Shown here piece by piece: positions 1 through 64,000 of a stretch of 64,000 nucleotides of DNA (positions within the stretch are counted from its first letter, which is position 1; each line of letters opens with the position of its first letter). Origin of the DNA: Labia minor. Lineage: Eukaryota > Arthropoda > Insecta > Dermaptera > Spongiphoridae. Location: the NCBI GenBank assembly GCA_963082975.1, contig OY720348.1, positions 72,317,719 through 72,381,718 on the forward strand. Reading direction: 5' to 3'. Under the pieces are notes generated by a model that worked only from the letters and a program-made list of their open reading frames with translations, ran no database searches and had not been told where the DNA came from. Both the position numbers and the translations under genes were made by a program.

Positions 1-120
1 TGTTGAGGAACCATGATTTCGTTGGAGGAGGTTCACCACTGATTTTAACATCGAGACGTATTTGCTGGCCAGCCTTAATTGTCATATCTTTAAGAGTAGA
101 ACGATCTATTCTTGGTGCCG
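1..120 (-). pseudogene. Twitchin-like Ig domain exon, cut by window edge
   Basis: The minus strand reads an Ig (I-set) domain start, APRIDRS followed by a KAGQQIRLDV strand and a SGEPPPT turn, as in the Ig modules of twitchin/projectin. A TTTCAG acceptor lies just above position 120. The exon runs out of the window at position 1, so its fate is unknown. It is the last visible module of a degraded modular series, and the FN3 expected directly before it is missing. Twitchin is a giant sarcomeric kinase of invertebrate muscle. Open in itself, but called pseudogene from its neighbours. Confidence 0.7.
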
Positions 121-197
121 CTGAAATTAAAAAATAAAAAAATAATAAACAAATTTTAATTCTTCTGGTGGATTAATTGAATCTTAATTGTTAATTA

Positions 198-450
198 AGA
201 TCTCTTTACCATAACGGTCTTTTGCAAGAATATTGATATTCTTTGCCTTCATTGAGTCCGCTTACATCTGCTTCAGGGGTTTTATTAGTAGTAACAGGAA
301 CCCAACGGCCGGTTTCGGTATCCATTCTTTCAACAACCTAATGATCAACGGGTTCACCACCATCGTCTTCTGGTTTTTCCCATTTGAGTTTGCAGCCTTC
401 AGCAGTATCATCTGATACCTTCAATGGGCCCTTTGGTTTACAAGGTTTAC
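198..450 (-). pseudogene. Twitchin-like FN3 exon with in-frame stop and truncated end
   Basis: After a TTCAG acceptor above 450 the minus strand reads a typical twitchin FN3: GPLKVSDDTAEGCKLKW, KPEDDGGEPVDH, then ERMDTETGRWVPV. An in-frame TAG at 338-340 replaces the tyrosine expected in the EYYVVE-type strand. After EGKEYQ the usual FRVKAVN strand is absent. In another frame the sequence continues as ILAKDRYGKE, which resembles the last strand of an Ig domain, as if a deletion fused an FN3 to an Ig tail. The second FN3 of the pair is gone. Lower boundary approximate. Confidence 0.8.
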
Positions 451-625
451 CTGAAGTTAAAGGAAAATATATTATTAATTATCTCTGTATCAAATATACC
501 TAATTGAGAAAGACTATATCATTTTTCAGTGAATTTTGAAAAATAAAGATATAAAGGCATTCGGATAAACTAAAGTTCCCTAACTTGATATAAAAAGTCA
601 ATATGTATAAATAAAATATATTTAC

Positions 626-907
626 TTATAACACAAATTTCTAGGTCGACGGTATCTGTGCCATAATTATTCTTGGCGGTAATTGTATATGTAGCTGAAT
701 CAGGTCGTTTTGATTTTTGAAGGGTGAATGTTGTTTTGTAATCTTCATTTACAATTTTAAGTCTATCATGTGATTTAACAGGTTGATCTTTAATTGTCCA
801 TGTGATTGTTGGTTCAGGCTCTCCCTTCACATCAGCCTCAATACGCAAGAATTGACCAACACGAATAACCTTCTTTTGCAAATTTTTTCGATCAATATGA
901 GGTGCCA
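626..907 (-). pseudogene. Twitchin-like Ig domain exon (open)
   Basis: Complete Ig I-set module on one exon: APHIDRKNLQKKVIRVGQ, then GEPEPTITWTIKD, NEDYKTTFTLQKSKR, and the YTITAKNNYGTD strand. The acceptor is TTTTTAG above 907 and the donor GTAAA below 626. There is no lesion in this exon, but it lies between two broken exons of the same series. Length and motif order match twitchin/projectin Ig repeats. It would make part of a sarcomeric thick-filament protein if the gene were alive. Confidence 0.75.
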
Positions 908-974
908 CTAAAAATGAATTTAATCAATATAAAATATGATCAAAAGACTTAATAACACATTAAACATTAAATTA

Positions 975-1275
<301 letters not shown>

Positions 1276-1353
1276 CTAAATATTTCACATAATAATAGCG
1301 ATTAGTGATAAGATTAAAATAATTTATAAAACTCAACTTAGCAGATATCTTAC

Positions 1354-1653
1354 CGAAAGGATATTTAGGAATTATTGGTTTTTCTGTTTCAAGTTCTTCG
1401 GATTCTCCTTCCTTATTAACAGCCTTCACGCGGAATTTATAAGGCTTTCCTTCTTGAAGTCCAGTAATTTGTGCTTCAGGTTCGGTAGACTTACCACAAG
1501 GAATCCATTGGCCTGTGAGAGGATCCAACTTTTCAATTTCATAATATTCAACGGGAGTTCCACCATCATCTTCTGGTTTTTTCCATTTAAGTTTACAACC
1601 GTTTTTGGTAACATCACTGACATCCAATGAACCTTTCGGTTTTCCAGGTCTTC
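1354..1653 (-). pseudogene. Twitchin-like FN3 exon (open)
   Basis: Complete FN3 module: GRPGKPKGSLDVSDVTKNG, CKLKWKKPEDDGGTPVEYY, EIEKLDPLTGQWIPCGKS, then GLQEGKPYKFRVKAVNKEGE. An ACAG acceptor lies above 1653 and a GTAAGA donor below 1354. It is the best preserved FN3 of the series and shows clearly that the family is twitchin/projectin. Called pseudogene because of lesions in neighbouring exons. Confidence 0.75.
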
Positions 1654-1712
1654 CTGTAATGTAATTAATTTAAATAGTGTCTTTATTTAATTAATTCTAA
1701 GATATGTTTTAC

Positions 1713-1994
1713 CTAAGACGGAAATTTCTAATTCGGCTACATCTTCACCGACAGAATTGCTTGCACGAATTGTATACTTGCCAGCGTGGCATCGTTTTGC
1801 TCTCATAATAAAAAATTTAGTATTATAATCAATGTTATCAACACGGATTAGATCATTCTGTTTTAGTTCTTCACCTTTGAATTTCCATTCAACTTTCGGA
1901 GGTGGTTCACCACTTATATTAATATCTAATGAGAGTGTAAGTCCTACTTTAACAACGATAGATTGCAAATTAGTGCGGTCGATACGTGGTTTCA
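1713..1994 (-). pseudogene. Twitchin-like Ig exon with lost splice acceptor
   Basis: Ig module KPRIDRTNLQSIVVKVG, GEPPPKVEWKFKGEELKQND, NIDYNTKFFIMRAKRCHAG, YTIRASNSVGEDVAELEI. The donor (GTAAAA) below 1713 is good. Directly upstream on the minus strand, where the sibling exons have an AG acceptor, the sequence is an AT-run with no AG within about 40 bases. The exon could therefore not be spliced in the usual way. The reading frame itself is open. Confidence 0.75.
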
Positions 1995-2074
1995 AATTAT
2001 AAATAATAAAAATAGATATTTAAAAAGTTAATTAAAAATATTATAGGGAAATTATTATAAATTTTGTAATTTAC

Positions 2075-2179
2075 CTGTTATAGGTGCGCCTCCATCTCGA
2101 ATAGATGGTTCCCATTTCAATTTCACCATATTTTCATTCCAATCGATAATCTCTGGAAGTCCAGGAGCTCCGGGAATAT
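2075..2179 (-). pseudogene. Twitchin-like half FN3 exon, partner half missing
   Basis: The minus strand reads DIPGAPGLPEIIDWNENMV, KLKWEPSIRDGGAPITG, the first half of an FN3 domain, between a TTTTAG acceptor and a GTAAAT donor. The second-half exon (the YIIEKKD to FRVRAVN part) should lie between 2075 and 1994. Only about 80 AT-rich bases are there, so it has been lost. A LINE sits immediately upstream in the gene's orientation. Confidence 0.75.
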
Positions 2180-2390
2180 CTAAAATAATTTTTAAATTCA
2201 TATAGTTCTCATTGAACCTTAGAAGTAAGCGGATCAGTGTCTATAAATAGTTTAATATATATTTATATATATAATTCTTTCTCATTTCACTTATTCATTA
2301 GAATAAATATTTAAAAAAAAAAAATAAAATTTTTTTTTTTTTGGAATAGTTTTAAAACAATAAGTAGGGGCCTGGGCCCCCCATCTCAAA

Positions 2391-3698
2391 ATGACATCAA
2401 GAAATGTCCCTCCTAGTGTTCAAATATCATCAAATAATGATAATCTATCATCCAACATGATGACAACTGATGCCCAAGAAACAACATCATCGTCTCCAAC
2501 ACCTCAATATTCATCAAATAATGATATTAGGATTGGACTTGACGACTACGATACATCGTGGCAGCGAGTTAAAAGGCGGAGATCAAGTTCAGGTACTCAA
2601 AATGCCTCACAATTATCTTTCGACATTCAGCAATCAAATCGATTTGCCCCGCTCTCAAATCACGAGCTAAAAAGAAATATCAATTTAAATAATGAAAATC
2701 CTAAAAATAATAATACCCCGAAAACTCCGAAACCTCCACCTATTTTTATATATGACGTCGTAAATTTCTCCGAAATGATTAAATGCATTTCGAAAGTTTT
2801 AACTAAAGATGAATATATTTGCAAAGCCATGGCAAATTCTAATGTGAAAATAAATGTATTAACAAGCGATGCCTTCAGAAAGCTTGCAAAATTTCTAAGG
2901 GAAAACAATATTACTCATCACACATATCAACTCAAAGAAGATCGCTCATTTCGTGTTGTTATCAAAAATCTACATTATTCTGCTGATATTGAAGATATCA
3001 AATTCGAATTAACTGAAAAAGGATTTGATGTCAGAAATATAACCAATGTTAAACATAGAATTTCCAAAGAGCCGCTTTCACTATTTTTTCTTGACCTTGA
3101 ACCAAATGAGGATAATAAACTTATTTATAATATATGTTATTTATTAAATACTAAAATAAAAATTGAACCTCCGAGAAAAAATAAAATAATTCCTCAATGC
3201 ACCAGGTGTCAGTCCTTCAACCATACAAAATCTTACTGCCTTAAGCCCTTTAGGTGTGTTAGATGTAGTGGGTCTCATGAATCTGCCAAGTGCACGAAAC
3301 CAAAAGAAACCCCTGCGACTTGCTCCAATTGTTCAGGAAATCATCCGGCAAACTACAAAGGATGTAAAACATACACAGACATTCAAAAAAGAAGGGGAAA
3401 ACCTTTTAACCATTCCAACATCACAAACAGTCAAGAACATAAAACTCCTCATCCTCAAATACCACCTACTCCACCACCTCCTTCCTCGAGTCAAAACACT
3501 CAACACAGATATCCACATGCATCTTATTCCAATGTTGTCCAAAATAAAAATTATAACGACCATCCAAATGACATCAATATTCAGTTAACAACTCTTATCA
3601 ACGAATTCAAATCTATGTTTAATCAGCTTTTAAATCAAAACAGCATCATCCTTAACTTGCTAACGAAAGTTATAAATAACATGACTAAAAATGGCTGA
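2391..3698 (+). CDS. LINE ORF1, gag-like RNA-binding protein with three CCHC knuckles
   Basis: A 435-residue open frame. The N-terminal third is low-complexity S/T/N/P-rich. The middle (about residues 120-260) resembles the RRM-like/PRE_C2HC region of Jockey-group ORF1 proteins. Residues about 268-325 carry knuckles of the form CX2CX4HX4C: CTRCQSFNHTKSYC, CVRCSGSHESAKC and CSNCSGNHPANYKGC. The C-terminus is proline-rich, then coiled. ORF1 chaperones the element RNA and forms the RNP. It overlaps ORF2 by 8 bases (ATGGCTGA), an arrangement suggesting coupled re-initiation. No internal stop, so insertion is probably recent. Confidence 0.9.
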   Translation: MTSRNVPPSVQISSNNDNLSSNMMTTDAQETTSSSPTPQYSSNNDIRIGLDDYDTSWQRVKRRRSSSGTQNASQLSFDIQQSNRFAPLSNHELKRNINLNNENPKNNNTPKTPKPPPIFIYDVVNFSEMIKCISKVLTKDEYICKAMANSNVKINVLTSDAFRKLAKFLRENNITHHTYQLKEDRSFRVVIKNLHYSADIEDIKFELTEKGFDVRNITNVKHRISKEPLSLFFLDLEPNEDNKLIYNICYLLNTKIKIEPPRKNKIIPQCTRCQSFNHTKSYCLKPFRCVRCSGSHESAKCTKPKETPATCSNCSGNHPANYKGCKTYTDIQKRRGKPFNHSNITNSQEHKTPHPQIPPTPPPPSSSQNTQHRYPHASYSNVVQNKNYNDHPNDINIQLTTLINEFKSMFNQLLNQNSIILNLLTKVINNMTKNG

Positions 3699-6414
3699 TT
3701 CTTTTAGAATAGCACTCTGGAATGCTAATGGTTTAGCACAACGACGTCTCGAATTAGAGATCTTCTTACATAATGAAAAAATTGACATACTATTGATATC
3801 CGAAACGCATTTCACAAATAAAAGCTATTTCTCGATTCCTGGATATAACTGTTACACCACACTCCATCCTGATGGTACGGCCCAGGCAGGGACTGCAATT
3901 CTCATTAAAAGAACAATATATCACCTAGAATTGGAGAAATATGAAAAAAACTTTCTTCAAGCCACATCAATACAAGTTACTGGCATAAATGGAACACATC
4001 TTGTAATAAGCGCTCTCTATTGCCCTCCTCGTCATTCCATCACCAAAGAAAATTTTGAAAATTTCTTTGAAACACTTGGTCCAAAATTCATAGTTGGAGG
4101 TGACTTCAATTCAAAACACACATCATTTGGTTCTCGAGTTATAACACCCAAAGGAAGAAACCTGCTTAAAACAATTTTGTCGAGAGGTTACAATATTATT
4201 TCTACTGGTAAGCCAACTTATTGGCCCTCAGATCCCAGTAGATTGCCCGATCTACTGGATTTCTTTGTATCAAATGGTTTGACAAATTCATATTACACTA
4301 TCGAAGAATGTTTGGATCTTAGCTCTGACCACACCCCAGTGATTGCTACTATAAGCTCCATGATTATAAAAAAAGAAAGAACCCCTACAATATGCAATAA
4401 AAAGACTAACTGGGCTCTTTTCAAACAAAATCTTGAAGATAATCTTAACACTAAAATCCCCCTTAAAACCGAAGAAGATATTGAACACGCAATTGAATAT
4501 TTCAATAAAAATATACATGATTCAGCTTGGCTATCTACACCAAAAATAGACAATCAAGAAAAGCGAATAAATTACCCACTGGAGATTAAAGAAAAACTGA
4601 AAGAGAAAAGAATACTTCGAAAAATATGGCAAAGGAGTCAATACCCACCAGATAAACTGGCATTCAATAGGGTTTCAAAAGAACTTAAGAACCTAATTAT
4701 AAAAAACAAAAACGATACTTTGCAAGACTTCCTTTCAAATTTATCTCCTCAAGGAAATAATGATCATTCTCTCTGGAATGCAACTAAATATTTAAAAAGA
4801 CCCAAGCAATTTGTATCCCCATTAAAAACCGATACAAATACTTGGGCCAGAACAAATATAGAAAAAGCTGAAACTTTCTCTAAAAATTTGGAATATACTT
4901 TCAATCCTTTTCCCCAAACTTGTCCAAACCATGAGAATCTAGAAATAGAAAACTTTCTGGATTCTCCATTACAGTTATCTCCTCAAATCCAATCATTCTC
5001 CTCAAAAGAAATCGAAAATATTCTTAAGCACGAGTCAAACAGGAGAAAATCCCCCGGATATGACCTAATCACTGTTGAGGTCTTAAAAAAACTCCCGAAA
5101 AAAGGAATACTTCTACTCACTCAAATATTCAATGCAATTTTAAGAACTCGCAATTTCCCAATTCAATGGAAAATTGCTCATATTATCATGATTCTTAAAT
5201 CAGGAAAACAAGAGTCGGAAGTCTCCTCATATCGACCAATTAGTCTTCTTCCCCAAACATCAAAAATCTTTGAAAAACTTATTTTAACGAGACTAAAGGC
5301 TGATGTCGAAATTGACGAAATATTACCCGATCATCAATATGGATTTAGACGCCAACACTCTACTTCTCAACAAATTCATCGAATTGTTAACGTTATCCAA
5401 ACAACCCTGGAAGAAAAGAAGATATGCTCCGGCGTGTTTCTTGATGTAAAACAAGCATTTGACAAAGTTTGGCATCAAGGACTTTTATATAAAATAAAAA
5501 AAATATTTCCTGACCATTACTATTGGATATTTAAATCATACCTTCAAGATCGTTGGTTCCAAGTTCGGGTAGAAAATGAATTATCTCAATATCATCCAAT
5601 ACGTGCAGGAGTTCCCCAAGGCAGCATTCTTGGACCATTTCTTTATTCTCTGTATACTGCGGACATACCAACAAGTGAAGACTCATTCATTGCTACCTAT
5701 GCTGATGATACCTCCATACTAGTAACCAGCTCAGATCCAGGTACTGCTTCGAACAAACTTCAAGAAAAACTTGACACCATCCAAAATTGGTTTCATAGGT
5801 GGAGGATTCATGTAAACGAGACCAAATCGAATCACATCACTTTCACAAATAGAAAAATCATATGTCCATCCGTTTACCTAAATTCCCAAATCATTCCCCA
5901 AAGTAACTCTGTGAAGTATCTTGGACTGTATCTTGATTCGAAAATAAACTGGAAAATTCACATAGACAAAAAGAAGAATGAATTAAACATCAAATATAAA
6001 AAAATGTATTGGCTGTTGGGAAAAAACTCACAACTTACACTTAAAACAAAAGTACTGCTTTACAAGTCAATGCTTAAGCCAATCTGGCAATACTCATGTC
6101 AAATCTGGGGAACTGCCAGCGAGTCCAATATAAATAAAATACAAAGAGTGCAATCCAAAATACTTAGATGCATAGCAAATGCACCCTGGTACGTCTCAAA
6201 TGCAAGCTTGCACAATGACCTTCTCGTCCCACCAGTCAGAGAAGTGATCCATCAGTCATTCATCAAACATATTAAAAAACTAAAAAATCATCCAAATGTA
6301 TCAGCGATTGCTCTCCTAGACAACAGTGAAGTCTACAGGAGACTTAAGAAGACCCACGTTCTCGATATTGAGGAGCGTGCTATATCAAAAAACTGGAGGG
6401 TGAAACTAAAATAG
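3691..6414 (+). CDS. LINE ORF2, AP-endonuclease plus reverse transcriptase
   Basis: A 907-residue intact frame. The N-terminal EEP endonuclease (about residues 1-230) shows LWNANGL, ISETHF, GGDFNSKH and SSDHTPV, so the catalytic N, E, D/N and SDH residues are present. The reverse transcriptase (about 480-740) has the SYRPISLLP block, GVFLDVKQAFDKVWH, AGVPQGSILGP and the catalytic YADD. The C-terminal part has the usual KYLGLYLDSKINW and WQYSCQIWGTAS blocks of Jockey-type elements, with no RNase H recognised. It nicks target DNA and copies the element RNA into the site. Confidence 0.92.
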   Translation: MADSFRIALWNANGLAQRRLELEIFLHNEKIDILLISETHFTNKSYFSIPGYNCYTTLHPDGTAQAGTAILIKRTIYHLELEKYEKNFLQATSIQVTGINGTHLVISALYCPPRHSITKENFENFFETLGPKFIVGGDFNSKHTSFGSRVITPKGRNLLKTILSRGYNIISTGKPTYWPSDPSRLPDLLDFFVSNGLTNSYYTIEECLDLSSDHTPVIATISSMIIKKERTPTICNKKTNWALFKQNLEDNLNTKIPLKTEEDIEHAIEYFNKNIHDSAWLSTPKIDNQEKRINYPLEIKEKLKEKRILRKIWQRSQYPPDKLAFNRVSKELKNLIIKNKNDTLQDFLSNLSPQGNNDHSLWNATKYLKRPKQFVSPLKTDTNTWARTNIEKAETFSKNLEYTFNPFPQTCPNHENLEIENFLDSPLQLSPQIQSFSSKEIENILKHESNRRKSPGYDLITVEVLKKLPKKGILLLTQIFNAILRTRNFPIQWKIAHIIMILKSGKQESEVSSYRPISLLPQTSKIFEKLILTRLKADVEIDEILPDHQYGFRRQHSTSQQIHRIVNVIQTTLEEKKICSGVFLDVKQAFDKVWHQGLLYKIKKIFPDHYYWIFKSYLQDRWFQVRVENELSQYHPIRAGVPQGSILGPFLYSLYTADIPTSEDSFIATYADDTSILVTSSDPGTASNKLQEKLDTIQNWFHRWRIHVNETKSNHITFTNRKIICPSVYLNSQIIPQSNSVKYLGLYLDSKINWKIHIDKKKNELNIKYKKMYWLLGKNSQLTLKTKVLLYKSMLKPIWQYSCQIWGTASESNINKIQRVQSKILRCIANAPWYVSNASLHNDLLVPPVREVIHQSFIKHIKKLKNHPNVSAIALLDNSEVYRRLKKTHVLDIEERAISKNWRVKLK

Positions 6415-6663
6415 GGATGTCGTCGATGGCCGACTTTCTCTTCAAGTGATGTGTGAATGTGAGAATGAATGAATGAATGTATGAGAGTCTGAGTGTGAGA
6501 GTGTATGTAAATAAATTATTATCAAATTTACTTATAGCTCCAAAACTGAGCTGATTGTAAATAAAATAAAGGGAGAAAATTAAATTGAATTAAATTCATA
6601 TAAATTGGCTTTTAATATATTTCTTAATCAATTATATCTAAAAATATATGTATTTAAGATTAC

Positions 6664-6974
6664 CATATGGATTTTTAGTGAGGATCGCTGTGTCACAGCG
6701 TTCAAAGGCTCTGATTCTCCTTCTTCAGCCTTTACAGCTTTAACACGGAATTCATATTTATGATTGGGTTCAAGTCCAGTGACATCTAATTCTGTTTTTT
6801 CAGCATCGACAAATCCAGCTGGTACCCATCGTCCTGTAGTAACATCCATTTTTTCAACTACATAACCAGTAAGTGGCAAACCACCATCATCGCGAGGTTT
6901 CTTCCATATGAGTTTGCACCCTTCTCTATGGACATCTGTTATATCAAGCGGTCCTTCTGGTTTGTCAGGTTTAT
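6664..6974 (-). pseudogene. Twitchin-like FN3 exon (open), upstream of LINE insertion
   Basis: Complete FN3: DKPDKPEGPLDITDVHREG, CKLIWKKPRDDGGLPLTGY, VVEKMDVTTGRWVPAGF, LEPNHKYEFRVKAVKAEEGE. A TTTCAG acceptor lies above 6974 and a GTAATC donor below 6664. In gene order this follows the Ig at 7171-7430 and precedes the half FN3 at 2075-2179, so the LINE lies between FN3 modules 1 and 2 of one Ig-FN3-FN3 unit. Intact in itself. Confidence 0.75.
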
Positions 6975-7170
6975 CTGAAAAAGAATTCAATTAATAAGAT
7001 AAACAATATTGTTTTCATGTTTTATATTATTTTATTAATAAATTTAGCTTTAAAATTGAAAGTTTATGACAAGTTTATTCAATATTATATCAATATTATT
7101 TAATATCTTTTAAATGTTTTTTACTTGTTTTCACTAATAAATAATCGTATTGATTGTTTATTATACTAAC

Positions 7171-7430
7171 CTTGGATACATATCTCAACAGTGGCTTCAT
7201 CTGTTCTTGAACTATTTTCAGCCAGGATTGTATAAATCCCAGTTAATTTCCTTTCAGTGTCACTTACAATTAATTTGGTATTATAATCTTCATTATCGAT
7301 CTTATAATGAGCTCCAGTTTCAAGTTTTTTCCCCTTAAATGACCAAGTTATAGTTGGTGGCGGTTCACCTTTAACGTCAACATCTAATTTCAGTTTGTCC
7401 AGCTCGCACTACAACCTTTTGTAATTTGCA
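7171..7430 (-). pseudogene. Twitchin-like Ig exon, frameshifted and truncated by a hAT end
   Basis: The minus strand reads LQKVVVRAGQT, then an indel at about 7391-7402 shifts the frame. The domain continues as KLDVDVKGEPPPTITWSFKG, NEDYNTKLIVSDTERKLTG, YTILAENSSRTDEATVEI, followed by a GTTAGT donor. The N-terminal APRIDRTN-type start is replaced at 7431 by transposon sequence. Fragment of the same locus as the exons below 7000. Confidence 0.8.
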
Positions 7431-7680
7431 CGGGGTCTACGGCAGCGAATAACTAATTAGGGACTTCATGAATTGAAAATGGGGGTCTACGTGTTTTTTG
7501 GCTCTAAAAAAAGGTAAATTGATTTTTCGATATGGCTCTTAAAACATTTTTGATTTTTCAATAAGGCTCCAAAAAAGGGTAAAATTTTTTTATAAAAAAT
7601 CAAAATCAATTTAGGGGGTCTACCCAAAACCGAAAAACATGGCAAGGTGTCTACGACACAAAAAAGTTTGGGAACCTATG
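7431..7680. mobile_element. hAT-type transposon terminal fragment
   Basis: The end at 7680 is a hAT-like terminus: on the minus strand it starts CATAGGTTCCCAAAC, and GTGTCTACGACA/GGGGTCTACG repeats lie inside. The other end abuts the broken twitchin-like Ig exon at 7430 without a matching inverted repeat, so the copy is truncated or caused a deletion. No coding sequence. No target duplication could be paired. Confidence 0.55.
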
Positions 7681-7807
7681 TTCTAAACATTGTGTGTTGA
7701 ATGGCATAACATAAAATATTTTATGTCTATTAATTCTATAATAATAATTTAAAAAGATAGATATAAGGTTTATTAATATAATATTAGGTAATTTTAGGAA
7801 TTATATA

Positions 7808-7838
<31 letters not shown>

Positions 7839-8919
7839 TATTGAGGCTTTAAATATTTGGAAAGCATTTTTAGAAATCAAACATCTTACTTTTTATTTGT
7901 TTGACATCTTGCTTATTTTATTTTATTTTGGAATTCAATTTTTTTTGTTAATATTATATAGATGATATAATTCAAATTAATTTCTTACAAATGATTAGTT
8001 ATTTATTTTGTCATAAATCTTTTCCACATTATTTATTGCATTTAACTGACTTATGCTAGATTATTTATTTAAATTGCAATGAATAAACATTATACAAAAA
8101 TTTTATTTTTACTTATCTTCAGTATTAAGATATATTTTGTTATCTTGAGTGTTTGTCAAATTTATATTCTTATTTTATTGAAAGTTCTTCAAGACATTAG
8201 AAAACAGTAAATGCATTACTAGAAATTATAAAATATTTTTTATGAGAAGTTTCAATTTAAAAACATCACTAAAAAAAAAATAAAAAATAAAAAATAGAGG
8301 ATAGTTGATAATAATTAAATAAATTTAAATTTCTAATAGAAGTATAAATACATATTTTATTACCTTTATTTTTTTTAAAAACTTGAGTAGGTAAAACTGA
8401 TTATCCATGAACGTTGAATTTTTCACAATTAATATTATTTGTTGATTTTATAAATGAATGTTTCTAGTTTAAGGAAAGTCAATAGTTTAGATGCTATATA
8501 TGCGTTGTTCAAGTTTTATTGAGACAATAAAAAAAAAATATTTGAATTTGATGATATTAAAAATTAGTTTTTTTAATTGAAACAAAAAAAAAACAATTAA
8601 AAATATCTTAACAATATCGATTCCAAAAAAGAAATATTACCTGTAATTATTTGATTTTTCAAATATATATTCATTTGTTATAATCATCATCTTCTGAATT
8701 ATATAGATAAAAACTTGATAATTGTACTTACTTGTACTCAAAATTTTTCCGGTATTATTTTAATATTAATTAATAAATTATATTGATATTTTTTATTAAT
8801 AAACTTAAATGAACGAATATTTTAATCATGATTTTCAATATAGAAGTAAATATATATATTTATATATATATTATAAATATGAAAATATAGTACAGTTTAT
8901 AATTTTATATTACACTCTG
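7681..8919. other. AT-rich intergenic DNA, no gene seen
   Basis: Homopolymer and TA-rich sequence with a short TAA/ATA microsatellite near 7800-7840. No open frame with protein-like composition on either strand and no terminal inverted repeat recognised. Confidence 0.6.
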
Positions 8920-9326
8920 CGTCTGGGTTATTGTGAATATTCAATGGCAGTTTATAAGAAAATAATTATAAATTGATCCAACTCCCAATAGGATGTACAT
9001 CTGTAATGAAGAGAATTTTAGTATTACATCTAATTATAATAAAAGATAAAAAGAGAAAAGAATAATATATATATATATTAAATATACTGTTAGTTTATTA
9101 TTTAATAATTTAATTAATCGTATACATAATATATCGCTAAATATAGAACAATTTATATTCAATATTTTAATAAAGATAATTCATTTAATATTCATACAAG
9201 ATTTTATTCAATAAATTATAGTGAAAATATATATAGAGAGATAGAGAAAATGAAAGTGTAGAAAAAATAAAAAATAAAGTATATAAAAATATAAAAAAAT
9301 ATTTAGATATAAAAATAGGATTATGG
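8920..9326 (+). repeat. Segmental repeat, copy 1 (paired with 13693-14081)
   Basis: Begins CGTCTGGGTTATTGTGAATA and matches 13693-14081 in the same orientation with scattered substitutions and small indels, up to a shared GATAGGATTATGG-type end. In both places RTE-like LINE scraps follow, so this is probably the body or flank of the same dispersed repeat. No coding capacity seen. Confidence 0.75.
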
Positions 9327-9327
9327 T

Positions 9328-9669
9328 CCAAAGGAAGATGAAGTTACCGGGAAATTGCGGAGACTGCATAACGAGGAATTGCATGACCTCAAAGCATTTC
9401 CAGATTTAGATAGAATTATAAAATCGAGAAGGCTGCACTTGGCTAGAATGGGAGAACAAAGAATGGCGAAAAATATATTGGTGGGGAGACCGAGTGAGAA
9501 ACGTCCGTTTGGAAGACTAATGACGCGGTTGGTGGATAATGTACGAAAGGACGTGAGAGAGATGGGAGAGGGTAGGGATTGGAGGGTTGTGGTTCAGAAT
9601 ATGGATACTTGGAGAGGTGTGGTTGCTGTGGGGCCAAGAACTTTCAAGTTCCGCCAAAGAGAGAGATAG
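9328..9669 (+). pseudogene. 3' coding tail of an RTE-like LINE reverse transcriptase
   Basis: The frame reads KEDEVTGKLRRLHNEELHDL, then LDRIIKSRRLHLARMGEQRM, GRPSEKRPFGRL and WRVVVQNMDTWRGVV. This is the C-terminal tail commonly found at the end of RTE/BovB-type endonuclease-reverse transcriptase proteins in arthropods. Only about 110 residues remain; no endonuclease or RT core is upstream. It is a 5'-truncated LINE relic, not a host gene. The 9355 methionine is internal to the original protein. Confidence 0.75.
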
Positions 9670-10031
9670 ATAAAGATAGGATGATTTCGAAAAACTATTA
9701 AAAAAACAAAGTAATAAAGAAACGCCATAAAGAAATAACGAGAAAAAACGCGATAAAAAAACAAACAAATTAATAACTGTTAAAATCAAAAATAAATCGG
9801 GAGTATACTAATTAAATGTAATAAGAATAATTATATAACTAAATAATATAATATAATATAATATAATGGATAATTATAAAATTCATATTAATTGCCAAAA
9901 GTATTTCCTGCCTGTTTAGAAAATTGGTTTCAAATTTGACCATTTTATGTGGCACCATATATAATATCAATGTTTTGTTTTCCTGATTTTTTCATAAATG
10001 TTTTATTATGATGAAAAGTATTCTCATGTTT

Positions 10032-10711
10032 CAGTGGCGCAACCAGGTTTGACTAGCCCCTCCAAAAAAATGTTGCCAATCAACCTACAGCCGGAAACTA
10101 AATATACGATATTGTGTTGGGAGACTTTCTCCTGGACGTCACCAAAGGCCCTGTGGGGGTGAGGGCCGGCGTTTCCGCTACCCCTCAGTTATATTTTACA
10201 ACCAGGGATAAGGAAGTGGAGTGAGGAGCTCGAAACATCCCTGTCGCCAACATCCCTTGACCCCGGTATCAATTTCCACATGTATTAATAAAAAAAAATA
10301 TTTAAAATTTGAGTAATAATTTTATTTATTTTATTTAATTTATATTTAAATAATAGTCAAATTTCACAATTAACTAGTAACCTTATATTAAGTCTTGTTT
10401 TTTATGATTTAGGAGAAATAATAAAATAATTTTATTATTTAATTAAGATTTTTATTTCTTATATTAAATTCTTTAAGAAAAAATAAGAAATTTTTATTTT
10501 TGTTAAAATTTTTTTCATATAAAATAAACTTATTTATTATACATATACACTAAGTTATATTTTAAGAATTTGTTTTTCAAATAAAAAGAAGGATTATATT
10601 TTTTCTTTTCTATTTGTAATATAGTACATAATATACAGCAATTTTAATTGTTTTCTCTCCTGGGGAGGGGGGGGGGTTAAAACCCCCAAACCCCCCCTGG
10701 TTGCGCCACTG
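10032..10711. mobile_element. Non-autonomous hAT-like element with 8-bp TSD
   Basis: Terminal inverted repeats CAGTGGCGCAACCAGG at 10032 and CCTGGTTGCGCCACTG ending at 10711, flanked on both sides by the 8-bp duplication TCATGTTT (10024-10031 and 10712-10719). The interior is GC-richer near both ends (G-run and C-run next to the right end) and AT-rich in the middle, with no transposase. Size and TSD fit a hAT MITE. Confidence 0.9.
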
Positions 10712-10719
10712 TCATGTTT

Positions 10720-13692
10720 CTTATAATTTCATAATCTTTAATTATTGAGAAGAAATATATACTATAATTCATTGTATATAGTTTTATCAAATAGACATAA
10801 AATATTAATAATTTTGTAATGTTTTGAATAAGAATTTATACAAATAATTGATGTAATAATGAAGTAATACAGAAATGTACATTAGAATATAAAATTTGTT
10901 TATCAAGATATATATTATAATATTATCAACATTATAATTAATTAAATAATTATACAAAAATTAAAAGAAATTTTGTTTATAATAAATTGCTTAAATATTC
11001 TTAAATATCTAATATATAATTAGATATATTTATAATTGTATAATCTATTTAATATATATTAATAGCCTTTTTTTATAAATTAATAATTTTTAATTCGATT
11101 TATAGACTCTTTTCTAAGTGGATTTTATTAAAATTAAATTAAATTATAAATAAATATTTGTTTTTTCAAATTGCTAAAAATTATTAAAAAAAATTCATAC
11201 TCAACTATTATTAAAATCATATAAAATAGAAATGTATATACTTGAAAAATATTTTCATTTTTATATTTCATTTAAGAATTTTTCTTTTGACTTTGTGTAA
11301 TACAATAAGAATGATATGATCACTGATTGGACAAAGTTTCATTTTTTTTGAAAGTTTTTATGTTGTCACACCTTTATGGGTGGAGCTCTCAGTTGAAGCA
11401 AAGTAAAATGGGTGGAGTCTTATGAAAAGAAAAGAAAATATATTATTAAATTAAAGTTGTTATTGTTATATTTAGTTTTTTATTTGATAAAATTAAATAA
11501 ACTGTGTTTAAAATATTTTTGTCAATTCATTATCATTAAAATTATGAAATCTATTGTATGTATTTTAAAATATCTACAATGATACATGATGATTAATAAT
11601 AAATTAAAAAATTATTATTTATTTCATTTTTTTATCATAAATTAAAAAAAACTACTTACAAACTAAACTTTCTTAAAATTTAACTTCTACTTATATTGTA
11701 ATACAATTAATCTAAATATAATAATATAGTATTTACTTATTAATGAATATTATTCTAAATTAATTTTTTTATATTTTTATTCTTTGTAATTAATAATAAT
11801 TAATCAATGTAAAATATGTTGGTATTTTCTTAATATAATTCTTTATTTTATAATATATTTTATTGTAATTTGTTTTAGATTTTTTATAATTTTGTTTTTG
11901 TATATTTTGAATAAACAATAAGAAATCATTTAAATTAGTTCCATTTGATTGAGTATGTGATTTTTTCAGTTGTAGGTTTTTAAAAAAGTTATAGCCTTTA
12001 AAATATGATTGATAAATAATCTAGAAAAAAATTTAAAAATAATATAACATTAGTAAATGTACAATATTTAAAATTATTATTTAGTATTAAGTAAGAATTT
12101 TTTTACTATTTATTAAAGTATTATAATATTAAATATATTTTTTATAATAAGAAATGATATAGATTTCAAAAATTACTTTAAAATGTTTAACAACAAATCC
12201 CCCATACCACTTCTTTGGCATGTCATTAGGATAGAGATAAAAAGTTATTCCTAAATTTCACCTGAAGATAAGCTCTAGAAAAGTTTTTGATACTAATCAA
12301 GTCAGTTGTTAAAAGGATTTTCACTCAAATTAAGCCTTTATTACTATATTATTAAATTATTATTTAAGTCAGAATCATCATATATTATTATTATATTCCT
12401 TTTTAAAGATAAAACTTATTATTGAAGATGTTCATTATATTATTTCATGTTTACATATTTATAGTTTTTATTATTTTACTACAAAGCTTAAAAGAAATAA
12501 AAATATATTATAAAATTGTTTTGTTTTTTTTCAATTCAGTAATTTAATATACTTAAAAGCTTTTAATTCATAATATAAATATACTCAAACTTATTTTTCA
12601 CCATTGAATAAATTAAATTAAAATATTTTCTTTTGGAATTCATTGTGAGGGAAAATATCATTAATTTAATTTCTATCAAATATTTAAGAGATAAAAAATT
12701 ATAAAAATATAATAAATAATGGCGACTTGATATTATATTTATATTCACTGGATGAGATGGATAATTAATTTCAAAGAAATATTATAATTATTTTTTTGTT
12801 TGTTACATATAAAAAGTAAACATATTGACATTTTATATAATATATATTATATTAATATAATGTGTAATAATAAACAACAAATAAAATAAATATACTTTTA
12901 AAATAATAAAAATGTTTTTTCTTATTTTTTTTTCTAATAAAAATGAATACCTTCATAAATCAATTTTTTTTTTAAAAAAAATTATCCCGTCCCATAAAAA
13001 TATTATAAATATAAAAAAAATTTAAAATATTTTATAATTATTTTTTATTAAATTTTTTATGAAATTAATTTTATTTTTAATATATTAAATTTTTATTAAA
13101 ATTTCTTTACAAGAGGAAAAAAATTTAAAAAAAATTAATCTATAGAAAATATAATATTTAACTTAATATAAATATTTATTATAAGTTTTTATATATAAAA
13201 TTAATTTAAAATTATTTTTCCATACATTTAATCAATTAATTCATAATTTTATTATATAATTTTTTTCAAATAAGACATTATAAACCAATGACCAATCAGA
13301 ATTAAGGGATTTTTATATGATATTTTCATATCTTTCTCTTTCTTTCTTTCTTGCTCGCTTTCAAGATGGATCCAGAAAATTTGTATAAAATTTTAATTTT
13401 TTTAAAATTTTTAATAATAATCAAAAAAGAAATATTCATCAAAAGTAAGTAATGATATTATATTTTTATTTATCTGAATTTAATTTACTTTAAATACTTT
13501 AATAAAACCGATGAAGATAGATATATTTTTTTTACTATTAACATTTCTCAAAATGATATATACCTATACCTCTATTATACAAAAGTCAATATACAAAATT
13601 AAATTTTAGGTAAATATTTGTGTTAAAATATTCATGGATATATATTTTATTATTTTTTGTTCTTTTATATAATTAAGTCATTTTAAATAGCA
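10720..13692. other. Long AT-rich stretch, no gene seen
   Basis: About 3 kb of A/T-rich sequence with poly-A/T runs, TTTCTTTC tracts near 13330 and no convincing ORF, RNA gene or transposon end. Open frames here are short and of AT-biased composition. Confidence 0.6.
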
Positions 13693-14081
13693 CGTCTGGG
13701 TTATTGTGAATATTCAATGAAAGTTTATAAGAAAATAATTATAAATTGATCCAACTCCCAATTGTGAATTTACACCTGTAATGAGGAGAATTTTAGACTT
13801 ACATTTAATTATAATAAAAGAAAAAAAGGAGAAAATAATAATAAATATATATTTAATATACTGCTAGTTTATTATTTAATAATTTAACCAATCGTCTACA
13901 TAATATATCGCTAAATATAATACAATTTATATTCAATATTTCAACATAATTCATTTAATATTCAGACAAGATTTTATTCAACAAATTATAGTGAAAATAT
14001 ATATATAGAGATAGAGAAAATGAAAAAAATAGAGAATATAAAAATATACAAAAATATTTAGATATAAAGATAGGATTATGG
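13693..14081 (+). repeat. Segmental repeat, copy 2 (paired with 8920-9326)
   Basis: Same order of motifs as 8920-9326 (CGTCTGGGTTATTGTGAATA start; ATAATATATCGCTAAATATA middle; GATAGGATTATGG end). Divergence is moderate, so this is an old dispersed or segmental duplication. Confidence 0.75.
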
Positions 14082-14233
14082 CGTACTGCAAGGCTAGCCG
14101 AGGCAGTCATTTGAATGAAATAGTATTTCATAAATAATACTTCACTATGAAAAAATAAATTTGAAAATTCATCCATCCGTTTTTGTTTTATTGCATTAAA
14201 AATAAAAAAATGTTATATGGCGGATCCTATATA

Positions 14234-14286
14234 TAGACCGAGTGAGAAACGTCCGTTTGGAAGACCAATGACGCAGTGGGTGGATA
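14234..14286 (+). pseudogene. Scrap of RTE-like LINE tail
   Basis: Matches 9485-9538 (the GRPSEKRPFGR-coding stretch) almost base for base, ending at TGGATA. The block between the repeat and this scrap is replaced by unrelated sequence. Non-functional. Confidence 0.7.
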
Positions 14287-14402
14287 TATGTAATATATAA
14301 TATATAAAATATATACTGATTGTTTCAATCAACTGTACTTTGGGCATTTAATATAACAAATAATATACAATTATTAATCCTATATTTGTTAATAATAATC
14401 AA

Positions 14403-14603
14403 AAAATAAATTCATTAATAATTCTATTATTCACTCACATTTATAAGTTATGTTTATTACTATATTTCTTAAATTTATTTTTAAATATTAAAAATAAATT
14501 GATGAATCTTCAAAAGCAATATATATATAAAATTAAGAAATATAGTAATAAACATAACTTAAAAATGTGAGTAAATAATAGAATTATTAATGAATTTATT
14601 TAT
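14403..14603. repeat. AT-rich inverted repeat
   Basis: The arm at about 14403-14475 (CATTAATAATTCTATTATTC, then AAGTTATGTTTATTACTATA) is mirrored by about 14530-14603, with a roughly 50-bp loop. A TA-microsatellite tract follows at 14610-14700. No coding sequence. Could be a small foldback element or a recombination product. Confidence 0.7.
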
Positions 14604-14699
14604 TATATATAATATTTATAATATATATATAATATAATATAATATATATATAAAAATATAATATATATATATATATATATTATACGATATATATAAATA

Positions 14700-16150
14700 T
14701 AATTAAATCTAGTTTGATTTTTAAAATTCCAAATCCTATCATTAGTAGTTTGAGAGGAAGGGGTATTTTTGAAGTGCGTATCAGCCATCCGCCAATCAGA
14801 TGTAAGCAAGCCTTAACCCTGTCAAGTCCCGCAAACAATATCTCTCTTATTATTAGTTAAGCCCAGCTTTCGCACACATAGTTCAATTATCAAGATATCA
14901 TAAATTTAAACCCACAAAATATTAATTTTAAAAGAAATATAAATATTTGTATGAATGTTTTCGGTGAGTACGATATAATATAATATTATTAATAATTAAT
15001 AAATATTATTAAAATTAAATACCTATATAATTTAATTTATGATATATATTTTTAAATATTATCTTTTTTATTTTATAAATAATTTTATATCTTAAAAAAA
15101 ATTACATATTTAATAATAATTTTTAAAATTTAAAAAATAATAAATTAATTTATGGAATTGTTTGATAATATTACATGAATATTTTCAACTATTTTCCAAT
15201 TTTTTTTAATATTATGTAAATATGTATATGCTAATAAATTATATTTCAATCATTGATTTGAAGTTTAATAAATATATTGATATAATATTTTAAATCTAAA
15301 AATCAAAATAAATGATTCAATTCATTCAATTAAATGATATAATCAATAATTTCTATATATATTCTTTATTTTTTGTTTATTTTCTAATTAAAATATATTT
15401 TATAAAAATCTTATTATATAAATTGGTTTAATATGGGGGGAGGGGATAATATAAATAATAAGAATTAAAGTATATCAAACTATAAAAGTATGAATATGTA
15501 TTTATTTCTTACCTGAATATTTAGTTGATTGTTAAATCTAACTCCAGACAGCATTCATTTCTCTTGTTTGAAGTAGTTAAATAAAAATTAATAGAAATGA
15601 CATAATATCATTTTAAGATTTCAAGAATAACACCAGAATCACACACACACACTTAACATTTTTATTTCTTTGATCACACAACACCAATCATCAATAATAA
15701 TACACGAATTAACGAATTTCACTTGATTGCACTATACACCATATATATAGTCATATTAACAAAATATATAACACATATTCTTCTATTTCCAATAAGTTTA
15801 ACATTACTTGCAAATAAACTTATTCAGATGTCAATATTTTGCAGTTATAATTTCATTTCAAATGAAGATTTTCCATTAAAACTGAATAAAGAGTATACAA
15901 ATTTATTATATCTCAAATTATCCTAAAAAAGATTTAAAATTATGTTTTAAACTATTATAAATTAAAAGAATAATTATACTTATGTATATGGGCGGTGAAA
16001 TAGAGGTGTCCAATGTTTCTACTATACGAATTTTTATATTATATTTTTTTTACCAACTCAAAAAAAAAACAATGAAGGTCAGGACAATATTATTGAAAGA
16101 ACAAATTTTCTTTTTTTTCTTTTTTAATAAACTATCATAAAATTAAAAAA
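14700..16150. other. AT-rich intergenic DNA
   Basis: Contains one short GC-richer patch (about 14750-14880) without a protein-like frame, an (AC)n tract at about 15638-15650 and otherwise A/T-rich sequence. No gene supported. Confidence 0.55.
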
Positions 16151-16157
16151 AATATTT

Positions 16158-16207
16158 AATGTTTGATATATATATATATAATATTAAATACTTTAATAAT
16201 GGGTATT

Positions 16208-16250
<43 letters not shown>

Positions 16251-16866
16251 ATTAATTCACATTGCATGGTAAAATGTAATAAGAAAATTTTTACAATAAT
16301 TACCTAGAAATTGTGATTTACAGAAAGAATCATTAGAAATTAGATAATATATAAATATATTAAGATTAATTAATTAATTAATTTACCTGATCATAGATAT
16401 TAATGCAATTGGAATTATTTTTAATGTATAAAATCAAAAAGATAGAGTAACTGACTCACTAACTAATAATTTATGATCTTTTAAAAAAATGACCGTTAAA
16501 ATTAAAAGTTTATATATATATATAACACCAACAAATATACATATATATATAAAATATTAAATACTTTAATAATGCGTATTTATATTATATATATATAAGA
16601 ATATTATATTTAAATAATTCACATTGCTTGGTAAAATGGAATAAGAAAATTTTACAATAATTACCTAGAAATTGTGATTTGCAAAAAGAATCATCAGAAA
16701 ATTAACTAATATATAAATATATTAAGATTAATTTACTTGATCATAGATATTAACGCAATTGGAATTATTTTTAATGTATAAAATCAAAAAGATAAAGTGT
16801 GACTGACTGACGAAATAATAATTTATGATCTTTTAAAAAAAATGACCGTTAAAATTAAATTTATTA
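16158..16866 (+). repeat. Two-copy tandem duplication, about 360-bp period
   Basis: The segment 16158-16512 recurs at about 16530-16866 in direct orientation. Both share TTAAATACTTTAATAATG, the CACATTGC-TGGTAAAATG block, the GATCATAGATATTAA block and AATGACCGTTAAAATTAAA. The copies differ by TA-repeat length and small indels. No coding sequence. Confidence 0.8.
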
Positions 16867-17151
16867 TACATATAAGTCCTAAAATACAATAGAGAGCGCT
16901 CATTGAATTTAATGGCAAGGCAAAAAAAGTTAAAAGTATATACGAAATTTAAATTATGTTTAATAATTTTTAATTTAATTATTAAAATTAAATTAGAAAG
17001 ATGAAAAAAAAAATATTTAAATTAAAAATATAATTTATGATTTATATAATTTGAAATTTATTACATTTAAAAAGTAAAAAAAAAATAAATGAAATGAGAT
17101 TTTTTATTAATACTAGATTTATATGAGTAAATAGAATATATGCCGTAGGCA

Positions 17152-17571
17152 CAGAGGCGGATTAAACACCGGGCGGACCGGGGCCCACCGAAACCTAAAT
17201 AAAAATATTTTCTTAAAAAAATTAAAAAAAACTGTTGAGTTTATAGATAATCGGAGTTTAAATAAGACAAGTTATTCGTGATACAGATCTATTTAGGCTG
17301 TTTTATACTTATACTTATCTTTATTGAACAACAGATCTTTATTCGGTCGTGTTTGAACCCCGACTAACTTAAGAAAAAATAATCAATTTTGGGTCTCGGC
17401 GACCACAGTAAAAATTATGTCTTTTTTACATAAGTACTCTATATATGCAATTATAAAACAACCCTAAATTATAATATAAACAAAATTTGTCTTTCAATTA
17501 TAATTGTAATTAACAGAGGGCCCATTTCAATTTTACTGCCCGGGGCCCCCAATCAACTTAATCCGCCACTG
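17152..17571. mobile_element. Non-autonomous hAT-like element, 420 bp
   Basis: Starts CAGAGGCGGATTAA and ends TTAATCCGCCACTG, with GC-rich subterminal blocks (CGGGGCCCACC and GCCCGGGGCCCCC). Flanked by the 8-bp direct repeat CGTAGGCA at 17144-17151 and 17572-17579. No transposase. Confidence 0.9.
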
Positions 17572-18568
17572 CGTAGGCAGATGACAATTTTAGGAAAATA
17601 GCATTTGCCTGGCCAAATAGCTTCAAATATTATTTAATTTCAATTTGACTATGAAAATAGCTCAGAAAATATCGGGCATTTATTGGACCAATGACAAATG
17701 AACAAAACACACGATGAGTGTATTCGTTTGCCTTCTTTGCATTCCGTTCTTAGTAAAAGTAGCAATCGTGGAAAAAAAAGTGGGGGGAAGAAACTGAAAA
17801 AATACCCAAATATTATATATTTTCAAAAAATCAGTTAATCAATTAAAACAATTTAATAAGTAAACAAATATTTTTAAAAAATGATATAAACAAAATAATT
17901 GGGAAAACATTATTTATACACGAATTCTTTAGTAACAATTTCTTATTCAAGAATTCTTTGGGAATATTGTTAAATATATTTTGTTGATAATAAACTATCC
18001 TTAAAATTAAATGGATTCAACATGAATATTAATTACTTATGTTAGCACAACACATTTCATCGATCCATTTCATCAACATATTTATTTAATAACAACGAAC
18101 AAAATATACTTATTTATTGAGATTGCACTGTGAGAGCATTTGCTCAACAAAGATTTAGCCAAATAATCCAAATTTTTATATTCATTTCACCCAGTGGCGT
18201 ACCTAGAACTTTTGCCGCCCGGGGCGATCTCCAGTTTGCCGCCCTTTCTATTATAAGTCAATCAATAAAATAAAATTATTATCCTGTTCTTGGAATTAGA
18301 ATTTAAAATTTACACTAAAATGCATTTATATATATGGGAATAGTATTTGAAATCATATAGTTAATCATAATTTATATAAATCAAATGAAGACCTTAGAGC
18401 GAAACAGTGGTAAGCCACACTTTTGCCGAAAATTGTTTTATTGCATTTATCATATGGCGGGAACAATATTAAACCACTAAAAAAGTTATTTTGACTGTTT
18501 CGTAATATATACCGCTGCTATCGCTAAATCATGTTGTTGGTGTTGGCAAAATTACTTCATTTTCTTAC

Positions 18569-18808
18569 GTGAAGAGCATGGTAAGCCACATCAATATGGC
18601 GTCGACTTCTGGTTTATGTCTTCGTTCAAGAGCAATTATTCGTGAAAATAACCGTTCTAGTCCTGAGTTTTTTGAGGAGAGTGATGACAGTTGTGTCGAC
18701 AAAGACTTTGTACCAAATAACGATAATATGTCGACAGATTCTTCTGAGATAGGTTATAGTTTTTTATTTTTTTGGCTTACCACGTTTTTATGTAAAAATA
18801 TTTTGTAA
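18569..18808 (+). pseudogene. Transposon-encoded N-terminal fragment, unknown family
   Basis: An open frame of 79 residues beginning MKSMVSHINMASTSGL with an acidic, serine-rich middle (SPEFFEESDDSCVDKD, NNDNMSTDSSEIG). Its first codons overlap one internal GGTAAGCCAC motif. The last 20 or so residues are read through another TIR-like motif, so the real protein probably ended or spliced earlier. Not recognised; acidic N-termini of this style occur in transposase-like proteins. Probably the 5' part of the protein whose 3' part is at 18978. Confidence 0.4.
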
Positions 18809-18977
18809 ATAATTTATGCAAAAGTATTGTATGCCATGTGGCTTAAGATGTTATTGCCCAACAACGAGCAAATATATTCACCAGAAGGTTGGCTAGATGT
18901 CATTCAAAAATCAAACCGAAAAAACCCATTTATAGTAACAAAAATGAGTCAAAAAGACTTATTCTTATGAGCCTCTG

Positions 18978-19331
18978 TTGGCGAATATAAACAAAAAAGC
19001 ACGCTTTTCTGATAAGACAAACTTGGAATTTTCAGGAACGTATAGCTTTTGCTTTAAATCAGAGAATATTGGATCATTTTTTGTTAAAAACACAGTTAAT
19101 GGAGAATACAGGAAAATTTATGTCTTAAAACAAGGTAGACCTGTAATGATAACCTTGTCAGATATTAATCTTAAATACAACGAGCCATTAAAAATAGCAG
19201 AAAAGAAAATTAAAAATGTACAAACATTATTGCCTTATATACCTCCAGCCTATCAATCATTTTACACTCAATTAAATGTAACTGTTGATGATGTAGATGT
19301 AGATGATGAGGTTGAAATTTTAGATGATTAA
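18978..19331 (+). pseudogene. Transposon-encoded C-terminal fragment
   Basis: A 117-residue open frame. It contains FSGTYSFCFKSENIGSFFV, then a basic stretch, LPYIPPAYQSFYTQLN and an acidic tail (DDVDVDDEVEILDD). The IPPxYxxFY block resembles C-terminal segments of uncharacterised transposon proteins in insects, from memory. No catalytic DDE core lies between this and the 18569 fragment, so the copy is an internal-deletion derivative. Confidence 0.45.
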
Positions 19332-20040
19332 TAAGTATTGCATTCTTTTCTTTATTTTGTTTTAATTTAGATAAAGCAAAAACACGTGAAGCTACATTTT
19401 ATGTAAATTCTATTTTTTTTTTTGTGAAAAAAAATATAGTAGATAAAGATGTTGAAATTTTAGATGTGTTATAGATGTATTATATTATCTTAGTTATTTT
19501 TATCATCCGTTTAGTTTAGTTTTAGCAAAAACATGGTAAGCCACATTTTTTTCAAAATAAATTCTAATTTTTGTAGAAAAAATGTTTTATTTAAAGAAAT
19601 AATAGTTGCTGACTTTTTCCCTTTACTGATATTACATATTGAGCAAATTTGAAATATATGCAGTAAACCCAATGTTTTATATCTTTTTTTTAAACTTTAA
19701 ACTGCAATATCTCAACTTTTTGATTTTGTGGCTTACCACTGTTTCGCTCTAAGGTCTTCAAATAGTAAACTTATAATAATCATAATAATCATTTATTATT
19801 CAAGAAAGAAAAAAAATAAATATGAAATGAATAAGTTGCTTTTTACAACTATAACTAAATATAAAAAATGCCGCTCCAAGATAAGTGCCGCCCGGTGCGG
19901 ACCGCACCACCCCCCCTAGGTACTCCACTGATTTCACCCAATAAATTATATTGAAAAATATATAAATAGATATAGGAAATATTAAAAACTGTTAAAATTA
20001 AAACAAATTTAGGTTATATTAAGAAATAAAACATCTCTAT

Positions 20041-20684
20041 TTTTACCGACCGACGATAGTAAGGGAGGTATTGTTTTCACACCAAATTTCACATGTGGCG
20101 ATTTTTACATATCTCCACGAATTTTTTCTTTTTCCATTTTCTTAACAGAAATAAGTATTTTTAGCATGATGTCTGTCCGTCTGTCCGTCCGTATAGATGT
20201 GTACAGCCTGAACGGCTCAACCGATTTTGATGAAATTCGGTATATTTACTTAATGCATCAGTGGGATGAATTGATCAACTTTTGGTGCAAATCCGGAAAC
20301 CGGAAGTGGTAGTATTAGCGATCGACGATAGGAAGGGAAGGGTTATTTTCACACCAAATTTCACATGAGGAGATTTTTTACATATCACCACGAATCATGC
20401 ACTTTGTATTGGTTTTATCCTCGCGAAAATCATATTTATTAGTTTTTTCTTGATTTAAAATTATATGACGTCATCCAGCCATTCATGACGTCACAGCCTA
20501 GTCTTGCATATATATTATAAATAAAATAAAATTAAAAATGTTTATATTTATTATTTATGTATCCATATCTGTTTTTTATTACATTAATAGATATATTAAA
20601 ATTATTTGAAATTGTTTCTGTAGCTGCTAATTAATTTACTTCAAACCGTCGGTCGGTTCGGACCTGGCCACAGGTCAACTTATT
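20041..20684 (+). repeat. 0.64-kb dispersed element, copy A
   Basis: Begins TTTTACCGACCGACGATAG and ends GGCCACAGGTCAACTTATT. Subterminal blocks ACCGACCGACG and CGTCGGTCGGT are inverted repeats of each other. The interior has a GTCTGTCCGTCTGTCCGTCC tract and an ATAGATGTGTACAGCCTGAA block. Three copies in this window. No ORF, so non-autonomous. Superfamily not assigned. Confidence 0.85.
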
Positions 20685-21107
20685 ATAGATATTTCCACAC
20701 ACAGTCATGCTTCTTATAAAGTTCTAAAAAATTTAACATAACGCTTTCCTACCTACCACTTTCAACTCACTTGAACTTGTGGGTAGACCAAGGCTAGAAA
20801 AACTAGAAGGCAGCAAACAGGGCATTTGTCGGGGCGGAAAATCTTAAGGGCGGCATTTTGTATATGAATGTAATAAATTTTACAAATATAGGGGCCCCAA
20901 TTTATTCATTTCCCCGGGGCGCCGTAAATGCTAGAGCAGACGCTGGAACGACAAAAGTATTTCTCACAGTCAGCAAACTTTTTCTTGATCCAATAAAAAG
21001 ATGATTAACTGTATTGAAACAAATGTTCTACTAGGTTTTTCATATGATTTTAATTGACTAACTAAATTGATCAACTATATATATATATCTTATCTTATTA
21101 TAATAGG

Positions 21108-21745
21108 AATAAGTTGACCTGTGGCCAGGTCCGAACCGACCGACGGTTTGAAATAAATTAATTTCCAGCTACAGAAACAATTTCAAATAATTTTAATATA
21201 TCTATTAATGTAATAAAAAACAGATATGGAAACATAAATAATAAATATAAACATTTTTAATTTTATTTTATTTATAATATATATGCAAGACCAGGCTGTG
21301 ACGTCATGAATGGCTGGATGACGTAATATAATTTTAAATCAAGAAAAAAACTAATAAATATGATTTTTCTCGAGGATAAAACCAATACAAAGTGCATGAT
21401 TCGTGGTGATATATAAAAAAATCTCCTTTGGTGTGAAAATAACCCTTCCCTTCCTATCGTCGATCGCTAATACTACCACTTCCGGTTTCCGGAATTGCAC
21501 CAAAAGTTGATCAATTCATCCCACTGATGTATTAAGTAAATATACCAAATTTCATCAAAATCGGTTGAGCCGTTCAGGCTGTACACATCTATACGGACGG
21601 ACGGACAGACGGACGGACAGACATCATGCTAAAAATACTTTTTTCTGTTTAGAAAATGCATGATTCGTGGAGATATGTAAAAATCTCCACATGTGAAATT
21701 TGGTGTGAAAACAATACCTCCCTTACTATCGTCGGTCGGTAAAAA
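21108..21745 (-). repeat. 0.64-kb dispersed element, copy B (inverted)
   Basis: Reverse complement of copy A from AATAAGTTGACCTGTGGCC to CGTCGGTCGGTAAAAA, with few differences. Copies A and B face each other across about 420 bp and form a large potential hairpin. Confidence 0.88.
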
Positions 21746-22505
21746 TATATTTGTATTTTGGATATATTAAAACACTCTAAGGATTTTTTTGAAATTCAAC
21801 CATAGATAATTTTTTATAAAGAAAAATCGATCTATTATATATTGGTTTCATAAAATTAAAAGTATTTATGTTATATGTTATATCCACACAAACCAGACTT
21901 TTCTCTCTTTCAGTGCATTAATACTACGTACGTTTAAAGACTGCATGTTTTATGACTATTTTGTTTTAATTAATGTTCTTTTAAATTATTTGAAATTGTT
22001 TCATATATTTTGTCGTTTATTTATTTTAAATAATAATCATAATCTTAAATATTCATAGATCATAAGGAATAGTTTTTTTTTAAAGTACCGAGCATCGGCT
22101 TGGTCAATTTATATAATATAGAAGGTAAAAGAAACATTTCATATTCTAATATTTAAAGAAATAAATGAAGCTATATGATTCTAAATTTAAATGGATATAT
22201 TTCAAACGTTAAATCTTCAAATATTAATATTGAGCTGGATATCAATTAAACTTGAAAAAATATTAATATAAATAATTATGGAAGGAGAACGAAACTCATA
22301 GGTACACTTGGGCCAAACAAAGAAGGTTTAACTTTAGGCGGTCCGCAAAAAGAATCAATATTCATAGAAATTCTAATCGCGAGAAACATTTTACATTTTT
22401 TTTTTAGAGACAAATTGAAAATATTTCATAAAATGTCGAAAGTGGCCACTGGCCGCAAAATGTTTTTAAAAAAGTCGAAAGTCTGTTCGCGAAAAACATT
22501 TTCCC
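21746..22505. other. AT-rich DNA with a short degenerate GC-richer repeat
   Basis: No gene seen. Between about 22320 and 22505 two related blocks (GGTCCGCAAAAAGAA; GGCCGCAAAATG; GACAAATTGAAA; AAAGTCGAAAG) look like remains of an older repeat. Similar sequence resumes after copy C at about 23130-23180, so copy C inserted into it. Confidence 0.5.
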
Positions 22506-23126
22506 TTTTTACCGATCAACGATAGTAAGGGAGGTATTGTTTTCACACCAAATTTTGTATGTGGAGATTTTTACATATCTCCACGAATCATGCATTTTCT
22601 TAACAGAAAAATGTATTTTTAGCATGAGGTCTGTCCGTCAGTCCGTATAGATGTGTACAGCTTGAACGGTTCAACGGATTTTGATGAAATTTGGTATATT
22701 TACTTAATGCGCCAGCATGATGAATTGAACAACTTTTGGTACAAATCCGGAAACCGGAAGTGGTAGTATTAACGATCGACGATAGGAAGGGAAGGGTTAT
22801 TCACACTAAATTTCACATAAGGAGATATTTTACAAATCACCACGAATCACGCACTTTGTTTTGGTTTTATCCTCGAGAAAAATCATCTATATTAGTTTTT
22901 TCTTAATTTAAAATTATATGACGTCACCCAGCTCTCCATGACGTCACAGCCAGTTCCTACTTATATATTATAAATAAAATAAAATTAAAATTATTTATGT
23001 TATAAACATATCTGTTTTTTATTGCATTAATAGATATATTAAAATTATTTGAAATTGTTTCTGTAGCTGGAAATTAATTTACTACAAACCGTCATCGAGT
23101 CGGACCTGGCCACAGGTCAACTTATT
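22506..23126 (+). repeat. 0.64-kb dispersed element, copy C
   Basis: Same start (TTTTTACCGATCAACGATAG) and end (GGCCACAGGTCAACTTATT) as copies A and B, more diverged and slightly shorter. The 3' block has CCGTCATCGAGTCGG instead of the CCGTCGGTCGGTTCGG of copy A, so the subterminal inverted repeat is eroded. Confidence 0.85.
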
Positions 23127-23379
23127 TTTTTAAGGACAAATTGAAAGTTTTTTAAAAAAGTCAAAGGTGGTCGCGGGATGAATTTAATAAAAAAAATATT
23201 ATATTGGTAGTTTTAAAAATATATTGAAAAGGATAAAAAAATAACATTCATATAGATATTACTATGAATTAAGATTGTATTGTAAATGTATAATAATAAT
23301 TGTTATATTTAAATATTTATTATTTAGTTAAGTAGCGAGTATCCCATTCATGATAGCAATTGTTTTCAGAGAGCTGAAA

Positions 23380-23456
23380 CGCATCGGATGAGGTAGTACG
23401 ACATCGAGTTTGTCCATCGGCTGTCTGCGAGTTGGCTACCCATTTAAAACTTCGAG
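23380..23456 (+). pseudogene. Old diverged relic of the array's serine-rich exon
   Basis: Reads GSTTSSLSIGCLRVGYPFKT followed by a split arginine codon (AG) and a GTCAGT donor. It aligns to the first coding exon of array gene A (STSSSRSSSDFLRVG, LFITP, then AG and GTTAGT) and, more weakly, to gene B. Homology continues downstream at DNA level to about 23720 (ACAGC-CACCAAA, then TATTTTTTTATT and TAGCTAG-like blocks). The in-frame codon before it is TGA and the nearby ATG is followed by TAG, so this copy cannot start normally. It marks an ancestral copy left of the array. Confidence 0.6.
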
Positions 23457-23774
23457 GTCAGTATCTATAACTATTTATCTAGTAGTATATTATAAAATAA
23501 TATTAAGGATTTATTCAAAATTATCAATCTTATGTATGGTTTTGTTATTTTGTTACATGTAACATCAATTGTCCTGGCGATAATTCGGTTCATCTTCAAC
23601 TTGGAAAAATGTTTATCTACCCTCTATTTGATTAACAGCGCACCAAATGTGAGAATTCAACACCTTTATTTTTTTATTGCACAAATAGCTAGTTTTTTGA
23701 TATTCAAATTAATAAGGGCAAAATTGATATAATTTTTGTTATTACATTTCAATATTTAAAAAAAAAAAAAAAAA

Positions 23775-24047
23775 ATGCAGGCTCTGCAAACATACGCTAA
23801 GGAATATTATCACCATGTTGCTGCTTTTCCTCGTTATATCAGCGGTATACATTCCTTGTGTCCGAATTTAAAAATGTGGCAAGTTTTACTTGGTAATTTA
23901 ATAGAGGAAGAACAAGGCGACGAGAATCACCCGGAATTATGGCAGCGTTTTGCTGAAGGACTGGGAGTAGCACGTTCAGAACTTTGTGAAAATGCACAAA
24001 TTAAGGAGACACGAGAATTAGTTGATGGTTATTATTTATTCAATTAA
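23775..24047 (+). CDS. CADD/PqqC-like fragment, probable bacterial origin
   Basis: A 90-residue open frame: QTYAKEYYHHVAAFPRYISG, IHSLCPNLKMWQVLLGNLI, EEEQGDENHPELWQRFAEGL. From memory this matches the middle of bacterial CADD/PqqC-like proteins (heme-oxygenase-like fold, iron enzymes linked to p-aminobenzoate/folate metabolism), known from Chlamydia and from Rickettsia/Wolbachia-type endosymbionts. The E and H of the EExxGDENHPE helix would be metal ligands. The family is about 230 residues, so both the N-terminal third and the C-terminal ligand helices are missing. A poly-A run precedes the ATG. It sits between the array relic and the array. No stop or frameshift within it. Function, if any, unknown. 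Confidence 0.6.
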   Translation: MQALQTYAKEYYHHVAAFPRYISGIHSLCPNLKMWQVLLGNLIEEEQGDENHPELWQRFAEGLGVARSELCENAQIKETRELVDGYYLFN

Positions 24048-24087
24048 ATATAGTAATTGGATGAAAAATATAGAAATTTTAATGATA

Positions 24088-24203
24088 AATATGAAATAAC
24101 AAAAGAGCTATGATCACAAGACAATTTTTTTTTTTTTTTTTTTTTTATATATATATTTAATTCGTCGTGCATAGTTTAGAATAATAGGTTAAAATTTAAT
24201 AGT
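24088..24203 (+). repeat. Stray piece of array unit left of copy 1
   Basis: Matches 25563-25665 inside the unit (ATGAAATAACAAAAGAGCTA, the poly-T run, then AATTCGTCGTGCATAGTTTA). It directly abuts the first full unit, so the left array junction joins two normally separate parts of the unit. Confidence 0.85.
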
Positions 24204-25214
24204 AATTAATAGATTTTTAATACTAGTACGATGAAATAGATAATTAATATAAAAAATAATATGCGTTGATTAAAATCATTATTAAAGATTTCGATTGGTT
24301 TGAAAACTGATTCTCTAATATTACTATAATTTTTATTTTTTTATTTTAAATTGTTTCCTTTGTATAGAATAGAAGTCCAAATTTGGTAATTTAATTGAAG
24401 CATAAATCATTTTGTTCTATAAATTTGAACTTTTTCTATAACATATCATCTATTCTAAGAGAATTACTTAATATTTAATTTATATACTAACATATATTGC
24501 CTATGTGTACCTAGATATTCTTAAACCAAATAATATAATATATTTATATTTAAAATAGAATAAAATAGTAACGTATAAATCGATGAATTTTAATTTTAAT
24601 CGGATATATACATATAATGTAGTTCTATAATTTTTTTTTTAATTTTATTTTAAATTACGAGTTTAACATGTTTTTTTTTTTATATATTCAATATTATATA
24701 ATATATATATATATATATATATTCTATTTCTTATAACATTTATTTTAGAAAAAGTGCATGCTTATTTTTTTCATTGCGATTTTATTTATCTAAAATAATT
24801 ATAAACTCTTGAAAAATAATTATTTTTTCAATATAATTTTATTTATTTTTTTAATATTGATAGCTATCCGTTATTTTCTAAGAAATCGACAAATTTATTA
24901 AAATATTTATTGAATATCAGTGAAAATGCATTATAAAATAAATAATAAAAATAAAACACTTGAAATTCAATCTCTCATAATATGATTGAAAAGAAATCAA
25001 TTTGATTAGGTTTCTAATAAAGAACAGAGTACCTAAATTAAATAAGAATTAAAACGTCACACATAATGGGGCTAGATATTGTGAATAAAAGTAAAAAAAA
25101 TATATAACTATAGTTGATATTTATTTGGAAAAAAATGATTTATACTTTTAAATTACTATATTGATATTATTATACGAGTTAAGTTATTTAAATAACTTTT
25201 CCTTTTTTTTTTTA

Positions 25215-25294
25215 GCTTGTTATGGTTTGATGGTAGTCGGTGTCTGAAGAATATATAGGATACGTATAGAAAAAGGAATCACATCTCATCAGAG
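25215..25294 (+). other. Probable 5' non-coding exon of array gene A (copy 1)
   Basis: An 80-bp island between TTTTTTTTTTAG and GTAAAG. It has no useful open frame (ATGs are followed by early stops). It lies 450 bp upstream of the first coding exon, so a 5'UTR exon is the simplest reading. Repeated in all copies. Confidence 0.4.
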
Positions 25295-25790
25295 GTAAAG
25301 TTGATATATAAACAAACTATAATTAAAAATTAGAATTACATATTCAATTAATTTTTAAGTAGAAAATCAATAAAAGTTGTATCGATAGATATATAAATAT
25401 TCATAAATTAAAACAATAAGAAAAAGAAATTTACATTCGACTGAATTTGTTTTATTCTAGTTTTTTACAATAAATTTAAATAAATATAGTATTTTATAGG
25501 AAAGTATTCTTTAAATTAAAAATGGCTTTTTTTCATTCATGATATTTATTTATATAATTAATCATGAAATAACAAAAGAGCTATGATCAAGACAATTTTT
25601 TTTTTTTTTTTTATATATTTAATTCGTCGTGCATAGTTTAGAATAATAGGTTAAAATTTAATATAATGTTTTGGATTTTTCATTTGAATATAAAAAAAAG
25701 AGTATTTAATAATTTAAATATTTTCAATTTCTCTATTAGTTCATCTGAAAGAACGTGGATTCACGAAACAAATTTGGACCACTACTATAT

Positions 25791-26422
25791 ATGGAGATGG
25801 TGAAAAGTACGAGTTCATCGAGATCGTCGAGTGACTTTCTACGAGTGGGCAACCTCTTTATAACTCCGAGGTTAGTAATTTTTGTTATAAAAAAAATGTA
25901 TTATAATTTGAATACTCAATCTTATATATGTCTTTTGTTTTTCTTTTTTTTTTTTCATGTATCATCCTTTTGCTGATGGCAAATTCAATTCTCTTCGAAT
26001 AATATTGGTTTCTTCAAAATTGTTTATAATTACAGCTCACCAAAAATAAGTACTCAACATATATTTTTTGATTATTCTGGCACTAGTGGTAGTAATGAAT
26101 TTAATTTAATATTGACAAAATTTAAATATTACAATAAAAAATACAATATTTCTATTATTTTTTGTTAAATTTAACATTGTTCGTGAATTAGTTAGTTAGA
26201 TTAAAGATTTTCAGAGGCTACCCTAGAAAACAGAAAGAATTGGAAGAGAGAAGGATAAGGATGGCAAATCTACAATCTACTGAATCATCAATTCCTTTAA
26301 AGGTATTTAGAATTGTTAGCCTGAGAGGTTGCGTATGGGGGGTGATTATACATTATTTTGGCTTAATCGTTTGTTGTTAGGGATTTACAGATAAAGGAAT
26401 GCTTCAAGAAAGTGCCTTCTGA
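25791..26422 (+). CDS. Array gene A, spliced 69-aa serine/arginine-rich protein (copy 1)
   Basis: Predicted coding exons 25791-25870, 26215-26302 and 26381-26422. Exon 1 (starting inside an exon that opens at 25740 after CTATTAG) encodes MEMVKSTSSSRSSSDFLRVG plus NLFITP and ends in AG before GTTAGT. Exon 2 follows TTTTCAG; its first A completes the arginine codon and the frame continues GYPRKQKELEERRIRMANLQ, ending phase 0 before GTATTT. Exon 3 follows GTTGTTAG and reads GFTDKGMLQESAF then TGA. All phases fit. No signal peptide or membrane segment. Family not recognised. The related gene B and the 50430 copy have the same intron position within an arginine codon. Expression is unproven; the start could be either methionine. 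Confidence 0.5.
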
Positions 26423-26715
26423 TTCATCGCGTCCAAACCTTTGTGGTAGCCTATAAATATAGATAGAAACTAGAAACATTAAATTTAATGAATTATTAAT
26501 ATATTAGAATAGAATAGAAAAAAGGTGTTGGGTTGTTGCATGCTTCTAAATATTAAAGGAAACACCTTGTTAGTATTTCGTCTTTAGTATTTAGTGGGTG
26601 GAGTCGGGTATGTGCCAGAAAATATTAAGGGATTGTTTATCTGCATGTGTTTTGTGCTTCCCAAATCGTCATTTTTTTTATTTTTTAATGACGATTCCCT
26701 TGTTTGTGTAAAGTA

Positions 26716-26901
26716 ATGTGTATCACTGAGGATGACTCGGACGTGGATCTATGGTATTGGACAGGCATTCGTGAAGGTAGTTCAACAATGTTCCTTAATG
26801 GGATTAGCCCGCCAGGATGTATTGACTACCTTGGAGCTAAGTTTAGTCTCTTTTTCATGAGTGTTCCTCCCACTATGGAGGACGCCATGAATCCCCATTA
26901 G
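26716..26901 (+). CDS. Array open frame with EDDSDVDLW motif (copy 1), uncertain
   Basis: Reads MCITEDDSDVDLWYWTGIRE, then GSSTMFLNGISPPGCIDYLG and a short tail to TAG. The acidic EDDSDVDLW start resembles the HEDDDSVEEF second exon of gene B, so this may be a coding exon of another member. Possible acceptor AAAG just before it, possible donor GTAGTT after REG. Whether the whole frame or only the first 25 residues is coding is unclear. Present identically in copies 2 and 3 (34112-34297; 41507-41692), deleted from copy 4. Confidence 0.3.
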   Translation: MCITEDDSDVDLWYWTGIREGSSTMFLNGISPPGCIDYLGAKFSLFFMSVPPTMEDAMNPH

Positions 26902-27458
26902 GTAGGGATTTTTTACAGGTTGCCACGAATGTGGTGTTCAATCGTAATCCAAAAACTCAAAGTCACTCTCAGCTGATCCACAGATACTCACAAACGGCTT
27001 CCCACTTAATCTATGCTTTTCTTTTTCTTTTTTTTTTCCTTCTTCTTCTAAATTACGCATTTCTTCGGAAGTTAAAACACAAAATAGACCATACTGTGTC
27101 TAATAAGCGCGTTCGGGAGTGTTTTATTTTTTTTTTTTTTTTTTTTTTTTCGTTTCCGTGATTGCAATCTTTTCTAGCAAGAAGAGTGTTTTGCACGAAG
27201 ATAGAAAATATTATTAGATGGCCATCCGTGCCATAGAATTGGGTTTGGGATAGGATAGACTGTGTACAGGGAAGACATCAGGGCGCAATGAAGTAGCCTC
27301 CACGGTAGGTTATATGTATATTGAAATTCAATTTATGTCTTCTTTCCTGTGACGTTATTCTCTTCTGTTTGTTACCTCTAACTAATGATCTTTTTTTCTA
27401 TTTCTTTTTATTTTCATTGTCTGAAGAGCATCATTTGAATAACTTGGTTTGGTGGTAT

Positions 27459-27845
27459 ATGGGGCCAGATCAGAATTTCATCGCATCTCTTCACAACGAC
27501 TGCGAGACATCTCATCGGTGAGTTGAATTTTTATTTCTATAATATTTCATGAAATAATTTTTAATTTGTCTTAAAATAATTAAAATTACCTAATTTTTAA
27601 ATGGCGTTTATTGTTAGAACTGAAATTTTTGTGACAGTAATTCTTCTTCGAAAATGTTAAAATAAATCTAAAAAACTTTCTTTGTTTTTTACTAATTATT
27701 CTTTGATTTTTCTAACTTACAATATAGAAGAATACACTGGATATAATAAATAATATATACAAGTAAATATTTCGAAATCACAAAACTAATTATGAATCTA
27801 TTTCTTGTTTTTAGATCTACATTGAATGGAATGGAGCGAGCATAA
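27459..27845 (+). CDS. Array mini-gene D, spliced 29-aa frame (copy 1), uncertain
   Basis: Exon 27459-27517 encodes MGPDQNFIASLHNDCETSH and ends in CG before GTGAGT. After TTTTTAG, exon 27815-27845 completes arginine (CGA) and reads STLNGMERA then TAA. As in genes A and B, the intron splits an arginine codon. An upstream in-frame stretch (HHLNNLVWWY) is also open, and the second exon has a longer open alternative frame (IYIEWNGASIRFHLPTLKV) that fits a phase-0 join instead. Repeated in copies 2 (34855-35241) and 3 (42250-42636). Very small, so low confidence. Confidence 0.3.
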
Positions 27846-28265
27846 GATTTCATCTACCTACTTTGAAGGTTACTAAAAAGGAAAATAAAAAATGGGTAAG
27901 AATTTTATTTATTTTTTCTACTATTTAAATAATTAATATTGAAATATTATTTTAAATTTTAAAATATTATCTACAAGTACTCTTACTGTGTCCAAAATTT
28001 CATTAAATTATTAATGTATAATCAATCCTATTCCTATGATAGATATCCTCCAACTTCTATTAAATACTATTCAATATAAATATTCATTGAATTAAATTTC
28101 AAATATTAATTAATGATGGTATATTATAGAAATTTCTATAAAAGGATAAAATAAAATAGAAGACTTATTAAAAACATTCTTTGACTATTATCTTCTTCAA
28201 GTATTATTTTTTAAGTTTAAAAAAGGTTTTATTTAATTTTTAATATATATCACGATATGTTTTAT

Positions 28266-28361
28266 CTATCACCATCAGATATGTTCGTACCTGTTGACTC
28301 CACTCTCTGGTCACTAAGAAATGATGATGGAAGAAGCTAATAAGAATAAGCGCATGCACAA
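28266..28361 (+). other. Exon-like island upstream of array gene B (copy 1)
   Basis: A segment bounded by TCACCATCAG and CG-GTGAGT. It carries two short readings, VPVDSTLWSLRNDDGRS (then a stop) and MMEEANKNKRMHK. Joined to the next island (28489), the MMEEANK frame stops after three residues, so it may be a 5'UTR exon with short upstream ORFs for gene B or a decayed coding exon. Conserved in all four copies. Confidence 0.4.
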
Positions 28362-28497
28362 ACGGTGAGTAGAATTATGAATACAATAGAATTTCAAAAT
28401 AATCCAGATATTTTTACATTGATGAATTTATAAAGATACTACACGCGTATATTAAATTACTAAGTGAAATGTTTTGTTAATTTTTTAGTTTTACTTG

Positions 28498-28862
28498 ATG
28501 ATGTCCACCATTCCAGAATCAAGAGAGAGATTGAAGAACATAATGACTTCCAGATCATCATCATCCATCGGGCGATTGCAAGGGGGGGTGAAACCCCTCC
28601 GTAAGTATTTTTTTAAGAAATATTTTAATATTATTCTAATCTATTTTCAATCTTAATAAATATGTCTTTTATTCTTGTTTTTCATGTAACCTCGATCAAT
28701 GTTGATGCCAATCTTTCACTTTTACGGTTTCATCAACAAGGTGAGTAGATTTCCAATATGAATTATTCCAGGAAAACATTATTTCATATTAGTCTTTGTT
28801 TTCCAGGGCATGAAGACGATGATTCTGTTGAAGAGTTTGTCGACTGCATTACCTACCATTAA
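28498..28862 (+). CDS. Array gene B, spliced 52-aa protein (copy 1)
   Basis: Predicted exons 28498-28600 and 28807-28862. Exon 1 (after TTTTTTAG at 28481) reads MMSTIPESRERLKNIMTSRS, SSSIGRLQGGVKPL and ends with C before GTAAGT. Exon 2 follows TTTTCCAG; GG completes arginine and the frame reads HEDDDSVEEFVDCITYH then TAA. The TSRSSSSIGRLQGG block is the counterpart of gene A's SSSRSSSDFLRVGN. A third, diverged copy at 50430 keeps the same splice and frame. No signal peptide, membrane span or known domain. A different frame of exon 1 is also open, so proteomic or RNA support is needed to fix the frame. Confidence 0.5.
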
Positions 28863-30279
28863 TCAATCCATTGTAAGTATTTTTTATGTATTTATATATT
28901 TTATTTTTTTATTTTATAGTATATTATAAATGATACGCGTAGTATATAACAAGATATTTGAATTTCATGATAATTTAGAAATTAGATTTCAGTTCTTGGT
29001 TGAGAGATTTTTTTCAATTCTTTTGATTTATACATGTATTTCTCCTTTAAAAGAATGATAATTATTTTTAATATTAAATCAGTTTAATTATAAATTATTT
29101 AATTTTAATTATTGCTCTATATATATACATACTTAAAGAGAATAATATTGAAAATAATATTTTAAAATAAAACTTTTAAATGGAGTGAACACTAATCGCA
29201 ATAGATAGCGGGATATGTATTAAATCAGTATAATATTTTTTCAAAAGTATATAAAATTTATATCATTAATATTAATATTTCTTAATGATGATAGTTTTGA
29301 AAACCTGTAGAGTAAATAATTATTTTTCAAATAATAACACTTTTGCTGCCCTTATTTTATTTTAAACACTCTTATTCGAATATATTTTATTTAAAAAAAT
29401 CTCCCGAAATTCTTCTAAAGATAAACAACAAAATTTTAAAAAGAACGCATTGAATTTTTCATTTCAAATAGCTTATAGAAAGATTATGCTTTAATATTAG
29501 ATTAAATATAAAGAGAATCACGTTTATTTGAACTTTGAGATAAGCTATAAATAATGTAAATTGTAAATTTAGAGAAAGGAAGATAATTAATATTAAATAT
29601 GATATTTATTTTACGATTAGAGTATAATGCAAAAATTTCGGTTAAATTTAAATTTAATTCAGTGAATATCATCTATGTATTTGAAATTATTTCGATTCTA
29701 TACAATTTAAGCCCGATATTACTTACAAAAGTTTAAATAAGCCTATTTTGATTGGTGACATTTATTTGAAAGGATTTGTATGATATACAAATTTGTAAAA
29801 AAAAAAAGATAAGGCAATAAGTATTTTATTTACAAATAGTATGTTTTTAAATTCAATAGAATATTTGAATTAGAGTTTAAAATACGTACTGGATGGTAAT
29901 TAACTATATTTATGAATTTGGGAAGATTTTACAAAGTTGGAGCCCCTTTTAGTTAGATATCCACCGACACAGAAAATACTAAATTTAAAAAAATTACTAA
30001 AATTCTCTCTTAAAGCTATCTACATACAGAAAGAATTTTAGAAAGAATGTATTGATTCATTTCCTCTAGACAGATAAACAAAATTAAATTTTATTTATAT
30101 TAATATCAAGAGAATATATAACGTTTATTTTTTAAATTCGAAATAGGATACATATAATATATTGTAAGTTCGGTGGAGAAGATAAATAATATTAATCATA
30201 ATATTTAAGATTGAAGAATTCATATGAAATTTCTATTTAGTGAATAACAATCTTTTGGAAATTGAACTGATTGAAATGA
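28863..30279. other. AT-rich second half of the array unit
   Basis: No exon-like island or protein-like frame found. The same AT-rich sequence is in copies 2 and 3 and absent from copy 4's diverged tail. One position differs between copies (GATAAGG in copies 1 and 3, GAAAAGG in copy 2, near 29810/37205/44600). Confidence 0.6.
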
Positions 30280-30700
30280 AGGGGGGTTCACTGCCTGGAT
30301 GTTTTCTCTGCCGATGCCTGATTGTGCAATTGATCTAACTATCAATTGATAAACAGACCACCACGGATCCAAGTAGATCAGCAGAATAAACGCCCGACGG
30401 GGTAATCGAACAGTTGAGCCGATTACTGAGCTGGATCGCTAACGATAATAGCCTCTCGTTGAGCTTCCCTCAGTAGACCAGGCCTCGAAGAAAATATACG
30501 AATCGGCAGGCGATGGCGGCGTATTGACTCCACAAACACAGGCGGCAGGTAACAAACGTAGGCAGGCCGAACACAAAACCAAGCAGAAGGGGGTCTTCAG
30601 AGGGTGCCGTCCCTTTTTATATGGGGATATGTAAGTAGGGGAATGTCACTCATCAGTGGGTGTTCAGAGAGGGGATTGGTCAAACACATTAGTTCATTTA
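30280..30700. repeat. GC-rich island inside the array unit (copy 1)
   Basis: About 420 bp of near-balanced GC in a unit that is otherwise mostly AT. It includes GGCAGGCGATGGCGGCGTAT and CAGGCGGCAGGTAACAAACG, and a TATATGGGGATATG block near its right end. No clear ORF, tRNA or transposon ends. It could be a promoter region, a solo LTR fragment or a captured non-coding RNA. Present at 37676-38096 and 45071-45491 in the other copies. Confidence 0.5.
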
Positions 30701-33186
30701 TCTTAAATTAAAAAACTTAAACTTATAATTGAAATATCTTAAAATTAATTTTCTTAATAATACAATTATAAAATATTAACATTTATCCTTACTTAATACT
30801 AAAAACCTATTTTTATATTAATTAAATAAAATTATTATCGGAGAGCGGCAATTCAAATTAAATTGCATTCAGGTTCCATGCTGAGCCACAATCTATAGAA
30901 TCTTTATCCGATATTTCTTAAAAATAAAATAGTTTTAATTGGTGATATTTATTTATTATATATTAATTTAAAGGCGATAAATATTTTAGATACAATTTCA
31001 ATTCAATTTCAATGTTTTTGAATATAACGATGGATTTCTTTTATTTTTTCTTGTCATGAAATTATCTGGTATCATTTTATTAAATCAATTCAAATGGGAA
31101 CTATTAGAATAAAATAAAGGATATTTGGTTAATTGTCGGAAATGAAAAACTAACTATTGATATATTTTAAAAACTCTGAGAATTACTAGAATTATTATTT
31201 ATTAATTTAATATAAATTATTGAACGAGTTCTGACTTGTCCATAGTGAGTCTTGATATCCAAGGATGGGGGTGGTGCATTTACATAAATCATGATAGTTT
31301 CTGGTTTGATATAAAATAAAAAACATTAAATTATAAATTGTTTAGATAATTGGGAGTAGTAATATCTCTCTATATAAAATAATAATACTTGTGGTGGAAT
31401 TAAAATAAAATATTATAAGAAAAATCAAATTCAATTCAGACAGAATTCTCCTGAACAATTAACGAAAAATTTTGAAAACATTATATTGAATTTTTCATTT
31501 CACATGATTCAACTTATAAAGTAAGGTATTTATAAATAAAATTCAATTTTATTTATTTTAAAAAGAAAAACGTTTATTTAAATTTAGAAATACGACTACA
31601 AATAATAGATTTTTAATACTAGTACGATGAAATAGATAATTAATATAAAAAATAATATGCGTTGATTAAAATCATTATTAAAGATTTCGATTAGTTTGAA
31701 AACTGATTCTCTAATATTACTATAATTTTTATTTTTTTATTTTAAATTGTTTCCTTTGTATAGAATAGAAGTCCAAATTTGGTAATTTAATTGAAGCATA
31801 AATCATTTTGTTCTATAAATTTGAACTTTTTCTATAACATATCATCTATTCTAAGAGAATTACTTAATATTTAATTTATATACTAACATATATTGCCTAT
31901 GTGTACCTAGATATTCTTAAACCAAATAATATAATATATTTATATTTAAAATAGAATAAAATAGTAACGTATAAATCGATGAATTTTAATTTTAATCGGA
32001 TATATACATATAATGTAGTTCTATAATTTTTTTTTTAATTTTATTTTAAATTACGAGTTTAACATGTTTTTTTTTTTATATATTCAATATTATATAATAT
32101 ATATATATATATATATATTCTATTTCTTATAACATTTATTTTAGAAAAAGTGCATGCTTATTTTTTTCATTGCGATTTTATTTATCTAAAATAATTATAA
32201 ACTCTTGAAAAATAATTATTTTTTCAATATAATTTTATTTATTTTTTTAATATTGATAGCTATCCGTTATTTTCTAAGAAATCGACAAATTTATTAAAAT
32301 ATTTATTGAATATCAGTGAAAATGCATTATAAAATAAATAATAAAAATAAAACACTTGAAATTCAATCTCTCATAATATGATTGAAAAGAAATCAATTTG
32401 ATTAGGTTTCTAATAAAGAACAGAGTACCTAAATTAAATAAGAATTAAAACGTCACACATAATGGGGCTAGATATTGTGAATAAAAGTAAAAAAAATATA
32501 TAACTATAGTTGATATTTATTTGGAAAAAAATGATTTATACTTTTAAATTACTATATTGATATTATTATACGAGTTAAGTTATTTAAATAACTTTTCCTT
32601 TTTTTTTTTAGCTTGTTATGGTTTGATGGTAGTCGGTGTCTGAAGAATATATAGGATACGTATAGAAAAAGGAATCACATCTCATCAGAGGTAAAGTTGA
32701 TATATAAACAAACTATAATTAAAAATTAGAATTACATATTCAATTAATTTTTAAGTAGAAAATCAATAAAAGTTGTATCGATAGATATATAAATATTCAT
32801 AAATTAAAACAATAAGAAAAAGAAATTTACATTCGACTGAATTTGTTTTATTCTAGTTTTTTACAATAAATTTAAATAAATATAGTATTTTATAGGAAAG
32901 TATTCTTTAAATTAAAAATGGCTTTTTTTCATTCATGATATTTATTTATATAATTAATCATGAAATAACAAAAGAGCTATGATCAAGACAATTTTTTTTT
33001 TTTTTTTTATATATTTAATTCGTCGTGCATAGTTTAGAATAATAGGTTAAAATTTAATATAATGTTTTGGATTTTTCATTTGAATATAAAAAAAAGAGTA
33101 TTTAATAATTTAAATATTTTCAATTTCTCTATTAGTTCATCTGAAAGAACGTGGATTCACGAAACAAATTTGGACCACTACTATAT

Positions 33187-33818
33187 ATGGAGATGGTGAA
33201 AAGTACGAGTTCATCGAGATCGTCGAGTGACTTTCTACGAGTGGGCAACCTCTTTATAACTCCGAGGTTAGTAATTTTTGTTATAAAAAAAATGTATTAT
33301 AATTTGAATACTCAATCTTATATATGTCTTTTGTTTTTCTTTTTTTTTTTTCATGTATCATCCTTTTGCTGATGGCAAATTCAATTCTCTTCGAATAATA
33401 TTGGTTTCTTCAAAATTGTTTATAATTACAGCTCACCAAAAATAAGTACTCAACATATATTTTTTGATTATTCTGGCACTAGTGGTAGTAATGAATTTAA
33501 TTTAATATTGACAAAATTTAAATATTACAATAAAAAATACAATATTTCTATTATTTTTTGTTAAATTTAACATTGTTCGTGAATTAGTTAGTTAGATTAA
33601 AGATTTTCAGAGGCTACCCTAGAAAACAGAAAGAATTGGAAGAGAGAAGGATAAGGATGGCAAATCTACAATCTACTGAATCATCAATTCCTTTAAAGGT
33701 ATTTAGAATTGTTAGCCTGAGAGGTTGCGTATGGGGGGTGATTATACATTATTTTGGCTTAATCGTTTGTTGTTAGGGATTTACAGATAAAGGAATGCTT
33801 CAAGAAAGTGCCTTCTGA
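33187..33818 (+). CDS. Array gene A (copy 2)
   Basis: Exons 33187-33266, 33611-33698 and 33777-33818, identical to copy 1 in coding sequence as far as read. Same splice sites and 69-residue product. Function unknown. Confidence 0.5.
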
Positions 33819-34854
33819 TTCATCGCGTCCAAACCTTTGTGGTAGCCTATAAATATAGATAGAAACTAGAAACATTAAATTTAATGAATTATTAATATAT
33901 TAGAATAGAATAGAAAAAAGGTGTTGGGTTGTTGCATGCTTCTAAATATTAAAGGAAACACCTTGTTAGTATTTCGTCTTTAGTATTTAGTGGGTGGAGT
34001 CGGGTATGTGCCAGAAAATATTAAGGGATTGTTTATCTGCATGTGTTTTGTGCTTCCCAAATCGTCATTTTTTTTATTTTTTAATGACGATTCCCTTGTT
34101 TGTGTAAAGTAATGTGTATCACTGAGGATGACTCGGACGTGGATCTATGGTATTGGACAGGCATTCGTGAAGGTAGTTCAACAATGTTCCTTAATGGGAT
34201 TAGCCCGCCAGGATGTATTGACTACCTTGGAGCTAAGTTTAGTCTCTTTTTCATGAGTGTTCCTCCCACTATGGAGGACGCCATGAATCCCCATTAGGTA
34301 GGGATTTTTTACAGGTTGCCACGAATGTGGTGTTCAATCGTAATCCAAAAACTCAAAGTCACTCTCAGCTGATCCACAGATACTCACAAACGGCTTCCCA
34401 CTTAATCTATGCTTTTCTTTTTCTTTTTTTTTTCCTTCTTCTTCTAAATTACGCATTTCTTCGGAAGTTAAAACACAAAATAGACCATACTGTGTCTAAT
34501 AAGCGCGTTCGGGAGTGTTTTATTTTTTTTTTTTTTTTTTTTTTTTCGTTTCCGTGATTGCAATCTTTTCTAGCAAGAAGAGTGTTTTGCACGAAGATAG
34601 AAAATATTATTAGATGGCCATCCGTGCCATAGAATTGGGTTTGGGATAGGATAGACTGTGTACAGGGAAGACATCAGGGCGCAATGAAGTAGCCTCCACG
34701 GTAGGTTATATGTATATTGAAATTCAATTTATGTCTTCTTTCCTGTGACGTTATTCTCTTCTGTTTGTTACCTCTAACTAATGATCTTTTTTTCTATTTC
34801 TTTTTATTTTCATTGTCTGAAGAGCATCATTTGAATAACTTGGTTTGGTGGTAT

Positions 34855-35241
34855 ATGGGGCCAGATCAGAATTTCATCGCATCTCTTCACAACGACTGCG
34901 AGACATCTCATCGGTGAGTTGAATTTTTATTTCTATAATATTTCATGAAATAATTTTTAATTTGTCTTAAAATAATTAAAATTACCTAATTTTTAAATGG
35001 CGTTTATTGTTAGAACTGAAATTTTTGTGACAGTAATTCTTCTTCGAAAATGTTAAAATAAATCTAAAAAACTTTCTTTGTTTTTTACTAATTATTCTTT
35101 GATTTTTCTAACTTACAATATAGAAGAATACACTGGATATAATAAATAATATATACAAGTAAATATTTCGAAATCACAAAACTAATTATGAATCTATTTC
35201 TTGTTTTTAGATCTACATTGAATGGAATGGAGCGAGCATAA
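34855..35241 (+). CDS. Array mini-gene D (copy 2), uncertain
   Basis: Exons 34855-34913 and 35211-35241, as in copy 1, encoding the same 29 residues with a split arginine codon. Low confidence for the same reasons. Confidence 0.3.
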
Positions 35242-35893
35242 GATTTCATCTACCTACTTTGAAGGTTACTAAAAAGGAAAATAAAAAATGGGTAAGAATT
35301 TTATTTATTTTTTCTACTATTTAAATAATTAATATTGAAATATTATTTTAAATTTTAAAATATTATCTACAAGTACTCTTACTGTGTCCAAAATTTCATT
35401 AAATTATTAATGTATAATCAATCCTATTCCTATGATAGATATCCTCCAACTTCTATTAAATACTATTCAATATAAATATTCATTGAATTAAATTTCAAAT
35501 ATTAATTAATGATGGTATATTATAGAAATTTCTATAAAAGGATAAAATAAAATAGAAGACTTATTAAAAACATTCTTTGACTATTATCTTCTTCAAGTAT
35601 TATTTTTTAAGTTTAAAAAAGGTTTTATTTAATTTTTAATATATATCACGATATGTTTTATCTATCACCATCAGATATGTTCGTACCTGTTGACTCCACT
35701 CTCTGGTCACTAAGAAATGATGATGGAAGAAGCTAATAAGAATAAGCGCATGCACAAACGGTGAGTAGAATTATGAATACAATAGAATTTCAAAATAATC
35801 CAGATATTTTTACATTGATGAATTTATAAAGATACTACACGCGTATATTAAATTACTAAGTGAAATGTTTTGTTAATTTTTTAGTTTTACTTG

Positions 35894-36258
35894 ATGATGT
35901 CCACCATTCCAGAATCAAGAGAGAGATTGAAGAACATAATGACTTCCAGATCATCATCATCCATCGGGCGATTGCAAGGGGGGGTGAAACCCCTCCGTAA
36001 GTATTTTTTTAAGAAATATTTTAATATTATTCTAATCTATTTTCAATCTTAATAAATATGTCTTTTATTCTTGTTTTTCATGTAACCTCGATCAATGTTG
36101 ATGCCAATCTTTCACTTTTACGGTTTCATCAACAAGGTGAGTAGATTTCCAATATGAATTATTCCAGGAAAACATTATTTCATATTAGTCTTTGTTTTCC
36201 AGGGCATGAAGACGATGATTCTGTTGAAGAGTTTGTCGACTGCATTACCTACCATTAA
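35894..36258 (+). CDS. Array gene B (copy 2)
   Basis: Exons 35894-35996 and 36203-36258, same frame and product as copy 1 (MMSTIPESRERL start, EEFVDCITYH end). Confidence 0.5.
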
Positions 36259-39200
36259 TCAATCCATTGTAAGTATTTTTTATGTATTTATATATTTTAT
36301 TTTTTTATTTTATAGTATATTATAAATGATACGCGTAGTATATAACAAGATATTTGAATTTCATGATAATTTAGAAATTAGATTTCAGTTCTTGGTTGAG
36401 AGATTTTTTTCAATTCTTTTGATTTATACATGTATTTCTCCTTTAAAAGAATGATAATTATTTTTAATATTAAATCAGTTTAATTATAAATTATTTAATT
36501 TTAATTATTGCTCTATATATATACATACTTAAAGAGAATAATATTGAAAATAATATTTTAAAATAAAACTTTTAAATGGAGTGAACACTAATCGCAATAG
36601 ATAGCGGGATATGTATTAAATCAGTATAATATTTTTTCAAAAGTATATAAAATTTATATCATTAATATTAATATTTCTTAATGATGATAGTTTTGAAAAC
36701 CTGTAGAGTAAATAATTATTTTTCAAATAATAACACTTTTGCTGCCCTTATTTTATTTTAAACACTCTTATTCGAATATATTTTATTTAAAAAAATCTCC
36801 CGAAATTCTTCTAAAGATAAACAACAAAATTTTAAAAAGAACGCATTGAATTTTTCATTTCAAATAGCTTATAGAAAGATTATGCTTTAATATTAGATTA
36901 AATATAAAGAGAATCACGTTTATTTGAACTTTGAGATAAGCTATAAATAATGTAAATTGTAAATTTAGAGAAAGGAAGATAATTAATATTAAATATGATA
37001 TTTATTTTACGATTAGAGTATAATGCAAAAATTTCGGTTAAATTTAAATTTAATTCAGTGAATATCATCTATGTATTTGAAATTATTTCGATTCTATACA
37101 ATTTAAGCCCGATATTACTTACAAAAGTTTAAATAAGCCTATTTTGATTGGTGACATTTATTTGAAAGGATTTGTATGATATACAAATTTGTAAAAAAAA
37201 AAAGAAAAGGCAATAAGTATTTTATTTACAAATAGTATGTTTTTAAATTCAATAGAATATTTGAATTAGAGTTTAAAATACGTACTGGATGGTAATTAAC
37301 TATATTTATGAATTTGGGAAGATTTTACAAAGTTGGAGCCCCTTTTAGTTAGATATCCACCGACACAGAAAATACTAAATTTAAAAAAATTACTAAAATT
37401 CTCTCTTAAAGCTATCTACATACAGAAAGAATTTTAGAAAGAATGTATTGATTCATTTCCTCTAGACAGATAAACAAAATTAAATTTTATTTATATTAAT
37501 ATCAAGAGAATATATAACGTTTATTTTTTAAATTCGAAATAGGATACATATAATATATTGTAAGTTCGGTGGAGAAGATAAATAATATTAATCATAATAT
37601 TTAAGATTGAAGAATTCATATGAAATTTCTATTTAGTGAATAACAATCTTTTGGAAATTGAACTGATTGAAATGAAGGGGGGTTCACTGCCTGGATGTTT
37701 TCTCTGCCGATGCCTGATTGTGCAATTGATCTAACTATCAATTGATAAACAGACCACCACGGATCCAAGTAGATCAGCAGAATAAACGCCCGACGGGGTA
37801 ATCGAACAGTTGAGCCGATTACTGAGCTGGATCGCTAACGATAATAGCCTCTCGTTGAGCTTCCCTCAGTAGACCAGGCCTCGAAGAAAATATACGAATC
37901 GGCAGGCGATGGCGGCGTATTGACTCCACAAACACAGGCGGCAGGTAACAAACGTAGGCAGGCCGAACACAAAACCAAGCAGAAGGGGGTCTTCAGAGGG
38001 TGCCGTCCCTTTTTATATGGGGATATGTAAGTAGGGGAATGTCACTCATCAGTGGGTGTTCAGAGAGGGGATTGGTCAAACACATTAGTTCATTTATCTT
38101 AAATTAAAAAACTTAAACTTATAATTGAAATATCTTAAAATTAATTTTCTTAATAATACAATTATAAAATATTAACATTTATCCTTACTTAATACTAAAA
38201 ACCTATTTTTATATTAATTAAATAAAATTATTATCGGAGAGCGGCAATTCAAATTAAATTGCATTCAGGTTCCATGCTGAGCCACAATCTATAGAATCTT
38301 TATCCGATATTTCTTAAAAATAAAATAGTTTTAATTGGTGATATTTATTTATTATATATTAATTTAAAGGCGATAAATATTTTAGATACAATTTCAATTC
38401 AATTTCAATGTTTTTGAATATAACGATGGATTTCTTTTATTTTTTCTTGTCATGAAATTATCTGGTATCATTTTATTAAATCAATTCAAATGGGAACTAT
38501 TAGAATAAAATAAAGGATATTTGGTTAATTGTCGGAAATGAAAAACTAACTATTGATATATTTTAAAAACTCTGAGAATTACTAGAATTATTATTTATTA
38601 ATTTAATATAAATTATTGAACGAGTTCTGACTTGTCCATAGTGAGTCTTGATATCCAAGGATGGGGGTGGTGCATTTACATAAATCATGATAGTTTCTGG
38701 TTTGATATAAAATAAAAAACATTAAATTATAAATTGTTTAGATAATTGGGAGTAGTAATATCTCTCTATATAAAATAATAATACTTGTGGTGGAATTAAA
38801 ATAAAATATTATAAGAAAAATCAAATTCAATTCAGACAGAATTCTCCTGAACAATTAACGAAAAATTTTGAAAACATTATATTGAATTTTTCATTTCACA
38901 TGATTCAACTTATAAAGTAAGGTATTTATAAATAAAATTCAATTTTATTTATTTTAAAAAGAAAAACGTTTATTTAAATTTAGAAATACGACTACAAATA
39001 ATAGATTTTTAATACTAGTACGATGAAATAGATAATTAATATAAAAAATAATATGCGTTGATTAAAATCATTATTAAAGATTTCGATTAGTTTGAAAACT
39101 GATTCTCTAATATTACTATAATTTTTATTTTTTTATTTTAAATTGTTTCCTTTGTATAGAATAGAAGTCCAAATTTGGTAATTTAATTGAAGCATAAATC

Positions 39201-40582
39201 ATTTTGTTCTATAAATTTGAACTTTTTCTATAACATATCATCTATTCTAAGAGAATTACTTAATATTTAATTTATATACTAACATATATTGCCTATGTGT
39301 ACCTAGATATTCTTAAACCAAATAATATAATATATTTATATTTAAAATAGAATAAAATAGTAACGTATAAATCGATGAATTTTAATTTTAATCGGATATA
39401 TACATATAATGTAGTTCTATAATTTTTTTTTTAATTTTATTTTAAATTACGAGTTTAACATGTTTTTTTTTTTATATATTCAATATTATATAATATATAT
39501 ATATATATATATATTCTATTTCTTATAACATTTATTTTAGAAAAAGTGCATGCTTATTTTTTTCATTGCGATTTTATTTATCTAAAATAATTATAAACTC
39601 TTGAAAAATAATTATTTTTTCAATATAATTTTATTTATTTTTTTAATATTGATAGCTATCCGTTATTTTCTAAGAAATCGACAAATTTATTAAAATATTT
39701 ATTGAATATCAGTGAAAATGCATTATAAAATAAATAATAAAAATAAAACACTTGAAATTCAATCTCTCATAATATGATTGAAAAGAAATCAATTTGATTA
39801 GGTTTCTAATAAAGAACAGAGTACCTAAATTAAATAAGAATTAAAACGTCACACATAATGGGGCTAGATATTGTGAATAAAAGTAAAAAAAATATATAAC
39901 TATAGTTGATATTTATTTGGAAAAAAATGATTTATACTTTTAAATTACTATATTGATATTATTATACGAGTTAAGTTATTTAAATAACTTTTCCTTTTTT
40001 TTTTTAGCTTGTTATGGTTTGATGGTAGTCGGTGTCTGAAGAATATATAGGATACGTATAGAAAAAGGAATCACATCTCATCAGAGGTAAAGTTGATATA
40101 TAAACAAACTATAATTAAAAATTAGAATTACATATTCAATTAATTTTTAAGTAGAAAATCAATAAAAGTTGTATCGATAGATATATAAATATTCATAAAT
40201 TAAAACAATAAGAAAAAGAAATTTACATTCGACTGAATTTGTTTTATTCTAGTTTTTTACAATAAATTTAAATAAATATAGTATTTTATAGGAAAGTATT
40301 CTTTAAATTAAAAATGGCTTTTTTTCATTCATGATATTTATTTATATAATTAATCATGAAATAACAAAAGAGCTATGATCAAGACAATTTTTTTTTTTTT
40401 TTTTATATATTTAATTCGTCGTGCATAGTTTAGAATAATAGGTTAAAATTTAATATAATGTTTTGGATTTTTCATTTGAATATAAAAAAAAGAGTATTTA
40501 ATAATTTAAATATTTTCAATTTCTCTATTAGTTCATCTGAAAGAACGTGGATTCACGAAACAAATTTGGACCACTACTATAT

Positions 40583-41213
40583 ATGGAGATGGTGAAAAGT
40601 ACGAGTTCATCGAGATCGTCGAGTGACTTACTACGAGTGGGCAACCTATTTATAACTCCGAGGTTAGTAATTTTTGTTATAAAAAAAATGTATTATAATT
40701 TGAATACTCAATCTTATATATGTCTTTTGTTTTTCTTTTTTTTTTTTCATGTATCATCCTTTTCTGATGGCAAATTCAATTTTCTTCGAATAATATTGGT
40801 TTCTTCAAAATTTTTTATAAATACAGCTCACCAAAAATAAGTACTCAACATATATTTTTTGATTATTCTGGCACTAGTGGTAGTAATGAATTTAATTTAA
40901 TATTGACAAAATTTAAATATTACAATAAAAAATACAATATTTCTATTATTTTTTGTTAAATTTAACATTGTTCGTGAATTAGTTAGTTAGATTAAAGATT
41001 TTCAGAGGCTACCCTAGAAAACAGAAAGAATTGGAAGAGAGAAGGATAAGGATGGCAAATCTACAATCTACTGAATCATCAATTCCTTTAAAGGTATTTA
41101 GAATTGTTAGCCTGAGAGGTTGCGTATGGGGGGTGATTATACATTATTTTGGCTTAATCGTTTGTTGTTAGGGATTTACAGATAAAGGAATGCTTCAAGA
41201 AAGTGCCTTCTGA
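40583..41213 (+). CDS. Array gene A (copy 3), F-to-L variant
   Basis: Exons 40583-40662, 41006-41093 and 41172-41213. The SSSDFLRVG of copies 1-2 is SSSDLLRVG here, and the NLF leucine codon differs silently. The one-base deletion lies in the first intron and does not affect the predicted protein. Confidence 0.5.
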
Positions 41214-42249
41214 TTCATCGCGTCCAAACCTTTGTGGTAGCCTATAAATATAGATAGAAACTAGAAACATTAAATTTAATGAATTATTAATATATTAGAA
41301 TAGAATAGAAAAAAGGTGTTGGGTTGTTGCATGCTTCTAAATATTAAAGGAAACACCTTGTTAGTATTTCGTCTTTAGTATTTAGTGGGTGGAGTCGGGT
41401 ATGTGCCAGAAAATATTAAGGGATTGTTTATCTGCATGTGTTTTGTGCTTCCCAAATCGTCATTTTTTTTATTTTTTAATGACGATTCCCTTGTTTGTGT
41501 AAAGTAATGTGTATCACTGAGGATGACTCGGACGTGGATCTATGGTATTGGACAGGCATTCGTGAAGGTAGTTCAACAATGTTCCTTAATGGGATTAGCC
41601 CGCCAGGATGTATTGACTACCTTGGAGCTAAGTTTAGTCTCTTTTTCATGAGTGTTCCTCCCACTATGGAGGACGCCATGAATCCCCATTAGGTAGGGAT
41701 TTTTTACAGGTTGCCACGAATGTGGTGTTCAATCGTAATCCAAAAACTCAAAGTCACTCTCAGCTGATCCACAGATACTCACAAACGGCTTCCCACTTAA
41801 TCTATGCTTTTCTTTTTCTTTTTTTTTTCCTTCTTCTTCTAAATTACGCATTTCTTCGGAAGTTAAAACACAAAATAGACCATACTGTGTCTAATAAGCG
41901 CGTTCGGGAGTGTTTTATTTTTTTTTTTTTTTTTTTTTTTTCGTTTCCGTGATTGCAATCTTTTCTAGCAAGAAGAGTGTTTTGCACGAAGATAGAAAAT
42001 ATTATTAGATGGCCATCCGTGCCATAGAATTGGGTTTGGGATAGGATAGACTGTGTACAGGGAAGACATCAGGGCGCAATGAAGTAGCCTCCACGGTAGG
42101 TTATATGTATATTGAAATTCAATTTATGTCTTCTTTCCTGTGACGTTATTCTCTTCTGTTTGTTACCTCTAACTAATGATCTTTTTTTCTATTTCTTTTT
42201 ATTTTCATTGTCTGAAGAGCATCATTTGAATAACTTGGTTTGGTGGTAT

Positions 42250-42636
42250 ATGGGGCCAGATCAGAATTTCATCGCATCTCTTCACAACGACTGCGAGACA
42301 TCTCATCGGTGAGTTGAATTTTTATTTCTATAATATTTCATGAAATAATTTTTAATTTGTCTTAAAATAATTAAAATTACCTAATTTTTAAATGGCGTTT
42401 ATTGTTAGAACTGAAATTTTTGTGACAGTAATTCTTCTTCGAAAATGTTAAAATAAATCTAAAAAACTTTCTTTGTTTTTTACTAATTATTCTTTGATTT
42501 TTCTAACTTACAATATAGAAGAATACACTGGATATAATAAATAATATATACAAGTAAATATTTCGAAATCACAAAACTAATTATGAATCTATTTCTTGTT
42601 TTTAGATCTACATTGAATGGAATGGAGCGAGCATAA
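42250..42636 (+). CDS. Array mini-gene D (copy 3), uncertain
   Basis: Exons 42250-42308 and 42606-42636, identical in frame to copy 1. Confidence 0.3.
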
Positions 42637-43288
42637 GATTTCATCTACCTACTTTGAAGGTTACTAAAAAGGAAAATAAAAAATGGGTAAGAATTTTATT
42701 TATTTTTTCTACTATTTAAATAATTAATATTGAAATATTATTTTAAATTTTAAAATATTATCTACAAGTACTCTTACTGTGTCCAAAATTTCATTAAATT
42801 ATTAATGTATAATCAATCCTATTCCTATGATAGATATCCTCCAACTTCTATTAAATACTATTCAATATAAATATTCATTGAATTAAATTTCAAATATTAA
42901 TTAATGATGGTATATTATAGAAATTTCTATAAAAGGATAAAATAAAATAGAAGACTTATTAAAAACATTCTTTGACTATTATCTTCTTCAAGTATTATTT
43001 TTTAAGTTTAAAAAAGGTTTTATTTAATTTTTAATATATATCACGATATGTTTTATCTATCACCATCAGATATGTTCGTACCTGTTGACTCCACTCTCTG
43101 GTCACTAAGAAATGATGATGGAAGAAGCTAATAAGAATAAGCGCATGCACAAACGGTGAGTAGAATTATGAATACAATAGAATTTCAAAATAATCCAGAT
43201 ATTTTTACATTGATGAATTTATAAAGATACTACACGCGTATATTAAATTACTAAGTGAAATGTTTTGTTAATTTTTTAGTTTTACTTG

Positions 43289-43653
43289 ATGATGTCCACC
43301 ATTCCAGAATCAAGAGAGAGATTGAAGAACATAATGACTTCCAGATCATCATCATCCATCGGGCGATTGCAAGGGGGGGTGAAACCCCTCCGTAAGTATT
43401 TTTTTAAGAAATATTTTAATATTATTCTAATCTATTTTCAATCTTAATAAATATGTCTTTTATTCTTGTTTTTCATGTAACCTCGATCAATGTTGATGCC
43501 AATCTTTCACTTTTACGGTTTCATCAACAAGGTGAGTAGATTTCCAATATGAATTATTCCAGGAAAACATTATTTCATATTAGTCTTTGTTTTCCAGGGC
43601 ATGAAGACGATGATTCTGTTGAAGAGTTTGTCGACTGCATTACCTACCATTAA
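43289..43653 (+). CDS. Array gene B (copy 3)
   Basis: Exons 43289-43391 and 43598-43653, same frame and product as copy 1. Confidence 0.5.
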
Positions 43654-46600
43654 TCAATCCATTGTAAGTATTTTTTATGTATTTATATATTTTATTTTTT
43701 TATTTTATAGTATATTATAAATGATACGCGTAGTATATAACAAGATATTTGAATTTCATGATAATTTAGAAATTAGATTTCAGTTCTTGGTTGAGAGATT
43801 TTTTTCAATTCTTTTGATTTATACATGTATTTCTCCTTTAAAAGAATGATAATTATTTTTAATATTAAATCAGTTTAATTATAAATTATTTAATTTTAAT
43901 TATTGCTCTATATATATACATACTTAAAGAGAATAATATTGAAAATAATATTTTAAAATAAAACTTTTAAATGGAGTGAACACTAATCGCAATAGATAGC
44001 GGGATATGTATTAAATCAGTATAATATTTTTTCAAAAGTATATAAAATTTATATCATTAATATTAATATTTCTTAATGATGATAGTTTTGAAAACCTGTA
44101 GAGTAAATAATTATTTTTCAAATAATAACACTTTTGCTGCCCTTATTTTATTTTAAACACTCTTATTCGAATATATTTTATTTAAAAAAATCTCCCGAAA
44201 TTCTTCTAAAGATAAACAACAAAATTTTAAAAAGAACGCATTGAATTTTTCATTTCAAATAGCTTATAGAAAGATTATGCTTTAATATTAGATTAAATAT
44301 AAAGAGAATCACGTTTATTTGAACTTTGAGATAAGCTATAAATAATGTAAATTGTAAATTTAGAGAAAGGAAGATAATTAATATTAAATATGATATTTAT
44401 TTTACGATTAGAGTATAATGCAAAAATTTCGGTTAAATTTAAATTTAATTCAGTGAATATCATCTATGTATTTGAAATTATTTCGATTCTATACAATTTA
44501 AGCCCGATATTACTTACAAAAGTTTAAATAAGCCTATTTTGATTGGTGACATTTATTTGAAAGGATTTGTATGATATACAAATTTGTAAAAAAAAAAAGA
44601 TAAGGCAATAAGTATTTTATTTACAAATAGTATGTTTTTAAATTCAATAGAATATTTGAATTAGAGTTTAAAATACGTACTGGATGGTAATTAACTATAT
44701 TTATGAATTTGGGAAGATTTTACAAAGTTGGAGCCCCTTTTAGTTAGATATCCACCGACACAGAAAATACTAAATTTAAAAAAATTACTAAAATTCTCTC
44801 TTAAAGCTATCTACATACAGAAAGAATTTTAGAAAGAATGTATTGATTCATTTCCTCTAGACAGATAAACAAAATTAAATTTTATTTATATTAATATCAA
44901 GAGAATATATAACGTTTATTTTTTAAATTCGAAATAGGATACATATAATATATTGTAAGTTCGGTGGAGAAGATAAATAATATTAATCATAATATTTAAG
45001 ATTGAAGAATTCATATGAAATTTCTATTTAGTGAATAACAATCTTTTGGAAATTGAACTGATTGAAATGAAGGGGGGTTCACTGCCTGGATGTTTTCTCT
45101 GCCGATGCCTGATTGTGCAATTGATCTAACTATCAATTGATAAACAGACCACCACGGATCCAAGTAGATCAGCAGAATAAACGCCCGACGGGGTAATCGA
45201 ACAGTTGAGCCGATTACTGAGCTGGATCGCTAACGATAATAGCCTCTCGTTGAGCTTCCCTCAGTAGACCAGGCCTCGAAGAAAATATACGAATCGGCAG
45301 GCGATGGCGGCGTATTGACTCCACAAACACAGGCGGCAGGTAACAAACGTAGGCAGGCCGAACACAAAACCAAGCAGAAGGGGGTCTTCAGAGGGTGCCG
45401 TCCCTTTTTATATGGGGATATGTAAGTAGGGGAATGTCACTCATCAGTGGGTGTTCAGAGAGGGGATTGGTCAAACACATTAGTTCATTTATCTTAAATT
45501 AAAAAACTTAAACTTATAATTGAAATATCTTAAAATTAATTTTCTTAATAATACAATTATAAAATATTAACATTTATCCTTACTTAATACTAAAAACCTA
45601 TTTTTATATTAATTAAATAAAATTATTATCGGAGAGCGGCAATTCAAATTAAATTGCATTCAGGTTCCATGCTGAGCCACAATCTATAGAATCTTTATCC
45701 GATATTTCTTAAAAATAAAATAGTTTTAATTGGTGATATTTATTTATTATATATTAATTTAAAGGCGATAAATATTTTAGATACAATTTCAATTCAATTT
45801 CAATGTTTTTGAATATAACGATGGATTTCTTTTATTTTTTCTTGTCATGAAATTATCTGGTATCATTTTATTAAATCAATTCAAATGGGAACTATTAGAA
45901 TAAAATAAAGGATATTTGGTTAATTGTCGGAAATGAAAAACTAACTATTGATATATTTTAAAAACTCTGAGAATTACTAGAATTATTATTTATTAATTTA
46001 ATATAAATTATTGAACGAGTTCTGACTTGTCCATAGTGAGTCTTGATATCCAAGGATGGGGGTGGTGCATTTACATAAATCATGATAGTTTCTGGTTTGA
46101 TATAAAATAAAAAACATTAAATTATAAATTGTTTAGATAATTGGGAGTAGTAATATCTCTCTATATAAAATAATAATACTTGTGGTGGAATTAAAATAAA
46201 ATATTATAAGAAAAATCAAATTCAATTCAGACAGAATTCTCCTGAACAATTAACGAAAAATTTTGAAAACATTATATTGAATTTTTCATTTCACATGATT
46301 CAACTTATAAAGTAAGGTATTTATAAATAAAATTCAATTTTATTTATTTTAAAAAGAAAAACGTTTATTTAAATTTAGAAATACGACTACAAATAATAGA
46401 TTTTTAATACTAGTACGATGAAATAGATAATTAATATAAAAAATAATATGCGTTGATTAAAATCATTATTAAAGATTTCGATTAGTTTGAAAACTGATTC
46501 TCTAATATTACTATAATTTTTATTTTTTTATTTTAAATTGTTTCCTTTGTATAGAATAGAAGTCCAAATTTGGTAATTTAATTGAAGCATAAATCATTTT

Positions 46601-47747
46601 GTTCTATAAATTTGAACTTTTTCTATAACATATCATCTATTCTAAGAGAATTACTTAATATTTAATTTATATACTAACATATATTGCCTATGTGTACCTA
46701 GATATTCTTAAACCAAATAATATAATATATTTATATTTAAAATAGAATAAAATAGTAACGTATAAATCGATGAATTTTAATTTTAATCGGATATATACAT
46801 ATAATGTAGTTCTATAATTTTTTTTTAATTTTATTTTAAATTACGAGTTTAACATGTTTTTTTTTTTATATATTCAATATTATATAATATATATATATAT
46901 ATATATATTCTATTTCTTATAACATTTATTTTAGAAAAAGTGCATGCTTATTTTTTTCATTGCGATTTTATTTATCTAAAATAATTATAAACTCTTGAAA
47001 AATAATTATTTTTTCAATATAATTTTATTTATTTTTTTAATATTGATAGCTATCCGTTATTTTCTAAGAAATCGACAAATTTATTAAAATATTTATTGAA
47101 TATCAGTGAAAATGCATTATAAAATAAATAATAAAAATAAAACACTTGAAATTCAATCTCTCATAATATGATTGAAAAGAAATCAATTTGATTAGGTTTC
47201 TAATAAAGAACAGAGTACCTAAATTAAATAAGAATTAAAACGTCACACATAATGGGGCTAGATATTGTGAATAAAAGTAAAAAAAATATATAACTATAGT
47301 TGATATTTATTTGGAAAAAAATGATTTATACTTTTAAATTACTAAGGTAATGGCACCAATAGATGACATTTTAAGCGCTCTTGTCGCTATTTTCTTTTAT
47401 AAAACCGAAACTATACGTCTCACAAAAAAAATCTTTTGGTTATTATAAAGCTTATCTTACCTTTTATCACCAGGATAAATATTTTAAACTTTTATATGAG
47501 TTTAATAGGAAATATAATTTTTTTTCAAAGTAATCAAATGGAACCTATAGATGACACCAAAAATTTTGGTGGAACCTAATGATGACAATTATGGAACCCA
47601 AAGATGACATCTACTTTTTTTACTTCGCTAGCTCTCTTTATCTTCAACTTATTTATTTACAAAGTAAAACATCTTTCCAACACCTTGTTACTGATTTAAC
47701 TTTAGTTATAATAAAAAAATCAGGTTTCATATAATGATACATTAGAT

Positions 47748-48212
47748 CAGAGGTTCTTAAACTGTGGTCCGCGGACCCCTGGGGGTCCGCGAAGACTTTT
47801 CTGGGGGTCCGCAAAGCCATCGTACAGGTGCACGAGAAAATTATGAGTCAGTTAAAACTTTATTTAATATAAAAAGAGCGATGGGATGGCTTTGTGAGGA
47901 AACAGAGATCAAATACCCAAATTCAACGAAATGTGCAAGAAAACTATTGCTACCGTTTCTATCTTCATATTTAGCTGAATTTTCATTCTTCAATATTATA
48001 ATTTCTAATAAAATGTGTTCTACAATATGCAAAAAAATCGTTATTCACCAATCACTGTTAGAAATATTCAACATATATCCTTGTTCTTATGAGATCGCAA
48101 ACCAGAAATTAACTAATAAAATGACGTAAAGTACCTAAAGTTGGGATGGGGTCCGTCAAAAAAAATTTCTCCAAGTGGGGGTCCGCGGAGTACATAAGTT
48201 TAAGAACCTCTG
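47748..48212 (+). mobile_element. hAT element (465 bp) nested in the TA-transposon
   Basis: Ends CAGAGGTTCTTAAAC and GTTTAAGAACCTCTG, flanked by the 8-bp duplication CATTAGAT (47740-47747; 48213-48220). Characteristic GGTCCGCGGACCCC and GGGGTCCGCGGAG blocks lie near each end. The interior keeps a little transposase sequence. Confidence 0.93.
47848..48129 (+). pseudogene. hAT transposase C-terminal scrap
   Basis: The frame contains LLLPFLSSYLAEFSFF, comparable to the LLPFxTxYLxExxFS block of the hAT dimerisation domain, followed by a degenerate tail. Only about 90 residues remain inside a 465-bp deletion derivative; no catalytic core. Confidence 0.55.
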
Positions 48213-49610
48213 CATTAGATATATTTATTGTGATTGATTTTATTTTTAGCTGATTATTATAATAAAATAAAAAATTGATTTTAAACAAATCTTTTTTTAA
48301 TTATGCATTTTTAATTATACATTGAGAACAGAGTAATTTAAAAAAAATTTCAAAAAAATAGTGTATGAAATTCTGGAACAGAAAAAAATTTTCTGACAAT
48401 GAGAAACACAGCGTCACCTTTAGGTTCCTATATCAATTCAGACATGCAACTTGGTGGAATTATATAAAATTATCTCCTCTTTACAGCTATTAATATAATA
48501 GACAATTTTTTTAAAAACCTACTTATAGCTGACATTGCTGTCATCTATAGGAAAAACAATTTTTAGGGGCACCTATAGATAACACCGTTGATAAAAAAGA
48601 TACTTTTAAGAATTAGGTGTTTAAATTGAAATGATTTATATCTATATTAAGTCTATTTTATAATGTAGTTGTTAAATTCTTGATAAATATGAATATAAAA
48701 ATATAAAATACTAATTAAGAACATTACTTCCCTTAAGGTTATCTTTAAGATTTGTTGAAAAAATCAATTGTTGACGATTCGGTCTGCTTTTCAAGTTAAA
48801 AGAAAAAAAATAGGGCGACTTATTGTATTGTTGTAGGATATCTCAGGTGGTGGAAAAGCATAACTATCATTTAAAAAAAAAAATTTCCGCGTATGTTTTA
48901 AAATTTGCTTATTTTTTTAGTTTAAATTCAAAAGTGTCATCTATAGGTGCCATGTCATCTATAGGTGCCATTACCTTATATTGATATTATTATACGAGTT
49001 AAGTTATTTAAATAACTTTTCCTTTTTTTTTTTAGCTTGTTATGGTTTGATGGTAGTCGGTGTCTGAAGAATATATAGGATACGTATAGAAAAAGGAATC
49101 ACATCTCATCAGAGGTAAAGTTGATATATAAACAAACTATAATTAAAAATTAGAATTACATATTCAATTAATTTTTAAGTAGAAAATCAATAAAAGTTGT
49201 ATCGATAGATATATAAATATTCATAAATTAAAACAATAAGAAAAAGAAATTTACATTCGACTGAATTTGTTTTATTCTAGTTTTTTACAATAAATTTAAA
49301 TAAATATAGTATTTTATAGGAAAGTATTCTTTAAATTAAAAATGGCTTTTTTTCATTCATGATATTTATTTATATAATTAATCATGAAATAACAAAAGAG
49401 CTATGATCAAGACAATTTTTTTTTTTTTTTTTATATATTTAATTCGTCGTGCATAGTTTAGAATAATAGGTTAAAATTTAATATAATGTTTTGGATTTTT
49501 CATTTGAATATAAAAAAAAGAGTATTTAATAATTTAAATATTTTCAATTTCTCTATTAGTTCATCTGAAAGAACGTGGATTCACGAAACAAATTTGGACC
49601 ACTACTATAT

Positions 49611-49690
49611 ATGGAGATGGTGAAAAGTACGAGTTCATCGAGATCGTCGAGTGACTTACTACGAGTGGGCAACCTATTTATAACTCCGAG
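49611..49690 (+). pseudogene. Array gene A exon 1 remnant (copy 4)
   Basis: First coding exon with the copy-3-type SSSDLLRVG sequence and intact donor. Exons 2 and 3 were removed by the 2.07-kb deletion, so the gene is truncated. Confidence 0.7.
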
Positions 49691-50239
49691 GTTAGTAATT
49701 TTTGTTATAAAAAAAATGTATTATAATTTGAATACTCAATCTTATATATGTCTTTTGTTTTTCTTTTTTTTTTTTCATGTATCATCCTTTTGCTGATGGC
49801 AAATTCAATTCTCTTCGAATAATATTGGTTTCTTCAAAATTTTTTATAAATACAGCTCACCAAAAATAAGTACTCAACATATATTTTTTGATTATTCTGG
49901 CACTAGTGGTAGTAATGAATTTAAAACATTCTTTCACTATTATCTTCTTCAAGTATTATTTTTTAAGTTTAAAAAAGGTTTTATTTAATTTTTAATATAT
50001 ATCACGATATTTTTTATCTATCACCATCAGATATGTTCGTACCCGTTGACTCCACTCTCTGGTCACTAAGAAATGATGATGGAAGAAGCTAATAAGAATA
50101 AGCGCATGCACAAACGGTGAGTAGAATTATGAATACAATAGAATTTCAAAATAATCCAGATATTTTTACATTGATGAATTTATAACGATACTACACGCGT
50201 ATATTAAATTACTAAGTGAAATGTTTTGTTAATTTTTTA

Positions 50240-50300
50240 GTTTTACTTGATGATGTCCACCATTCCAGAATCAAGAGAGAGATTGAACAACATAATGACT
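50240..50300 (+). pseudogene. Truncated array gene B exon 1 (copy 4)
   Basis: Begins after TTTTTTAG like the other copies (TTTTACTTGATGATGTCCAC) but breaks at ATGACT, before the serine block and donor, and runs into a second diverged copy of the preceding intron. Confidence 0.75.
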
Positions 50301-50429
50301 TATATAATGAATTTATAAAGATACTACACGCGTATATTAAATTATTAAGTGAAATGGTTTGTTAATTTTTTAGTCTTAATTGATGTGTACCATTGCAGAA
50401 ACAAGAGAGAGAGAGAGATTGACAACATA

Positions 50430-50720
50430 ATGACTTCCAGATCATCGTCAACATACATCGGGCTATTGCAAGGGGGTGTAACCCCCCGTAAGTATTTGTT
50501 TAAGATATTTAAATATTATTTTCTACTCTATTTTCAATCTTAATAAATATGTCTTTTATTTTTCTTGTTTTTCATGTAACCTCGATCAATGTTGATGTTT
50601 CACTTTTAGGTTTCATCAAAAAGATGAGTAGGTTTCCAATAAATGAATTATTCCAGGAAAACATTATTTCATATTAGTCTTTGTTTTACAGGGATTGAAG
50701 ACGATGATACTGTTGAATAA
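50430..50720 (+). CDS. Diverged array gene B paralog at the right edge
   Basis: Exons 50430-50487 and 50692-50720. Exon 1 reads MTSRSSSTYIGLLQGGVTP and ends with C before GTAAGT. Exon 2 follows TTTTACAG; GG completes arginine and the frame reads IEDDDTVE then TAA. The exon is open upstream to about 50349. Despite substitutions and length changes relative to gene B, the serine block, the split arginine, splice phase and the EDDD[ST]VE sequence are kept, while the C-terminus is shortened by an earlier stop. That pattern suggests coding constraint in the past. Function unknown. Confidence 0.45.
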
Positions 50721-50744
50721 TCAATACATTGTAAGTATTGTAGA

Positions 50745-52135
50745 TGTAAAAAATTGAAAAAAAAAATCTTATTTTATCTACCACAATCCATATTTTCTAA
50801 GGAAAGTTTTAAAATATCGTAAATATCCAAAGTGAATCTTAATTACAATCCAAAATGGTATAAATTAATATATAAAAAGTTAAAAAATCTCTTGTATTTA
50901 CCAAAAGTAGAATTTTCCCCAAAAAAATTGAAAAAAATAATATTTTTTTCAATGACATTGCCTAATTTCCAAGGAAATTTATAAAATATCGTAAACATAC
51001 AAATTTATTTTAATATATTTATTATTTTAAAAACTACAAGAACGCTTACTGTCCAAATCTTCTTTTCCAGGTTGATTTTTTCTTCATGCTGTTTTTTATT
51101 ATTTTTATCATCATTTTCTTCATCCAATCTGGGAATGCTTTTTCTTTTTTTTTAATTTTTTTTATTAATCTTTCACCAGAAACATTTTTATTATCCATCT
51201 CACTCTCCTTCATATTTTTTCCTGTTTTTTCATTTCATGCGGATTCCATTTTTTTTCTCTTTATTTTTTTGTAAATACTTAAGTAGATTTTTTATTAATA
51301 TTTCACGATGTTTCATCCTCATTTATACCTTTTTTATTAGCAGTTGTCCTTTTCAATTTGTTCACCATTTTACTTAATTTTGATTTTCTGTAATGACATT
51401 TTCAATTTCTTTATTTGCTTTTTTGTTTTTTTAGTGGCATTGAAGAAATATTATTTTGGATAATATCACCACCATTTCCTATAACATTATCACCCGATAT
51501 TAACTCCACTTGTCATTTCAAGATCATTTTACATTTTATTATATATTTTTAGAGTCAAAAGGAAACAATAACAATAACACAAATTCAACACATAATATAA
51601 TACTAAAAATTCTATTATTTTTTTAATAATTTATTTATTAACTATTTAAAATTAAAAAAAAGAAGCTCTGTTTAACACTTAATAACAATTTGAGTTGAGA
51701 TTTGCTTTTGGAGGAAAAATTGTTTTTATACAATTTTGACAAAAGTTATTCTTATTATTATTTAAGATAAAATTAACAAATATTTACGTTATTTATTTAT
51801 TTTGACCATTCTTCGACTGAGCCGATATATTTTTTAATAGTGAGATTACTTAATAGGATCATCTCAATCGCTTCTTTTCATTTTACAATATTAATTGAGT
51901 CTCTTTTTGATCCCCCACCCCTCTAATTTTTTATTATTATTAACAATAACATATTTTATAAAGACTTATGTTTAGAGAAGTGAAACAGGAAGATTATATA
52001 GAATGGATTAATTTTTTTAAGATCATCCATTGATTAACCCCTTGGAGTGCAAACTACAAACTCAGTATCTAATTTGAACTATTTCCTCTTGAAATTTAAG
52101 TGGAACGATGTGTCGAGCTAAAAGAGAGATTTTAT
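50745..52135. other. AT/T-rich DNA right of the array
   Basis: Contains a weak two-copy repeat (TTTCTAAGGAAAG-TTTTAAAATATCGTAAA at about 50795 and its relative near 50968), T-rich low-complexity sequence (51070-51450) and no supported gene. Confidence 0.55.
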
Positions 52136-52139
52136 CACG

Positions 52140-53400
52140 AAGGATTAAAATGTTATTGTAAAGGAAGAAATTTTAGCACTAGAATGACAATGTTGAATTA
52201 AATTTAAGAGAGAAGGATCGAGAGGTTGTTCTTTGATAAGAATTTTAAAAAAATTAATGATTTCAGAATTTTCTTTTGACGGGTCTGAGAGACAGACAGC
52301 AGATAAAATTTCTTTGAAAATGGGTTGGTTGGGTATGTTACCAGATTGCCGTCTCAGAATATCAGCAGGAATATTTTCTTCACTTTTGATATATTCCATG
52401 GTGAAACTTAACTGTTGTAGAATTTCATACCAGCGAATTATGGACTAATATGGTGTGAGTTAAGAACTCTAATGCTTGTGATCTCTTTTGATATTTACTT
52501 TATAGCCTAGGATTTAATATTTCAAACGTTTTTATATGCCCATACAATTACTAATAATTCCAATTCCGTTACTGTTTTCAACATTTCATAACTTGCCAAG
52601 CTACGACTGACAAACGTGATTGGTCTCTCTTCTTGGTCACCATTTACCTGTGCGAGAGTGCGAGTATAGCAGCTAAACTAATTTGGGATAATAGGAGACC
52701 AAGTCAAGAAAACTTTTTAACCGTTTAGGGTTAGCGGGATCCGGCCAGTCTCTTATCATGGGGAATAATTCCTCGAGTGGTGAGGTTATTTCCCAGATAG
52801 TTAACTTTTATTTATTTCTAAAGAAACTTGATTTCTCTTTGTAAATTTTCACTCCAAATTTTTTAAAAAGATAAAAATTGAACGCAAGTGTTGTAGGTGT
52901 TCCTCATAAAAGATCGGCAGGCAACACCCAACAAAAAGCGCGATTAAAGCTAGCTACCGAGGTTGAGAGGCCAAAAGAAAGTCGTTTGTATTGATAAAGC
53001 TTTACATTGTAACGAAAAGGGGTACAGGGTCTAGACTCAGGAGCGAGTTCAATTTGTCAATAGAATTGAGTGAAATCAATAGTAGAAAGGACATAAGGTT
53101 GCTGTTTTAAGAAAAGAAGTTCATCTGGACGAGGAGGGATTTCGAAATCAGAAAAGGATTTTTTATTTATTGTCCTGGCATCAAGACACATTCTTACTTA
53201 GCCATTCTGTTTGACCACAGTACGAATAGGGTTAACGTATTGAGATACAGATCTTTCGATCACTCCCCAGTCCAAATATTTCTCGATTAATAAATCTAAA
53301 GCGGCCCTATGGCCTAGGTCAATAGGGCATTGGTAAAGTTGATGGGTGTTGAAATCTTATAAATCAGTTTTGTGGACAGTTTTACGTTAGGGAAGATGAA
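52140..53400 (-). pseudogene. Degenerate Ty3/gypsy-type pol (RT-RNase H)
   Basis: On the minus strand, broken frames read VNPIRTVVKQNG, VRMCLDARTINKKSFSDFE, PRPDELLF, then FRYNVKLYQYKRLSFGLS and FCWVLPADLL (RT blocks). An RNase H end follows: RWYEILQQLSF, MEYIKSEENIPADILRRQS. Many stops and frameshifts; no LTRs identified. An old retrotransposon relic of the Ty3/gypsy group. Confidence 0.8.
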
Positions 53401-53793
53401 TTACAAGTATCCAGAAAAATAATGTGACGAAGTAAAACTTCAAATACTAGAAAATTATAAAAAAATATAAATATAAATATAAATAAAATAAAACAAATAC
53501 AATGTCCATTCATAAATAGCGATACGTATAAGAACTATTACATTTTGAAGATATATTATTGCATTTGAACTTTTACCAGTTGTAAAAAAAATTCAAAAGT
53601 CAAGAATATTTAATTCATGAATTTGGATTTTCTTTTGGCAATATAAAATATATTCAAAAATAATTTAAAAAAATTATATAAATGTTTTATTTTTTATAAT
53701 AATGATATAATTGATAATAAAATATAAGAATATAATAATTGATTAATAATATTAATACAAATCTGATATTAATATAATTAAAATTATAAATCA

Positions 53794-56700
53794 TTATGTG
53801 TTAATTTTACATTTTTCTTCTTTTGTTTTTATTGGTAATGGTCCTGGTGGTCGAAAAACAGTACTGAAAATGATTAAATTTAGAAAAATACATTTAAATA
53901 CATTAAATAAATTAAACAGATTCGATAAAAAAATAAAAAATAATTAATACTTACTGACAAGTTGTACAAATAGGAGTAATTTTGCAGGAAACTGAAAATA
54001 TAAAAAAAATTATTTATATAGTATAAAATTTTTATTTAGAAATTATTAAATGTTTGAAAATTTATACTTACTGGCAAGACAAACAGAACATACAAATCCT
54101 ATATCCTGATGTTCCTGATGACAAAAACAAACTGCACGATAACCAACATTAACAGGTGGAGGAAGAACTAATTTGCTTCGAATTGATGGCTCTGGTAAGA
54201 ATACCCACTATAAAAAGATTCCACATTATCTTAATTTATAGAATTGCCAGAAATCAATACAAGATAATTAATTTTCAATTAGAAAGTTAACAGAATAAAA
54301 ATTTTAAATTGACTAAATTTCGTCTTGGTACAACGACCAATATAGTATTCCTGCATCTAATTAAATAAAAAATTAATAAGAATAAAGAATACATTTTTCG
54401 AAGTATTTAAGTAATCAAATTTGAGATTATATTAATATTTTAAAAATAAATTAAGAAATTTATTATTTTTTAAAAATTATTTATATAAATAAAAAAACAA
54501 AATAATAAATACTTACGAATAAATATTGTAAAAGTCCCTGAAGTTGGGGTACTTTTAAATATAGTCCACCTGTAATATGACAGCCTTGTTGAAGTAATCC
54601 TAATTCTTGATCCAAACTACATAGATCTAACATTACATTCTAAAATGAAAATGTAAAATGAAACAAATAATAATAACATAATCATAACATATTAGATTAA
54701 CTTACTTGTCTTTTAGCAGTAAAAAAACCATTCATATAATTCATATATTGTGATACTGTGTCACCACAACCTGTAATTGTTAGAATTCTAGAATTCATTT
54801 TAGATCCATTTGGCAATTCCCTTTGAAGCCTAGAAATTTTTTAAAATGTAATAAAGTACTAAGTTTGGTATAGATTAGAGCAGGGCTTCTTAAACTTTTT
54901 TATATAGCGACCCCCTACAAGCTTAGGAAATTTTAAACGACCCCCTCCTCCATATAATGAAATATATATTAACCGTAGATGTAGATGTAATATCGCACTA
55001 TTTTACAATGTAAATAAAATAAGGATTAAAGAATACATACCCATTCATTTCACATAAATATAATTGGAAACGTTGACGGGATATCGGTCAAAATAAAACA
55101 CAATAAATAGAATGACATAAAACTATATATATATATATTTATTCAATAGAAAAAATAAATTTTTGTAACAATTTCTTTATAAGAAAACATATTATTAACA
55201 TCAAACAATATTAATGTGACGGATGTGATTGTTTATTTTTACACAAATAATTAAATCTAGGCTCAATTTGAGTTAGTGCAGGTCGTAATAAATTTTCAAC
55301 GTTTATTAAAGTTGAACGGTATTTTGATTTTATGTAAGTTAATGTGGAAAAGGCTGATTCACATAAATATGTTGTACAAAATGGCAGTAATTTGTTCATT
55401 GCCATTTCCGATAGTAGAGGATATTCTGATTTGATTTCTATCCAAAATTCATGCACCGGCACTTGAGAAAATCTGAGTCGCAAGGTAGTATCACTTGTTA
55501 ATTCGGCAAATTCTTCCTGTGCTTTTTTTTAAGTTTAAAAAATTAATTTCTTCCATTTCAATTGAAAATGGATTGCAAATCCATTGTTGTGTATCGATAT
55601 CATTGGAAAAATACCTATGCATGTAAACTTCCATATCCTTCAAAAAATTAACTATAATTTTTGTTATAGGAGTATCTTTTTTTGAAATATTGTTACTAAA
55701 TATATACTCGTCAGTAAATGGAAACATTTCGAGCGATCCACTTTCCACTCTGTTCTTCCATATAAGAATTTTTTTAACAAAGGCCTCAAGTTTATTTTTT
55801 AACATAAACATATTAACGCAGACTCCCTGCATTGATAAATTCATATCATTGATTTTATCAAAAATATCTGCCAAATTAGAATTTTGCTCTGTTAGAAATA
55901 TAAGAACTTCATCTTTTAAAGTTAATAATCGTTTCAAACTTCGACCTCTTGATAGCCACCTAACTTCAGCATGTAGCAATAAACTTGTATAATCAGAATC
56001 CATATCAATGCACAAATTTTTAAACAATCGACTATTAAGTGCTCGACTTTTAATAAAGTTAATGATTTTGACTGCATCAAAAAACACAGTGTTTAATTCT
56101 GGTGCAATTTTTTTTAACAAGTGCCTCTCGGTGAATCATACAATGTGTAAATATAATATGATCATTTCCACCAGCTTTAACAAATGCTGTAAAACCAAGA
56201 TCTTGCTGCAGCACCGTCCGTGCACACACCAACACAATTTTTCCAATTTAATCCTTCTTTTTCAAAAAACTCGTTTACTTTTATATATATATATATATAT
56301 ATATCTTTTCCACGAGTATGACCTTCCAGAGGACGACAAAACAGTATATCTTCATGAAGCTTCCCTCATAAATATATCTTACAAAAAGTAACAACTGTGC
56401 CATTTTTGAAATGTCTGTCGACTCGTCCAGTTGTATTGCAAACTTTGAGCTATCTTTAAGCCTCATAAGAAGCTGTTGAAATTGATCATTGCTAATGTCT
56501 GAAATTCTTTTGGACACAGTGTCATTTGATAATGGAATTTTACTAATTTCAGCAGCATATTGTTTTCCATGAACAATTTCAGACATTCTTATAGCTGCAA
56601 GTAGTAAAAGTTGCTCTCCAATAGTAAAAGGCTTTTTCGTTTTTGCTATCAAATACGAAACTTCATACGATGACAATAGATATTTATCATTCAAAGTAAC

Positions 56701-59700
56701 ATACTGTAATGATTTTTTTGTAGAAGGGAAATATTGAAGGGGGAAATTTTAAGAAAAAGAATTAATGTTTGGTCACAAATCTGTAATGGGCAAAGACTGG
56801 ACTTTGAATTGGCGTGAACTGTCCCGGATATCTGGACAAAAAAATAAAAAGAGAGAAAAAAAATTAAATTTAAAATTTAGAATTAAAAATTTATTATATT
56901 TAATGTTTAAATATATTTTTAAAACCTCTAAATTTAAATATAAACTTTTATTTATAGGTTTTTTTATATATGTAAAAATTTATTTAATATTTATTTATAG
57001 AACAAAAATCCGTTATATCAAAATTTAAGAGACATCAATATTTGTTGTGAATTAAAAATAATTTTTCTTTTAATTCTTTGATTAACAAAATAAAAAATTA
57101 ATAATAAAAAAATTCCTTCTTGCAAACAATATTTCTTGTTAACGATGTAGCCGGAACTCTTCTAAGTGACGGCTGAATGGTGTTCCCAACTGCAGAATTA
57201 ATGAATACAATAACACCACCAAAAGATGCAATCAAAGAATCAATGCAACAATATGTTCAAATCAATAATGTATAAAACTGTTAATCTTGTAGCCGGTCCT
57301 TATATAAGCGATTATCAGTGGACTGGTGAATGGAGGTCCCTTTTTCCTCCAATAAAGTCCATCTGCTCGGGACGCTAGCTACTGCCCGACCGAATCTTTG
57401 ACTTTACAACCACTAGTCCTCTTCAGGGGAAACGTATTGTAATCCTAATCCTTTCCACAAAATTTATTTATTTTTAAATAAATAAATTTTATTTTTTCTT
57501 TTATTTTAAGATTCAATGATATTTTTAAAATATCATTACATCCCCTGTTTCCGATTAAAAAAATTTATTTGGGGATATGAAAAGACCCAAAAAAAATTTT
57601 TTTATTTTGTTAATGGACCGGGTAGTTACCACACAGCACTACACATTCACTATGACTTTAGTTTGTGGATGGTAGTTACCACACATCACTTCAAATTCAC
57701 TAGCACTTTTTGTTTGTGGATATTATATACACAAAATATTTACATTTATATATTTACAAATAGGTTTACAGTTTTTTGTTAAATATTGACACTTACAAAC
57801 TAATTATAACAAATTTTCATTTATTTTTTATTTTATTATTATTATTAATATTTTTAATTATTTGAAAAATTGTATATTTTTTTTCCAAAATATAAAAATA
57901 AAGAATTTGGTTAAATTCAATTTGGATAATTAAACCCTTTTTTCTTTTTTTTTTTTTTTTTAAAAAAAATTTGATTTTATTTAAATTTTTAAACAAAAAA
58001 TTAATTTTCTATGCAATTCGCATTTAGATCATTTAACATTTAATCACAAATTTTCTTTCTTTTAAAATTCAAAAATCCTCTCTCTCTTAACAATTCATCT
58101 TCTTACTTTAACAAGAAACACCTTGACACAACTCGAATCAATTAACAAAATGAATCTACTATAAAAAATAAACTTTTGGCTCTATTAATATAAACAAACA
58201 ATGAGATTATTAATGATTTGAATTGTTTAATTATTTCAATATGAACAACAACAGCATATCAACCGATATTCACTTCAAACGAATCGAGACTTACCATCAC
58301 CACAACCCTTTCAATGATTTGCCTACACATGAACACTCTCTGTAACCTCTTACATTTTGCTATACGAATCAAAATTTAAAAAAGCAATCTCGCTACTTCA
58401 ATATATTAAAAAATTTCCTTTAACCCTAAATCCTATTACTTTATCATTATAATAACCAATTTCATATTTCATAATCCATAACACAATATTTATCACTCAA
58501 TTAACCATTATTTTTCTTAACTTATCCCTTAAGTAATTAAACCTAAAAACTTTTTATATATCATTTTTCGATCAAGATCGACCCTCTATCTTAAAATTCT
58601 GTATAGCTCCATATTTTAATATCTCAAAAAACACCAATCGCAGACAAACTTCCTGAAATAATTGACGAATAACAAACATCTCTCAACTAATTAAAGGAGT
58701 CTAAAAATCAAAAAAAAATCAAAAAACTACAATTCATTAAATTTAATATCATTAATAACCTTGAAAACCATTTGATATAATTTTAATTAATGTGCCAATT
58801 GTATCATTTAAATGCAAGCCAAATTGATTAAAATAAAAATTGTCATTTCCTTCATAAGTGGTTCAAATTCAAAATTACCATAATATCAATCGTGGCAAAG
58901 GAAACTTTAATTTTGCGGCGAAAATACCATCCCCTTTTTATTATGAATATAAACCTAAATCTAAAATACCAACTTTTTACTTGTACTATCGCTAGTAGGG
59001 AAGGCGAACCATTCTTAAGGGATGTTGGATCATTGGGACAAGGAAGATAACAAGGACTGTTAGTTGCCTTTCTAATATTAGTCACAGAGCGTAAAGTGTT
59101 AACAGTAGTAGTGGGGAAGGTCTTCGATATAGAATCACTTCGCTTATATGGAGAGTTATCACAATTTTGAGGCTTGATGGTGGGTTTACTCAGTTTATTA
59201 ATAGTATTTGCAAATGAGATTTCTGGGGGTGGAAGCGAAGTGGGTGGATCCTTAATAATGATTTTTGACGATACGGACAAATTTGTATTTTTTAATATTA
59301 ATTTAGGAGCACTATTTTCTATTGCTTGAACCTTCCTATTAATATTATTCAAAGAGTCTGAAGTGTTAACAGAATTAGTGGGAAGAGGCCTGGTTATAGG
59401 ATCATTTCGAGAGTTATCCAAATTTTGAGGGTTGATGGTGGGTTTATTCAGTTTATTACTAGTATTTGCATATGAGATTTCTGGGGGTGGAAGCGAAGTA
59501 GGTGGATCCTTTATAATGACTTGTGACGTATCAGACAAATTTTTATTTTTTAAGAGTAATTTAGGAGTACTATTTTCTATTGTTGGAAACTTCCTATTAA
59601 TATTATTCAAAGAGCCTGACGTGTTAACAGTATTAGTGGGGAGAGGCTTGGATATAGGATCATTTCGAGAGTTATCCAAATTTTGAGGATTGATGGTGGG

Positions 59701-62690
59701 TTTATTCAGTTTATTACTAGTATTTGCACATGAGATTTCTGGGGGTGCAAACGACGTAGGTGGATCCTTAATAATGATTTTTGACGATAAAGACAAATTT
59801 GTATTTTTTAAGATTAATTTAGGAGCACTATTTTCTATTGTTTGAACCTCCCTATTAATATTATTCAAAGAGCGCGAAGTGTTAACAGTATTAGTAGGGT
59901 GAGGCAGAGATATAGGGTCATTTCGAATATATGGAGAGTTATCCAAATTTTGAGGATTGATGGTGGGTTTATTCAGTTTGTCAAAAGTATTGGCATAGAG
60001 ATTTCTGGGAGTGGAAGTGAAGTGGGTGGATCCTTTATAATGACTTGTGACGACACAGACAAATTTTTATTTTTTAAGAGTAATTTAGGATTACTATTTT
60101 CTATTTTTTGAAACTTCCTATCCATATGATCTAATTTTTGGTTTACCTGCATTAATTTTTGCAATATGAGGTTCAGAGCATTTGCATCTAAAGGGTTAGG
60201 TACTGGCATGGTCCCGACATCCATTGAAGCAACCGGTCGATCCGACTGCATTCGAAAATTCTGTGTAACATCTTCCTTACACACTAACGGATCGAACATC
60301 TTGACAACATCGTCCCACTCCACCACTCTATCTGCAACCATTCTATTTTTTATTTTTTTTTTTTTTTAAAACAAATTTTCTACAACAGACAATGACAAAA
60401 AAATTAGTTTTCCTGTTGTTTCAAAGTGTCTCCCAGTCCGTCTCCAAGACAGTTCAAGTCCGACGTATTTATTCATATTTCGGTGGGATGCCTCCATGTA
60501 ATGATTTTTTTGTAGAAGGGAAATATTGAAGGGGGAAATTTTAAGAAAAAGAATTAATGTTTGGTCACAAATCTGTAATGGGCAAAGACTGGACTTTGAA
60601 TTGGCGTGAACTGTCCCGGATATCTGGACAAAAAAATAAAAAGAGAGAAAAAAAATTAAATTTAAAATTTAGAATTAAAAATTTATTATATTTAATGTTT
60701 AAATATATTTTTAAAACCTCTAAATTTAAATATAAACTTTTATTTATAGGTTTTTTTATATATGTAAAAATTTATTTAATATTTATTTATAGAACAAAAA
60801 TCCGTTATATCAAAATTTAAGAGACATCAATATTTGTTGTGAATTAAAAATAATTTTTCTTTTAATTCTTTGATTAACAAAATAAAAAATTAATAATAAA
60901 AAAATTCCTTCTTGCAAACAATATTTCTTGTTAACGATGTAGCCGGAACTCTTCTAAGTGACGGCTGAATGGTGTTCCCAACTGCAGAATTAATGAATAC
61001 AATAACACCACCAAAAGATGCAATCAAAGAATCAATGCAACAATATGTTCAAATCAATAATGTATAAAACTGTTAATCTTGTAGCCGGTCCTTATATAAG
61101 CGATTATCAGTGGACTGGTGAATGGAGGTCCCTTTTTCCTCCAATAAAGTCCATCTGCTCGGGACGCTAGCTACTGCCCGACCGAATCTTTGACTTTACA
61201 ACCACTAGTCCTCTTCAGGGGAAACGTATTGTAATCCTAATCCTTTCCACAAAATTTATTTATTTTTAAATAAATAAATTTTATTTTTTCTTTTATTTTA
61301 AGATTCAATGATATTTTTAAAATATCATTACAATACTTCTCGAAAGTGTTCTTTTCTTTATTTGATGTTTGCAAAAGACGCTCAAAATATTCTATTGGCT
61401 TTTTTGATAACGTTGCATGTTTAGTATTCAAATGTCGTTGCAGTTTTGACGGTTTCATGCTTTCTGCAGTCAAAACTTCTTTGCAAATTAAGCACACTGG
61501 TTGTTCTTCATTGTAGTGAGAAGAGCATGTGAAGCCATACTGTAAATATGATTCGTCATATTTTCTTTTTTTTGTATTTATTAAAGCTTTTGTGGTTATT
61601 TTGATAATTATTAAGAGAATTTTTATTAAAAGACCACATTATTTGTATAAAATTATTTATTAAATTAAAATAATTGTACAACGTTTCAACTGCTTATTCT
61701 GCAGTCGTTTTCAAGTAACCGTACGCTTGCTCCGTCAAGAGGTGACGTGTCCCAGCATGCATCAGTCCGCTTGAATCGGAGCAAGCGTACGGTTACTTGA
61801 AAACGACTGCAGAATAAGCAGTTGAAACGTTGTACAATTATTTTAATTTAATAAATAATTTTATACAAATAATGTGGTCTTTTAATAAAAATTCTCTTAA
61901 TAATTCTTTTTTTTGTTTTGCTAGAAGTCGGATTTGAAGCACTGCAACTTGGTTGTGACGGCGTGGTAGACTTATTAGTTGGAATCTTATTTAGCCATTT
62001 ATCCATGATGGTTAAATAATAATAAATAATTTAAAAAAATGTAGTCCAATCTTTAATCCTTTTTATCTCGAAAACTAGAAGTCTATCCAAGAATTGCCTA
62101 AGAAAAATGTTTCTTAGAATTAATCAAAGAATCAACTGGCGAAGTTTCATCAAATTTCGAGAGGTGCCCGGTGTCTCTAATCCTCTATACCCAAAGTTTA
62201 TATGATTCCCTTATAAATTATATATTTACCTATGAATATAACATAGAGACATACTTAATGCCCCAGCTAGAAACGATTCATTTGTTATTTGTGAGCCCGA
62301 CTTTTTAATATTTTCCATTTCTTGTGAAATAAGTTTTTGTAAATTTTGTTTAACAGTCGATTCAACATGTGTAAAAGTTTCATATTGACCATCTTGTTGT
62401 CTGAAACTATTACCTTGTTGTGTAGATAAAGTAGTAGGATATAAAAATTGTCTAAAAAAGCATAAATTAATTCAATTAAAGAATAAATAAATATGTATAT
62501 AAATATTTTTATATTAACTTACGATATTCTTGAGTGGCATGCTAAAATGGCCAATTTATTTGCAAATTTCAGTATTAAGTGTGAATTTGCAAATGTTAAT
62601 AAAGAATCCAGGCATTGTGTTAAGAGATGAGGATTTTCCCTGTAAATTTTTTGGCCTGGATTAGTATACAAAGAAAACTCGACTCCTTTT
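53794..62690 (-). CDS. GTF2H3: TFIIH subunit p34/Tfb4 (seven exons, first exon not found)
   Basis: Exons on the minus strand: 62523-62690, 62230-62451, 54706-54829, 54517-54639, 54072-54207, 53955-53991 and 53794-53863 (stop TAA 53794-53796). All have GT-AG borders and compatible phases, giving about 291 residues, close to the about 308 usual for this subunit. Key matches: [78 protein letters not shown]. The C-terminal C4 zinc finger ([21 protein letters not shown]) is present. Tfb4 pairs with p44 in the TFIIH core for nucleotide-excision repair and transcription. Odd: the conserved DTNP near the start reads YTNP, a 48-bp duplication covers the first acceptor, and intron 2 is 7.4 kb because of transposons. 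Confidence 0.9.
56705..57540 (-). repeat. 3' LTR
   Basis: 836 bp, same length and apparently same sequence as 60497-61332. It contains a TATATAAG box on the minus strand (near 57300). An open frame of 87 codons on the plus strand is a by-product of the LTR sequence and occurs in both LTRs. Confidence 0.93.
57625..57722. repeat. Two-copy short tandem repeat inside the LTR element
   Basis: GTAGTTACCACACA occurs at about 57622 and 57671, each followed by related CACTACACATTCACTA/CACTTCAAATTCACTA and TTTGTGGAT sequence, a period of about 50 bp. It lies near the 3' end of the element in its own orientation. The rest of 57541-58850 shows no gene. Confidence 0.7.
58852..60341 (-). CDS. LTR-element internal ORF with 86-residue repeats, one frameshift
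   Basis: Starts [20 protein letters not shown] at 60341 and first runs to about 59973, with [20 protein letters not shown] as a likely coiled coil. After a small indel near 59985 the frame continues 59946-58852. This second part has about four tandem units of 258 bp (starts of the GTGTTAAC marker at 59096, 59363, 59621, 59879). Each encodes an asparagine/proline-rich block with [47 protein letters not shown] and [13 protein letters not shown]. In gag position but without a recognised gag domain or zinc knuckle. The frameshift may be real or an assembly error. Confidence 0.7.
60497..61332 (-). repeat. 5' LTR
   Basis: 836-bp partner of 56705-57540, ending at the TSD ATAC. In the minus orientation it precedes the putative primer-binding site and the internal ORF. 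Confidence 0.93.
61576..61902 (-). mobile_element. Foldback insertion with 13-bp TSD
   Basis: Two arms of about 128 bp (61606-61733 and about 61777-61905) are near-perfect reverse complements around a 42-bp loop. They carry ACAACGTTTCAACTGCTTAT and CTGCAGTCGTTTTCAAGTAA blocks. The insertion splits the hAT transposase and is flanked by the 13-bp repeat TTCTTTTTTTTGT on both sides. A TSD of this length suggests retroposition. The inverted-arm form is reminiscent of Penelope-like elements, but no coding part or recognised ribozyme core is present. Confidence 0.75.
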
Positions 62691-62757
62691 CTGCAAAGAT
62701 AAGAATAAATAGTATACAAAGAAAACTCGACTCCTTTTCTGCAAAGATAAGAATAAA
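62662..62757 (-). repeat. 48-bp tandem duplication over the first found TFIIH exon border
   Basis: TAGTATACAAAGAAAACTCG and the following 28 bases are present twice, at 62662-62709 and 62710-62757. Each copy contains the TTTGCAG acceptor and the KGVEFSLYT coding start. The length is a multiple of three, so use of the outer acceptor would add 16 in-frame residues. No convincing initiating exon was found upstream. ATGGCGAAG before GTATAG at about 62836 is a candidate, but its phase does not fit. Confidence 0.85.
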
Positions 62758-62759
62758 TA

Positions 62760-63102
62760 AACTTTAAACATATAAAAAATTAAATTACATTTAAATATTT
62801 TAGGTTAAATAAAATATACCTATACCTTCGCCATTTTTAAATAATTTTTAAATTAAAGTTTTCTATATTAAATACTTTATTTTTATTAACAAAAATTATA
62901 ATATAGATATTAAATTTTACACTATTCTTAATGAAAGTAATTAAGGATTATATATTTAATTAACAATTAAAATAAAAATTATTAATGTTTTGGAAATTTT
63001 TGTTTTTTCCAAATAATTTGAAACAGAATAGCCATCATTTATTGGGTGTATAGGAGCTAAAAAGGTGAGGAGAAAATTGTTTTTTTTTAGAAATATAAAT
63101 AC
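62760..63102. other. AT-rich spacer between TFIIH p34 and ALKBH8-like exons
   Basis: No supported gene. On the minus strand a TTTTTAG acceptor near 63058 precedes APIHPINDG, which could be a decayed version of the AlkB active-site segment (HxD), but it leaves the family consensus at once. Confidence 0.45.
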
Positions 63103-64000
63103 CTTGACCAGGATTGTAATTATTTATTGTTAGTTGATCAGAGGTTTGAATTTAATATTAAATTTATTTTCTAATCTCTCAAATAGAAAATCAGTTTGGC
63201 TTTGTATTGGATCATCCAATGGATCATTTTTTATTTTATTGTTGTCATAATCAAATTCAAATCCAAAATGTTTAACGGATCGATTTTTTAATTTTCCTGA
63301 ATTATATATTTAATTATGTAAAAATAGATATTAGTAACAAAAATGAATAAAGATAAACAATTAGTACCGGAATTATTTGTATTACTTTCAAATAAAGCCA
63401 TCAGCAATTTTTCTTCATTGTCATCAATAAAATCTTCTAATAAATTTAATCCAGAAGGTGGCGAATTTGTCCATGGATTAATAACATTAGGAGCTAGAAA
63501 ATGAAATCAATAATTGGTTCGTTGGTTGTTAATTAAAAATAATTAAGACATTAATGAAATAATTAATAATTGAACATACTTTCAACGACAAAAGCAAGAT
63601 ATAGTAGTGTTGTCATTTGAGAAAATTTTTTCGTTTCCATTGATATTTTCAAAAGCTTCTTTTGCATCAAGTAAATTTGAAAAGACAACAAAAGAATAAG
63701 TTTTATTATTTTCCATTATAACCTTTTCAATTGGTCCATAAGGAGAGAAAATTTCAATTAATTTTTCTTAAGTTAAACCAGTATTGAGTCCTGCATTTCC
63801 AATATAGATAATCTAAAATACATATCAATTTCTATTTCTATTTCTATTGATTATCTAAATAAAATGAAAGAAATAATAATAATGAGAAAATAAAACATTG
63901 GATGGATCATTCACACCTGAAATTCCTGTGTCTCTTAATAGTTTTTGTCTACATTTTTCAATTTTATTATTTATTTTTCTTTCTAATCTTCGAACTGTAC
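63103..64000 (-). pseudogene. ALKBH8-like N-terminal half with stop and frameshifts
   Basis: Minus-strand exons: 63897-64000 (RRLERKINNK, CRQKLLRDTGISGVNDPSN; cut by the window end), 63580-63812 (RRM: IIYIGNAGLNTGLT, LIEIFSPYGPIEKVIMENNK, YSFVVFSNLLDAKEAF), 63368-63493 (NPWTNSPPSGLNLLEDFIDD) and 63103-63296 (GKLKNRSVKHFGFEFDYDNN, then QLTINNYNPGQ). Order and motifs match ALKBH8, which has an N-terminal RRM, an AlkB dioxygenase and a methyltransferase and modifies wobble uridine in tRNA. Lesions: TAA at 63768-63770 in the RRM, a frameshift near the RRM end (about 63590) and another before QLTINNY (about 63145). The catalytic HxD part and the methyltransferase are not found downstream. Confidence 0.8.

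Follow-up and report, generated by a model that had tools for sequence, protein, structure and literature searches.

A tandem amplicon shared by chromosome ends and X-chromosome arrays of the earwig Labia minor is probably a young macrosatellite with decayed exons

We analysed a stretch of 64,000 nucleotides of Labia minor DNA (GCA_963082975.1, contig OY720348.1, positions 72,317,719 to 72,381,718; hereafter the window), which lies on what appears to be the X chromosome. The amplicon in the window is probably a young Labia minor macrosatellite or duplicon that is located at chromosome ends and in many X arrays, was spread by recombination and carries decayed exons. This reading is based on near-identical units, a large number of loci, an excess of X and end loci in the scored matches and shared flanks at the ends, and also on X blocks that moved jointly with a Wolbachia fragment and unrelated DNA at their flanks; the copy edges read at the loci share no element ends. 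The amplicon is not a single local event.

Results

Self-BLAST and alignment showed that the window array consists of three complete head-to-tail units of 7,396, 7,396 and 7,395 bp (24204-46390), and these tandem units, each longer than 1 kb, are nearly identical, with nine variable alignment columns per ~7.4 kb. They start at 24204, 31600 and 38996, in agreement with a preliminary description of this DNA that placed the starts at 24207, 31603 and 38999. Six of the nine variable columns are found within ref 25838-26030 (ref, numbering of unit 1), where a fourth unit has the state of unit 3 in four of the six, a pattern that resembles a tract of gene conversion. When the unit was compared with the window by blastn at low stringency, AT-rich matches swamped the result and only the stronger matches were used.

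24081..24203, + strand: remnant of a preceding unit, nearly identical to ref 25570-25663 except for small indels
24204..31599, + strand: unit 1 of the putative macrosatellite (7,396 bp), numbering used as ref; self-BLAST and alignment
31600..38995, + strand: unit 2 (7,396 bp), 3 columns unlike unit 1
38996..46390, + strand: unit 3 (7,395 bp); self-BLAST and alignment
46391..49924, + strand: first part of unit 4, interrupted by an element and ending at ref 26104; self-BLAST and alignment
47345..48976, no strand assigned: inserted DNA element flanked by a TA target duplication, its inverted ends 24 bp long with one mismatch; alignment, borders read from the sequence
49919..50301, + strand: continuation of unit 4 after a deletion (= ref 28167-28549); self-BLAST
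50307..50717, + strand: older diverged copy (88%) of ref 28422-28832; sequence comparison
30266..30888, no strand assigned: GC-rich insert in the window's lineage of units; sequence comparison of loci

The fourth unit is indeed damaged, as described before: it runs over 46391-47344, is interrupted by the element, resumes to 49924 and then lacks ~2.06 kb (ref 26104-28167), and the 88% copy lies beyond its continuation. The element-free site was found in a twin array ~99.4 kb upstream. The GC-rich insert was present at X:69.2 Mb and absent from five other loci at which the junction was read; its identification as an LTR was rejected because no clear target duplication was seen. Units 1-3 contained no stop-to-stop frame longer than 104 aa, and no tRNA was detected in the window by ARAGORN with the bacterial code.

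The unit also contains a series of exon-like islands, and an old paralogue of one of them lies to the left of the array.

25740..25870, + strand: exon-like island holding, from 25791, the proposed exon 1 of a 69-aa frame; splice-site scan and frame joining
26215..26302, + strand: exon-like island, 69-aa exon 2; frame joining
26381..26421, + strand: exon-like island, 69-aa exon 3, reaching roughly to the stop; frame joining
27815..27895, + strand: exon-like island, read from the sequence and outside the four scan sites
28279..28364, + strand: exon-like island; splice-site scan
28489..28600, + strand: exon-like island, exon 1 of a 52-aa frame, in which a G-run/C-run that varies in length precedes the donor; scan and copy alignment
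28807..28872, + strand: exon-like island, 52-aa exon 2; scan and copy alignment
23370..23456, + strand: old paralogue of island 25740-25870 with AG and GT borders kept; borders read from the sequence

The islands had been reported to carry good splice borders, and our scan, with thresholds picked after the islands had been seen, agreed with this: splice-bordered GC islands gave four donor sites on the + strand versus none on the - strand, and shuffles within 25-bp blocks gave a mean of 0.62 donor sites, with none of 200 reaching four. Divergence among copies was 1.6% at donors, 1.1% at acceptors, 3.7% in exons and 2.3% in introns, where the low values at the borders are partly a matter of base composition, because A/T sites are less variable both in exons and in introns. 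Donors are not invariant (28365 was changed in 4 of 48 cells and 28601 in 2 of 78). Least-changing splice borders would also be expected from a functional spliced RNA and count against the reading as a macrosatellite with decayed exons. Around the old paralogue and its island, 23395-23731 and 25806-26128 share 64% identity. The consensus fold of a hairpin in island 28489-28600 was weak over 15 aligned sequences (-16.4 kcal/mol), and its G- and C-runs differ in length.

At the junctions proposed earlier, the islands do join in phase to frames of 69 and 52 residues, and the AG/GT borders are retained in the copies read for both. Of 14 copies, 6 keep the 69-aa frame intact, and of 12 copies, 4 do so for the 52-aa frame; in both cases three of the intact ones are the units of the window itself. 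Counted by event with frameshifted copies included, N/S was 17/4 (4.25) versus 3.85 expected for the 69-aa frame, three of whose variants are stops, and 30/7 (4.29) versus 3.36 expected for the 52-aa frame; at or above the neutral expectation, these values give no sign of purifying selection on the protein in either frame. The two parts of a candidate 29-residue frame diverge by 2.9% and 1.5% among copies. No Pfam family reached its cut-off with the predicted peptides. In the 69-aa frame, a count of variation by copy gave the highest value at third codon positions (3.3% vs 1.4% and 2.0%); this excess, seen by copy only and in this frame only, leans towards protein constraint and counts against the decayed-exon reading. 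As part of the macrosatellite reading as a whole, the two tested frames probably drift now without protein-level selection.

Two genome searches were performed, in which the best 40 of 226 and the best 40 of 358 candidates were scored, and the distribution described here is that of these best matches. The 80 scored matches fall at 20 loci, 12 of them on the X, so that the host amplification suggested in the preliminary description is supported and is wider than was seen there. The X makes up 12.8% of chromosome length, the share against which its excess was measured, giving a binomial p of 9e-7 if the loci are independent; they are not fully so, since the end-proximal copies are related. Seven of the 20 loci lie within 0.5 Mb of a chromosome end (p 2e-9), and homologous blocks with shared flanks thus recur at several ends as in subtelomeric duplicons, but the family is not restricted to ends: 11 loci are in the X interior and two are at C1:114.7 and C2:80.2 Mb. 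At least two matches of one query were found at 7 of the 12 X loci and at C1:114.7. Divergence of the core (ref 25723-27681) is at most 1.3% among most copies. The Y chromosome is missing from the Labia minor assembly, according to PMC11937785.

The DNA flanking the copies is shared as well. In the twin array (X:72.24 Mb), the window's array flanks recur with identities of 99.956% (9.0 kb) and 99.961% (7.8 kb), and the array at X:57.88 has the window's left flank 20101-23886 at ~97-98%, together with the old paralogue and part of the bacterial fragment listed next.

23775..24047, + strand: truncated Wolbachia CADD/4-aminobenzoate-synthase-like fragment at the array edge; sequence comparison

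This fragment was found five times in the genome, all on the X and all beside arrays (all five candidates scored). Among the matches listed, the flanks of end-proximal copies are homologous between several chromosomes, and a 161-bp satellite lies within the fetched stretch of six of the seven end-proximal loci (C6 excepted) and is absent from the window and from the X-interior stretches examined (69.2, 65.8, 23.9 and 72.2 Mb). Copy edges vary (ref 25548 and 25714 at X:69.2, 29094 at X:57.9, 29202 at C9/C1/C5 and 29526 at C4), and the loci whose edges lie inside the fetched stretches (10 loci, X:57.9 and the window) were found to share no element ends.

Discussion

In the macrosatellite reading, copies would multiply locally through unequal exchange and would pass from one locus to another, among subtelomeres and from X array to X array, by ectopic recombination or by break-induced copying; we infer these exchanges from structure alone. 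The exon-like islands are probably relics of an old gene or RNA gene whose transcripts were spliced.

It is also conceivable, though unlikely, that the islands serve as the exons from which a functional non-coding RNA is spliced and that the X arrays are kept for this RNA or its DNA, for example in X recognition or X-Y conflict. Above-chance islands on one strand only, the least variable borders, the AG/GT retained in the 64% paralogue and the 12 of 20 best-scored loci on the X all point in this direction, but the border constancy is partly compositional, two donors are altered in some copies, and Rfam gave no match to the window at gathering or to 23200-31700 at E up to 3. A more elaborate version, which the sequence makes only faintly plausible, is an X-spreading spliced non-coding RNA locus whose subtelomere-shared arrays would have colonised the X as X-recognition sites (dosage compensation) or as X-Y conflict weapons, with the jumps marked, by accident, by the Wolbachia fragment.

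A transposon might instead have spread the copies, for instance a rolling-circle element of the Helitron-like type, which carries gene fragments and leaves arrays in tandem. This could account for dispersed copies of high identity, and an endonuclease-like frame (L066:5781-6229) in the C9 subtelomeric flank has a weak Pfam match (E 0.2, below the cut-off). We consider such a spread quite improbable: termini are not constant among the insertions read, flanking DNA moves along with the copies and units 1-3 lack long frames. The absence of transposon hallmarks claimed earlier holds for the unit as a whole, whose copy edges differ between loci. Least probable is an orphan micro-gene cluster encoding the 69- and 52-residue proteins, as had been proposed: frames joining over good borders, the retained AG/GT and the third-position variation of the 69-aa frame are what such genes would show, but the frames are mostly broken outside the window units, N/S by event is not below expectation, exons are more variable than introns and Pfam families are lacking at cut-off.

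Human macrosatellites include DXZ4 on the X and D4Z4 in the subtelomeres of 4q/10q, and the earwig array resembles both in its kilobase-long, nearly identical head-to-tail units at X-linked or subtelomeric positions, whereas the earwig family is present at chromosome ends as well as at many sites in the X interior. No conserved ORF of the D4Z4 type was found in the earwig unit. Like subtelomeric segmental duplications (duplicons), it forms blocks common to several chromosome ends, mostly beside the 161-bp satellite, but it also occurs in deep X-interior arrays and at C1:114.7 Mb. Multi-copy X arrays are likewise a feature of Slx/Sly and Stellate, ampliconic families on the X that are associated with conflict between sex chromosomes and from which the earwig repeat differs in having no demonstrated intact protein product and no Y in the assembly for comparison.

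The results also caution against taking AG-island-GT patterns with short open frames as more than weak evidence for micro-genes where the DNA is AT-rich. Earwigs are listed as holocentric in PMC3401891, and in this group a single repeat family is common to chromosome ends and to the interior of one sex chromosome. This sharing, together with the bacterial gene fragment that tags some of the copying events from X to X, allows the direction and mode of its spread to be dated. If the arrays are transcribed, the function of X-specific repeats in earwigs could readily be tested on them.

Structure of the array

Self-comparison of the window, together with a unit alignment that has only 9 variable columns among units 1-3, bore out the preliminary description of three complete, nearly identical tandem units followed by a damaged fourth. 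The features of the array and its edge are as follows.

23775-24047, Wolbachia CADD/4-aminobenzoate-synthase-like fragment, cut, with an open frame, at the array edge
24204-31599, unit 1, head-to-tail
31600-38995, unit 2, head-to-tail
38996-46390, unit 3, head-to-tail
47345-48976, DNA element splitting unit 4, bounded by 24-bp inverted repeats and a duplicated TA

Six of the 9 variable columns fall in ref 25838-26030 (ref, window coordinates of unit 1). Unit 3 differs there from the first two units, and at four of these six columns unit 4 agrees with unit 3. Unit 4 is interrupted by the element, has ref 26104-28167 deleted and terminates in an older copy of ref 28422-28832 (88% identity). Left of the array lie a remnant (24081-24203) near-identical to ref 25570-25663, and an old paralogue (23370-23456) of the island 25740-25870, 64% identical over the aligned stretch, which retains the AG and GT borders.

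The terminal inverted repeats of the element read AGGTAATGGCACC(A/T)ATAGATGACA, and by eye a second inverted-repeat element appears to be nested inside it, with ends near 47750 and 48215. Both array flanks, window 16106-25101 and 48970-56734, are repeated ~99.4 kb upstream at 99.956% and 99.961% identity, respectively, and because this twin site is without the element, the element most simply arrived after the flanks were duplicated.

The window also contains a LINE (2364-6414) with two frames, one matching PRE_C2HC and the other, of 909 codons, an endonuclease/reverse transcriptase. The LINE sits between two minus-strand parts (570-2019 and 6628-6990) of a large muscle-type gene with Ig/Fn3-like frames, presumably twitchin/projectin; Pfam places an Fn3 exon at 1055-1669. 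Three related ~650-bp copies occupy 20028-23126 (20028-20684, 21108-21747 in inverted orientation, and 22493-23126), a 258-bp tandem repeat of ~4 copies (59073-60121) overlaps a minus-strand open frame of 404 codons, and 56705-57540 is 100% identical to 60497-61332 (836 bp).

Exon-like islands and reading frames

Scanning for GC islands bordered by an acceptor and a donor, with thresholds chosen after the islands had been seen, gave four donor sites on the plus strand of the unit and none on the minus strand. Elsewhere in the window (1-24000 and 51001-64000), either strand had 0.6 such sites per 7.4 kb, and shuffling within 25-bp blocks gave a mean of 0.62, with none of 200 shuffles reaching four. 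Thus the exon-like layout, one part of the earlier proposal of spliced micro-genes, looks real.

The coding part fared worse. The 69-aa frame (islands from 25791, 26215-26302 and 26381-26421) is intact in 6/14 copies (units 1-3, X:69.2, X:65.77a and C6), while the other eight are broken, by stops in six end-proximal copies (at most 0.5 Mb from a chromosome end) and by wreckage in two. The 52-aa frame (28489-28600 and 28807-28872) runs to its stop in 4/12 two-exon copies (units 1-3 and C4), and stops are present in four copies with exon 1 alone; these counts leave out three more copies read at exon 1 only. Counted by event, without unit 2 and with frameshifted copies, non-synonymous and synonymous variants number 17 and 4 in the 69-aa frame (expected ratio 3.85) and 30 and 7 in the 52-aa frame (3.36), the expectation doubling the weight of G and C sites. 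Counted by copy, third positions are the most variable in the 69-aa frame (3.3% vs 1.4% and 2.0%), which leans against a loss of protein-level constraint, but the 52-aa frame shows the opposite trend (3.7% vs 6.0% and 8.7%). Judged from these sequences, the unit is unlikely to encode proteins of 69 and 52 residues. It is possible that the islands belong to a functional spliced RNA, in favor of which the splice borders are the least variable sites (donors 1.6%, acceptors 1.1%). Exons are more variable than introns (3.7% vs 2.3%), partly because G and C sites are the more variable ones in both; in this comparison the bounds of island 27815-27895 were off by a few bases.

Distribution and spread of the family

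We infer that C10, the chromosome carrying the window (C10:72317719-72381718) in this 604-Mb assembly, is the X of Labia minor. The genome note (PMC11937785) describes a male specimen and states that its Y is apparently missing from the assembly. TTCGG arrays were found at three of eight fetched chromosome ends, and TTCGG at Labia minor chromosome ends is also reported in PMC11829193. The assembly ends within sequence of 161-bp period at the C1 start, C5 start and C9 end, so these ends fall short of the TTCGG telomere.

Genome searches with ref 26100-26700 and ref 28403-28900 returned 226 and 358 candidates, and among the best 40 scored for each, identity was 98-100% and 94-100%, with 24 and 30 matches on X. 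Merging matches within 200 kb of each other reduced these best 80 to 20 loci, of which 12 are on X and seven are end-proximal. Seven of the 12 X loci hold two or more matches of one query, at spacings that include ~5,857 bp (57.89 Mb), ~6,790 bp (31.17 Mb), 6,690-6,890 bp (15.66 Mb) and 7,396 bp (72.24 and 72.34 Mb); some steps are longer, at 34.5, 45.2 and 49.4 Mb. On the autosomes the exception is C1:114.70-114.76 Mb, where a large array accounts for 15 of the best 80 matches.

Across the core (25723-27681), most copies diverge by at most ~1.3%; older ones are X:23.9 (2-3%) and one X:65.77 copy (~5%). The seven end-proximal copies group together in the core tree (support 0.947), and among the matches listed their flanks are common to different chromosomes. 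A 161-bp satellite is present in the fetched stretch at six of these seven loci, C6 being the exception, and is absent from the window and the X-interior stretches examined. A 75-bp segment of the unit (27051-27125) reappears in the subtelomeres of C9 and C5 directly after ref 29202, immediately before satellite-like sequence starts. Upstream of the C9 copy, an endonuclease-like frame with GGDFNVNF (positions 5781-6229 of fetched stretch L066) matches Pfam Exo_endo_phos_2 below the cut-off (E 0.2).

The open frame at 23775-24047 matches Haem_oxygenas_2 and TENA_THI-4 as well as solved chains of 4-aminobenzoate synthase and CT610, which we take to be CADD. A Rickettsiales MAG (89%) and Wolbachia wOc (85%) rank as its best bacterial relatives among the 49 loci found. 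DNA identity reaches at most 85%, across 251 bp, and the fragment covers only the middle of a ~220-residue gene. All five copies found in the genome (5/5 candidates scored) are on X, at 72.341, 72.242, 69.210, 49.459 and 57.883 Mb, each adjoining a copy or array of the repeat.

Spread by a transposon with fixed ends would account for dispersed copies, but it fits less well, since copy edges vary from locus to locus and flanking DNA recurs ~99.4 kb upstream and at X:57.88. The latter array is accompanied by DNA matching the left flank of the window, 97% identical over 20101-21112 and 98.5% over 21850-23886, which takes in both the old paralogue and a truncated piece of the Wolbachia fragment. 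Segmental copying with local unequal exchange, which may have spread the copies, fits these recurring flanks and differing edges better.

We found no published description of the family in the open-licence literature, and it appears to be new. The repeat is best read as an X-rich macrosatellite/duplicon family carrying exon-like relics, X-rich denoting its share among the best 80 scored matches and not a level relative to a control repeat.
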